DNA of 64,000 bases from Isoetes taiwanensis (Eukaryota; Streptophyta; Lycopodiopsida; Isoetales; Isoetaceae). Position numbers and translations under genes: made by a program. The stretch is taken from NCBI GenBank assembly GCA_021234155.1, contig JAJEKV010000001.1, positions 1,239,927 to 1,303,926 on the forward strand, given 5' to 3'. This document shows, one piece after another, positions 1-64,000 of this stretch. The notes beneath the pieces were generated by a model, which did not search any database, had not been told where the DNA came from, and worked only from the letters and a program-made list of their open reading frames with translations. The first letter of the stretch is position 1. The number at the start of each line of letters is the position of its first letter.

Positions 1-949
1 CTAATGAAGTGCATGCATGACAACGAGGGGAAGTCTACTATGTTGAATAGTAGAATGCTTAAAATGTGCAAACCCAAAGGCGTGTATGACTACATAGCGA
101 GATAATTACAAAAACGGCTATGTAAGTAATTCTTAGTGGCTTTATTATAAATTTATCCGAGTCATCCTCTTAACTTAACCGCATTACGGGATATAGTGGA
201 CATTTTGATGTCGGGTAGTGCTTTGTGAAGAAAAGGTGTTGGTCAAAGGTCTATGGTACCCCATTCCTAACGAAGAGGAAGAGAAGAGGAAATAGAAGAA
301 GAAGAGGGAAGGAGGAACCGGTGGTAACAAAGGGGAGGAGCAAAGAGAGCTGCCGGTAGCAGTCTGAGAGCCTCAACCAAAAAGGCCAAAACCACAAAGA
401 CCTTGACTATAGAGGAGTCGTGAAGCTCTTGAGAAGGCTCACGGAGCGGTCTCGTTGTGAAGCCCGAGATAAGTCAAGTGCTATTCTAAAAGCGGGTTAA
501 TGACACTAAAGCTGCTCAAGCAAACTATTTCTTTGACATTGAGCACTATTAAGAGGCCACCTAAAATGAAGATGGGGTCAGGAGTGCTTTCTGGTCGGAA
601 GTCTGCTGGCGGCACATGTGGCTATCTTGAAGCAAAGAATGAGAAGGAATCCTCATGCCCATGTGTGCCACTAGTTGTAATGGTTGGCCAGTCGGTGCAA
701 CCAATTAAAAGATTACAAGAAGGCTGACTTTGAAGATTACACCTACTATGTTCTTGGAGGCACACATAGTTACAAGACAAGGAAAAAGAACTAGCAAAGG
801 AAGAAAGTAGCGAAGTGTGGAAAGCGTGGAAAGCGCATATATATGAGGATGTAACAGGATGAAGAAGCAAAAGTCATTGCCGTGAGTCATAATCACCGAC
901 AATGACTTGATTAAAATGAGTTTAATAGACAAGATCCGTTTCATGCAAG
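1..949 (+). other. Purine-rich 5' region, possibly upstream exons of the methyltransferase relic
   Basis: No gene can be named here. Positions 265-345 are strongly GA-rich and would encode a Lys/Arg-rich basic stretch on the + strand. Several open pieces at 500-725 and 900-950 could be decayed N-terminal exons of the gene that follows, but no frame is sustained and no domain is recognisable. Confidence 0.3.
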
Positions 950-1198
950 TGAATACGTGGAGTTCAAACAAGTGCATGGAGAGGACTTTAAAAAGCAAAA
1001 GAACAAGCTCGGGGAGCCGGCTTGTGTGACGAGTGCTGCCTCGGTTATGATTCTGATAAGAAGCCCATTATGGCTGTGAAACAATACGATAACTACTTTT
1101 CGGCTTGCTTTTCGAGAGATGGTCAAGTAAGTAAGCGCTTTCATTACGTCTTTTGTAGTATGTTTAGCTTTGTTTTAGCGTGGTTACAAGTGCGGAGA

Positions 1199-1356
1199 CG
1201 CGGTATAAATTTATACCGCGTGCGGGCACCTTTATAAATTATATGGGTGCCGGTCGCGGTGTTAATTTAAACGATGCGAACGCGGTATAATTTATACCGT
1301 GCCAGTCACTGATTTAAATTTATATCGTGCGAGACGCGGTATAAATTTATACCGTG
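1199..1356. repeat. Array of AT-core palindromes inside an intron (cluster 1)
   Basis: A perfect palindrome with core GCGGTATAAATTTATACCGC spans 1199-1220. Variants follow at about 1224-1251, 1288-1305, 1311-1325 and 1333-1356. The array lies within a probable intron (donor near 1127, acceptor CAG ending 1448) of the methyltransferase relic. Confidence 0.8.
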
Positions 1357-2429
1357 ACTAGTCAATCGAGTGCACATTTAGGCGATGAAGCGTGCAACAA
1401 ATTCTCTTATGCCATTCAACACTAAACTACTTGCATTTGTCCATACAGGTGTGGGATCTTCAAGAGAGAATTTTTTGTATGTTCGAAGATGGTGAGCTTA
1501 AAGAACAAGCTAGCTCCGCAGGAAAGAAACCAAAAAAAGGTGGTGGATCAAAACAAAAAAATATGAGCATTGTACCCTAGACGGCGATTCTGTGGTCTAA
1601 AAGCAAAAGAAATTTTTGTTAGCCTCTTGGAAAAGTCGTGGCCAAGGAATTCACATTAGGCGAGATGGCCAAGGAAGCTAAGACATAAGCCTCATTTGCT
1701 ATGCCGTGTTTTTTTCCACCTTTTTTTGTCTTACAACATGTTTCTCTTTGCATTCAGAAAGACATTGTCACCTGCCAGGCCGAGTTAATGAAGCAGCTAA
1801 ACCTAGAGGACTGGGAGGAGTGCAAGCTTTTATACCCAAGTTGTACCACAGATAGTATCATCGAGAGAGCACTTTAACCCGGTGGTACGGGTAAGTTTTG
1901 TAGAAAATATGTTCCGTGGTGCATTGCCTTTTCTCTCGCGGTATTCTTCTGAGAACAAGAAGAAGGGGCTACCCAGCTGGATTTTAAACCTGGTTCGTGT
2001 AGGGCCAAGGAGGAGAGGCGAGACTTAAGGCAATCGAGCGAGGGAAAAGAGGTTGCCACTAGCGTTTTGACACTACTTATGAGAGATTTACAGCGTTTGG
2101 TTAGGACTTCTTGTGCAGAGTTGTTCGGGGTGATTACCACGAGGCTGGGGACACTTTTAGACAAGCAAAATTTTACATTATGCATTGCAGATATTCCCTA
2201 TGGCTTCAAAATTAAGGATAGCGCTTTTGACGAGGAGGCTTTCACCCACGTGCAAGTCCGTTCTTTTTTGGATGGCCTGAAGGAAGTCACCATATCTGCT
2301 AACTGGATGGTCATCATTTTCCATTCCAACCTCTGGAGGCGATGTGGGTGCTTAAACCTATGGGGCGATGCATGAACGCCGAACCGAAGCTGCGTTTGGT
2401 AAGCTTTACATTCAACAGCTTTTCTTTTT

Positions 2430-2580
2430 AGTAAGCGCGGTATAAATTTATACCACAACTGCCTTAAGGTTTAAATTTAAATGGCGAGGCGATGTTTGTA
2501 TAAATTTATACGGCTTGCCGCCGTGGTATAAATTTATACAGCAAGGCAACCCTCGTATAAATTTATACCGCCACACTACT
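2430..2580. repeat. Array of AT-core palindromes inside an intron (cluster 2)
   Basis: Four to five further copies or variants of the GTATAAATTTATAC palindrome occur at about 2437-2457, 2470-2482, 2494-2512, 2522-2541 and 2553-2572. They sit between motif IV and motif I coding blocks, in an intron with a clear GTAAGC donor at 2399. Confidence 0.8.
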
Positions 2581-4450
2581 GGGCTAACTTATTTTCCTTG
2601 TTTTCATTCTACTAATATTTAATTGTTGTATTGTTTGGCGGGCTTAAAACAAGCGTCCAAGGGTCATGGTGGTGTTCAGCTTAGTGAGTTGTTTGAGCAT
2701 TTTCATATAGGTTTTTCTGGTAGCGGACGTAAAAAAAACCATGGTTCATTTCAATACGCAGAATGAGAAGACTCCTTCTGAAATGCTTTTTCGGTTCGGT
2801 TCATTTGCAGAAATTAAAGAGACCCACAGCCGACAAAGTATTTTGTGGTGTCAATATCGGGCTTCCACAGTGGCTTATTAATAATTTGTCTGATGGTTTT
2901 CTCGCCGGAGCCTGGATCTTAGATGCCTTTTACGGATCGAGGCACCACGGCAATTTGTGCTTATAAGCGGGGGCGCGCAAATGTCGTCTCGATCGACATA
3001 GACCCGGATAAAGTAAGTTTCATCGGGGACGGGATAAGCTCTTGTGAATCCTTTCTGATGAAAAGCGAGGAAGCCAGGGAGCAAAGAAGCGGTGCCAACG
3101 ATGTTAAAGGCACTTATCTGAAATCTGACCTCCACTTACGGGGAAGAAAAGATGAGGAGGTGGAGTTTATCGACTTGGAGCCTGTGGTGCCTGAGCTCGA
3201 AAAACCGCCTATGCCGGTAGGATTGGAATCGAGGGGCGTCTCTGTTTGTTGTAAGCTTCGCAAGAGCGGATCTAAGGGGATGAGAGTCACGTGGATTTTG
3301 GGAAGAACCACCTCCCCACCTCTATTATAATTTTATCTGCAGACGAGTTCTTAACTACTTCCATTGTAAACTATGTGCTAAGTATTATTATAATTTATTT
3401 TGATGAAGATTTTTTTAAACCGAAAGCTTTGTCTCTTCAACAATGCTTAATTAGAACAACTCTTTCTTGCTCCATGATTTCACACTCTTTGTCTTTCCAA
3501 TGTTTAATTTTCTTAGTACTTATATTAAGCTTGCAAAAAGACAAACTATATTTCCTTCTGTTTTTAACAATAAATACTTACTGAGTTATCAAAATTAATG
3601 TCTCTCTCCTCAAAACAAGCATTTTTTTTTGCCCTCTTTTAAAAATGAAAAGGCTTCAAAAATGTTGCTTTTTCGGGGGTATTCCGAATGCTAATTGCTC
3701 AACAATCTATTTTGCTCCCTATTTTGTGTGTTTTTTTCAAGTTTTCAATTTTTATAAAGGAATCTTTCAAACGCACTTCTTAAATAAGTGCGTTTCATTT
3801 TAAACCTTGTTATTTGAACTATGTGAAGACATAACATCAAAATCGCCACATCTTCAAATATATCAAGGATGTGCTAAAAGCTATCAAAACATATTCTCTC
3901 CACCTCTCTATTTATCGGGGAATCAAATCGCATAGATTAATTCCAGCAGTTAAGACTCTTGAAGTCAATAGAGTTGAAAAGATGTTGTGTGTTTTATCTT
4001 AACTATTTTTGCATGATGTGTTTAAATTGGTGAAATGTGTGCATAAATTGAGAACAATATGGGTGTAATGTGGAGAAAATGAAAACAATGTGCAAATATT
4101 GTGGATGAAGCATTTATGATGTATTGAAGTTGAACTTATGGACTTGAAGGTGTATAAGAGTCCTTTTCAATGGTTAAAGCATGGGGTGAGGTGGCGCAAT
4201 CCTAGGAGACATGTAATTTATTGGAGATCTAATGGTGGAGATTGTTCAAAGATGAAGGGCTAGGATTTGTTGTGTAAGTTTAAGAGGAGGGGTACATCTC
4301 CTCATTCCCTCTCTCTCACTCTTGTGTCTTGAAGGAGATCTATTATAGTAGAGTGTATCCCATGGAAGAATTAACAATAGGAGAGGAGGATGAACCTCCA
4401 GACTTATTTTATCTCTCTCCTTCTTCATCTGCAATTTGTGTTTAACCTAT

Positions 4451-4683
4451 TTGCTGGTAGAGTGTGGCACAGCCTGATGCATATATTTTGCATTATGCTC
4501 AGCTTGGGGTTTGGTTCATTCCGTTGGATTATAAAAGAACCTTATATTGGTTAAAATACACTTACTTGCTGGTAGAGTGTGGTGCAGCCTCATGCATATA
4601 TTTTGCATTCTGCTCAGCTTGGAGTTTGGTTCATTCTGTTGGATTATAAAAGAACCTTGTAAATATTGGTTAAAATACACTTA
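4451..4683 (+). repeat. Tandem duplication, two copies of about 115 bp
   Basis: The unit starting TTGCTGGTAGAGTGTGG occurs at 4451 and again at 4566 with few differences. Confidence 0.9.
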
Positions 4684-4842
4684 CCCCAATTTGGATCCCA
4701 TCCTCCAGATCACCAAAAAAGATCACGAAGAGGATATAAGCTAATGTCGTGTTAGTAGTACATGCAAACCGAATTTTTTTTCTCTATCCCAAGAAATGTA
4801 GTATGTTTTTTGTCGTTCATCCAACCTCGATGTGTTTTTTTG

Positions 4843-5062
4843 CCGTTCATCCAATGTTGTAAATACCGGATATAGTCATGTTTAGGCCAGCTTTAAATCG
4901 TAAAAAATACGCTGTCTACAAAAACGTTGTGTATTTTTTTGTGATGTTTAAACATGTCAAGATATGGCTACAACATGTTCAAAGGCCCGGATACCGGATA
5001 TACCATGGATAAATGCGTGGTTTAACATGATGTTGTTCGATATTTACAACGCTCGTTGGATA
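4843..5062. mobile_element. Small MITE-like inverted-repeat element
   Basis: The left end near 4850 reads ATCCAATGTTGTAAATACCG, and the right end near 5062 reads, on the other strand, ATCCAACGAGCGTTGTAAAT. The ~215-bp interior holds further inverted repeats (GTTTAAACATG-type) and no ORF. The superfamily is unknown. Confidence 0.4.
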
Positions 5063-6060
5063 ACACTAAGGCTGGATTCACCATAATGTAAAATGCCTTC
5101 ACCATCATGTAAAATGCTACGCCCTTTTACGCCCACCATCACCAATTTGCAAAGGGTATAACAGGGCCCCTATCCGACCACTGTTGCATGTGAACCTGCT
5201 CTAACACATCGCCCGCTTGCATGTGAACCTGCTCTAACACATCGCCCGCTCTAACACATCGCCACAGAGAAACTTATGGTTCTAACAGGACACCTGTAAA
5301 TATTTAAGAGCCGCTTCACATGCTCGATGACAACCCTCATCATCAGGTAAAAAAGCACTTTTTACAAACACCATCACCTGCCACCTTTTACAAACACCAT
5401 CACCTGCCATCGCCAAAAAGCACAGGGCAAAACAGGGCCCCTCTCCGGCCGTAGCATATGCAACCATCGCCAAAGAGGGCCATGTTTGCCCCTGTGCTAT
5501 TTGGAGATATGGCAGATGATGGTGCGTGTGTAAAAAAGTACGGCAATGGCACCAATGATCAACTTTCATGGCCTGCCCACCCTTAAATAGGTCTCCTTCC
5601 CTGCCATTATGAATAAGGGTGGAATTAAAAAAATGCCCTTCCCCTTGAAAGGGCAAAAAATTGAGCAACCTTTAAAATAAGGGCAATGATTAAAAAAAAG
5701 CCTTAAAATTCTATTAACGTCATTTGTCAATATTTATAGTATTATCCTTTATTATAAAGTTTTAGTGTATGTCGTGCATAAAACCCTAAAACTTTCGACG
5801 GCCCGGATTTGATGAAATCAATGGAGGATATGGTGCCAGGTAAGAAGCCTTTTTTAGTTTCTGTCTAGGTCCCGAGGGCAGCTATGGCGACTTCGGGTCC
5901 CGAGGGCAGCTATCGCGAATTCGAGCATGGCGGGCTGCTTTCAAGGTATGGCGACAGGGTATTTGAGATAGCGAAGTGGCGGTCCAGATAGTCTGAGAGT
6001 CCAAGGTCATCTTCCCTTTTCGTGAGCTGCTTCGTTATTTGACATGAAATTCCTTTAAAC

Positions 6061-7122
6061 ATGCATTCTGCTTTGGCTCCTGTTGATCAAACCGCGTCCT
6101 CTGTAGCCATCGTTGACCACCATCTTGGTGCTTTTAGAGATTCTGAACAGGGTGTTGAGCCTGTCCTACTTTCGCATGATAAACACTTACAGAAGCAGAG
6201 AAGGCGAGTGAAAGGCCATTTGAGGCGGGCTTACATGGATAATGCAGTATCAGAAATTGATGATGCACTACCTAAGTTTCCTGAAAAGGAAATTATGAAG
6301 GAAGCAGTACATGTGGAAGAACCAATCACCAGCTGGGATGAAAAAGTAGGTGAAGGTGAGGTCGACCAAGTTGTCTAAGCTCTTTTAGAAGTAGGCCAAG
6401 TTGCCGCTGCCAAACAACTGCAACAAAAACTTTCTCCAAATTGCACATCCATTGAGATTCTAATTGTGGAGACGGCACGAAATATAGCTTCATCTTCAAC
6501 TCCCACACTAAGGGGATCAGTAGTGGCCTCTTTAATACCACAATTTTGTGGAAGAATGCACGGGCTTTCGGGGATTAGATTTGTCCTTCTCATCGCCTCT
6601 GCGGGTGATATATCATCTCTTTAACTCATATGCCTTAATGCAATGGTATTGTATGTTGTTCTACACGTAACATGTAAAACTACAGGTTCTCGAAGCATTA
6701 ACCTTGGCATCAAGAGAGAATCGTGGAAAAAGGCTTATCTTGGTAGAATTACCCATAATAATAGCACAGATTTCGAACTTCTTAGAGTTGCCTTTAAGCA
6801 TATCAAAAGCAACCAATGGAATTGCTGCAGCTCCTTTCTTTTAAAGGTCAAGATGCACTCACTGAGGCAAGACTGCTGGTTGCTACACATGCAATTAACC
6901 CAGCAACTATTGCACGGATATTGGCTGAATCGTTTCTTAAGGTGAATGCACATTGCAGTTTGAACATTACTCACTGACACACGGATTCTTACTTTAGTGA
7001 GTATTGCTTTACAGGGTCTCTTAGCAGCTCACTGAGGTGGATACATGGACTCATCGTTGAAGGAAGAAGGCCCTGCACCACTGCTCTGGAGACCATCTGA
7101 TTTCATTAACAGTGGGCAGGTT
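6061..7122 (+). pseudogene. Spatacsin (SPG11-like) C-terminal region, decayed multi-exon fragment
   Basis: The pieces match the plant spatacsin carboxy-terminal family as I remember it. Exon A (about 6061-6620) contains HDKHLQKQRRRVKGHLRRAY and GEGEVDQVV, then an in-frame TAA at 6376, then ALLEVGQVAAAKQLQQKLSP. Exon B (about 6685-6942) contains VLEALTLASRENRGK, a frameshift, then LTEARLLVATHAINPATIAR and ILAESFLK, ending at a GT donor. Exon C (7018-7122) reads GLLAAH, a stop, then GGYMDSSLKEEGPAPLLWRP. Introns are retained, so this is not a processed copy. Spatacsin acts in lysosome/vacuole membrane recycling in animals and is little characterised in plants. The fragment could be a remnant of a local gene or cargo of the Helitron ending at 9927. 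Confidence 0.65.
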
Positions 7123-9170
7123 TAAATTCATGCCTGCAGGTTGTGAAAAACAATCATGCCTGGAAATAAGAGATAAGAGACTGCTTTAGATTAGTCCATG
7201 GTCGTGCAGCTTTAGGTTTAATTTTGAGCCATGTCCTGTACCCATTCAGAATTATCAGAGTAAGGAGGAGAAAAAGACCATGGCTGGTATATTTTCTTCT
7301 GCCTGCTGCAAATTGCTACTGTTTTTAATTGGATTCTGCATGGTAAGTTTTGGCTCCTTTTGAAAATGATCCTTTTCTTATATTTTCTTCTGCTCATTAC
7401 AAATAGATGCCATTAAATTATCATCTTTAATCTTCTTGCAGTAAGGACAATGTGCCCGGGTGCTCCATCAATTCCGTATCTTCTTGCTGAGCCATAGAAC
7501 CCAGTGTTCTTGCTGGATTGCCTGGTAAGATGATTTGCTTGGAATACCATCAAGTTTTATTATGACAATGCTTATTTTGGATACTCCCTATATCTGTATG
7601 GATCCCTATTGGGGACATGGAAGGAGTATATATAATTGAATTTAGTTGTGCTTAAGTCTTATCATCTTAATGACTGGGAGAATAACCAAAGCAGTCATGT
7701 GTAAGGTTACTTATGATGATTTAACTTGAACAACACCATCTTTTCTTTAATTCAACGGTTTTGCATTGCAATCATATGCAATCCATGGGAAAAAAGACCA
7801 AAGGCTATAACCGATTTTGGATGAATAGAAGATGCAGACAGTTTTTGATTGCAGCTAGGATTATATCGAGCATTTGAGCTGGGATCTTTTGAAAGTGATC
7901 TTTCTCTTACATTTTCTTCTGCCCGCTGCAAATTGCTACTATTTTTAATTGCATCCTGCATGGTAAGTTTATGATATTGGTTCCTTTCAATGCATGTTCT
8001 TTTGCATATCTTTTTGAAATAGCAGATGGATAGTGCAGTATAAAGATATCTTACTGCTGAAACGTACATGCTTCAAAAGTGGAAATCAAGTTGAAAATGA
8101 TGGTTTTGGATTAAATGCCTTTTACTGTTGAAGATCATTATCATGCATAAATTTTGGCTATGGTAAGCAGCAATGATTTTAGATCTGCATACAGATATGA
8201 TGGATTATGTGTACATATCAGCTGGTTTATGCATGTTGATAAAACGATAATTGCTTTGCCTTGAATAGGATATAATGAATGATGCATGTTCTTTTGCATA
8301 TCTTTTTGGAAATAGCAGATGGATAGTGCAGTATAAAGGTACCTTACTGCTGAAATGTACATGCTTCAAAAGTGGAAATCAAATGTGGTCATGAATATTT
8401 GAAGACATATAGCTTACAGTCTGGCTGGGGCAACGGTGACATGCTTCTCTCCTTTATGTCCACCAATTTTATCTCTTATACTTTGGTGCTTTGGGCTGCA
8501 GAGAGCAGCTTCTTCATGTTCATCTTGAAAATTTCATGTGGGCATCCATTTTCAACTGAATTCAATGGAGGTAAGGTTCGATTTATAATGGTTTTGTCGC
8601 AATAAATGTATTTTATTTTATCCATTCTTGCTATTTCATTTGTAGGCAGTCATGTGGCAACTGCATTTGCTTTTTATCTTTGAAGAGACTTCAAGTCTTT
8701 CAGTTTTGATAGTTCTATAACTATATACGGTATCTTTGTTTCTTTATATAATATTTTGGAATGAGCAGAAGTCCAACATTTCATTTAGGGACAAATCTAA
8801 GTTCATTGTCACAAACATCCCCTTTATGCATGGTGGATTGGATTTTGCCACAAAATATTGTGCTCTTTGATATAAGACATCCATTTTATTAATTACAACA
8901 CAAAGGATGCAACTCTTACCACCTAACACAATGGTCTTTGCAAAAACAATTCCTGGAGAAGAAGGATACAGAAAGCTGGAGTCACACAAATATACTAAAT
9001 GCAAGTTCTAAATGCAGACCAACTTGAGTAAGTTTAGGTAGATTGGATACTTTGTTTTCCAAATGATTTTGTTGACTAGGGTTGTAAGCAATACCACATG
9101 GTGGATATACTACAAAAGATTACAAGTCTTGCATTGCTAACCACAACTTCACTGAACTCTCTGCCACACA
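7123..9170. other. Non-coding sequence with internal duplications
   Basis: A segment around ATTTTCTTCTGCCCGCTGCA is present at about 7290-7350 and again at about 7908-7970. A segment of about 95 bp around GCATGTTCTTTTGCATATCT is present at about 7993-8085 and again at 8283-8378. No further spatacsin exon could be recognised. Confidence 0.6.
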
Positions 9171-9324
9171 TGTCAGCTCAAGTACAAATACAAGCTTCAC
9201 TAACTACAAATGTCACATGCCAGCTCAAATATAAATAAGCTATATCATGTCAGCTCAAATACAAATACAAGCTTCACTAACTACAAATGTCACATGCCAG
9301 CTCAAATATAAATAAGCTATATCG
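9171..9324 (+). repeat. Tandem duplication, two copies of about 78 bp
   Basis: The unit GTCAGCTCAAATACAAATAC occurs at about 9171 and again at about 9249, almost identical. Confidence 0.9.
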
Positions 9325-9892
9325 ATATCGAATGTAAGATCCAAACATAAAGAGCGTCTCACCTTTATTTGCTAAAACTGTCACATGCAAATAGCATGCA
9401 TAGGTATATGGTAGAGGAAACTTACTTAGGAAAACAAACCATATGCACGACAATTACAAAAATAAAAATTATAAAGCGAGCATATTTACAAGCTCTCAAT
9501 ATAAGCCCCGCAATGTAACATATAATACAATAATTTCTATATTCAATCTAATTTTTTGTCAACATGAAAACAAATCCCCTATAGTCCAATGCTGATAATA
9601 TTGTGGCATACAAAACAAAAAGGGGAGGCACAAAAGGCGCTTGGTAAAAAAAGCACATCATGTTCCTCTTTGGGCGAAAGGCACATCCTTTAAAACTTTG
9701 CCTCTTTGGACGTGGTCTTTAGGGGCCCTCTTATGCTATATAACACTCATTTATGACAAGATTGAAGAAGACGAGCGACTGGAGACCGGAGAAGAGCACT
9801 TTCTCTCAGAAATATCGATGCATCACTATGTAACATGAAGAAGTGAGGTTTAAGCATTTTTTCATTGTGGCCCAAAAAATTTACAGGCTCTC

Positions 9893-9927
9893 AACTTATG
9901 CCCAGCAACGCTGGGCACCATTACTAG
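9893..9927 (+). mobile_element. Helitron 3' terminus (first copy)
   Basis: A short hairpin TGCCCAGCAACGCTGGGCA is followed by CCATTACTAG and then T. A GC-rich hairpin a few bases before a terminal CTRR (here CTAG), inserted before T, is the classic Helitron 3' end. The 5' end of this copy was not located; it may include the spatacsin fragment. Confidence 0.65.
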
Positions 9928-10892
9928 TTATCTATATATTATTGTAAAAAAGCAAGAAATTAAAAATCTATAATTAACAAAGCCAATTTTTTAAAAGGAA
10001 AAAAAGAAAATAAAGAAAGGAAATCAAAAAACAAAAAGCAACGTTCATTTTGGCGGCGGGTGGGCAGGAACTTCCTTCTATATGTTGCTTTCTTTAGCAA
10101 CGGCATGCATAATGCATCACTCTCCGTGACCAGAGTCACCGGAGTGACAGGGACAAAAAGTTCAAGAATCAGACTCATCGGCATTTATACTCCAACCAAA
10201 TTTCGCTGCTTTGCTAATGCATCGTGCATGCCATTTGATTCACATGAAGAAGAAGAAGCAATTTTTACGTCATGCCACTTGGCAGCATCCCTTAGGACAT
10301 ATGACACGCACACAATTGTGTAATTGTTGTTGTGAAAAACCTGCAAGGTTAGTGTTTGCTTCCAATTCCTTGCATTCCTTTGTATTTTATTTGCGTTAAT
10401 GCATTTCTTTATATTTTTGCCAGTTGTTAGTTGCATTCTTCCATTGTTTCTTGCATTTTTTATTGTTTGATACATGCTCAACAAATTTTATAGCCTTGAA
10501 ATCACAAAGAGGGTTTACATTCTATTTATGATATGCTAATAAATATATAGATCACTATGTTTTTTTTTGAAAAAAAAGTTACTTTGTTTTCAATAAATGT
10601 ATGCTTTGATAGATAAATGGTGTCTTATAATGAGTTTTGCAGTAAATAAGGACAGTTTATATTGTACCATGAAATAAAAAGGGCTGATAAAATTTTAACC
10701 TTCCCAAAAAAGGGCAATCTTTATATTATAATGTTTTACCGTAAGTAGTGAACCGAGCCCTAAATTGGGCGGTCCGGATTAATCTATCCAACGGTGTAGA
10801 TGATGTCACGTTAAAAGCCTTTTTAGTTAGCTTAAAAAAAGCAAAAAAAAAAGGGTTTGGACGTATTAGGGTTCTGTTAGTTTTTTGTGGCT

Positions 10893-12599
10893 ATGGCAGC
10901 CACGGCAGCCACGGTGCCCAAGGGAAAACCTAGGACAACGGGGGTAGAATCTTTGGTGGAATTGGAGGGTGTGGATCAACTGGGCGATGTTGTGCTGCCG
11001 GATATGCTTGAACCGTTTCAGGCTGTTTGCAGATAGCAGTTCGGTGTTGCAGATCATTCGATTTTCCTGCCATTTCTGGCCCATCACTGCAAATGGAGCA
11101 TCACTGCAAATGGAGCTCTACAATGGTCGACGCTCTGCTGCCTGTGCCGGAAATGGACGCTACCTCTTTTTATAAGGGATCTTCTTTATGCAAAGACTTA
11201 CTATACATGATTTGGGGTTCGAATGCATTTCCTGTGGCAAGAAGTGGTTAAGGTTAACGAGCAGTTCGGCCAGTAAGCATCCCAGGTGTGTAAATTTTGA
11301 ACTGAACCTTTGAAGCCCCGGTTTAATCCCTTTAACCATATGATCCCCTAATTTGTCATCTTCGACTTCTATTTTGGCTTTTGAAATGCATTTAGAGGGG
11401 ATCTTTGTAGATATATATGGTCTTTGCAGCTGTGTCTCTTGCTCGGACATCAAGCCCCGGTTTGCTATTCACTTCAAATCTTTTGCATGCAGTATAGGAA
11501 TAGCTTATACATAGATGTTTTGCCAAGGCCTTTCAAGAAACAACATGCGCGTGTTTCGTTTGGAGTAGGCGTAATCCTTATGTGAGTTTCTTGGGTTATT
11601 CAGCTTCACATTCTAAATAATATTTAGGCCCTTAGACTTCATCTTTGTTTTTGCAGATATAGGAGTCAGGAACATAAAAGATAAGGGCAATTTTTGTGTA
11701 GGACGATTCCAGTTCTGATCCTGCAGTAAGCTTTGGCTTCTATACGTCGATGTCATGTTTTGGTTTCCATGTTCATGCCCATTTTCTTTAGTCTTATTTC
11801 ATGGATAAAATTACTTTGACTTGAAAAATATCTGATAGCATACGACAGTTTTCATATATTAGTGTGGTATTCTGATATGGACTTGAAAGCTATAAAGATG
11901 ACACAAAAGGTTTCTGCTAATAATATAAAGCTACATATAGTACTTGCAATGCATTCATAGACATCTAATTTCTACCATCTTTACATGCAGCATTGCAGAT
12001 TCATTGATTCACAATCCTTTGTTTGTTTAACCAACCTTGCAGAACTGGAAATGGCGAAATGCTTGCTAATGGAGTGATGAGATTTTTGCTAGCAGATTAA
12101 CCTGAACCTGGTAAGATTGAGTGAATGTTACCTTATTTACTATTGGAGTATCACATGCATGTCAGGCCAGCTAAAATTAAATCATACAGGAAGTTTCGAA
12201 TTGTAGCTGGATGTTCAAATGGGTTCAAATTTGGCCAATTGCAATGGCATGGCAACATCTAAGGTTTATCATTTGGTATCGGGATGGCATGGCAATGTGT
12301 CGCTTTGCCCATGATTTTTGTATATGTGCCGACCTCCCTACACTTCGTTTAGCTTGCAGCTTCGTTTCCTCACTAGGTTACCGCAGCATGGCTCTGTTCA
12401 TACAGCATGGCCATTATAGGGTATGTATATTGATAGTTTCTGGTGAAGTGGCCATCTTGGTTGGGTAAGATGGATAACATTTGATCCCAGTAATGAGGGT
12501 CTCTGTATGGTTCTTGCAGGCTCCATCGATGGGAGCTATAACAAATCCAGTTCCAGAGTCCCAAAGTATAGGACTTCTCTTCATAGCCGTGTTTTTAAC
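10893..12599 (+). pseudogene. Captured multi-exon gene fragments of unknown identity inside the Helitron
   Basis: Three exon-like blocks stand out. 10893-11036 is an ATG-started 47-codon reading, MAATAATVPKGKPRTTGVES onward, rich in acidic residues and ended by TAG. 11493-11581 lies between a CAG acceptor and a GTGAGT donor and reads YIDVLPRPFKKQHARVSFGV. 12520-12599 lies between a CAG acceptor and a GTAAGT donor and reads APSMGAITNPVPESQSIGLL. The source gene was not recognised, and it is not shown that the blocks come from one gene. Short segments with intact splice borders in a Helitron fit the known gene-fragment capture by these elements. Confidence 0.4.
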
Positions 12600-13010
12600 G
12601 TAAGTGGATCTGACTCTTCTAATTGATAAAACTGCAAACTAATAAGATTCAAGAAAACTGCTAAAAACATGTACAATAGCTTTCCTGCAACATTTTTTGA
12701 AGCATAAGCCCAAGGATTGAGCATCTAGACCATGGAGATATGGTCTCTCTTTCTTTTTTCTTATTATTTCGTATGTCTTTGTAGGCTGCTTTCATTTCTG
12801 TTGTTTCTAAATAATCAGCAGCATTTCAATTATATTGGCAGATGGTTCAGACTTCACTAAGAAATACTATATTTATAGATATATTAAAAACCATATCCAT
12901 GATGTCTGAAGATTTAATAATCTATTAACTTGTACTAATCACTTGCAGCCTTGACACGAAACTGAAGAGTATACGGATTTGATGCGCAAGGGTCCTTGCA
13001 TATGTAATAG

Positions 13011-13416
13011 CAGCAACATCCACAGTTTTTGTTTGTTAAAAGTGCTAATTGAAAGTTTCTTTCGGATTGCCTTTTAATATACATGCAGCAACATCCACAG
13101 TTTTTGTTTGTTAAAAGTGGTAATTGAAAGTTTCTTTGGGATTGCCTTTTAATATACATGATTATTTTTCAATGGAATCAATTTCTGCATCATCAATCCG
13201 AGTCAACAACCTAAAGAATCCCTTGCTACGTGAAACCGAAGGAATATAACCAAGATTCAAGATATAACCTTAAGAAATGCATCCCGTTCTTATAGAGAAC
13301 AAGATGGATGCTAGCTGCACCCCCAAGTTGAACATTGCCATGGAAAAATGCCTTATAGAGAACAAGATGGATGCTAGCTGCATCCCCAAGTTGAACATTG
13401 CCATGGAAAAATGCCT
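13011..13416 (+). repeat. Two neighbouring short tandem duplications
   Basis: A ~75-bp unit starting CAGCAACATCCACAG is doubled at 13011-13160, and a 63-bp unit starting TATAGAGAACAAGATGGATG is doubled at 13291-13416. Both lie inside the putative Helitron. Confidence 0.9.
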
Positions 13417-13916
13417 TGCATGAAAATCTGTATATGGGTGTAAATGCACGTGCATGTCTTGCACATGGTTTTATGTCTGATGGTTTTGTCTGATTGTTTT
13501 ATATGCAGCCAAGTATATAATCCCAGAATCAATAAAAAATCAATAATCTATTGTGCTTTGCACGTCATTAATTTCTGTATGCTCTAAAAATTCATATTAA
13601 GACAAAGAAATTTAGGTCAAAATAAGTTAATTTAGTAGCGTGAATTGAGGAATGTAGGCCATGTTTACGTGAAACGTAGATACAATTCTTGGTTGCAAGG
13701 CAGCAAAGGTATTTTTCTAAGTAATGTGTATTGTATTCACGCGTTCATTTTTCTAAGTAAACTGCTTATTGTATTCACGTGTTAAGGTGAAGTTATAATG
13801 AATTACACGTAAGTTTCTCATTTTACAGGTTTCCAAACTTATGCCCAGCAACGCTTGGCACCGTTACTAGTTAAAAATATACCCTTAGAAAAAAAGTAGG
13901 GGTCTACCCTTATAAT

Positions 13917-14597
13917 GGGCCGTTCACATGGGTCCAGATTTTCCCCGCGCTTATAACGCGCTGCAAAACTTTTCAGCGGCTTAACAGCGGGGACTCAGCA
14001 TCGCGCCGTTCATGGCGCGCGAGCTGACCCCCGATCTCTGGCTCGGCTGATTTCTGGCTTACTCAGCCAGGAGGATTCCGCAGGGGAAATTTTTTTCAGC
14101 AGCACATTCACATGCACTCATCATGCTGATTAATGGAATCCGGGCAGCAAGAAAGAACTATAAATCAGAATCACGAAGGCTAATCATCACCTTCTTGCTC
14201 GATATTTGGCGCTCCATTCTTCAATCCAGTTTTTAATCCACTCAAATCAATCCGGTCTTCAATCCTTCCTCCCATTCCGATCCTGGAATAACAATCGCCC
14301 TTCCTGTAAATGGCCTGTAATCGGCCTTCCCAGATGATTATTGGCCTGAATCCGTACCAAATCGGAATAGAAGCAATCGGAATTGAAGAATAGAAGCAAT
14401 CGGAATCAGTCCCCAATCGGCCTGGGCTATCCGATCAGGTATTATTCTGGCTGAAACGCGGGTTTCTAATCTAAGCTGCTGGGAAAAAGGAGGAAAAAAT
14501 CTGTCAGCCATATGTGAACGGCTACGGGGAAAGGGCTATCAGCGCGGGCCAGCTGGACTTCAGCCCCCGCAAAACTCATGGTCCATGTGAGCGGCAC
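13917..14597. mobile_element. MITE-like element, GC-rich, with imperfect terminal inverted repeats
   Basis: The left end at 13917 reads GGGCCGTTCACATGG. The right end at 14583-14597 reads in reverse GTGCCGCTCACATGG, and a second inverted copy ending near 14526 reads GCCGTTCACAT. Either there are two nested right ends or one element with a duplicated terminus. The interior is GC-rich, with ATCGGAAT-type short repeats at 14350-14430 and no ORF. No clear target duplication was found. Confidence 0.45.
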
Positions 14598-15333
14598 ATA
14601 AGTTGAACCCTGAATACCGGCTATAACACGCTGTGAGTGAGACCCACAAACTCAAAAGCAGTGCAAAAGTCAAATCAAGGGCACTTAACATTTCGGTACT
14701 TTTCAAATCAGTGGCCATAACATGGCACCCGTCCAAGACCTAATCTTGTCAGTCTCAGAGAATAATGTTTTGTGCATATATTTTCTATTCTAGGCTAGGA
14801 TTCTTAAACATGCATGCCGGATTTAGTTTCCGAATGCCAGATTTGGACAGTGGGCATTTTTTTTGTGTTAGGTTTCGGGCTACACTAGATTCCCACGCCA
14901 ATCCTTGCTGCATGGGAATCAGTAAAGAGACTAGAAAAACAGGGGAAAAAGAAAAGAAATATATCTGTGGGCGATTTGAATAATGTAAGTCGGTGCGGCA
15001 GGACCATGGCACGGATCGGAAATTGAAAAGTAACTGATTTGTGTCTGGAACAGAAGAAAGAGGCCAAGAAAAGCGACATGGGTGTATTGAGAAAGGAGTT
15101 AAAAGATCAATTTTATTGCAGTGGTTTTGCGGATCACCCTGCAAAATGTCTCCATCCCAAATTGAGATAATGGAACATCCACAAACCAAAACCCTGCTAC
15201 TTACTGACAATAGTGGGCAACGCAATAATTGTCCAAAATCTTCTTAGTTCATTCAACAGAGGCGGTGTCTGCTGATCCTGCATTGGTTTTCAAGAGGATG
15301 ATCTTCCTGCGTTTGTATTATTTTCTGCAGCCC
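14598..15333. other. Upstream region of the pectin methylesterase gene
   Basis: No gene is supported. Overlapping open frames exist on both strands at 14765-15225 but lack recognisable domains. Confidence 0.5.
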
Positions 15334-15343
15334 CTATAAAAGG
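15334..15343 (+). promoter_or_regulatory. TATA box of the pectin methylesterase gene
   Basis: CTATAAAAGG lies about 250 bp before the start codon. Transcription about 30 bp downstream would give a 5' leader near 225 nt. Confidence 0.6.
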
Positions 15344-15590
15344 CCAGTTTTAAGCTGTTTGTTTTGGTAGTTTTTTGTTCTAACAACTCTAGCTTTTCAA
15401 GGTCTTGAGGTATTTATGAGCAAAAATAGTTTTTGAAGGGATCTGTGCATGCTTTTGAAGGAAAAGCAGAGCTGTTTTGGTAAGTTTCTTCAAGAAGAAG
15501 CAGAAGGAGAAGGAAAGAACTTTTAGCTGTTAGATGCAAGTTGTCTAACATTGCAATTAAGTTTGGAATAATTCTATTTTACTCAAGCAC

Positions 15591-18002
15591 ATGGGGAGCA
15601 TCAGTATAGAAGAAGGGGGAACAGATATGGCATCGAGGCGAGGAGGCGGTCCTGCGCGGTTAAATCAGCATGGTCGATATGAGGAGCTTAGCAATCCAAG
15701 TGCAAGATGGAGCAATTTAGGCTCCCTCCAAGACAAGAATCAAAGGCTCACCAAGTCTGTCAAACTATGGATAGCCACCATCTCTGTTCTGGTTATGGTT
15801 ATAGTCATAGTTTGCCTCACAGTTTTTATTCCAAGGTCTGGAGACAGTTCCAAAGTTGAAATCAAGAGACATAAAAACAAGATCACAACTCAAGTCCCTC
15901 TTGTTTGCCAAGCAACCAGGTACCAAGATGTCTGTCTCTCTTCTTTGACTTCTGATACTAGATCTAAACAAGCCTCTGCTCCAGATCTGGTCCTCATAGC
16001 CATAGATGTTGCATCTTTAGGTACTAAACAGAGCTTGGTCTTGTCAAAAAATTTGTTACAAGATGCTGGCAGTAATAATCCAAACCTCACCGCTGCAGCA
16101 CAAGATTGCACTGAGGTTTTGAGCTATGCTCTTAGATGGATGGATATTTGCAAAAGTTCCAATCTCAGTTCTCAGGTGAAGGATATTCAGCAATATTTAA
16201 GTGCTGTGATGTCTTATCAGTATGATTGCAACCAGGCTTTGAGCTATGTCAATACTTCTACAGATGTTGGACAGACTATGGTGCAGGTTCAGTCTGTATT
16301 GCCTCTGATTAGCAATGCTCTATCCATGGCTGATGCCTTTGATTTTTATGGACCTGATCCCACAAACTGGAAACCCCTGCTTCTAAAAAGAGGGCAATCT
16401 TCTGCAATTTCTTCTAGATCACATACTAACAACCATCACAACCAGCATCATGCAAATGATGCAGATTTGTTGAGCAAACCCGCCGCGGAAATTTCTCCCT
16501 CTACCGTTGTCAGCAAGGATGGATCTGGCCAGTTCTCTAAGATCCAAGATGCTGTAAACAGAGCTCCTGATTACAGCTTCCAAAGATACATAATTTATAT
16601 CAAGGCAGGGACTTATGAGGAGACAATTGTAGTTCCTGAGAGCAAAAATATGCTCATGTTTATTGGAGATGGAGTGAATAATACGGTGATTACAGGAAGC
16701 AACTATTTCCACGAAGGAGTGAACACCATGGACACTTTTACAATGAGTAAGGCCTCCATCCCCTTTGCTCTGTTATATCTGTTTTGGGTAGAAATTTGCA
16801 ATCTAGTTGTTCAGATTACCTCTGGAACTGGGAAACATCAAAAGCCCAAAAATCAGATGTACAGTTTGCAGTTTTGGATTCAAAACCGCCATCAAGTACA
16901 GCCCATTTTTAGACGAGTTCATCTTTTTCTTTCAAAATCTGCAACAGAATTACTTTGAGGAGTTCTAAGTACATGAAGAATCAACTTTCTGACAACCCAA
17001 GCACTGCAATGAATCTAGTCTTACAAAACCACCTCTTCATAGGATTAATAGATCTCAGGATTGAGTGAGGACTAGATTCACGTATTCAATTTGAGCGTTG
17101 ATAGCAGGATTTGATGTTTAGAGCTAAAACCCCAAATCTCAAAGGAAAAAAGAGCACTCTGATTTATTTGCACATGCTGCTGATGAAGAACCTTTGATCT
17201 ACATTTAAAGGAAAAAAAAAAATGAAACCTGTAAAAAGGGAGGAAGAGGTCTGCTCTATGAAACAGAGGATAAATCTAACTGATGGGTTATGTTGATGCA
17301 GAAATCGTTGGAAATGGCTTTCTGGCAAGAGATTTAACAGTTGAAAACACAGCAGGACCAGAGTTACATCAAGCAGTGGCACTAAGGCTAGACGGAGATG
17401 AAGCAGCCTTCCATGGATGTTCCTTCACAGGTTTTCAAGACACACTATATTCTCACACATTGCGCCACTACTTCAAAGACTGCACAATCATAGGCACCAT
17501 AGATTTTATCTTTGGAAATGCAGCCACATACTTCGAGAACTGCAACATCTTCATACGCAAAGGCCGCCCAGGCGCTGGACTTAGTACTGTAACTGCACAT
17601 GGGCGCATAGATCCTGCACAAACCACCGGATTTGTCTTTAAAAACTGCTCAATCCAAGGAACCCAAGATTATATGGATCAATATCACGCTGAACCCAACA
17701 AGCATAGGGCTTATCTGGGCCGACCTTGGAAGCTTTATTCCAGATCTGTTTTTTTAAACAGCTTTATGGGCGAATTGATCCACTCAGATGGGTGGCTTGC
17801 TTGGAGCGGAAGTTTTGCCCTTGATACTCTGTTTTTTGCCGAATTTCAAAGCTATGGCCCTGGTGGTAGCAGCGCCGGAAGAGTTCCTTGGTCTTCTCAA
17901 CTCTCTGCCTCTGATGTTGAGAAGTTCAGTATTGAAAGTTTTATTCAGGGCAAAGCTTGGCTTCCGGCAACTAATATTCCTTTTGGGTCTCCCTCTTCCT
18001 GA
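15591..18002 (+). CDS. Pectin methylesterase with N-terminal inhibitor-like pro-domain (two exons)
   Basis: Exons 15591-16746 and 17302-18002, joined in phase across a 555-bp GTAAGG...CAG intron, give about 618 residues with no stop, typical for pro-region pectinesterases. A signal-anchor helix lies at about residues 60-82. A PMEI-like domain follows (about 105-260), with the VC/DVC and DC cysteines. The catalytic domain runs from about 305. Active-site landmarks are all present: GTYEE, QAVALR (Q near 409), GFQDTLY (D near 432), DFIFGN (D near 453) and LGRPW. The enzyme demethylesterifies homogalacturonan in the cell wall, releasing methanol; the pro-domain keeps it inactive during secretion. 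No canonical RRLL processing site is seen, but LLLKRG sits between the domains. The residues at the exon junction (TFTM-K-IVGNGF) are a few shorter than usual, so the exact acceptor could differ. This is one of only two intact genes in the window. Confidence 0.9.
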
Positions 18003-18171
18003 GTGCTCCAGCCAGAGATCTTTGAATCTCAAAATTTTGCCTGGATATGTAAACCTACATTATGTCAATTCTAGCATCTCATTGACTCCAACAATAGATA
18101 GTCGATCAAATTATATACGCCCGAATTGGGTTAGAGTCCCGAGAATGGAAACCTTCCTAATTTTCCTCTCT

Positions 18172-18292
18172 AGAAACCTCCCCATCTTTCAGGCAAAGCC
18201 TGGGGAGGTTTCCACTGATTGTTAACTTGGGGAGGTTTCCACTGATTGTTAACTTGGGGAGGTTTCCATGGGGAATAACTTGGGGAGGTTTC
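18172..18292. repeat. Left subterminal GGGGAGGTTTCC repeats
   Basis: Five copies, one inverted, occur in 120 bp; two share a 27-bp tandem unit with CACTGATTGTTAACTT. Confidence 0.85.
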
Positions 18293-20344
18293 CGCAAAAT
18301 CCCAAAATATATTATTTTTCTTGATCTACGTCGTAGCTGCTATTCATAAATGAACCTAAAATTAATTTTCACGGCTAAATTTAATTCCTTTTTTTCGTAT
18401 TCATTCTTTTATTCTGAGTTACTTTTTCTAGTTCTAATTTGCATTTCACTATCCCTCGTTTGTAGTGTCCCTCTTTGGCGGCAGCAGTACTTAAATTGAT
18501 TCACAGATCCGTAGTAGAAATGGCCCTCGATCACAGCATTGTTTGGCTTAAACTGCGTGAAGAAATCCGTCGATCACGCATTGTTTGGCTAAAATGCGGA
18601 ATGTTATTCTGACCCTTTGGCGAGCGGCCCGCCCCCGACGTAGGGTTTCTTTCCCACCATAGCCATGGCGGTTGAAGCTTTGCAATTACAGCGATGTGCC
18701 TCCCTCTTGCATGTACTCCAGCATGAGATCAGAGCAACCTTTTTGTTCATCATTTAACCAAGGTTTGGAAATGTTTTCTTTCTTGGTCCTTGTAGATTCA
18801 ATCTTTATATGCAGCCATTTGAAGAGAACCCTGTTGCAGAACCTCATGGCTCATGGAGTAAAATGTACTGGCACTGGGAATAGGGAGTAACTCAAATTTT
18901 CAATTACTGCCTTAGTCAATGACCATTTAGGAAAATAGTTCTGTCTGTAATTTTTTTTTCTTCTTCAATAATTACGAATCAACACATCCAGCACGGGTCG
19001 CCGAGCTTTAACAAACTGGTTTGCTATTTTTTTATCCCAACATGTCCTCTGTTTATTAACGAACATCTATTTTTTCCGCTTTTCCCTTTTTCCAGCTATG
19101 GCGAAGTGCTCTATCCTCAAGCTCTAATCTTATCAGGAGGATCTGACTTAGCAACAGGCTAGGATGGAGCTTGAACACATGATATAAATATTGCAGGTTA
19201 CAGAACGTTTCTATTTTTCTTTCTCTTTGTAATTTATCAAGGAAAGGGTGATCGATGTGCTTTAATCTTGCATTGTATGATCCACAGTGCTTAAGCATCT
19301 ATCTCCTTCAACTCCGGTAGATATCATCCATAAAAAACGGTTTGGTGGAGATCATTTCCGGCTTATATGTGAAATTTTATTCCTTAGGCATATATATCGT
19401 TGATTTTGCCTGCTAGCTCATTGTGATACTTTTCTTTACCCTTTTATCTAGCTCTCTTGAACCAGGCTTTCTCCTTAGCCATCTTGTTACAACATCTACC
19501 CTGTCTTGTAGATTAGAATATGCATTACAAGAACATTATTGCTGAATGTCTAAATAACATTGTTTTGTTTCATTGAAGACTTGATGCCATAGACTCGCTA
19601 TTTTGTGCAAATTTTTAGTAATATTTTTATAATGAAACAGTTAATATATTGGCAGAACTTCAGAACTTTTTATGGTGTCTAAAGTTAAGAGCTCGTTGGT
19701 ATAAGATTCATTTGGCGGAGCAGCCATAATATTTGCAGAAGCAAGGCATTTGGCTGGGCAGTTATAATATTTGTAGAATCAATCATGGAGACTAATGCTG
19801 GAATCAAATATATGGATCCTTTTATTTCTGTGTCCAACTTCTTTCTTCCAAGTTAGCAATGATCTTTATCAGTTCCCTGAATATATTTATATATATAGCT
19901 GCTTGTATCTCTGGCAATATTTAGTTTGATTTTCTACACTTTTTGTTTCCATTTATTATTCCTGACATTAGATTTTATCTTTTGTTTCACCTTGTTTGTA
20001 CTTGATCTTGCTCTTGTTTTTCTATACTTGAATTTTGGTTGGACTTGCAGCACTCAGGATCAAGAGATGCAAAGTTATGGTATTCAAAGTTTCATGAATT
20101 GGTAGCAAATGCAAATTAGATTTCTGATAGTAATTTTGGAGTTCTAGATTAAAGTAATATAGAGTAGCTTTTTGAATGATTGTTGGAAAGATTCAGAGTT
20201 ATTGTGCTATTTATATTCATTTGAAAAACTGAAGACAATGTTTAATGAAGGTTCAAACCCTTGGAGTTCTTTTCATTTAATTACCATTTCTTATGGTAAT
20301 TTTGTATTTGTTAATCAAAAAAGAAACTACGACATGTTTACACT

Positions 20345-20545
20345 AAGAACCACTACAAACCAATATTCCCTAGAAGTCATTATATTTTACACTAAGAACC
20401 ACTACAAACCAATATTCCCTAGAAGTCATTATATTTTAGCACTAAGAATCGGCCACATGCTAATAGATGTTTACGCTAAGAACCACTACAAGCTAATATT
20501 CCCTAGAAGTCATTACACGTTAGCACTAAGCACCCGCCACATGCT
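20345..20545 (+). repeat. Tandem repeats built on CACTAAGAACCACTACA
   Basis: Three to four diverged units contain CCCTAGAAGTCATTA at about 20368, 20417 and 20502. Part of the array adds CGGCCACATGCTAATAGATG. Further small tandem duplications follow at 20562-20620 and 20880-21010. Confidence 0.85.
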
Positions 20546-21044
20546 AATAGATGGAAGGTATAGGTTGATTGAAGGTATAGGTGGATATGATTGAGTTGAT
20601 TGAAGGTATAGGTGGATATGATCCAACAGAGTCTCCCTCATTCAAATGATTGTCATAATCACCAGTAGGTGTTACATGGTCTTCATCATCTACATCCTCA
20701 AAACATGTTGCATTGTCAATATTATCAAAAGCGAAATCACTTACAGTTGCTTCTGAATCATATAGGAATGAATCAGTGGAGATATCAACTTCAACTTCCT
20801 CATACACGTTACGCTCCAAATCCATGAGATAAATCACAACATCAAATGAACGAAAGATGAAATAGTCGATGGGAATCACTCAAAGAGACGATTTGCTTCA
20901 AGAAATAGCTCACTTGATGAAAGAAGAACTCAAAACGATGATTTGCTTCAAGAAATAGCTCACTTTGCTTCAAGAAATAGCTCACTTGATGAAAGAAGAA
21001 CTCAAATAGACGATTTGCTCAACTTTGAAATTTTATAGACATTT

Positions 21045-21505
21045 TGTGGAAACCTCCCTAGTTTCTTTGGAAAGTTGGGAGGTTTCCATTAAATATTTAA
21101 AAAAAAATAGTCATTAATGTTGGCAACCACCGATGGACTACAACGACGACGGCCCAGAGATGCAGGCTAGTCTTGGTCAGCCGTGCAAATTGAGAGCTTT
21201 TTTTTTTTTTTTTTTTGGAAACCTCCCCACCTTTCCAGGGAAACCTCCCCTGTTTTCTTAATTGGAAACCTCCCTGTGTCATCCAAGAAAGGCTGGGAGG
21301 TTTCCTGAAAAAAGGTTCCATGGAAACCTCCCAATTTTTCTAATATGGAGAAAGTTGGGGAGGTTTCCATAGAAAGTTGGGGAGGTTTAGGGAAAGGTGG
21401 GGGAGGTTTCGGGGAAAAATTGGGGGAGGTTTCCAGGGAAAGTTGGGAAGGTTTCCACGAAAATTGGGGAGGTTTCAGGGAAAGTTGGGGAGGTTTCCAT
21501 TGGAG
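21045..21505. repeat. Right subterminal GGGGAGGTTTCC repeats
   Basis: About fifteen copies or variants of GGAGGTTTCC occur here, the left part mostly inverted (GGAAACCTCCC) and the right part direct. The open frames across them are by-products of the repeat. Confidence 0.85.
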
Positions 21506-21912
21506 CCCAACCCAAAACGGGCGTAGAAAAAACCATCGATAGATAGTTGATTGCCAAACAAAATACAGTAGGCTAGATAGTGGATTATCCATGATTCGAG
21601 GTTTGATGTGTTCGACTGCTATACATATTTTTATCACAGGGGAACACAACTGAAATTGGATTATGATCTTGTTGGAATAGCCCCTACGGTTGTTCACATA
21701 CACAACAGCTCCGTCTAAATTCCATAAAAGCAACTTATGAATCTGCCCACACAGCCAATCGCGTCATGACACGTGGCATATTTCATTTACAAAATGCGCC
21801 ATAAAAATTTAACTGTGAAGTCCTCTTTACCATCCATTTCGGCATTTACCTTGCATTTTTCTTTGTAATCTAGAGCATTGCCCTAAGTTGCTTCCATGTT
21901 ACAAGAGTGGCA

Positions 21913-21968
21913 ATCTACTTGCCATTCCTGGGATGTCAACAGGGCGATCCCAGGAATGGCAAGTAGAT
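21913..21968. repeat. Perfect 22-bp inverted repeat with 12-nt loop
   Basis: The arms at 21913-21934 (ATCTACTTGCCATTCCTGGG plus AT) and 21947-21968 pair without mismatch around a 12-nt loop. The arm centre is repeated once more just after (GCCATTCCTG at 21970). Confidence 0.9.
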
Positions 21969-22124
21969 CGCCATTCCTGTATACAGAAAACTTCATTAAT
22001 ACAAAAACTTTTTACGACAGTGGATTACATCAAGCCTTCTTGATTAAATCTTTTTTCTTTATTACTGTCTTCTTGATAGATAGTAAGCAAATCTGAGCTA
22101 AGTCGTATTTAATTAAAGTGGGAC

Positions 22125-23012
22125 TCATTCCATTCCCATTTTTTTTCGGAACCCGGTTAATTTACATAAAAAGTAGCACCCCGACCCGAAAACTATCCTA
22201 AATTCAATTTTTGAATAAAACTCAATCCGAAGCTTTGCTCCAGCTTTTCCTGTGTTCGCGAAGTCGAGAACAAAAACAATGCAATTGAAACAAAGGAAAT
22301 TCATTAAAGTTTGAAACCAAAGATCTAGTTGAAAAAAATTTTTATTAATAAATTGAACAGATACAATGTATTTTACATGGGACCGCAGAGACCATGGCGG
22401 TCTTGTTGCCACTACTGATTACATCATCTTGGTAGGTGGTCCACCTTAGGGGATTAACTTGTAGGCGCTTCTTCATGCCGTCTGGAAGCCTTTGGGGCAA
22501 CCTCGAAGAGTGTGGAATGCCTCACGTGGAGGTGCCTCTCGAGCTACTGGGCCACTTGCCCACCCGACTTCTCCCTTTCGCCTCCCGCGACCTTTCATCG
22601 AATATGCTCCTTCCCCACCCTCCGTGGATGTTATGCAATGCTTGCAAGATGCTTTGAGCTTGGCTGGTCTCTTTGTTCTTTGCGCTTTTTTATCCCCTGT
22701 GGTGTAGCGAAAGCAACCTCTCTGGGAATTGAGCAACCTTGTCCCAAAGGCGGGCAAGAGTGTAAGCGTGGACCGGGATCGTGCGCTGAACGGTATTTCT
22801 TCCGCCCTTGAGCGGGATCCGCCTCGAGCGTCTCGCGGATGCCCGAGATAGACTGGTGTCCGGACCTGTGCCTCGAACCACCGGAGCAAGGAGAGTATGA
22901 TTAACAATTACGGTGTCATTAGTCAAAACGAAAAGAAAAGAACGCGTTGAAATCAAATTACAACGAGGAGAACATTCATTCCATACAACCGCATCCAATG
23001 ACGTGGAAGTAG
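22125..23012. other. Left internal region of the large TIR element, no gene recognised
   Basis: Overlapping open frames exist on both strands at 22436-23115, but no domain is visible. Half of the TCGACTTCGCGAA palindrome appears at 22255. Confidence 0.5.
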
Positions 23013-23262
23013 TGTCTTTCTCGACTTCGCCGAGTCGAGAAAGGCCCATAAAAGTCAAAGTACAACCATACTCATTAGAATATGGTTGCATCCAATCACA
23101 CACGGAAGCATACAAATGCTTTCACAAACGAAAATTAAGATGCCTTTCATTTCGCGAGTGAGAAAGGCCCAGAAACCCAATGTACAAGCATTATCATAAT
23201 AGATTGTACAAGCATTTCATCAACACGACAAGCATGCCTTTCATTTCGTGAGTCGAGAAAGG
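23013..23262. repeat. TCGACTTCGCGAAGTCGA-type palindromes 3' of the phosphatase relic
   Basis: Three variants occur near 23018-23042, 23143-23167 and 23235-23262, each ending GAGAAAGGC and followed by a short repeated context (AA...CAATGTACAAGCAT). Confidence 0.75.
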
Positions 23263-24339
23263 CATCGAAAACTCAATATACAAGTATATTCATTACAAAA
23301 TGGTCAATACATGTGTTCACGCTCGATTACAATATTCACACAATTTGACTATCGAAAGCGGGGGTCACTCTTCTTGTTCACCAAAGTATTTGTCGTCCAT
23401 AGCTTTTCATGATCGGCTTTGCTCTCCGGATCGGGTTCCGCGGAGGCTCGGATAGTTAAAAAGCACATCGGTGACAAGAATGGCGAAGAGGGATTCCGCC
23501 AAGACAGAGACAGAGTCAGAAGGACAACCACCTATCCGCTCTCATATTCTTCTAGGTCGATATATGGCTTAGCAATGATTGTATTTTGCGCGTTATGATA
23601 GCACTTGTAGGCGGAGTCGCCTATGATCGGGCCGTGTTGTGTTTGCCATAGTCCCGAATAGCTCATAAACCCCGGCCGGCCTTTTTCACCATTATAGGCT
23701 TCCCCTTTGTGATGGCCGGATCGAGGTCCTTCACATGCTCGACCCTTTCGCTTCCCCCAAACGAACTTGAACTTCAAAATGAAATGCCGGAGAACACCAA
23801 GAACATTGACAATATTTTTCTTTGCCATACAAGACCATATGCCCACCCGAATCCCTCGCGCTGTGCACTGGGCCAATAATTTCCTTAGCTCTAGGGCCCG
23901 GATACACTATTTTATGCCTGCTTTCATTGGGATCCGCGAGGTGTTAATCTCGGGACGTCTTTGTCGTGGTATACCGCGGCTAATACTCCATTGACGTCAA
24001 ATATTACAAGCTTGGTGGGACCAAATTGGATCCCGTTGGAGTTTGGCTCACCATATTTCCGGTTCATCGGGATCCAAATTGGGATCATTATCTTTTCGTG
24101 TTCTTTTCGGCTATGGCGGTCTTGCTCGGATTTTCATTCTCATTCTCCTCGACGCGGAACCGTTTGGAATCCATTGACAATGATCCGAGTCGTTGACTGG
24201 AATTCCCTGAAATGATGACATCCGGCCGAAGGAACGAGTTTTTCGACTTCGGCGAGTCAGAATGAAAAGAAAAGGTATTGAAAGGAACGAGTTTTTTCGA
24301 CTCGCGAAAGTCGAGAAACACAAGGCACCCAAAATTAAA

Positions 24340-25870
24340 ACACTACATGGTTTTTTCTATGGTTGTGACTAGAAAACCATTCTACAAAACCAATGGGTGT
24401 TTGGGGTTAATTTCATTAAAACCATATGTGGCTAAACTAGTTGGTCTTCTTATAAGGTCCGTTAAAATGGTATTACGCCATGGTGATTGTAAATGGCTTA
24501 TTTCTAGTGTTTGTGATTGGTATTATATGTTGGTAATGCGTGGATGTGGTACATTATATTGTTTTAAGGGTACGGTTTGTCCATGTGGTATAATGTGATG
24601 GTTGTGGATGTGGTTTCAATGTAGTGCTCTATTCATGTGATTTCATAATGTGGTAGTTATTGTGGTTTGTGATTGTGGAAAACTAGCCCGACTAATTTTC
24701 ATGGTAAATATGCATGGTTCGAATTGTGTTAATAGCAATAAATCATTATTAGTTGATTAGTCAAAGTATTTAGGGTTTTCTATTAAAGCACTATTGTGCT
24801 TATCAAAATTAGATATAACAGTTTTCTTCTAAATGTGCATGGTTTTATAGCGCATTAGGGTCATGGTTATCATTGATAAACTAGTAATGTTATATAGTCT
24901 GAAGCATTTCAAGTTAATAGACTAAAACCATTAAGGACTATGGATGGTTTCTTACGTATTGTAGTACTTATTAAAGTTGGTAATCCACTAATGGCTTCTA
25001 GTGTAAAGCATTTCAATTAATGCATAAAAGGCATGACGCCCTTTCCACTTAAAGAGTATTTGTTAAGAATGATAAACCACTAAACAGTTTCTAGTGTTAA
25101 GCTTCTTAAGTTATGCATAGAAAGAATAGCAATCTTTTCACCGAAGGCCTGATAGTTTCTTCAATCATACTAGCAATGGTGATGATGACAAATCACTACG
25201 TTTCTATGATCTAAAGCACTTTTGGTTAATGAATGAAAACAAGAGCAGTCTTATTGATTATGTATGTATGCATTTGTTCTATGACTACATAGTTTCTTGA
25301 CATTTATGCCTAGTGGTCAAGACTCTTAACCATAAATGTTTTCAGTTCCATAGGCCTAATGGTCAAGACTATTAACCACAAAGGTTTTTCACGTCCAAGC
25401 ATTTAAGATTGATTAAAACAAGTAGTTAAAATATAGTAGTCTATTACTGGTTAAGACTATTAACTATAAACATTTTTCACGTCCATATGCCTATTGGTTA
25501 AGATCATTAACCATAAATGTTATTCATGTACATATGACTAGTGGTTAGGACTATTTACCATAAATGTTTTTCATGTCCAAGCACTTAAAATTAGACTACA
25601 AGAAGCAGTTAGAATGTAGTGGTCTCGTAGTGGTCTCGTAGTGGTTCAGATTATTAACTATAAATGTTTTTCACGTCCATATGCCTAGTGGTTAGGACTA
25701 TCAAGCATACATGTTTTTTACATCCAAGCATTTAATATTAGACTACAAAAAGCAGTTAGAATGTAGTGGTTTCCTAGTGGTTAAGATTATTAACCATGAA
25801 TATTTTTCACCTCCAAGCACTGAAGCTTCTCCTCCATGGTTTCGTAACATTTTAAAATAGTTCTTAACCA
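24340..25870. repeat. Left subterminal repeats of the CACTA element
   Basis: Many diverged units occur, of the type AACCATAAATGTTTTTCACG and TCCAAGCACTTAA, with TGGTTAAGACTATTAACC, spaced about 50-100 bp. The outermost part has ATGGTTTT/AAACCATT motifs that match those at the right end. Confidence 0.75.
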
Positions 25871-26118
25871 CTACCACATTTTGTTTAAAGCATTTGTGTT
25901 CACATATACTTCTTTAATGGCTACATTGCCAAGTAAAGATAGATTGATTTCAAAAATTAATGCCGAAAAGGCTACAATAAATATTACATTGACAATGGAT
26001 CAATATAATAAAAGTAAAACACAATTGCAAGTTCTACTAAGCCCATAAGGCAATATCATAATAAGACATAATAAATAGATGCATCTGTCTTAAGTTTGTC
26101 CAAGGTCTCAATATGCAA

Positions 26119-29100
26119 TCAGCCTGTAAAAGTGACAGTTGAATGGTTGATGTTTCCCGTTCTCCAACCCTCTTTGGAGATTCTCACGATATTGCACTTT
26201 ATGCATGCCATTGCAAAGAGTTTATACAAATCTGAACCCCTCACCTTGGACTTACATAGATCAGAAAATGCCTTCTTGTGTGTCTTATTCAATTCCTTGC
26301 TCAATTTAAGAAGATCTACAGCATTAACATCATCAATCTTCTCCTTGTTAAGCGCAATCATGCATATAATCTTGTGTTTGAGAGGCTGCATTTTTTCCAA
26401 TCTTCTAATCTCCTTTGACTTTGTAGTCTGTGACACGCAAATCACATGAAAATATAAAAAACAAGAATTTCAAAACAACACATTTAATTTCAATGGCAGC
26501 CCCATTATTGTATGATGAAAAAGGACAATTTGAAGTCTAACATACCTGCAAATCATCGCCACTGCTATCATCATCTGATTTTTCCATAATGGAATTGTCT
26601 TCCTTCATTGTGCTTAAATCAGACAGAATTTTCCTCGCTTCAATTTGAGGAACGGGTCGAAGCCTTGATTTTGGCCATCGCACGAACCATTGCTTCATAT
26701 TAGTGCCAAGATCATTTAAAATCTCGAGTTCACTCGTCGGAAATGGCATTGGTAGCTCTTCGGAACCCTTCTCAAGATAATAAATATTTAATGAAACATT
26801 ACCTTCACCAATTGGTATTCCATGTGCCAAACCAGCAGGATCTGTTTCATGAATCAACCCCAAACCAAATTTTTCGTCGCCACAAAGCAAAGACACATAT
26901 TCGTTCTTGCGATATTCTTCAACAACCTACAAGGCAATTGAGAGATATTATTAGAAGGTAATGCTGCCCTGCACTTCCAATACAAGTGAACAATGCACCT
27001 TACAAGTTGAAGACAAAAAAGCTACTAATAACACGCCATTCAGTGAAGTTGCTGAATTAGAAGAAAAGTTCCAGAAGATGGTGGCAGAAATTCAACGGAG
27101 TAAGGAAGCGGAGTCAAATTCACTGCTTCAGGCTGGTCATTTTGCCAGGAAATTCAAAGAAATCAAATATACACCTAAGGAGGTTGACAAGAAGAAGCCA
27201 CCACTTTTATCTACATAAATTGTAAGGGCTGAATTAGCCAGCACTAAAGTAGAATTAGCAGCTGTGAGAGCATGAGCCCAATGCTATGACTGCTACTGTG
27301 TTGTCGCAGAACTGCATAGAGTGAAAGAAGAACTTGCTCATTGAGTAGCCAGCACAGAAAGATTTGAGGAGTCTTTAGTCGTGCGTGATGCAGCTAATCT
27401 AAAAATTTCCATTGCGCATGTGAATACAGCAGATAAAGCTAAATGCTGCTACAGACATACCATGTAGTAATTTCAGCAATAGCATCTTGACCAATGTGTG
27501 GAATATTATCCTTGCAGCATAAACTAGGAAGACATCTCAATTTAATCATTCAAACTATTGTGTACATGAAGCAAAATTCATTTAACAGTGCGTAGAGTAT
27601 ATGTTCTTAAACATTCATCTAACACTATTACTATGCCATCTTCTAATTGAGTACGGGGATGCACTCATGAATGCCTCTCCTGGCTAACTCAGCGCAATCA
27701 AGAATGATCCTGACAAATAGAATATCCCAACAATATGGTTGACATGTTTGTATGGGCATGCTGGTAAAGCAAAAGTTGAATTATCTATCTTTTAAGTATG
27801 GTCCAATGGTGATCATATAGTACAACTGCAGCAAGACTAGCAAGCTCTATTAACCAAGCTACTGCCTAAATATGTAGCACGCAGACTGGCAAACCAACCT
27901 AAACAGCAATATCCAAAGTCTATTACACTACAAGTGACCTAAGTAGTCTGTCTAGCCATGTCCAAAGCATAGCTAAGCCTATTAGACAAGCCATGCAGCT
28001 GCCCCTATCTATTTCAGATAAATTAACAAGCTGACCTAAGCATCCAGAGTAGACCAGCGCCTAGCATATGCATGCGATCTAATGCTAGACTAGCAAACCT
28101 ATCTAAACATGCATCTATCTTTAGCAAGCTAACAAAAGCAACCTGACCAACACAACTACACAATTTGCAGCATATTAGCATGTAGCAATTGCACGCTAGC
28201 AATAGCACCCTGATAAAATATTGCTAAGCAATGCACCATGACCAGCATCTAGCACATGCATGCAACTAGCGCAGGACCAGTTAACAAATCTAAACATGCA
28301 TCTAGCTTTTAGCAGTCTGACCAAACCATCAACACCATATTAAACTACTCTACACAAGGCTACCTGGCAACCTGCAGTATCCAGAATTACAAAAAAGAAA
28401 GTTCTATGAATGCAACATTATGAGGTGATAATACACACCGAATTCACGCTACCATCACTTCGTCGCTTCTTTGCAGCATACGTTACTTGCGTGTCAGTAT
28501 TTCCAAGATCTTCAAAGTCATCATCATCGTTGTCTAACGTCTCAAATCGCTTGTCCATTGCTGAAATTGTCAAGGATTCTGGCCATTGTAGCTCATCCTA
28601 TTACAACAAAGAAAAAAACAATAAAAATCCAAGATGAAAATCCAAGTAAAAATATGAGTTAGGATAGTGTGCATACGTCTATGGCAAGTTCCTCGATCCT
28701 CTTTTGTGCAGCAAAATTCCCTTGCTCAAATGGCAGGTAGGCATCTTTTTCACTGTCAATAATGCTTTTGATTTTAACTTGAATCAAAGCATAGTTTTCT
28801 CCATTAACCTGATTTTGCACTTTTGCAGTTCCTATTACAACCTCCTTACTTGCAAACAAAGATGGACGTTTACAACCAGCGAAGAAGAGATCATTGAAGA
28901 ACTTCAAATGGGTAGTTTTCAAAGTCCTTGTTGAAGCCAGCAAAATAACATCATTATCCTTCTCATAATTCCTTTCATATTCAAACTTTTTGGCGCACTT
29001 GCTCAAGCGCTTTTTCTGTCCACCAATTATTAAATTGATTGTTTCACGGATAAATCTTTCTGGAACAGAATAAGAAACACTAGGCCAGCATATAGGCTTC

Positions 29101-29777
29101 AAGATTCCACTTCCCATGAGATGTTGGATGAGTTTCTCTCTTCGTGCAATCCATTTCTTATTTTCATCACATGGCCTGAATTGTGGCAATGTAAAAATAG
29201 GAAATGTGGATAACACAGCATTGCGAATCTCCCTATGATTGTCAACCATTTGCAGCCACTGAGAACGATGCCCTGTTTTCTTCAAAGCCAACCTACCATT
29301 TTTTAAATCTGGCCCCCTGCTCAATACTGTAAAAACATGGCCAGCTTTTGGGACTTTATCAAATCGTACTTGACCATAACTCTCAAGACGACCATGATCA
29401 CGTCTCACATCCCTTTGTTCATCACTTCTTACATCTCGATCTACAATTGCATCAGCATTTAGAGCTGATTGATGGCTAGACATACCTCCTTTGGACACAG
29501 TAAGCATTGATCCATTTGTACAAACAGTAGAAGAAGCATTGTTCTTGATTTCATCACGCAGGCCCACAATCCCAACAGCCAACCCTCTTACGAAACCTAA
29601 TTCAAGCCAATCATTGAGCTGAAAATTCAGAAAGCTCATCCCATATACCTGCTTCTCAATAACTAATGCCTCCCCAATCTCCACTGGCGTAGAAGAGAAA
29701 CGACTAAAGATATACGCAGCCACATCTTTAGGCTGCCACATTGAGACCTCGGAGAGTGTTGGCAGAATTTCAGCCAT
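26119..29777 (-). CDS. CACTA accessory gene: SAM-like domain plus DUF8039-like domain, four exons, intact
   Basis: Exons are 29777-28677, 28597-28439, 26926-26546 and 26427-26119. All junctions are phase 0 with GT-AG borders, and the 649-codon reading has no internal stop. Residues about 8-80 look like a SAM-type helical domain (WQPKDVAAYIFSRF ... WLELGFVRGLAVGIVGLRDE). Exon 2 is acidic (DNDDDDFEDLG) and ends in a basic KKRR cluster, a possible nuclear signal. Exon 3 (LLCGDEKFGLGLIHETDPAG, HGIPIGEGNV, LPMPFPTSELEILNDLG, WFVRWPKSRL) resembles the DUF8039 region of plant CACTA proteins. Exon 4 is helical and lysine-rich. Other exons may exist in the 1.5-kb third intron. By position it would be the TNPA-like accessory, perhaps binding the subterminal repeats; that is inference. 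Confidence 0.65.
27040..27450 (+). pseudogene. Coiled-coil protein fragment, decayed
   Basis: The frame reads VAELEEKFQKMVAEIQRSKE, then after a stop AELASTKVELAAVRA, VAELHRVKEELAH and FEESLVVRDAANLKI. The heptad-like pattern suggests a long coiled coil interrupted by three stops. The source protein is unknown. It lies antisense within the third intron of the CACTA accessory gene, so it is probably captured or inserted sequence. Confidence 0.4.
27890..28330. repeat. Diverged tandem repeats rich in CTAGC/ATGCATCTA
   Basis: Units of about 180 bp share AAACATGCATCTA and CCAGC(G/A)(C/T)CTAGCA with GCATGC. The rest of the 27.45-28.4 kb stretch shows no gene. Confidence 0.5.
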
Positions 29778-29989
29778 ATAGATGCAAGCGATCTAGAAGA
29801 AGAGTAAAAGTAGCATCAATACAAATTGGTATATAGAATAAATATGGCACAACTTCCAAACAAATAGTTAATGCAATTGTCAAAAGGCGAGGACTTATGC
29901 AGGTCCAAGTAATCATTTCCAAGTAATTAGGCTGTATGCAGGCAATGCAAGATAAGATAAGGCATAAAAAACCAAAATATCAATGCTTG

Positions 29990-30486
29990 TCTTTTGCTGA
30001 TAACTAATTATTATCAAATTCTTATACCCTGATAACTAATTATTATCAAATTCTTATACCCTGAATAATAGAGATCAATTCTTTAAATTCACTGAAACGG
30101 AATGATTTAAAACGTCCTATAGGATGCAGAGCATTTATTCTCATCGAGAAGCTAGCTCAGAGCTTCTTTATTTCAATATAAACAGCAGGACTAAATGGTT
30201 ATTAGCTCCTACTGATGGAACAAGAACTGCAGGACTAAATGGTTATTAGCTCCTACTGACCATAGTGGTGAGGTAACCCCTCATATGTGTAATACAAATC
30301 TCTGTACTCAATGTTAGCAAAAACAGTACCAGGTCAGCTGAATACCAACATAGATTTGATGCTTAATCAGTGACCTCATCATTTTCTGTGATACCCTCAC
30401 AAATTAACACCAAAAATGGATAGCCAATATGCAGTCCAGCTGCCCGAAGAACTTGTTTTGCAGCTGCCCGAAGAACTTGTTTTGCA
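29990..30486. repeat. Three micro-tandem duplications in the accessory-gene 5' region
   Basis: A 31-33-bp unit (GATAACTAATTATTATCAAA) is doubled at 29998-30062. A ~50-bp unit (GCAGGACTAAATGGTTATTA) is doubled at 30186-30262. A 24-bp unit (GCAGCTGCCCGAAGAACTTG) is doubled at 30437-30484. An open minus frame at 30704-30363 spans the last; its product is unknown. Confidence 0.85.
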
Positions 30487-30839
30487 TTTAAGCAACAAGG
30501 CTCTGCATAATCTGTAAAGAATGCAGGAACTGCTTGTGCTGTTATGATTTCTAATGCACCGACCCATAAGTTATCATTTTTCAATCCTGAATTCATGGCC
30601 ACCACCAAATGCGGCAAAGGCATTGTCCATCCAGGGGAGAGTGTTTGAATTGAATGTAGATATATCAGGGTATAAGAATTTGATAATAAAAAATTCAGTC
30701 TCACAACAATGCCTATTCATGCTGATGAATCCTTATCAGAGTTTACAAATTAACAGACATACCTGAATCCCAAAGCAACAGAGAAATTTCTCACTTTCTC
30801 AGACGAATAGGGCGCCTCTTGTATTGAAAACAGAAATTT

Positions 30840-31130
30840 CTACCTCCTTTAGAACCGCAATGCAAATAGTTACCTGAAATCGTTGAAAAATTCTTCTTGG
30901 AAATTTTCTGGGGCCAGCAATCAGCTAGCCAGCCCCCGTTTCTCTGCCAGCAGCCATCATTGATCATCCTGCCTGGCGAAACGTTCACCGCCACCGCCAT
31001 AAGATTAGGTTTTGCTGGCCGAAACGTTCAATGTATTCTAGGGTTTCGGTAGGCATTAATGCATCATCGTCATGTGAAATAAACAAAATTCCAAAATATT
31101 TTCAATATATAATTAATGCATCATTTGCAT
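30840..31130 (-). promoter_or_regulatory. Promoter/first-exon region of the accessory gene, inverted copy of the transposase one
   Basis: Read on the minus strand it contains GCATTAATGCCTACCGAAAC, GATCAATGATGG and GGGGGCTGGCTAGCTGATTG, ending at a GATTTCAG|GTAAC donor. The + strand region at 34640-34855 has the same blocks in the same order. Confidence 0.7.
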
Positions 31131-31890
31131 AAAACGAAAGTTGTGAAGCATATAAGAAGTGTTAAACCATGCACAAGTTTAACTTGATAAATGTGAAACG
31201 TCTTATAGGTTATGAAGCATTCCAAACTTGACATAAATCAACCCAACAGATTGATTTGTTTACTTTTTTTCAACATTGCCAATTATATTCTGCTGCACGT
31301 TCGGATGTCACCAATAACTAGTTTATTGCATGCTGAAAAAATCATGCGAGGACTATTTTATGTTGGGCAAGAACTTACGAGCTTGGAGACTCAAGCACCC
31401 CTGAAGTATTGTTTGCTATGTCTGGACAGGTGCCAGTGAGGGTATTATCAGATAAACTATGTCATGCAACCTCAACTTCTGACAACAAAAGTGTGCCTGT
31501 GAAGATGTCTTAGGCGGTAAGTACAGTTCTTTCTTTCTTGTGCTCTTTTTCTATTTTGAATTGATTTATGAAGTAACAAAATGTAATATTAAGTACCTTT
31601 TGTATAGCAGTTGATTCGTAGGCAAAAGCCCTCTTGCCTTAGAAGCAGTGTTCAACTTTTAATCTAAAATGGGTTGCCTTTAGTGGAGTTCGAATTAAAA
31701 ATGTCTATTGCTTCTTTTTTCGGACATTTTGTGGGAGCGGATCAGAAGTTTTTAGGCAAGTGCATTTCCATGGTTTGAAGATAGGCAGCCTTTGTGTACC
31801 ATCCAGATTAAATTTAAACAAGTGAGGTTTTCTGATTTAATTTGAATAGGTGTGTAAACATCGTTTGTGATGAATTAATCTGCATTTATA

Positions 31891-34041
31891 AGGTTTATTA
31901 TGGACTAGAAATTCGTCCCTTTATGCCCTTAAACTGGTGAAGTAACATCTCTTTCATTGACCTTTAAACCATATCCTAAGTCTCAGTTTGTTAAACGGTA
32001 ATCTGCGGCCAAACAATGTCTGTTAAGTTGTGGTCACATTATGGCTAAATGTGTTCTTCGTTCTTGAGCTTCGTTCTTGAGCATTAGGTAGATCCTATTA
32101 GTAATGTAATGCCAGTCAATTAACTCAGGAATAGATTAGAGTATAGTTGACTTTCCATGTAAAACAGGCAAGAATGGAAAAGTTGTTACTGGTTGTGGTG
32201 CTTTGAATAATTTAAAAGTTCAATCTGTTCATAAGTGTGCTACCTTTAGTTCAAGTTGTTAAATGTTTGAGGCATGCATTCTCCTTAGGGGGCAGGATAT
32301 GGTAGCAAAAGTTGAAGTATATAGAATTGACTCCAACATGTTGGTCGTAAACCTTAGAAGTAAGGTTTGTTCGCTGAGTTTGACTTAATGTAGAAATTTT
32401 TGCCATAGTAGGAAAAAAAACACGTTTGCAATGGCTAGGAGGAAGAGAGAGAGAGAGATATATGAATACATCTCTCAGCATGTATGTATGGAAGGATGCA
32501 GATAGTTTAGCCTAGCTAGGCTAGCTTTGGTTTTAGTTTACGAATACATATGAAGGGTTTTTCTATTTGCATTTTTCAAGAGTCAGCCATTAGATTCTTG
32601 CTTACCCCTACCAAAAAGGAGAATGACTAAGGCGGATGAAGTACCCTTTCTCTTGGCAGTTGCAAAGAAATAGATTTAAGGGCAACAATGTTTTTTGGAG
32701 CACAGGCATGCGTTTGCCTCCTGTTCAAGCTTTACCTTAGAGCTAATGGAGTAGTTACGTAAGTCCATTTGCTTTTGGGTTCGTTATCTTAAAGCCTCTA
32801 TTCATACGATTGCGGTATGGGAATCTTATGCATGGAAGCTTCTCTCAATGTATGAACCATGGAGGAACTTGCATAAACAACAATACTAAGGTTTATTATG
32901 GACTAGAAATTCGTCCCTTTATGCCCTTAAACTGGTGAAGTAGCATCTCTTTCATTGACCTTTAAACCATATCCTAAGTCTCAGTTTGTTAAACGGTAAT
33001 CTGCGGCCAAACAATGTCTGTTAAGTTGTGGTCACATTATGGCTAAATGTATTCTTCGTTCTTGAGCTTCGTTCTTGAGCACTAGGTAGATCCTATTAGT
33101 AATGTAATGCCAATCCTAGTTTTGACTAACCCGCTCTTTCTTTGAGGCACTTTATTTTTACCTTTCTCTTGTTCTTTTTTTCTGTCAATGAACAAACAGT
33201 TAACTCGGGAATATATTAGAGTGTAGTTGACTTTCCATGTAAAACAGGCAAGAATGGAAAAGTTGTTACTGGTTGTGGTGCTTTGAATAATTTAAAAGTT
33301 CAATCTGTTCATAAGTGTGCTACCTTTAGTTCAAGTTGTTAAATGTTTGAGGCATGCATTCTCCTTAGGGGGCAGGATATGGTAGCAAAAGTTGAAGTAT
33401 ATAGAATTGACTCCAACATGTTGGTCGTAAACCTTAGAAGTAAGGTTTGTTCGCTGAGTTTGACTTAATGTAGAAATTTTTGCCATAGTAGGAAAAAAAG
33501 CACGTTTGCAATGGCTAGGAGGAAGGATGCAGATAGTTTAGCCTAGCTAGGTTAGCTTTGGTTTTAGTTTACATACATATGAATGTTTTTTCTATTTGCA
33601 TTTTTCAAGAGTCAACCATTAGATTCTTGCTTACCCCTACCAAAAAGGAGAATGACTAAGGCGGATGAAGTACCCTTTCTCTTGGCAGTTGCAAAGAAAT
33701 AGATTTAAGGGCAACAATGTTTTGTGGAGCACAGGCATGCATTTGCCTCCTGTTCAAGCTTTACCTTAGACCTAATGGAGTAGTTACGTAAGTCCATTTG
33801 CTTTTGGGTTCGTTATCTTAAAGCCTATATTCATACGATTGCGGTATGGGAATCTTATGCATGGAAGCTTCTCTCAATGTATGAACCATGGAGGAACTTG
33901 CATAAACAACAATACTAAGGTTTATTATGGACTAGAAATTCGTCCCTTTATGCCCTTAAACTGGCGAAGTAGCATCTCTTTCATTGACCTTTAGACCATA
34001 TCCTAAGTCTCAGTTTGTTAAACGGTAATCTGTGGCCAAAC
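31891..34041 (+). repeat. Tandem duplication of a ~1-kb unit, two full copies and a third partial
   Basis: The unit begins AGGTTTATTATGGACTAGAA at 31891, 32889 and 33918, giving periods of 998 and 1029 bp. Copies are nearly identical; copy 2 has an ~85-bp insertion near 33115-33200, and copy 1 has an extra GA microsatellite near 32445. No ORF. It separates the two divergent transposon genes. Confidence 0.95.
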
Positions 34042-34639
34042 TGTACGCCGGACATACAGTTTAGCATTGGGGTGTAAGTTTTATTTGTTAACAATCATAC
34101 CAAACATAAGATGTCAACTTCAATTGTCCAAAAAATATCTTCACAACTTAGAACATTATGAAATACCAATTTCAGCATCAAATGCATAACTATGCAAAAT
34201 ATTATTAGCTTCTAGTCTTCCACATAAATCCCATGTTATAACTTCACAAACTCAACTGGACTATTGCTAACCTTTATTGTTTCAATGATCTCGATCACCA
34301 CAGTGCCTTGTCGATACTTCTTAGATTTATTTTAAAGCAACATGCCTTAAAACATGCCTTAACCTCCTGAGCTAAATAGCAATTTTAACAATATTTGATT
34401 CCTCCTAAGGTATAAATCAACGTTATCCCATGTTCGCTTATCAACTATAATGTTTTAATGGGTCACATGCATATATGTTCTTCATAGCTTGTTTACTCTA
34501 TATGGTTCCTATAATGACTCAATAGACAACAGTATGTGATATTATAGCCGATCTGTGCTCCTGCATGTGACGACCACTCCTCAAATTCCGACAGTTCTAC
34601 TCCACACTTTAGACTCATTGAACTTATTTGTTAAAAATT

Positions 34640-34855
34640 TAGAATAATTTTGTTGCCAAAACATGAAGCATTAAGGCAACCGAAACCCTAAAAGACGTCG
34701 TCATTGCAAACCCTAAACCTTAATGCAGTGGCGCTGGACATTTCGGCCGACTCGTTGAATCAATGATGACTGTAGTCAGGGAAATGGGGGCTGGCAAGCT
34801 GATTGTTGGCCCCAAAAAACTTCCAGAAAGGACTATCTCACGAATTTAGGTAGCT
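34640..34855 (+). promoter_or_regulatory. Promoter/first-exon region of the transposase gene
   Basis: It contains GCATTAAGGCAACCGAAACC, AATCAATGATGA and GGGGGCTGGCAAGCTGATTG, and ends at GAATTTAG|GTAGC. It is homologous to the inverted region at 30840-31130, so both genes share promoter-type sequence. Confidence 0.7.
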
Positions 34856-35356
34856 AGTTTGCATAGCTTGATTCTTATTTGATTGGAAAATTTGTTGTTC
34901 AATAGAAGAGGGGCCCTTTGATCTGAACTGCGGAATTGCTTGTTGTTTTGGAATTCAGGTATGTCAATATTTATTTGTCTTATATGGATTCAGCATCACG
35001 AATGTGTAAAAATGCTTATTATAATGCTTGTTATAATGCATCTGTGTCTTAATTTATCAATAAACAGACTATGCATTTTGAGATGAGTGCATTTCAAAAC
35101 AAAAGCTTGCTGATAAGTATTTATAGCCAAACTCTGATATGCTGCTGTATCTATCAACTTAGCTTTGATTTTCCATGCACTTAGTAACAGATTCTAGTAG
35201 AGGTTGATAGAATTACTAGATGAACGACTATGGATTTTTGGCTTTGTGCTACTAATGAACAATTTATAAGCAGTGTTATTTTGTTCTTTAGGTGCTTATT
35301 CTGCATACAGCCTGCTTACTTAGAGCTGCATAAATCCTCAGCTTCTTACATGAGCA

Positions 35357-38300
35357 ATGGAAGACCGATATAGGTCTAGAATCCTATGTAAGTGCGCATT
35401 ATGTCTTGCTGTGAATCATGAAGGTTGTTACATTAGCAGACAAAGATACAGATCTCACCAACGCCGTCCATAGTGCAAAAACAGAAGACTGTGTGACAGA
35501 TTAGAAAAAGGGGGTAAAATTGTTTGCACTTGTACTATTTGCGTTACAAAGTGCCCTGCTGGAGTGCCTTTTAGTCATTCTGGTTATATGCATCATGTTC
35601 AGAGTGTCAAAATAAAGGAGCAGGGCAGTTCTTTAATTGAGTTGCAGGAGAAGAATGTGTCTCAAAAGGGTTTGGAAGGCATCAACATTGTGGTTGATGA
35701 AACAGCAAACCATATGCACTTAGATAATGAGCCGCCGGACCAACCAGAACCAATGCAGAATGAGGCACCCGTGTCGAATGAAGCAGACAATTTATGCAAT
35801 GATGCATATGATGAAATGCGGATTGCAAGTTTAGATGATCAATTTCTAGCATGCCTGGTCGAAATTCAAAGCTGTTTGGACATGCACAATGTCCCTGAAA
35901 AGCTTCAAAACGATTTGTTCAGATTGCTTTTCCAAAGCAAGGCTGGTAGTGGTCTTGCATCCATAATTGCCGAGAAAACAATTGCTGAAAAAGGAAAATG
36001 GACTGGAATGGTGAATGGGTTTCGTGTTCCAACCAGCTTGAAATGCATGAAGCAAATGTATCAAGACATGGGGCTCCCTTGCCTGCAAAGGCATACAATA
36101 TGCATACATGATGATGGCCAGGCAGTTTACAGATTCAAAGTTATTAATGATGGTGTTACATTGAGTTGCAGTTGCAAGAGAAAAATAAATGGTGTATTGG
36201 TGAGAACGTCAAGATGTCTTAAGCATGAAACTGTACAGTTTGCCAGAAGACACGAAAGGATGGAGTGACATTTTTATACAATCCGATTAGTTACATTCTG
36301 AAATTAAGGTGCAGAAGTAAGAGCATAGGTTACAGTGACATTGAGCATTGGCGTCAACGAGATACTTGGCTTGGGAAAGGACTTCACGAAAGTCCTGCAG
36401 CAATTTCTGAATGTTGGCATGCTAGGCGATGGAGGGAAATGCAATATTTCTGGGATCCAAGCACGAAATGGGAACTGCCAATTATTTGCAAGCATTGCCA
36501 AACAATTCTGCAGACATGGCCGTTGGGAAGTCGAGCAGAATGCATCATACATGCAGGGTTCGATTCATCAACCAATCATTACATTGTAACATGCCCCCAA
36601 TGTCTTAGGGAAGATTCATATGCAAGGCATGAGTGCTTTGGAGATCCAAGGAATTTAGCCCTTTTACTGCATTGGGATGGGTTTCAGTCAACCCGGAGCA
36701 CGGTGAGAAGTAGTGGTGTCGTTCGCCTTGTGGCATTAAATGGAGGAAAAGGTCAAGATTCCAAAGTGAAAGAACTAACATTTCCAGTTCTGTTTATTCC
36801 TAAAGAGGAGATCAATTCTGGCACTAACAGTCTCGATCCCTTTCTTGAGCCTTTGATTCAAGAGTTAAGAAACCTTTATGTAACAGGACTGGAGGTGAAC
36901 TACGCACTTGATGCTAATGTTATTCATCCAGGGTTGCCGCAAGTTTTTCATCAAAGGTGTATTCTATATGCTATTACAGCAGACCATCCTGCACAATGTG
37001 AAGTTTTGAAATTGTCTTCTAGTAAGCGCCTATGTCCTTATTAAACCATAATAGAATATCATTCTGATTCTTGCTTCTTTGTTGTGGACAGGTGGGAAAG
37101 TTCCGTGTAGACGATGTGATATTGTATTGTCAATTTCTTCAGACAACTCATATTACTATAATGACTTGTTGAAGCTTAACACGTATTCGGATAAGAAGAA
37201 AACAATGGAACATGTGTTTAATGGTATTGAACAGTTGAAAGATGGTATTCCAAATGCAGCTCGTAATACGGATCTGGTGTGTTCGTGGGCCTAGTATGTT
37301 CTTGAGTTTGTATCAACTATATGGATTTGATCTGCTCCATCATTCGGCCGTGGACCTCATGCATACAATGGCTTTAAACATGTGTTACAAATGCAACAAG
37401 AGAATGTTTGAGCAAGTTAAACAAGCAGGTAATGAGAGGACTGCTATGGAGAGATTACAAAATGTAATAACGGCAAGAACTCGCCGTATGAAAGATGGCA
37501 GGTGTCCACGAGACCCATTCAAGCGGTTTGGCTTTTTCAAAGCACAAGAACAACAGGTTTTTTGCCAGTGGTATGCTGATTATGTGCTCGCGGGCTTGGT
37601 AAGTGAAGATGATTTTAGTATATCACAAATTGTGACAGATTTGACTCGGATATTTTTTGATTATGCCCGCACAAATGGATGGACATTAGAAATAAAGGAC
37701 GTTGCAAAGAAATTGTTGCAGGCTTGGCGCATTCGTTGGAATGAGCTTTGTGGTCCTAACACCTCTCCATTGGAGCACATGGCAGGAGAATGCCATATTT
37801 TGGATGATGTAGACATCATTGGCCCTCCAGATGCGACTTGGTGTTATTTTTTTGAGAGCACCTTTGCAAAGCTGTTACAGATGCCAACAAACAAGAAAGA
37901 CATGGAAGTAACATATGCTCGTGTAGAGGCCCGTCTTTTGTATTCCAAAATTTATCGTATGAACTCTCTAGACAGGGATGGGTTGCTACCTCATGAACGT
38001 GGCGAATTATATTTGCGGTCAGCTTTGGTAGGTATTGAAGATGGCAAGTCATTTGCGTCTATGTCTAAATCTGTCTCAAATGGAGGCATCATCCGTGCAA
38101 GTTCTCAAAACATGGCCATTGAGCTGTGGTCAACATACAAAAGACATAATTTAGAGGCTTGGAAAAACATTATTTCCAACAAAGGCATACTTATTGGCTG
38201 TGGAAAGGCAAGGGAAGAGGAAATTTACCTTCAAAAGGCATAATGGTCTCAGTGGTCTATCTCAGTCCATTGTAACACAATATAAGGGAATCTTGCTTGC

Positions 38301-38929
38301 GGGATGAGGACATTTGTGATGGACAATGGTATGGTAAGCTCAGGTATATTTTTTCCCATAAAGAAGGATCTGAAACAAGTGTATATTTTGCAGCAGATTA
38401 TTATAGATATCAGGTGCTAAATGCTAGTATCAATCTTGATGAGGCAACTGGAATGCCCATTTTGGCGGAAGGAATGGAGCCTTTTGATTATGAGTCAATC
38501 TTGCCAGTACGCTATATACTTCGAGAAATATGCATTCTGCCCATGAGGACAGCTGGGGATACAAGAAGTATTGCACTTGAGACAAAAACTGTGACTTTGC
38601 CAAATAGGCTACTTCAATTGCATAAGCCTGGAACTATTCCTATTTGGCCCTTAGAGGAGGATGTTGTTGCTGTTCAAGCTATCAAGCATGGATCTGCACC
38701 CCATTTGACCTCATCTGATGGTTGCTGGTATGCTCTTGTTGATGCAGTGAATGAAAAAGACAAAAAAGTGAAGATTACATGGTTGGATTTAACAAACAAG
38801 AGAGGAGCACGATGTTTGGTACCATCTTACGAGGAGAAGAGGTGGCAGTCTTGGGATTGTCTTCTAAAGGTGTTGACTGTTAGAAAAAGTGGCATTGGAC
38901 GACGTGCTTTTTACTATCTATTGGATTGA
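35357..38929 (+). pseudogene. TNP2-like (Transposase_21 type) CACTA transposase, recently inactivated
   Basis: From ATG 35357 the reading has one in-frame TAG (35471) before a frameshift near 36266. The N-terminus has zinc-finger-like pairs (CKCALC ... CTCTIC). The core follows: ICKHCQTILQTWPLGSRAEC, LLLHWDGFQ, LTFPVLFIPKEE, LDPFLEPLIQELRNLYVTGL, ALDANVIHPGLPQVFHQRCI, and ITADHPAQCEVLKLSSS. A 70-bp GTAAGC...ACAG intron (37022-37091) joins this to GKVPCRRCD. After a frameshift near 37275 comes DLLHHSAVDLMHTMALNMCY. A further shift near 38240 leads to the C-terminal part ending at 38929. Layout and motifs fit the DDE transposase of CACTA elements; few lesions suggest recent death or uncorrected sequence errors. 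It would have cut and rejoined the CACAAGG ends. Confidence 0.75.
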
Positions 38930-39276
38930 GAAAATGCTTTGGCTTAGTTGCGGGTTTTGCATCAGCTACAGGTGTTAGATGCTGCTCCTTTATTGTCAAT
39001 GAACGCCATTTTCAGGTATTTTACTTGTAATTTCAATAATATCATTTCTGCAGCAGTGACAGAATGTGAAGAGAGAATGTACTTTTATATCCTTGCATGT
39101 ATTTTCTGAAGGCTCTCTATGCCAATCTGGAAAGCTGAGATCAGCTAACGCAGTCCAAAAATATAATTCCTGGCGAAGCTAGCAACTTGGAGACAGAAAA
39201 ACTGCCTTCTCATTCATTGTAGTATTGAATGTTGTGTGTATATTAGGTTTGAATTGTAGTATTGAATATTTTTCAG

Positions 39277-39330
39277 GCCATCTGCAATGGTGCTGTAATC
39301 GCTGTTGGAGGAGATGGCACGTTTAATGAG
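39277..39330 (+). pseudogene. Captured exon of a lipid (sphingoid-base/diacylglycerol-type) kinase
   Basis: Between a TTTTCAG acceptor and a GT the frame reads AICNGAVIAVGGDGTFNE. GGDGT is the nucleotide-binding signature of the diacylglycerol/sphingosine kinase catalytic domain. Only this exon is recognisable; it lies inside the CACTA element, downstream of the transposase. Confidence 0.55.
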
Positions 39331-40790
39331 GTGCTGCCGGCACATTAATCTACCTTCTATTTCAGAGCCAAACATATTGGTACCATTATAAGAGTCCTGT
39401 GAATTAGTCATAATAGATATCTTGTCAAACGAAATGCAACATGTAATGTTAGAATTATTGCATAAACAGTTGGTTCATATCATAACTGACTCTAAACATG
39501 CCAACGCAATACGATATCGCACAATGGCGTGTTGGTTAGTCATATACCATTGAAGATATCGACATCCAAGGTGGACGACAATAAAATAGACAGTCAATGA
39601 GCTTTGCGTTTTCTAGAAGATTATCGTTTGAAAATGGAGCCTCAAACGGAAGCCATTTTTCTTTTAAAGTTCACAGAAGTTCCATAGAATGCCATGCCAT
39701 CAAATTAAGCATTGAATGAAAAGCTCAATTTGCCTAATGGAGGCCCATTTGGCTAGTACATTAATTTAGAAACATTGAAGCCTCAAGGTTGATAAAATTA
39801 ACCTCCATCGAGGTCTCAAGACTGGTCAAGACTAGAGATGGATGTCGAGGTTGGTACTAATAACCTCGGTCAAGACTAGGGATGGATCTCGATGTTGGTA
39901 CAATCAACCTCTAGTATATTTGACAATTTAGAAATGTATACGTTACTTCATCCTACCTTCCTTAATCGTGAGTGAATACAAGTATGCTTTGATATCCAAC
40001 TAGTCCATAAAGATGAATTCCAAGGCCATACTTGGTTATGCATTTGCACAAAAATTGATAATGTGCACATGCTTAATACATAACAATGTTCTTTACTTAT
40101 TATAGGTCATCCAATCTAGTGCTCACATGGCCTCTATAAAATTACAATCTTGAAAAGCATGTATCTACTATTGGGGTCGCCGTAGACAATTTTCAAGCTA
40201 AATGAGATTTGAAGCAACAAGGAGGAGAATTAGAAATGGACAAAATCTTGAATAAAATAGCTATCAGAAAGGTTGAGTGCATGAATTCCTTGCAATTGAA
40301 AATAAACTTGTAATTTTTAAGGGACTTGCAAGTTGCAATATCTTCTAGCAAAAGTTTAGAAGTGAGTCATTGTTTGTCTTTTAAGATGAGGAAAGATGGG
40401 CAGTCGTTGAATGCGCCATGTGCATGTTGGGTTGTCAATGTGGCAAGTGGGCGTTAGGCATGGAAGAAATAACTATATTCAAAAGTTCTTAGCCGGACGA
40501 TAGTTGTTGACGGGCAAAGGTCATAGGCCTTTTAAAACAATTAAAAAAGGGTCATGTAAAGTAGCCGGATATGTCTAACAAAGGATACTATTGAACCAGT
40601 GGTTGATATTCAAACACACTGCTCACTTAGGTGATGATTATTAGCAATGAATTCAAGTACAACAAATGACGATGTCAACAACATGTTGATTCATAACTCT
40701 CTTCCCTCAACATCCTTGATATTAGTATGTAGGGAATGAATGGTTTACTTAATATCTCCAAAATATGCTCATTAAGATTGGATAATACCA
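39331..40790. other. CACTA interior without a gene
   Basis: No coding region seen. A short repeat GATGGAT(G/C)TCGA(G/T)GTTGGTAC occurs twice near 39837-39900. Confidence 0.6.
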
Positions 40791-40799
40791 CTATAAAAT

Positions 40800-41535
40800 A
40801 CCATTAAAAAAAAAAAAACTCGACCATAGACCATGTTAGCTACTACATTACAAAGATCGACCAATAAAACCATGTAAAAAACCATTAAGAAGTTTAGAAT
40901 CATATTACCCTAGGAAATTAGATGTAAAACCATGTACTAACCATGTCTTCCTTAACAAAAAACCACTAGCATTCTTTCTCAACAAGAAAGTGAAAAAGTC
41001 AACCACCAAACCATGTTAAAAGCCACTAACAATTTGGCAACCCATGTTAGCCTAAAAAATTACGATGAAAAACCTCAAATAAAAAGACATTGTTAAACTA
41101 TGTCTACAAACATTATAGTATTTTCAGTCAAAAACCACTAACATTTTGGCAAGTCGTGCTTGCTTAAAGAATCCAAATGAAAAATCACAAATAAAAGGAC
41201 TTTGTTAAACCATATATATGAACACTGAAGTATTGCCAGTTAAAACCACTCCCAAAACCATCTACATGTATAAAAAAACTATTAAGCATTACTTTCTTAC
41301 TCTCAATGTTGCAAATTGCATAATTAACCACTATGACATGCCAAACTCGTAGCAAATACCTGGATAAAAACCTTCATCAGTCTCAATTAACCACATAAGA
41401 GTATAAACTAGCATGCAAAACCATAGTTCCATTCAAAAAACCACTATAATAGGTGGATTTTATTAAGGAAAATTATTTTTGCATGGAAAACCACTATCAT
41501 AGTGGTTTTGTAGTGGTTATCTATGGTAGTTAAAT
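40800..41535. repeat. Right subterminal repeats of the CACTA element
   Basis: Dense diverged units of AAACCACTAACATTTTGGCA and AACCATGTTA type, spaced about 60-120 bp, run up to the TIR. An inverted repeat ACCACTATCATAGTGGT lies at 41490-41506. Confidence 0.8.
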
Positions 41536-43148
41536 CTTTGGGTGCCTTGTGAAACACCGATAGAGCAAAGTAAACTCACCTCAATCTCAGGTTTTCAATA
41601 ATGTTTTCGGCAACATTCTGGTCCAAACCTTCGACATCCTCGTCTCGTCAGGGTTTGTCTCCCTCGCCCTCGTCGTCTTTCTCGCTTCCATTTGTCTTCC
41701 TCCCTTGAAATGCTCATGAAGCGGATCCGTGTATGATTTGAATGGTTTCAACCATGTCCTTATTTCCAACCACGGATATAGGTTTCATTCCAAACAAAGA
41801 TAGCCCACGAGAGAACGGGCCATTCATGTACCACTCGCGATACAATTTGATCTTCCTCGACCAAAATTTGGTTATGAAGTACTTGATAACTCTTGGCCGG
41901 ATAGGAATTCTATGTATAGGACCGGCCGCACCATCTTTCTCGACCTTGTCCATCGATGGAACATCCTCCATAAACACGCCCCCTTCCGTGGTTCCATCCG
42001 CTCTTGAGAGATCATGAACTTGTCGAGATAATGATGCTCGCTAGACCACCACTTATCCGTGTCGTGGCCGATCTTGAAATCAAACCAAAACTATGTTGGC
42101 AAAGCTTGGTGCCTTCGCAAGCCAAGTCCGCACTCATGATCAAGTTCATTATATGGAGTGCATGATCTTGTTGGTGAAGTTAATATCACTGCCCATTGGG
42201 AGATAGCAGTTGTTTGATTGCCCGGCATGCAAAAGACAAGGAAACCGAAAGTATCCAGTCGGTCATGTCGTGACACGTCTTGTACCAGCGCTCTATGTCG
42301 GCTTTGTCATAAAAAAGTGGGGTCTTGATCATATTGATGGCAAATAGTGCCACGGGTCAGTGCCGTTCGAGACCACCAAATCCCTTGTGTCCCAAAGTAA
42401 CGAGAAATGGGGAGCTATCGTGCGCCTTAAATGGGACCACCGAATCCAAGCTTCCTTTTAATTGCCATATGCGTTCGAGGGAAAGGAAGGGTTTTAACGT
42501 TACTTCCCGGCTTGGTGTTGATGTAGGGTTGACATAGGCGGTTCAATTCCTTCATGTCTTCCTCATCAAGGGCGACCTTTTCCTTGTAATAATCAAAATC
42601 ATGGTATTCATTAGATGCAGCGTTGCAGAACTCCCGTGATGCCTTCTTCTAACCCTTCGCTTTGGGGCGTGGCATAATCCTTTCGTCCTGCAATTTAGAA
42701 CTCTGGTCTTCCTCGGCGAGGATTGTTCCTCCAAGATTTTTGCCTTGTAGGTCAAAGCGTTTCTTTTGTCCGTGAGGCCCTGTATCCTCTTCATGAACTG
42801 CTTGTCAAACAACTTGGGGTCGGCTTTTGCTTGGAAATTCTCCATTCGTCCTTGACTTGCCTCTTGTCCATTGAGCCCATATGTGGAGTCCATTTCTCCC
42901 GGGCCGCCTCGGTGCTAAGAATGAGGTCATATTGGTCGAGAGAGACTCCCACCTTTCCTTGGTGTTCTCTTCTTCTTCTCCTCTTCTTCCTCTCCCTCGT
43001 CATCTTCCTGTCCCTCGGTGAGAACATATACGCATAGTTTCTCAAGGTCTTCCACTTATCAGGGAGCCACGTTTCCTTTAGGGCCGAGGACAACCCAATG
43101 CTTTCCACTTGTTGCCCTAGCGTGTATGATCACGTCGAGGGATAAGGG

Positions 43149-43628
43149 CTGCATTAGGACAATGTACCAATGTCGAGCATGAAAGTATCTACAAACACCG
43201 GAATAAGCGGTAAATAGTAGCCGGGTTTTCTCGACTCTTGGTCGATGAAAGTCCCTTTGAATGTCTAATTTTCTTTTTACTTCTGCGGGTTTTCGACTCA
43301 GTCGAGAAAGCTCTGCATCCTTTGATTTTACGCATTACCACGGCTTTTCATTTCGCGAGTCGAGAAACCCGATGATAATCGGCAAATGTTAGGATGGCGG
43401 GGCTTTTCGACTTCAGCGAAAAAAGTCCCATTGAATGTCTAATTTTCTTTTCTAGCGGCTAAGGGTTTTCTCGACCTTCGGTGGAAAGCTCCACATCCTT
43501 TGATTTTACGTGTTACTCGGGCTTTCGACTCGCGAAGTCGAAAACCCGATGATATATCGGCAAATGTTAGGATGGCGGGGCTTTTTCGACTTCGAGTCGA
43601 GAATGGAAAGATTGAGAGAGTTATTTAC
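43149..43628. repeat. Seven TCGACTTCGCGAAGTCGA-type palindromes confined to one intron
   Basis: Copies lie near 43218, 43288, 43348, 43407, 43468, 43522 and 43583, spaced 55-70 bp and diverged. The region is bounded by a GTAAAT donor (exon end 43629) and a TGCAG acceptor (exon start 43148) on the minus strand. Confidence 0.7.
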
Positions 43629-44079
43629 CTTACGTAGGCGGCTTTTCGCTGCTATTGTGTTCGGCGGTGGCTAATCTTGGCGGCGATTCGGTTCTTTGGC
43701 GTCTCCGTAGAAAGAACTCTGCACTCCGGCTTGGCATATCTATCCTTGATCGCTGCGGCACCTCCTTCTAAAATGCGCAATACTTGAGCCGCCCTCACTG
43801 AATCTTGACCGTCTACAACCCGAACCGGACTTCTTTTTCCCGGATCTTCCTCGGACTTCGGTGAACAACTCACTGTCGATGCTGCTAAAGGTATGACATC
43901 CGCAGGCATTGGATCGCAGCGAGGATGTCGCACCATCGGTTGAAATCTCGGCATGTGTGCTGGATTAAATTCGTGGTGGTTGAACAAGGCGGCATCTCCG
44001 TGCAAACCTTGGCCGTCTAATGTCCGGCGGCGGCTTTGTGATATTCCCAGCGGATAATCTGAGCTAGGCGGCTCCATTT

Positions 44080-45795
44080 TACGTGCCCCTCTCGTGAAAT
44101 CGATCGATCATGCGGATCGAGGTTTGGGGAGTCGACCATATCTTCGTCTCTCCCGTCATCGACTCCTCCCGTGTGGTGTCATCATCCCCATCTTTGTTTT
44201 TGGTGGACTTTTTTGTGTATGAACCACAACTTCATTCCCCAACTGCAGAGTGTTGTAGAGTCTTCAACCTGCGGTAGAAGTGAAGCTCCCGTATTGAGCA
44301 GTTTTTCACGACTCTGGAAATCTCCATACCAAGCTCCACGGATGTTAGGGTTCCGGCCTCCTTCATCCCTTCGGATCCTTCCACCCAAGGTTACGACAAT
44401 TTAAAGCGTAGAGCCTTTTTCGGTGCCCTTAGCCTTGCTCATGGAAGAGTGAGAATAATTTGAAGCTGCTAATTTTTTTGGTGCGATAGAACTTACTCTT
44501 TGGCGGGTCCTCGACATATAGTGTTAAATGCTTGAATGGCGCGAGGCGGCGAGAGCACAACACCGATTTTCTTGTACTTATCTCGGGAGCTCTTCTTGTC
44601 CCTTTGGTGTAGAAAGCGGATCTTTCTCCTTCCCACTTGTCGATACCTCGACATACCACCAGAAATCTGCCCATTTGTTTTCAGAAGCTCTGTCTCCGAT
44701 CCCCGATGGCGAAGAATGGAGTTCGGCCGGTGATCACCGGTGAGTCCAGAGGTGAATCTTTGCAAGAAGAAAGGATGGATCGGTTAAGGTATTCCGACAA
44801 AAAAAACCTCGAGCTCACGGGGTGTTTGTCTTCTTCTTCTTCTTTGCCATTTGGCGAAGCATCCCCTCCGGCCCTCGCTTCTTGGGCATGTCATGTCGTA
44901 TGCCCTCTCATCCTCTTCGGACGACTACGTAAATTAAGTTTCCTCCGCTGGCGTTGTGAGTTTTAGGATTTGCATGTAAAAAGATCGGGCGTGTTCTTTA
45001 ATTTGAAGTTAAGGACATGCAATCATTTATGAAAAAAGCGGGCTAAAGGGTTTTAAACCGCGATTCGGCTTTTAGCCAGCCCAAACACTATTCGAGAAAT
45101 TTAATCACATCAAAGGGACTAAGTGAGTGGGCGTAGTTTATCTTCCACTAGCGGCATTGGGGAACTTCGAGGTCGGAGGGGGATCATCGGCTGTTAGCGA
45201 CTTAGGAATGGCGCCGCGATCGCGGTAAGGCGCTAATGGCGCCTTGCATATGTGTGTTTTTCCGTAGCGTCCCTATTGCAAGCAGATTGATTTGATCGAT
45301 GAAACGGAGCTAAGGTAGGAAGCGGAGAGGAGCTGCAACACGGAACTCTACAACGCGGCGCCATGGAAAGGGGATCTGGCGAGAATCGCGGTGATCACAG
45401 TATTAGATGCGAATACACTCTTGAAGAGACCAAATGAAAAGCAAGAGACTACGGGTGAGGCTGCGGGATCCGTGATCTGATGGCCCAAGGAATTACTGGC
45501 GTGAAAGAGGTGAGTTTGAGAGATGCCTATGTTATTTCGCTTGTAGAACATGCCGTATGTGTTTAAATAATGGAACTGCTGATAAGCTCGACGGATTCAG
45601 TGTTTCCTTGTCCAGCATTTTTCAGCTGCGAGAGATGATTTACTCTCTAGGTTGAGATGCCGGCAAGGAAACATTGGATCGGGGGTAAAGAACAGTTCCG
45701 TTATAGGTCTGTTTTTCCATGGACTGTTTACTTGGAATGTTGTACATAGATCAGGCTAGGACTAAGGCCCAGGAGATGCGGTTCAAATGCATCCT
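44080..45795. other. Upstream of the phosphatase relic; no recognisable gene
   Basis: Open frames on both strands at 44171-44966 may be further decayed 5' exons on the minus strand (for example KLWFIHKKVHQKQRWG), but no domain or sustained frame supports a call. Confidence 0.4.
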
Positions 45796-47130
45796 CTTGT
45801 AGTTAGTCGGAGGGGCCTCCACCCTGTCCGAACCACTCCTCTTCGCCAATATTAGGAAGATGGTTGAAGGAGAGTGGCTTTCATAAGGCAGGGCTAGAGG
45901 CACTTGGGACTAAAAGCGAGGAGAATAGAAAGTGCAGTACTTGTAGAGAATGCAAGCCTTGGCTTCCTCACTGTGGTTTCCCACGTGGTTAGTTGTAGAG
46001 GCCTCCACCCAGTCGACCCCCCCCCCGCAATATTAGCGAAGATGGTTGAAGGAGAGTGACTCTGACTGGGTCGAGGCCACTGCTACCAGACACAGGAGAA
46101 TTGGCTGGCTAAGGGATTCTCGACTTGCGAGTCGAGAATGCTTGGCTTCCTGTCTACATTCTCGACTCGCAAGTCGAGAATGCCTTAACCATCCAGAACT
46201 CCGGTTAGTACACATGGAGTGCCGGTTGGGTAAGGCATTCGGCTTCATGGCCGAGAATGCATCTGACAAGCTCTGTGGTTTCCCGTGGTTAGTTGTAGAG
46301 GCCTCCACCCAATCGAGCCCATCCCTTCACCAATATTCGGACAAAAAAGGTTCAGAAGGAGCGGTCTTTGATTGGGTAGAGAGCCCTTTGCCACACACGA
46401 GGGAATGGGTTGCTAAGAGAGTTGGCTGTGAGCCGATCAAAAACACTTCCCTTCGCAATGTCAGAGGAAGATAGAAGGAGAGTGTTTTAAGGCTGTCTGC
46501 AGAGGCCAGCTCTAAGTGCACTAGAGCACTGCGTTTTCTCGACTCACGAGTGAAAGCGACAACAACTCGTGGTTAGTCGTAGGGGCCTCCACCCAATCGA
46601 GCCCATCGCCAATATTCGGCGAAGATGGTTCGAAGGAGGCGGTCTTTGATTGGTAGAGGCCGCTGCGACCACCACAGGAGAATTGGGTTGCTAAGAGTTG
46701 GCTGCCGGAGCAGTCAAAACCACTTCCCTTCGCAATGTCAGGAAGATAGAAGGAGAGTGGTTGAGATCGTCTGAATAACTTCTAAAGTGCACTAGAACTG
46801 CGTTTTCGACTCGCAGTCGGTGAAAGCGCCAACACCTCGATGGTTAGTCGCCGGGGCCTCCACCCGGTCGGAGCCGGTCCTCGCGCAATATTCGATGAGC
46901 ATGGTTGAAGGAAGTGGCTTTCGAGGCTGGGTGGAGGCTACAACTGCACAAAAAGCCATTGGCGGTATCACATTCGACTCAATTCGAAGGCTGCTGCAGG
47001 GTTCTAAAGAATGTGAAGACATTGGGTAGGCTGTGCAATCGGATCGCGAAGTCGAGAATCCCTCAACCGCCAGCGGTCGAGTGTACACTCCTCTTCGCGC
47101 CTCGAAGTCGAGAAGTTCTCGACTTCGAAG
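45796..47130. repeat. Tandem array of about five diverged ~280-bp units carrying palindromes
   Basis: The block GGGGCCTCCACCC...TCGAGCC...CAATATT...GAAGATGGTTGAAGGAG recurs at about 45808, 45990, 46295, 46577 and 46850. Several units also contain TTCTCGACTCGCAAGTCGAG palindromes (46110-46170, 46535, 46805, 47095-47130). Long open frames across it come from the repeat. Confidence 0.75.
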
Positions 47131-48425
47131 TCGAGAGAAGAAACTTTAATGCTTCTGGATTGTTGGCAAGCTGAAGTATTCTCAGCTCGCCACTCTATCT
47201 GCATGTCTCTGCGATTGGATTTCTTTGTGAGTTAGAAATGGAGATTACGTGAAGCAATTCCTATTCTAATTCTTCTTTGGGGAGAAAAGACATTCCTAGT
47301 TATTTTTGTTAATGCTCTGCAATATCTTACTTCCTAAACACCGGTCTCGATGATTTCTATCTCGGTTGCTTGCTACTATAACCACTATTCTCACTTGTGC
47401 ATGTACAATGTATTCAATTCAACCACAAAGCAAAGAAAAAGATAACAAAAAGCGAAAAACAATACAAAAGATTAATAAGATTAATGAGAAAAGCGAGAGA
47501 AAAGTGGAGAACGATCTGAGAGAAAAGTGGAAACGATCTGAGAAAAATGAGATAAAAAAGGGTATGATATTACAAAAACATACTGGAAGATTTTCTTTTG
47601 GATGAGGAGGAGGCTTCCGGGGAGTTAAGCTTCCATGTGGGTATAGTCGTTGACAAAGCGTGAATAAGGATTTGTCGGTATGTAAATTGTATCGGGGATT
47701 AATAAGAGCCTCTAACAACGTAATATAAGAAAAAATGCACTAAAAGACTTCGAGAAAACTAAAAGCGACACTAAAAAGGGCCTCACTTTCTTCTCGGTGA
47801 TGCGCCCGCTCGAACAATGAATCTGGCGAGAACCGTATTGGAAGGCGTCTGATCCGTCGACCAAACCCATTTGTCATAAGATGTTGGAATCGCTCGGTTC
47901 GATCGATCGCTGATCGGTAAAGCGGGCGCCTAAGGAAACGAGGAGCGAAGAGTGAGAGAAAAGGGGAGGAAGAATGGTCGGGGGAGAGGAAGAGGGGTGC
48001 GATTAATTACTGGCTGCACCCTCGAACCTCGTAAAGTGCAATAAATATACTGTCGCGTGTGGGCCATGCCCTCCATGGCGTGGCGGTCGCGGATTCTTGG
48101 CGTGGCCCACGGTTTCAGCCTCTGAAGAGGCGCCACGTGGCCATGCCAAGATATGAAAGGGTAGGTTATATGTTTATATATGTTATCTTATGTATTTAAT
48201 AAGGTTTCAATGGTTGAATAGTATCAATGGTATATATGGTTACAATGTTCACATATGGTTTAGAAATAGGTGTGGTTGTATGCTTTAATATGGTTATATG
48301 ATTTTAGTTAATATGGTTGTATGATTTAATATGGTTATATTTAATATGTTTGTATGGTTTTATATGGTTCATATGGTCATATTTGTGGTGTTTGGGGCTA
48401 TATGGTTTTAATGTGAGCTTTTTCA
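47131..48425. other. Non-coding; AT-rich ATATGGTT low-complexity tract at 48160-48410
   Basis: No gene supported. 47440-47560 is AG-rich with a doubled GAGAAAAGTGGA(G/A)AACGAT unit. Confidence 0.6.
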
Positions 48426-48429
48426 TTCA

Positions 48430-51340
48430 GGGAGCATGTGAGATGAGTAAAATGGAGCCGGGGAAGTCCAAAGGAGGCCATTGCCCCTAGGCTCCAATGG
48501 AGGAAGATGGGTTGCCTTTTGTTGCACCCTTGCAACCCCAGACGGTATTCTTGAGGGCATAATAGCTGCCAGTTGATCCATTTGATAGTGTGAATGATGA
48601 GAGGTCGGGAGATGAACATCTTGGAGTTGGCATTGTAAAGCTTCTTTTCGAAGTTGATACTATCATGTCGAGGGAAGCTCTAGTGATTGCATTGTGTGCT
48701 CAGGGCTCTTTGGAGTCCCAAGCTCGGTTGAGATGGCCAATTAGATTTATTACACACAAGAATGGTGATACTCTAGAATGTCCTCTTGAACTACACACCC
48801 CAAGGCCCACCCAAGGCCATGTGGAAGATTTGGTGGTCGATGAGCATCCTTTGATCACAAGGGAAGAGATGCTATGTCTTTCATAAAAGGCAGCCAAAGG
48901 TGCCCAAGAGGCCTAGAAGTGACAAATATTTAGAAAGGATGGAAAGTATGGCACCAACCAAAGAAAACACGGAGGCAATTAGGGGACAAGAGTGTTGCAA
49001 CCTAGATTGCAAAGGTGCATTACAATGTGGATGACCTCGTAAGTGGATAAGGTCCCAATACATTGGACGACTTCAAAAAGATAGGATTAATTTCATTTAC
49101 TCCTTGTGTAGGAATTCCGGCTATGATGAAAACACGGGGCCTACCGCTATATCAATTGAGGGAATGAAGGTATGTATGAGAGCATTGAGATGGATTCTTG
49201 GGGTGAGCAAGTCTTCATTTTCTGAGAATCTTGGGAGCGGGTTAGAAAAGGGCACACTTTGTTCCAACATGGTAATGCACTCACTTTGAAACCTAGAGCA
49301 AATACTCTAAAGGCCATTGCGGTCTTCGAGAGCTTTGTGAGATACATGTCTCAATCTATGCCCCACAAGTCGAAGGTGAGCGAGCACGGTGTGTGAGTGG
49401 TGCAAAATGTTGCCACAACACTATATCCAAAAGGAGTGCCTTAAGGAGGTCAACTCCATCCTAGAAACCTTCTTGGAGGTAGGCCTCTTTCTCAATCACG
49501 TTTCACAAGTTATGGAGCACTCACTTCTCGGACGTGAGTGTCCTACAACACATGCCATTCTCAAAAGTGCAACACTTGCATTCAACTCAAGGATACACTT
49601 GCATCAACTGCAATAGAGAAAGAAAGAATGGCAATTAGGGAGCAATTTGCAGATCACCAAAGGGACCAAATATCATGTAGGCAGTTGTATTGGCGGTGGA
49701 GAACATTTTTCTCGAGATCTGTGGGACAAATTTTTGTGTATAATTCATGATAAGATGGACCAACACAAGACTTTCTTGCCAAAGCTAGATCCTTTACCCA
49801 AGCGTTGTCAAAGCGGCTTTTCGGATGAAAGTAAGTCGGCGGGTGTATTAACACATGGTCATGGGCTGGAACATATGGTCATTTTGTGCTTGATCTATGG
49901 AGAGATGATCCAAACTTCCATGTGAGCTCTATTTTCAAGTGCTTGAGAACACTAGAGAAAGGATCGATAGAAGGGAGGAGGTATTCCCAAAGACCCATTT
50001 TGAGGCTTTGATGGATGATCAACCGCTTTGTTACCAAAGGCGAGATAAAAAGCTCACATCCAAGGTGTCTAGTGAATCAAGGAGGACTTGGGATGATTAC
50101 CCCTTACTTGAGAAATCCTTGCACGAGGAGCTATGTGTTCAGTTGGACAACTGTTGGAAAGAAAACAAGAATAGATGGATGTTTGGGGCAATGTCATACT
50201 TGACAAAGCGGTGGGAGTATTCAAAGTTGTGAAAGTGGGATTCATGATGGTTGGGCATACGCATGATGATATAGATGGATTCTTTGGAACTTTCTCCACC
50301 AAGCTCAAGAGAGAAAACGTGACCACTCTCCCGAACTAATGGATGTGTTTGAGAGCTGCATTGACCCCAACCCAATGGCTTTCTTGATGGATGAGGTTGC
50401 AGATTGGAAATCATTTGTAGAAGGATACTTGCTAGATGGCAAGGACCAGTTGGAGGACACACAAAGCCACTTCAATTCAAGTTTTGGGTTAGGGATGGAA
50501 TACCAATCATGCAATATAAGTGGAGACCAGGTGACAAGTTGTGGATGCCTGTACAAGGTATCGAAGTTGTGGCAAAGGGTGTCTTTGGTGAAGTTCTCAT
50601 TCCTAAAGGGCAGACCAAAACCACTACCTCCCTTCAAGGCAGGTCAAAGACTCTAGCCAAGCGGTGAAGGGCATCAAGGATTACATAACGCTTTGGGATG
50701 ATGTTGAAATGGAAAGCACACCTCCACTCTTAAGAAAAATCAAATGGACTCCTAATCAAGTCTTTGGGAGAAAGTTGTAACATGCTTAGAAACTGAACGA
50801 CCATGTGGGAGGGAGCTAAGAGAGCGGGTTCTTGCCGGAGTCAAGATGGGAGGGTTCTCAAGGTGCAAGCACGTCTAAGAATGCTCACTTGGGTCCCAAG
50901 TGGTTTGTGGGAAGTAAGGCCTCAAAGAAGTGGTTTGATCTTCCCGAGTGGGATCCCTTTGAGGACATCAAGGAAGGATACTTTGTGCTAGTAAGGCCCG
51001 ATGATGAGGATCTGTCCAATATGGTTAGGGTGGCACTCTCGATGTGACCACCACTATGCTCGATGGAGAGGAGTTGCGTCTGGATTCCAAATTCAATATT
51101 GGGAGCCCATTGGGAGGCACAAGAAGGGCAACTTGAAGGAGCAATACACCGGCTATTTGGGAGAAGAAGTGGAGGCCAAATTATGCTGACCCTCAAAGGA
51201 GGGAATTGGTGGAGTGTGTGGTATGGTCATATCCAAGTTCTCACATTGCAAAAGACAACACACACAAGATCCCAAGAAAGGAGATGGACAAGGCCATGAG
51301 CAACCTCCATGCTATATCATTGTATGAGGGTGCATAATAT
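48430..51340 (+). pseudogene. Decayed transposase-like gene with HTHDDID motif (DUF7869-like)
   Basis: Pieces in shifting frames make one protein: CDTCIQLKDTLASTAIEKER (49575-49635), KFLCIIHDKMDQHKTFLPK (49725-49790), VLTHGHGL (49847-49870), VQLDNCWKENKNRWMFGAMS (50130-50195), MVVGHTHDDIDGFFGTFSTK (50245-50310), KPLQFKFWVRDGIPIMQYKW (50463-50525), and WFDLPEWDPFEDIKEGYFVL (50930-50990). The end reads DPQRRELVECVVWSYPSS and stops near 51337. The LDNCxxENKNR and GHTHxDIDxxF motifs are typical of a transposon-borne family that I associate with DUF7869; the label is from memory. At least eight frame changes or stops occur. It lies just inside the right 29-bp inverted repeat and may have mobilised the large element. 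Confidence 0.6.
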
Positions 51341-51537
51341 TGAGAAGTTTGAAAACTTTCTCAACTAGTGGTTTGTAAAATTTATGAGGAAAACAAGTAA
51401 CCCAATTCTATGTGTGTCATGTGTAATTCTATTCAAGCAATCAATTCAGAAATTTCTTTTATGGTGTGTGAGTCCCATTTTCAGTCCGAGTCCCAAAATT
51501 CAAGATTTGTCCCACTTTAATTAAATACGACTTAGCT

Positions 51538-52649
51538 GCTTCAGACATCAGAGCAGCCATATGCATGGGAATATTAAAGAAGTCATCGACATGGATGTAT
51601 AACTCAGCAAAACCTGCCGCAATAAAAACGAAATAGCATTGAGGCCGATTATGAGCTCTGCGTCCACTCCATAGAGGTCCAAAACGAAAAAAACTAGCCA
51701 GTACAGAGTTAGGAAAAAGAGACAGGCCGATTGAGGGAAGGAGGAAAAATCTTGGCATGATCTATAGAAGCATGAAATGCACTGAAAAGATTGAAGCAGT
51801 CGGAGCAGAGGGGAGTAAGGAGGTGGAAGAGGTGTCGGAGGAGCCACCATGTAAGCCATAGGGGGCAACATTGAAGAACTACCTCCTTGCATTAGCTTTG
51901 AAACAAGTATCTAATTCAATTGTAGCACCTCCAACAATCAAGAAAACAAACTGCAACAAGAAAAGAAAGGGATTATTAGCATGAACACCTGAAAAGAAAT
52001 AGAAGCACATAAATCTCACCAAGATTCGTAAGGATTCGTGAAACTCATCACCTCATGGTGGTGAGGTCCCCAGCACTTAAGCAGATCCGAAGGACCTATG
52101 CAAAAAGATGCATTGGCTCTTCCTAAAGAAGGTGCCTTTGTCCTCCTTACTGTTTTGTCAAGCAAAGCATTAGATTTTTGTTACTTGAAATCATAGGCTT
52201 ATAAGATGACTTTGTAATTATTTGCAAAAAGCCATTTTTTTTACATTCCAGTTACTATACTATCGTCCTCAATACCAATTGTTGCAACTGTCAAAAGTTC
52301 AGTGTATGTGCCGTTATTTTTTTTTACAGGAGTTAGCCTTCAGCAGCGAGGACATCAAAGAAAAAACTGTGGCAGATAGGACTAGAGAGAAAAGCAGGGA
52401 TCCTCACTCTGTACCTTGATCTTTTGTCATCATACCCAATTAATTTTCTAATTTGAAGTAGTTTGTAGCTTTTTAATGTAACTTAGATCTTGTTTGCATG
52501 GCCATTACACTGCATTTATGAAAATCGTTCCGGTTGACGTAGGAGAATAGCTCTCTCAATCAGCGATAGACCACAACAGTTCTAACACATAAAGGCTCTA
52601 CAGACTGCAAATGTGCCTGTTCAGTTCTAACAGGTTCAGAGAATAGTTC
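51538..52649. other. Flank with weak exon-like pieces
   Basis: On the minus strand 51892-51770 reads a Pro-rich peptide starting MQGGSSSMLPPMAYMVAPPT. On the plus strand 52331-52419 is an open piece after a TTTTACAG acceptor (ELAFSSEDIKEKTVADRTRE). Neither was assigned; the second might belong to the following TRAPPC11 relic. Confidence 0.3.
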
Positions 52650-53945
52650 AGTTGAAGGTGGTAGTTGGGCAGCTGCATTTCAAAATTGTGATGCTTTTGA
52701 TGCATAGTGGAAATGAAGCTGAAGCTGTCAAGTGGTTCAGACAGCACGTTACCTGTTACAAGCCATCTGTGGGACCCCCAGAAGGAGCATTTTTACACTG
52801 GGTTGGGCATGGGTTAGCAAGCAGTTCCATGTTTTTGCAGATCTGCTGAAAGCTAGCAATCAAACTTCTTCAGCGCCTTCAACATCTGTTCCTCTACTTT
52901 CTAAAGTTTTGGTTACCAATACTGAATTGCGACTTGGTTATTATTATCAAGTCTGATGCTGTGTTTATATATGGAACTGATGTATTTATGAATGTGAAGA
53001 TGGCAGCTGTATATGTATCTGAAAGGAGACACGCATTTTAAATGGCTTTGGCAACATTTGAAGCATTTGAAGATCTGGAAGCAATGGATATACTAGCTTC
53101 AGAAGATATTGTCCCACCTATATATATTGGTCAACCTCCACAAATAATAAGACAGGGTAACCCACTTGATTTACAGAGGTATGTCCTAGAATCTTGTTAC
53201 ATGCATTTAATCTACCTTAATATGACTTCTCTAGCTGATCTGCAAATTATGGTTCCAGTCCCACACATGTAGAATACATGAGACACGCAATTCTCGAGGA
53301 AAAGGAATTCCCATATACTCTCACTATCGACCTTTTCAAAAGAGCTCATGATGAGTACAAAATTATTAATGCAAGTCGGACAATCTATTATATAGGCAGC
53401 GAACTAGATTGTGAATACTTTACAGCCAGAGACTATACAAACGCCAAGCAGCTTTTGACACGGTTGCAGGGATGTATCAGAAAGAAGCTTGGGTTGCACT
53501 ACTGGGAGCGAGTCTTGAGTATTTAAGAGAATGTGCTTGCAACTTGGCTTGCTTAAGGAATATGTAGAGTACACTTTGGAGTTGGCAACTTTACTTGAAC
53601 CTACAGGGAACAGCAACAACATATCTGATTCTGCAGTACCAGCAGGACCACTTGGTTCTATTCAAAGATTGTAGTTGCACAGAGAAATAATTTCTGTTCT
53701 GCAAGGTGCCCAATCAGTACTTCCTGCACGGGAGTCTGAAGATGGTTTGGCCATTATTGAATCTCACCAAGTTGCACTACAGGTCGATCTCGTGAGTCGT
53801 CTCAAAGGAGTATTATCAGTTTGTGTAGGTTTTGTAGAACCATGCAAAACTGAAACAATTTATGGAGTATTTACTCCCGATTTGCTCATTCTACCCTAGA
53901 TCGTATTTACTCCAACTGACTGTAATTTTAAAGGGCCTCATATTT
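52650..53945 (+). pseudogene. TRAPPC11-like (TRAPP complex subunit 11) gene fragment, decayed
   Basis: Recognisable plant TRAPPC11 blocks appear in order: VVVGQLHFKIVMLLMHSGNE with AVKWFRQHV, then WVSKQFHVFADLLKAS, AAVYVSERRHAF (stop) MALATFEAF, IYIGQPPQII, EYMRHAILEEKEFPYT, RDYTNAKQLL, MYQKEAWVALLGASLEYLRE, LLKEYVEYTLELATLL, VALQVDLVSRLKGVLSVCV, and FTPTDCNF. One intron survives: donor GTATGT at 53180 and acceptor TTCCAG at about 53259 rejoin LDLQ to SPTHVEYMRH. There are at least four frameshifts (near 52800, 53452, 53550 and 53890) and stops near 53039 and 53672. TRAPPC11 works in membrane trafficking at the ER-Golgi; this copy cannot encode it as written. Retained introns argue against a processed copy. 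Confidence 0.7.
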
Positions 53946-56900
53946 GGCAGAACAATGCAAATCGGGATCTCTTGATCTTGGCGAGTTTACAATCCCTGCA
54001 AAAATTGAAGCAGAGCTGGTTAAGTTTTCAGATGGAACAAGCGGACAGGCTTGTCGTGTGCAGAGAGGCGCCTAAGTGTAAACAACAATTTGATGGCTTT
54101 CTACACTGCAACTTTTGCCAACAGGGCGGCCTTGATTTGCAGGAGCAGAGCAATTTTGGAGAGCCATGCTTTGGAAGAATTATTAGAACACCGTATCTAT
54201 GATGACGACAAAGACTCCAACAAAGGCTTTGGGGTCCTGGGAATCAACTAGACCTCTATTCTGGGCCTCCAAATCAGGCTTATCGGCCTTAGAAATCATA
54301 GCACAGTGGCTCCATATGCAACCCTTCTTTTATATTTCTTGTGGTTTACATAACATGGGATACTTTGGATTAGACTTTCCATTGCAATTCCTTAATTTGT
54401 GAGCAATATTCCCAACTGCATGTGTCAGCATTGGAGTTGCAGAAGAACCCACAAAAAAAGAATCCCAAGGCAAAACTATTCTAGGAGAAAGTACCTTTGT
54501 GGAATCTGATGCAAGCTCATGCTGTGTTTGCCAAAAATCTTGAAGCAGGTCCTGCACATTGAAATATCGAATGTCTCTGAATTGGAGAGTTTCTCTGTGG
54601 CAAACGCATGGGATTCTTTAATCCATCCACGAGTTTTGTAGCCAAAAGAAAAGATCTGCAAATAGATATTTTGAAACCAATTTGAGGGGTAGTGATCAGT
54701 TTTATGTAAAAAACATCATTGCCTGCATATCTAAGTCTGCCGGTGATGGATGGTAGCCGAATTTGATAGAATGATTGTGAAAAAAACACTGATTTTACCC
54801 TAATTGTATCATTCCTATGAGTTAGGCCAGGGTGCTCTGGTGTCCAAATTCCATTTGCAGCCCGAAGATTTATTAAGGAAAACCTGTGGCAGATCGTAAA
54901 TCCAATATATCCAGTTCATGCAAGGCAAACCCGGCAGAGAAAACTTTATGTATTATGTGAAACATATTATTTGATTCTAAAATGACGGCTCTATTGCTGC
55001 AATTTTGATATTCCCAATTCTCTATTAAAGCTTTCAAATGCAACAACGAATCTTAGCTTTCCTACATTCTCCTTTTAAAGAATGGTATTTTCAACCTAGC
55101 ATGCCCAATTCCTGCCAGAGGTCGCAAAGTGAAGGGCAAGAGAAAATTTTGACAAAAGCACAATCTCATTAAAATGAGAAATTTCTTGATTCCAACTAGG
55201 GATGAAATTGTTTTTAAGACATTTTTTAAGGCATTTTATACCATAATGTGGCACCATTTAGCATTTTTTCACACATGTTTAGTCCAAATTTGGCACCATT
55301 AATATCAAAGGGAAAAAAAATAGCAAAAAAAAAAAAACAAGGTGCTGCGCACAGAGGGTTGCTCTCCATGGCCGGAGGGTGAAGTGGCTTAAAATCATAG
55401 TTCCATGACCAGAGGGTGAAGTGGCTTAAAATCATAGTTCACGGTCATGTTTTGACAATCAATTCAAATTGCTACATCAAGTCAATAGAATACTTGATAC
55501 TTGATAAGATACGAAACAATGTATGAATAATCTAAATAGAGAAATAAGAAGGGGGATGCAAAAGATCTTAGGAACTATGAATTGTTTGTATTTATGGCAT
55601 ACAATGTGAACCTCGTGTTAAATGCAAGAACATGGCTGTGATAATCCCCCTTTCCAAAAGCAACCTCTGCAGCTTCATTCATTGGCTCAACATTACACCA
55701 CATGACCTCTATCCTATCGATTTTCATCCTAGGAGGATCAAGATCTAGATAGATGACCAGCATTGTGAGCTAGCAATCAATGTATCGTATCTGCATATTT
55801 TATGACTTGCTATTTCCCTTACCCTTAACCTTTTCTATTTCTAGTTCCTATTCTAATTGAGAGCCTCATCTATCTTAGACTAGCTCCCAGACCCCCAAGC
55901 TTTGTTGTCCTTGACAGAACAGAGTATCTGGCACTACCATAGCGAGAAGAATGGGCGACGGGGAGAGTCACCTGGAATAGCCAACTTAGGCCAGTCACAA
56001 AGCATATCTGGGTATATACTGACATATACCCAAAATATGTCGTACACATATAAATGAAGATTTGCCATTAAAGGCGACCCAAAAACACACAAAATTTTGT
56101 CATAAAAAAACACACAACTTTGTCCGAAGAGTTGATATGCCACGTGAACAAGATCGTTAAACATGCATGTTGCGCTTCGAAAACAAAGTATGCTGGGGTT
56201 ACCATTGTTGGCCAAGGATCGCTGCCACAGTGGAGTAGAAATTGTGGAGTTCCAATTTTGCGCGTTATTTTTGCCTTTAATTCCATTGAATTGCTTTCTC
56301 TATCATGAGCTATTCATTCTTGTGTTTAATCTAGTATTGAAATTTATGCTTTACAAATCATGTTTACAACAAAATGCAACTCATTAGTAGGTATGCAATT
56401 GGAGCCAAAACATGACATACGCTTGGTAATTTTCGTGGGGAGGTGCTTTACCCCTTAAATTCAAACCCCTTCAAAATATCAAACGGCAGTGCAAAACTCA
56501 ACCCGGCCTCACACTCAAAAATTACGTAGTACATAGGCCCAATTATTTTCACATGAAAAATGGTGTAATTTGGTTGGGCTTCTTGGAGAGGTGCAAGACT
56601 CCACAATGGGCCGCCGTGTCTCCACTACCACCTCACTTTGCACCTCGCCCTTACACGAGGTAAAATGTTTTCTTTATATTATATTATAATAATACATAAA
56701 ATTTTGCACCATGGTTATACAAAACCTAACTCTTTGCACTATGGTTACGTAGAAAATAATGAACAAAACACCTGGGCACAGAAAGAACAAAGCACATCAT
56801 ATGCAAGTACCTGATCCATGAAAGAACCCTGAAATTCTTATCATAGCCTTGTAGCCGTATGCCAACACCATTAGCCTTGCTACAATCTTATACTCTTGAG

Positions 56901-58115
56901 TACAAGGAGGACAAAGTCGTTAAGAAGTTATCCATTTTATCAGGTGAGAAAGGTACAATCCCATGTATACACTATTGGCATGCAGCAATCAACCAACCGA
57001 TTTTTTCAAGCGAGAAAGCTACAATCCCAGGTATACGTTATTGACATGGCTCTTCAGGATCAACAAATCCATCGAGCGCGATGCAAACAAGTTATTCGTT
57101 GCGTATCTATAAAAGAAGATACTTCATATCAGCTTCGAATGGTCCATCTGTGCATGGGCATCGATATTAACATTGACACTCTCTATAAGCTCATTGTCTG
57201 TTATTTCATCATCATTTTTAGTGTCAATGTCATCATTACCCTCATCAATATCACTTTGCACATGTCCACCATGAGCAAAACTAATGGAGTCTCAGGTTCT
57301 TTCCCCATGTCAAGCTCAATTTTTGTTGAATCATCAATTAAGCTTATAGATTGTTGTTCTTACGTGGTGATACCATCAATATCAGCAGTATAGCTTCCCG
57401 TGATATTTCGTCAAAAATGCAGCAACAACTTATTGCCCAACAATCAACCAATTTGCATACCACAAAACATGGTAATTTGATACCTTGGTTATGTCAAGCA
57501 ATGGCTCTTGTTTTGCATAACGGAGTGTTGGAAACCAGAACCCATATATCCGTATTCAAGCTCTTAAGGTCTTTGAACTGATGTTCGGTGACAAAACCAA
57601 ACCGTGATTGTAGAGATTATTAGGCAAAAGAAAGCATGTAGTTATTACGAAAAGAACAACCACTGATCTTCATACATTTGATCGTGGTTTGCTAATGGGT
57701 GCAAGAAACAGCCTTCGTGGTTCATCTTCAAGAGCCTTTGAAGGCAAATGCATAAAATACTTATCCATACACTCGACTACATCAATGTCAAAACACCTGA
57801 CAACATCTCAGAAAGTTTCTTTATACTTGTACTTCGCAACACATTTTTCATCATATATGCAGAACTACAGGTCTGGTAAGACTTTCCAACATAAGTAAGA
57901 CGGGAAAGAAGTTAAATAACACTATGTTGCGGCAACTCTCTTAATGCAGCCCTCAAGCAACGTGTCAAAATGAAAAAGACCACAGAGAAATGATCGGTCC
58001 AGTTGAAATACTTATTAAGAAGGCCTTAAAAGTGACTCTTCATATGCAAGTACAATGAATCGTCAACGAGGTGCTCTAAAGCCAGTAAATAGAACCCTAA
58101 GCATAGCTATATTTC
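53946..58115. other. No gene recognised; scattered open pieces
   Basis: A minus-strand acidic reading around 57330-57190 (QSDIDEGNDDIDTKNDDE) and one at 55763-55575 look exon-like but were not identified. A 45-bp duplication (CCATGGCC/CATGACC-AGAGGGTGAAGTGGC) lies at 55366-55440. 56600-58000 otherwise holds broken frames only. Confidence 0.5.
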
Positions 58116-58118
58116 ATC

Positions 58119-59342
58119 TTATTCATCCGACTTCGTGTCACCAGAAGTTGCATTGTGTATTGTTACTTCGTCCTGGAAACAAACTCTTTTCTTTCCTTGA
58201 CTTGGTCTTTTTCTATAATCTTTTGAAGTTGTCACTGAGATTCTGTCAGAAGAATATACTTTTGCTTGTGATAGTGGAATTCTTCTCCTCCTTCCTTTTG
58301 GTAGAAGAATATACTTGCAACAATAGAGGACAAGAACATACTTCCAAAATGAGAAGTGCCAGACCACTCCATATGTAAATAGTCCACTTCCATCTGTATA
58401 GCATTGAATACATCCATGGGCTGCACTATATATTTCAGGAAGTCCAGAACCAGGAGAGAACCCTGCTTTTGGCTCCACTAACACTTTCAAGTGCCCCAAT
58501 GAAGAATTCTCACCTTTGTAATCCATAATATCCAAGTTCAGCGTCTGATACTCTCTAGACAGATCAACCAATATTGACAGTGGCCAAATTAAAGTTTTGA
58601 TGTAACGGATAGGAGCATCTTGATATCTAACATAGAAGGTTGGCTTGACCGTGCTAAAATGTTGCCAGCATTAGATATCAGCTCTCCAGTTACCTATATA
58701 GAGAAACTTAAGTATCAGCAACATTTCCAAACTGGTGGGAAGGAGGCTATAGACTCTATGATAACACTCATAATACTACTATATATGCAATATAAGGTAA
58801 AAATCCATTGAGGGATGCATAATGGTGCAGGAAAGCTTCTTTTCCTTGATCCTAAAATCCTTTGTCCTCTTATGCTTCTACTCTATACGCTACTATAAAG
58901 AGATATGAAAACAATGAGTTTCCTCACATGATGCACAAAGACATGTCCGACCTAGGATGGTATGTGATCATGGTAGAATCCTGAAGTTCATGCATAGATA
59001 ATTTATGAAGTTCATGGTAATCTGGTAGTGTTAATTGGACCGTTGCATGAATCTTCAGTGTCAGATTTGCATTAGTGATTTTTTGTGGTGCAATGGACTG
59101 TGAACGAACAAGTGGAATGTATGCACTTGGACGAGCTTGGGTATAGTCAAAATATAACGATTCTCTAATGTTAATAGGCTCTTGGACAAACCTGTTCACA
59201 AGGATAAGGTCAAATCAGTATGCAGGGACGAAAAGGGTACTCAAAGCAAGGCCCACATAGATTACCTTCAGGAATCCCCAACCAAGCTTTCTTGCAGCAA
59301 CCCATAGTTTTGGCCCAATATAAGCTGCTCTATCCCTCATGT
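58119..59342 (-). pseudogene. Seipin gene fragment, decayed
   Basis: On the minus strand, exon A (from 59342) reads MRDRAAYIGPKLWVAARKLG and WGFLKVIYVGLAL. Exon B (from 59191) reads RFVQEPINIRESLYFDYTQA then VQLTLPDYHELHKLSMHEL. Exon C (from 58693) reads VTGELISNAGNILARSSQPS, ML, then after a one-base loss near 58638 APIRYIKTLIWPLSILVDLS, LGHLKVLVEPKAG and SGLPEIYSAA; then VLVLYCCKYILLPKGRRRR, the end of the second membrane helix. These are plant seipin landmarks (FxxEPxxxRExLYFDYT; VxLEPKAG..GxPEIY). Seipin is an ER membrane protein of lipid-droplet formation. Part of the lumenal end before the second helix is scrambled by indels, and a short basic tail ends at 58119. Confidence 0.7.
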
Positions 59343-60519
59343 CTGCAAAAATGGATAACTTGTCAGTCAGAACCCATACTACTCTTTTAATTCAAAAATC
59401 TGGCATGCTGGATGAACAAGCAAATGGCTGAAAAACATTGACAACCATATGATAGCTGAAAATGCTTAGACAATCAGCTTTATTTGAAGAACTACAGCTT
59501 GCACTGTCTCAGAAATGTCGTAACAAATTTGAAGATAGTTTAGAAGACAGTACATCTTTATCTCCAAAAGATAGATGGAGCCAGGTGCCCTAATGCAAAT
59601 GGCTAGATGAGCTTACATCTTGCTCAAGCCTTCGTTGTTCTGCCATGCAGGTTCTTTCAAACTTTGCCAAGTACTAAGACATACTTATTTATCCTGAATA
59701 GAACAGCTTATGCGCTTCCGGGACTTCTAGATTCCACAGAGCCTCTCTTTGCGGTGAAGATGACAAATTTACAATTTTCTGTACCTGAAACATGCAAAAT
59801 ACCTAAGATACGAGAAGCTTCTCTAAAAGGAAATCTCAATGCATAACTTAACAAAAGGCTTTATGAGTTTGACTTGCAGAACAACAGTGTTAACATTTAG
59901 GCACCCAGAGTTCTTGCATCACTCGTATGGCAGCAGGCGTCTGTGGCACAAGTTCAAGTAAAGAATAGACATAAATTTCAACGAAGAACAATGCAGCTAG
60001 ATAGTAATTGGCATACATGAGATTTGTCTGCATAAAATAATGCAGCCAAGCAACTACTTTTGGCCATTGGGTCTCTACCTGCTGATGATTAAACAATGTA
60101 AATATGAGATGAATGTATCTAGACTAAAGGCAGACTGTTAACACGGCAAGACCTTGGCATTATTGGCTATTGAGTCATCTCTGCCTACCAGCTGTATACA
60201 GAATCTGGGCTACATTGCCATATAACAAAACCAAAAGTGACCACATGCACAATTTATAGATGGACTTTAAGATTGATGTTATATTTATCCCATAGACACA
60301 TAGAGAAAGGTAATCAGACAATCTAAGCACAGCTCAAAAAGCCAATATATTAAAACCACAAAAGTGGAACCACCTTGACCAATGGAAACCCATTATTTGT
60401 AGCATATGCATCAATAACCAACACATAGATTCCTGCAAGCCATTTATACGGGACTGTAAAAGCACAACATTGTTACTTCTCTATTACACACTTATTACAG
60501 TTAATACATGCCTTCGTTC
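59343..60519. other. Non-coding with one unidentified exon-like reading
   Basis: Minus strand 60080-59900 reads VETQWPKVVAWLHYFMQTNL then YYLAALFFVEIYVYSLLELV, a hydrophobic open stretch. It could be an upstream exon of the seipin relic or unrelated; I could not match it. Confidence 0.3.
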
Positions 60520-61352
60520 CAGACCCTAAAGCCCAGTATGTGGGCACAAGTGATGCCTCGATGCGGACACTAGATACAGAATTACAGCCACAGAAGAAAC
60601 ATTGTGTTGAAGCGGAAGTGCAGACATTGGAAAGGGAACATGTTGAGGTGGGCGTACAGACATCTCCACAATCCCAAGGGGACCAGGAGTCGCAGTGCCG
60701 CACTAGCAGACAGGAGCAGGCTACCTCAGTATCTTCTGTTACTAGGAGCCTGAATTTGCGTATTATAGGGGTTGCAGAGGCAGAAGATGATGCCCTTTCT
60801 GATATGGATCTTTGCTTTGCAATTTTTCACCGATGTCATGCATGTGAAGGCTGGTGGAGTTGTCTCCATTTGCTAGGGTGGGAGCGGCAAGACACGATCG
60901 TCCCTCGCCATCTTTTGGTTCGGTTTCAAGACACTCTTAGCCGCTTACATGTTCTTCAAGATGGAAACCATCTCGAGAGGGACTAGTTTCTCAAGACGGG
61001 GAGGACCTCTCCCTCTTCAATTGTGTAACCGTAAGGAGGAGCTCTGCAAGGTTAGGGTAGCCCTTTGCAAAATAAATGGGCAAAGTGTGGAGGGAGGTGC
61101 AAGCAATTATTCTAGATCAATGGCCTTCCAATCCTTGGAGTGGCTATGTCTAGATAATTTTAGAAGCATAAATTTACCACTAGCATTAGCATTATCTTAT
61201 CTTATTCTTGGTAGCCTTTTAATATTTGGTTATTGTGTTTGGTGATGGGACCTAGTCCCTGGTTTTAGATGGGTTGTTGCCCTTGCATGTGCCGTCCCAT
61301 AACCCGTTGGGTTCCCATGGACGTAAAAATTCATCTTATCTTATCTTATCTA
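60520..61352 (+). mobile_element. ORF1-only LINE relic with (TTATC)n tail
   Basis: An open reading from 60540 contains NLRIIGVAEAEDDALSDMD and RHLLVRFQDTLSRLHVLQDG, like L1-type ORF1 RNA-binding proteins. The continuation in other frames (KEELCKVRVALCK) fits its end. No reverse transcriptase follows. The copy ends in a 3' region (GATGGGACCTAGTCCC...) and a (CTTAT)n microsatellite at 61332-61352. It is either internally deleted or an ORF1-only element. Confidence 0.5.
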
Positions 61353-62036
61353 TGTTTCACCTATTATTAAACTACCTCATAGGCTAAAAGCTGACCTTGC
61401 CTATATATTCATCATGTTGCTTAATATATCAATGTACTTTTAACAGGCACACTATATATTAATGAAATCGAAGCGATGGTCAATGGTTACAGGTCATGTC
61501 CCACATAAACTGGCAGATTCAGCCTATTCTTTGACGTTATTATAGTAAAACAATTACTAGCATATTTCCATATTAACCTGTTTTCCATGTGCGTTCTTCT
61601 TGGTCCTTGAGCAAAACCAACTCTATCAAACCACTTCCATCGTCTAGGACCATATGTCCCTGTTGAGGATCTGTTACAATGATACCCTAGAAACAATGAT
61701 TGAAGAGATTGACACTAACATGAATGGAGCCAAACAAATTGTTTGCATCTACCACCAATGTCAGCAAAAATTAATATGCCATATAAAACTTCCAATGGAG
61801 CATTGATATATCCGGTAGATTGCATAGGCATCATCGAGGAACAAGTGGGCATTATAAACATATTTAAATTACAAGTGCATAAATAACCAAGAATCTAACA
61901 TGCAATGGCATTAACAAGATTTGAATTGTAATCCTTTTTACTCAAGTTGTTCAATGCGTTGATGTTATCTATTAATGAACAGTTTCTATGGCATCCACCC
62001 ACTAGTACTTACCAGGTAGGTTCCGTTTAGCACAAA
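61353..62036. other. Sequence between two opposed LINE 3' ends; no gene seen
   Basis: AT-rich, with only short open frames. Confidence 0.6.
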
Positions 62037-64000
62037 TAGAATAGAATAGAATAGAATACATTAATGTCCCTTGTGCCGTAAGGCCCCTGGACTTGTGTAG
62101 CATGGGCGAGCTCCCAAAAGAGGGTGCTACTAGCACATCACGCTGTTATAATGTAGCCTTTTCTGAAGGCTGACTTTTTTTCTTTTAATACCAGCATCCT
62201 GCTTTATCTCGGCTTCTTGGCCGTGCAGTGATGCGTCGTTATCAATCAGCTTTTAGCTGAGCAATTTGTGTGAGGCTATATGATCCGCCTTGTACAGATC
62301 ATATTACAAGCCCTCTCTCACTGTGTACTTCTATGTGTCTGGTCGTCATCCTTTGGATCGCGTCTGCCAGATCCCGTAATGATTCTGTCATCGTCATCAG
62401 CCTGTGGACTGGTTCCCCCCACCTTATATTTCTGTATCTATCCCTGATGTCTCCGTAGACCGGACAGTCATTAAGCATATGATTCTCATCCTCTATTCTT
62501 CCCCCGTCACATATTCTGCATATCCTGTCCTCCTTGTCTACCCCTCTCCATCTGTCTTTTTCAATTCTTAGGTCATGACTCCCCATCCTGAATCTGACGA
62601 GGATGTCCCTTCTGATTTTCCCCAATGTGTTATCTCGGTATATCTGATGTCCCATTTGTTGTCCTGGGTTAAAAACTTGTACGAGCCAGTCTGTCTTGGG
62701 TCCCGTGTGTCTCTGCAGCCATGCCCTTGTCGCTATGTCTGTCCACTCCTCATTCCACTGCCCCTCTTCAGGTTTAATCCCATCTGTCTGGTCCATGTTG
62801 CCACATCTTTAAACCATCCAGTGTTTTCGAGGATGTGTGATTTTGCTGATTCGGTGATTGCGATGCTGGACAGTTTCCCTTGTTTGTCCCCTGCATTGTC
62901 TGCGGCGTGTTTGTTCTTACCCTGAATTCCTGTCTGTGCCATTGTCTAAGAATCCCCTCTTGCTTGTCCCAATTTCTTTCTGTTAAACTTGGTCCCCATG
63001 CTTCTGCTCCGTACAACTGAGTAGTGGCTACCGCTGCACTAAATAGGTAACATTTGATGTCCCAATCAGTTATTCTGCTTCTGTTACGGAAATTTTTCAT
63101 GTTAAAGTAGCTTCCTATAGCTGATTGGAATCTGGCGTTAGCTCCCTTGGCCCATTTCCCTGTGCCATGCGCATCATAACCTAGATACATGTATTCTGTT
63201 GCCTCCTCTATCTCTTTTTCTTTATATCTGAAAGGTTTATGCTTGTTCTTGTGTCCAAAGATGACTATCTTAGTTTTTGCTAGATTCACTGTCATCCCTG
63301 TCTCCTCACAAAACTATTCTAGAATTTTGAGCAGTCTGTGCATCCCCTTGTTTTTTGTTGCCATCATACTAAGGTCATCCGCATATAGCATTATTGGTAC
63401 CTTCGTGTCTCCTAGTGTGGGGGCATATTCATCCCCCTGCTGTTCTGCTATGTATCCCTGTAGCGCATCTATGTATATACCAAACAGAGTTGGGGATAAC
63501 GGACATCCCTGCTTTACACCAGTGTCACAGACTATCGGCTGTCCCTCCTTTTCCATCTTAGCGTATACCTTGTGGTATAGCCTTGCGATCGATCCTACCA
63601 TATTTATCGGGGCTGCATGTCCATCGACCTTTTAATGACTTCTCCCTTGGGATTTGTATCAAATGCTTTTCTCGAAGTCTACAAAGCGTGATTATTTTCT
63701 CCCCTGCACTTTGTTATGCTCTATTAATATTCGAAGAGTCACTAGATGGTCTGTGGTTGAGTGTTCCGGTCTCTTCTGCCCATTTCTTTAGTTTGTTATC
63801 CAGAACCTTTCCAAACCATTTTGCGAAAATCGAGCTTACCATTATCGTCCTATAGTTTCCTGGGTCTCTTCTATTTCCTGTCTTATGTAACGGTATGACT
63901 CTGTTGTATGTCCACCTGTCTGGAAGTCCTGTATGTATGATGCCATTGAAAATGTCTGTAACCTGTCTACCAATTTCTGTTTCTACACACTTCAGCAGTT
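62037..64000 (-). mobile_element. Non-LTR retrotransposon (LINE), reverse transcriptase and 3' end, continues past the window
   Basis: On the minus strand the reverse transcriptase reads WTYNRVIPLHKTGNRRDPGN, YRTIMVSSIFAKWFGKVL (63920-63800), VKQGCPLSPTLFGIYIDALQ (63525-63470) and the catalytic MLYADDLSMMA (63390-63360). The thumb part follows (VNLAKTKIVIFGHKNKHKPF, 63290; YMYLGYDAHGTGKWAKGANA). The C-terminus has a zinc knuckle, CRICDGGRIEDENHMLNDCP (62525-62466). The 3' end carries a (TTCTA)n tail at 62061-62037. Frames change at about 63600, 63310 and 62790, so it is defective. The endonuclease and ORF1 would lie beyond position 64000. Confidence 0.85.

Follow-up and report, generated by a model that had tools for sequence, protein, structure and literature searches.

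A decayed copy of an abundant DNA transposon family in Isoetes taiwanensis carrying a probable DUF7869 transposase gene and a NIF/FCP1-like phosphatase gene

We analysed a 64-kb stretch of the Isoetes taiwanensis genome (hereafter the window) and conclude, with a probability of roughly 0.8, that it holds a decayed member of a cut-and-paste DNA transposon family that is present in many copies, is moved by its DUF7869 protein and carries two accessory genes. The copy spans 29.4 kb including a nested element, and the frames of all three of its genes are broken. Its features are as follows, with coordinates of the window.

22096..22099, no strand: left target-site duplication, AGCT
22100..22124, + strand: left 25-bp terminal inverted repeat (TIR), with the left-type interior TCATTCCATTCCC after it
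23368..24022, − strand: NIF/FCP1-like HAD phosphatase, frames broken, located by tblastn with the frame of the compact copy L056 and by motifs
24319..41551, no strand: nested CACTA-like element, 17.2 kb, with the 15-bp TIR CACAAGGCACCCAAA
35474..38929, + strand: the nested element's transposase gene, with open frames
41600..42971, − strand: third ORF, frames broken; copies in which it is open encode ~550 aa
43300..48300, no strand: spacer that diverges more between copies and has many AGTCGAG/CTCGACT motifs and palindromes
48855..51296, + strand: DUF7869 gene, probable transposase, frames broken
51509..51533, − strand: right 25-bp TIR; before it lies the right-type interior, which reads AAATCTTGAATTTTGGGAC on the − strand
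51534..51537, no strand: right target-site duplication, AGCT

Results

Paired ends, 4-bp target duplications and an unoccupied site

A first-pass annotation of the window had proposed that a 29-bp inverted repeat frames a unit and may consist of a 25-bp TIR and an AGCT duplication, a proposal that the genome-wide data bear out. The repeat AGCTAAGTCGTATTTAATTAAAGTGGGAC runs on the + strand from 22096, and its exact − strand counterpart ends at 51537. The leading 14 bases have no further match within the window, and the leading 20 bases occur at six places in the genome. The 25-bp TIR is AAGTCGTATTTAATTAAAGTGGGAC, and the remaining AGCT is a target duplication rather than part of the TIR because the 4-mers differ in other copies (ACAG, TGGT, AAGG, AGCT and GATT across copies, thus not strictly AT-rich). 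Searching the genome with the 25-bp TIR, AGCT left out of the query and up to three mismatches allowed, yielded 1887 matches on the + strand and 1931 on the − strand, against none for the reversed-pattern control. Sixteen elements, of 3.5–17.2 kb or, for the window's copy with its nested element, 29.4 kb, were readable at both ends, and 15 of them showed exact 4-bp duplications; L055 has no exact 4-bp duplication, and in L031/L032, a pair built from single-end loci, the duplication is off by one base. The TIRs are paired and face inward, and the first 30 TIR loci listed, counted by eye, fell into two end types at 15:15. The left and right ends differ inside the TIR, which makes this one directional family. 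Some shorter copies have the same TIRs and other interiors and were presumably mobilised in trans. An empty site, which the annotation had suggested looking for, was found at the related locus C1030, with a single AGCT and a match of 91% across the joined flanks.

Gene order and the nested element

The same order recurs between copies: left TIR, phosphatase (−), ~550-aa ORF (−), spacer, DUF7869 gene (+) and right TIR. Among top-scoring genome matches, all 38 phosphatase–DUF7869 pairs at most 20 kb apart were divergent and all 49 phosphatase–third-ORF pairs at most 3 kb apart were co-directional, both as predicted, and 38 of 40 third-ORF–DUF7869 pairs had the predicted geometry. An exact inward-facing TIR lay at most 4 kb downstream of 23 of 31 gene matches, the other eight having no exact TIR among those listed. 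First-look candidates in the genome numbered 6860 for the phosphatase, 12930 for DUF7869 and 2944 for the third ORF, and with thousands of candidates per gene the family therefore makes up a sizeable part of the genome. The first-pass annotation was right that a phosphatase is present, and it can be added that this gene is a component of the family rather than a one-off capture by the window copy.

The CACTA-like element that had been described inside the unit is present, with a TIR beginning CACAAGG and a 3-bp duplication, AAA, at 24316-24318 and 41552-41554; its Transposase_21 match at 36229-37041 scores 24.6 bits, under the curated cut-off of 28.6. At C281 and C1035 this element is absent and the sequence runs through; it is a later insertion between the phosphatase and the third ORF. 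Without it the outer element measures about 12.2 kb, in agreement with the ~12-kb DNA transposon first envisaged. The annotation had also taken the coding sequences flanking the CACTA-like element for two halves of one gene, a reading that other copies correct: judged by them, the phosphatase and the third ORF appear to be two neighbouring co-directional open frames, though they may be exons of one gene.

Three genes under different constraint

The gene noted earlier for its HTHDDID motif (50256-50276) matches DUF7869, a domain with three conserved acidic motifs, at 35.6 bits in the window and 110.6 bits in L056, and the window also retains HDKMDQ (49746-49763) and LDNCW (50143-50157). HTHDDID is exact in six of the eight other loci scanned. 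DUF7869 is under the strongest constraint of the three genes (pooled pN/pS = 0.28) and is the slowest-diverging stretch of the element in a divergence map between copies; only 27 of 104 rows are stop-free, with a query longer than that of the phosphatase. Scans of viral contigs and prokaryote genomes found no DUF7869 relatives, and a sequence search of the PDB gave nothing useful. By its position and constraint, the DUF7869 protein is probably the transposase.

The phosphatase was recognised through its NIF domain, which scores 41.8 bits in the L056 frame against a curated cut-off of 21.8, whereas the window exon alone gave no domain match; the window keeps the motifs DVNGVL (23981-23998), IWSCM (23826-23840) and DSAYK (23604-23618). 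Catalytic motif I of NIF/FCP1-like phosphatases is DxDx(T/V), and DVNGVL retains the first aspartate and has asparagine at the second, as do the other phosphatase copies read, apart from those with a damaged motif. As far as the domain match goes, the NIF/FCP1-like relationship stands despite this D-x-N motif. Searches of PDB sequences with the window exon and the L056 phosphatase gave nothing useful, and scans of viral contigs found no phosphatase relatives. A second multi-copy NIF group was examined for proximity to DUF7869: of 95 of its rows, a few lower or partial ones being left out, one lay near the 150 DUF7869 profile matches, one near the window-family DUF7869 list in an orientation other than predicted, and none near the third ORF, and we claim no link.

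The third ORF, a conserved frame of ~550 aa, was missing from the first-pass gene list. Frames of about 530-552 aa recur in other copies, and searches of Pfam, NCBIfam, PHROGs and the PDB assigned no family to it and found no ParB-like or N4/N6 methyltransferase domain; PDB searches with the ORF produced no useful match, nor did PDB searches with two profiles, and no relatives of the ORF were found in phage records. A methyltransferase-like appearance of its C-terminal part, noted by eye, was unsupported in every profile search. The protein may nevertheless be distantly related to ParB-methyltransferase accessory proteins.

Pack-type plant transposons capture genes and carry host-like coding sequence, and the phosphatase and third ORF could likewise be passively captured host sequences that have no role and spread with amplifying copies. 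We regard this as the strongest alternative, if a rather unlikely one. The phosphatase shows the weakest constraint of the three genes (pooled pN/pS = 0.72; pairs 0.35 to 1.51, several of them near or above 1) and, because of this value and the motif-I asparagine, may be inactive or nearly neutral; in addition, the third ORF is missing from L056. Against passive carriage, the place and orientation of the genes recur in every phosphatase pair examined (38/38 and 49/49), the third ORF maintains its long frames with pN/pS values of 0.39 and 0.48, between those of DUF7869 and the phosphatase, and stop-free phosphatase frames exceed a neutral simulation in every identity bin. By falling identity, 50 of 56, 27 of 37, 19 of 35 and 9 of 22 rows were stop-free, compared with simulated shares of 0.55-0.59, 0.24-0.27, 0.14-0.16 and 0.06, the observed shares being biased upward since the rows are the 150 best of 6860 candidates and mutually related.

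It is improbable that the third ORF, itself constrained and without an assigned family, is the transposase in place of DUF7869, the more constrained and slower-diverging gene with its recurrent HTHDDID motif. The compact copy L056 argues the same way, as it carries the DUF7869 gene and the phosphatase, lacks the third ORF, and yet its TIRs and its 4-bp duplication are exact, although it could have moved in trans. Finally, the idea that the two ends are separate short elements, or a dispersed motif paired by chance, has a negligible probability: C281 and C1035 are single ends among the six exact 20-mer places, but both align along the whole element, and the matching duplications, balanced end types and empty site refute it.

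Discussion

Taking the family to be a cut-and-paste transposon with two accessory genes, we infer that the DUF7869 protein would act as a DDE/D transposase cutting at the TIRs and would insert the element at a staggered cut of 4 bp. The phosphatase and third-ORF proteins may be accessory factors kept by transposing lineages. The RNA polymerase II tail is a substrate of FCP1/NIF enzymes; the most likely target of the element's phosphatase would be a host nuclear protein or the transposase, and its action would help the element's own expression or activity. Selection on the phosphatase, if present, would suggest a transposon acting on its host through dephosphorylation. Among the matches listed in targeted searches of the open-licence literature, no eukaryotic DNA transposon family with a phosphatase as one of its standing genes appeared. 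These results connect DUF7869, a Pfam family of unknown function, with a mobile element whose ends are clean and for which target duplications and an empty site are seen, and they make the proposed transposase role directly testable. More speculatively, and with considerable doubt, DUF7869 might mark a transposon superfamily not yet in classification schemes and very abundant in this lycophyte, one family of which would have a dedicated pair of genes, for an atypical D-x-N FCP1/NIF phosphatase and an unknown ~550-aa protein, acting on host transcription or chromatin for the element's benefit.

Among known systems, CACTA/EnSpm elements resemble the nested 17.2-kb element, whereas the TIRs of the outer element are different and its duplications are 4 bp rather than 3 bp long. 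Unlike Pack-type cargo, the Isoetes phosphatase gene sits in a fixed place throughout a large family and alongside a probable transposase. The 4-bp target duplication, listed as a Sola feature in PMC3627910, is found in the Isoetes family, which is possibly Sola-like on this ground, and we do not file it as Sola. According to PMC12477816, Sola1-1_Ec32 of Ectocarpus is 21.5 kb long, with a transposase gene and, on the opposite strand, an accessory gene encoding a protein with ParB-like and N4/N6 methyltransferase domains, and nested transposable elements are common in elements like it. On that description the Isoetes element is similarly large, with a probable transposase gene, a putative accessory gene on the opposite strand and a nested element, but differs in its NIF-like phosphatase and an ORF without a ParB or methyltransferase match. 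Sola2 of social amoebae, as described in PMC3627910, has 4-bp duplications, 12-21 bp TIRs and a large size with a Fanzor gene; the Isoetes family is reminiscent of it in its 4-bp target duplications, short TIRs, large size and extra gene, and is set apart by 25-bp TIRs, duplications that are not strictly AT-rich, and other cargo.

Element ends, target duplications and the empty site

The 29-bp inverted repeat that the first-pass annotation had placed at the ends of the 22096-51537 unit was found by sequence search of the window to be exact and at that position. In the assembly that contains the window (1,658,258,908 bases in 1110 contigs), the 20-mer beginning with AGCT occurred exactly six times: two places are the window pair, two form a second pair with the same two end types ~17.2 kb apart on contig C665, and the others are single ends on contigs C281 and C1035, both of which nonetheless align along the element. 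The 25-mer AAGTCGTATTTAATTAAAGTGGGAC, the TIR without AGCT, had 1887 matches on the + strand and 1931 on the − strand at up to 3 mismatches, against 0 for a reversed-pattern control. Thirty loci cut out from this list comprised, counted by eye, 15 left-type ends (interior TCATTCC, CCATTCC at one locus) and 15 right-type ends (interior AAATCT).

An exact 4-bp duplication flanked 15 of the 16 elements read at both ends, the exception being locus L055; that of L051 is ambiguous, as it falls in a stretch of A. Six further pairs, assembled from single-end loci and counted apart from the 16, matched at 4 bp in four cases; L031/L032 agreed only when read as a 5-mer one base out of register, and L025/L026 showed no match and is not a true pair because both ends are right-type. 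The joined window flanks (280 bases) aligned end to end at 91% with C1030:842794-843059, and their junction was spanned in 9/14 rows, counting the C1030 row and leaving aside the window's own two. The empty site that the annotation had proposed looking for thus exists: 100 bases from C1030 hold a single AGCT and lack the element.

Interiors and the nested element

The palindrome family noticed at first reading proved real, AGTCGAG/CTCGACT occurring at 1.49 per kb in the 16 elements, the ones whose interiors differ being counted too, vs 0.025 per kb in the flanks examined (mostly the window's own 34.6 kb); base composition predicts 0.11 per kb, and the nested CACTA-like element holds one in 17.2 kb. 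The motif is possibly a transposase binding site or a silencing target. Several copies (L046-L055, L057, L058-L059 on C128 and L007-L008 on C665) share the TIRs around internal sequence that is not related to the 12-kb element; most measure 3.5-5.8 kb, with 11.2 kb on C128 and 17.2 kb on C665, the latter containing, by eye, a retrotransposon-like RNase H frame.

Features of the nested element and the DUF7869 gene, in window coordinates
24319-41551, nested CACTA-like element, starting CACAAGGCACCCAAA with its reverse complement at the other end and AAA on both flanks
36229-37041, Transposase_21 stretch in the nested element (1.7e-05, 24.6 bits, below the cut-off of 28.6)
49909-50229, + strand, DUF7869 match (8.9e-09, 35.6 bits)
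50256-50276, + strand, HTHDDID; of eight other loci scanned, six also have it exact

The nested element is absent from C1035, where the two sides of the window's outer element abut, and from C281, where they lie ~0.3 kb apart; subtracting it leaves an outer element of ~12.2 kb. Within the nested element, two open frames (129 and 377 aa; 26540-29792, − strand) have no Pfam match above cut-off and are perhaps its second gene, and 31876-34144 is a tandem duplication of ~1 kb, the repeats 96-99% alike over long stretches, with a third partial copy at 67%.

Three genes in a fixed order

All three outer-element genes have broken frames in the window; some of the indels may have arisen in assembly, since the published one used Nanopore reads (PMC8566536). 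In L056, a compact 5.1-kb copy with the duplication TTCT, DUF7869 scores 110.6 bits and a frame on the opposite strand matches NIF phosphatase at 41.8 bits; the window phosphatase exon by itself had no Pfam match. HDKMDQ and LDNCW lie upstream of HTHDDID, and the L056 phosphatase carries DVNGVL, IWSCM, a lysine and IIDDS, the last being IIGDS in the window copy. Comparison of copies revealed a third ORF on the phosphatase strand, directly upstream of that gene, for which searches of Pfam, NCBIfam, PHROGs, PDB and phage records gave no noteworthy match; a genome scan gave 137 scored rows out of 2944 candidates, in which frames of ~530-552 aa recur. Scans that reach only close relatives found none of the DUF7869 protein in viral contigs or prokaryote genomes, and none of the phosphatase in viral contigs.

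Gene order was compared among top-scoring rows only (phosphatase, best 150; DUF7869, 215 places, or 216 against the third ORF; third ORF, 137). Phosphatase and DUF7869 were divergent, as in the window, in 38/38 pairs within 20 kb and 7/9 at 20-60 kb; phosphatase and third ORF were co-directional in 49/49 pairs within 3 kb, with 0.89-1.24 kb between starts, and in 51/51 within 60 kb; third ORF and DUF7869 took the predicted orientation in 38/40 pairs within 20 kb. On contigs up to C162, an exact inward-facing TIR among those listed lay within 4 kb downstream of 23 of 31 gene matches (DUF7869, 6/6 and 4/5; phosphatase, 9/10 and 2/5; third ORF, 2/5); within 4 kb there was no further listed TIR except, in two cases, the distal end of the compact C124 element. 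Matches without a TIR may have one with mismatches or lie beyond those listed.

On C1035, at ~13401893-13417442 (L012, L013), the phosphatase and third-ORF block is present twice, ~15 kb apart. The genome also holds a second multi-copy NIF phosphatase group on many contigs (65-85 bits, above the 41.8 of the outer-element phosphatase in L056; open frames ~180-435 aa). DUF7869 gave 9902 first-look candidates, the 150 scored rows having 166.8-187.4 bits and being mostly stop-free; therefore DUF7869 families beyond that of the outer element are abundant and look younger.

Divergence and selection

Measured in 200-base steps, divergence between copies was 2.0-6.4% across DUF7869 at 49.3-51.3 kb, 4.8-9.9% across its 5′ part (48.3-49.3 kb), 8.2-10.7% across the phosphatase and 7.0-19.0% in the remaining steps. 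Pooled pN/pS, omitting codons close to gaps, was lowest for DUF7869 (0.28), intermediate for the third ORF (0.39 and 0.48 in its two parts) and highest for the phosphatase (0.72); a looser first count by pair, in which L065 was unusable (a single codon aligned) and L062 is the window's own copy, gave 0.16-0.50 for DUF7869 and 0.48-4.77 for the phosphatase. We read these values, with the stop-free counts that follow, as amplifying copies that would have been under constraint and then decayed freely. The phosphatase may still be carried passively, as its pooled 0.72 would allow, but its stop-free frames exceed a neutral simulation in all identity bins: 50/56 at 90-100% (simulated share 0.55-0.59, in a bin ending at 99.5%, the observed one including L056 itself), 27/37 at 85-90% (0.24-0.27), 19/35 at 80-85% (0.14-0.16) and 9/22 at 70-80% (0.06), in all 105/150, a share biased upward because these rows rank highest among 6860 candidates and are mutually related. 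For DUF7869, 27/104 rows were stop-free.

Comparison with known systems

Among open-licence papers, a literature search found no mention of DUF7869, and the matches listed included no phosphatase-bearing DNA transposon. For a plant element with TIRs, a duplication of 4 bp points to Sola as a candidate superfamily: Sola2 makes 4-bp duplications (PMC3627910), and Sola1 is on record from the moss Physcomitrella (PMC9033089). In Ectocarpus, a Sola1 element of 21.5 kb has on its opposite strand an accessory gene whose product combines ParB-like and methyltransferase domains (PMC12477816), a layout like that of the outer element here.
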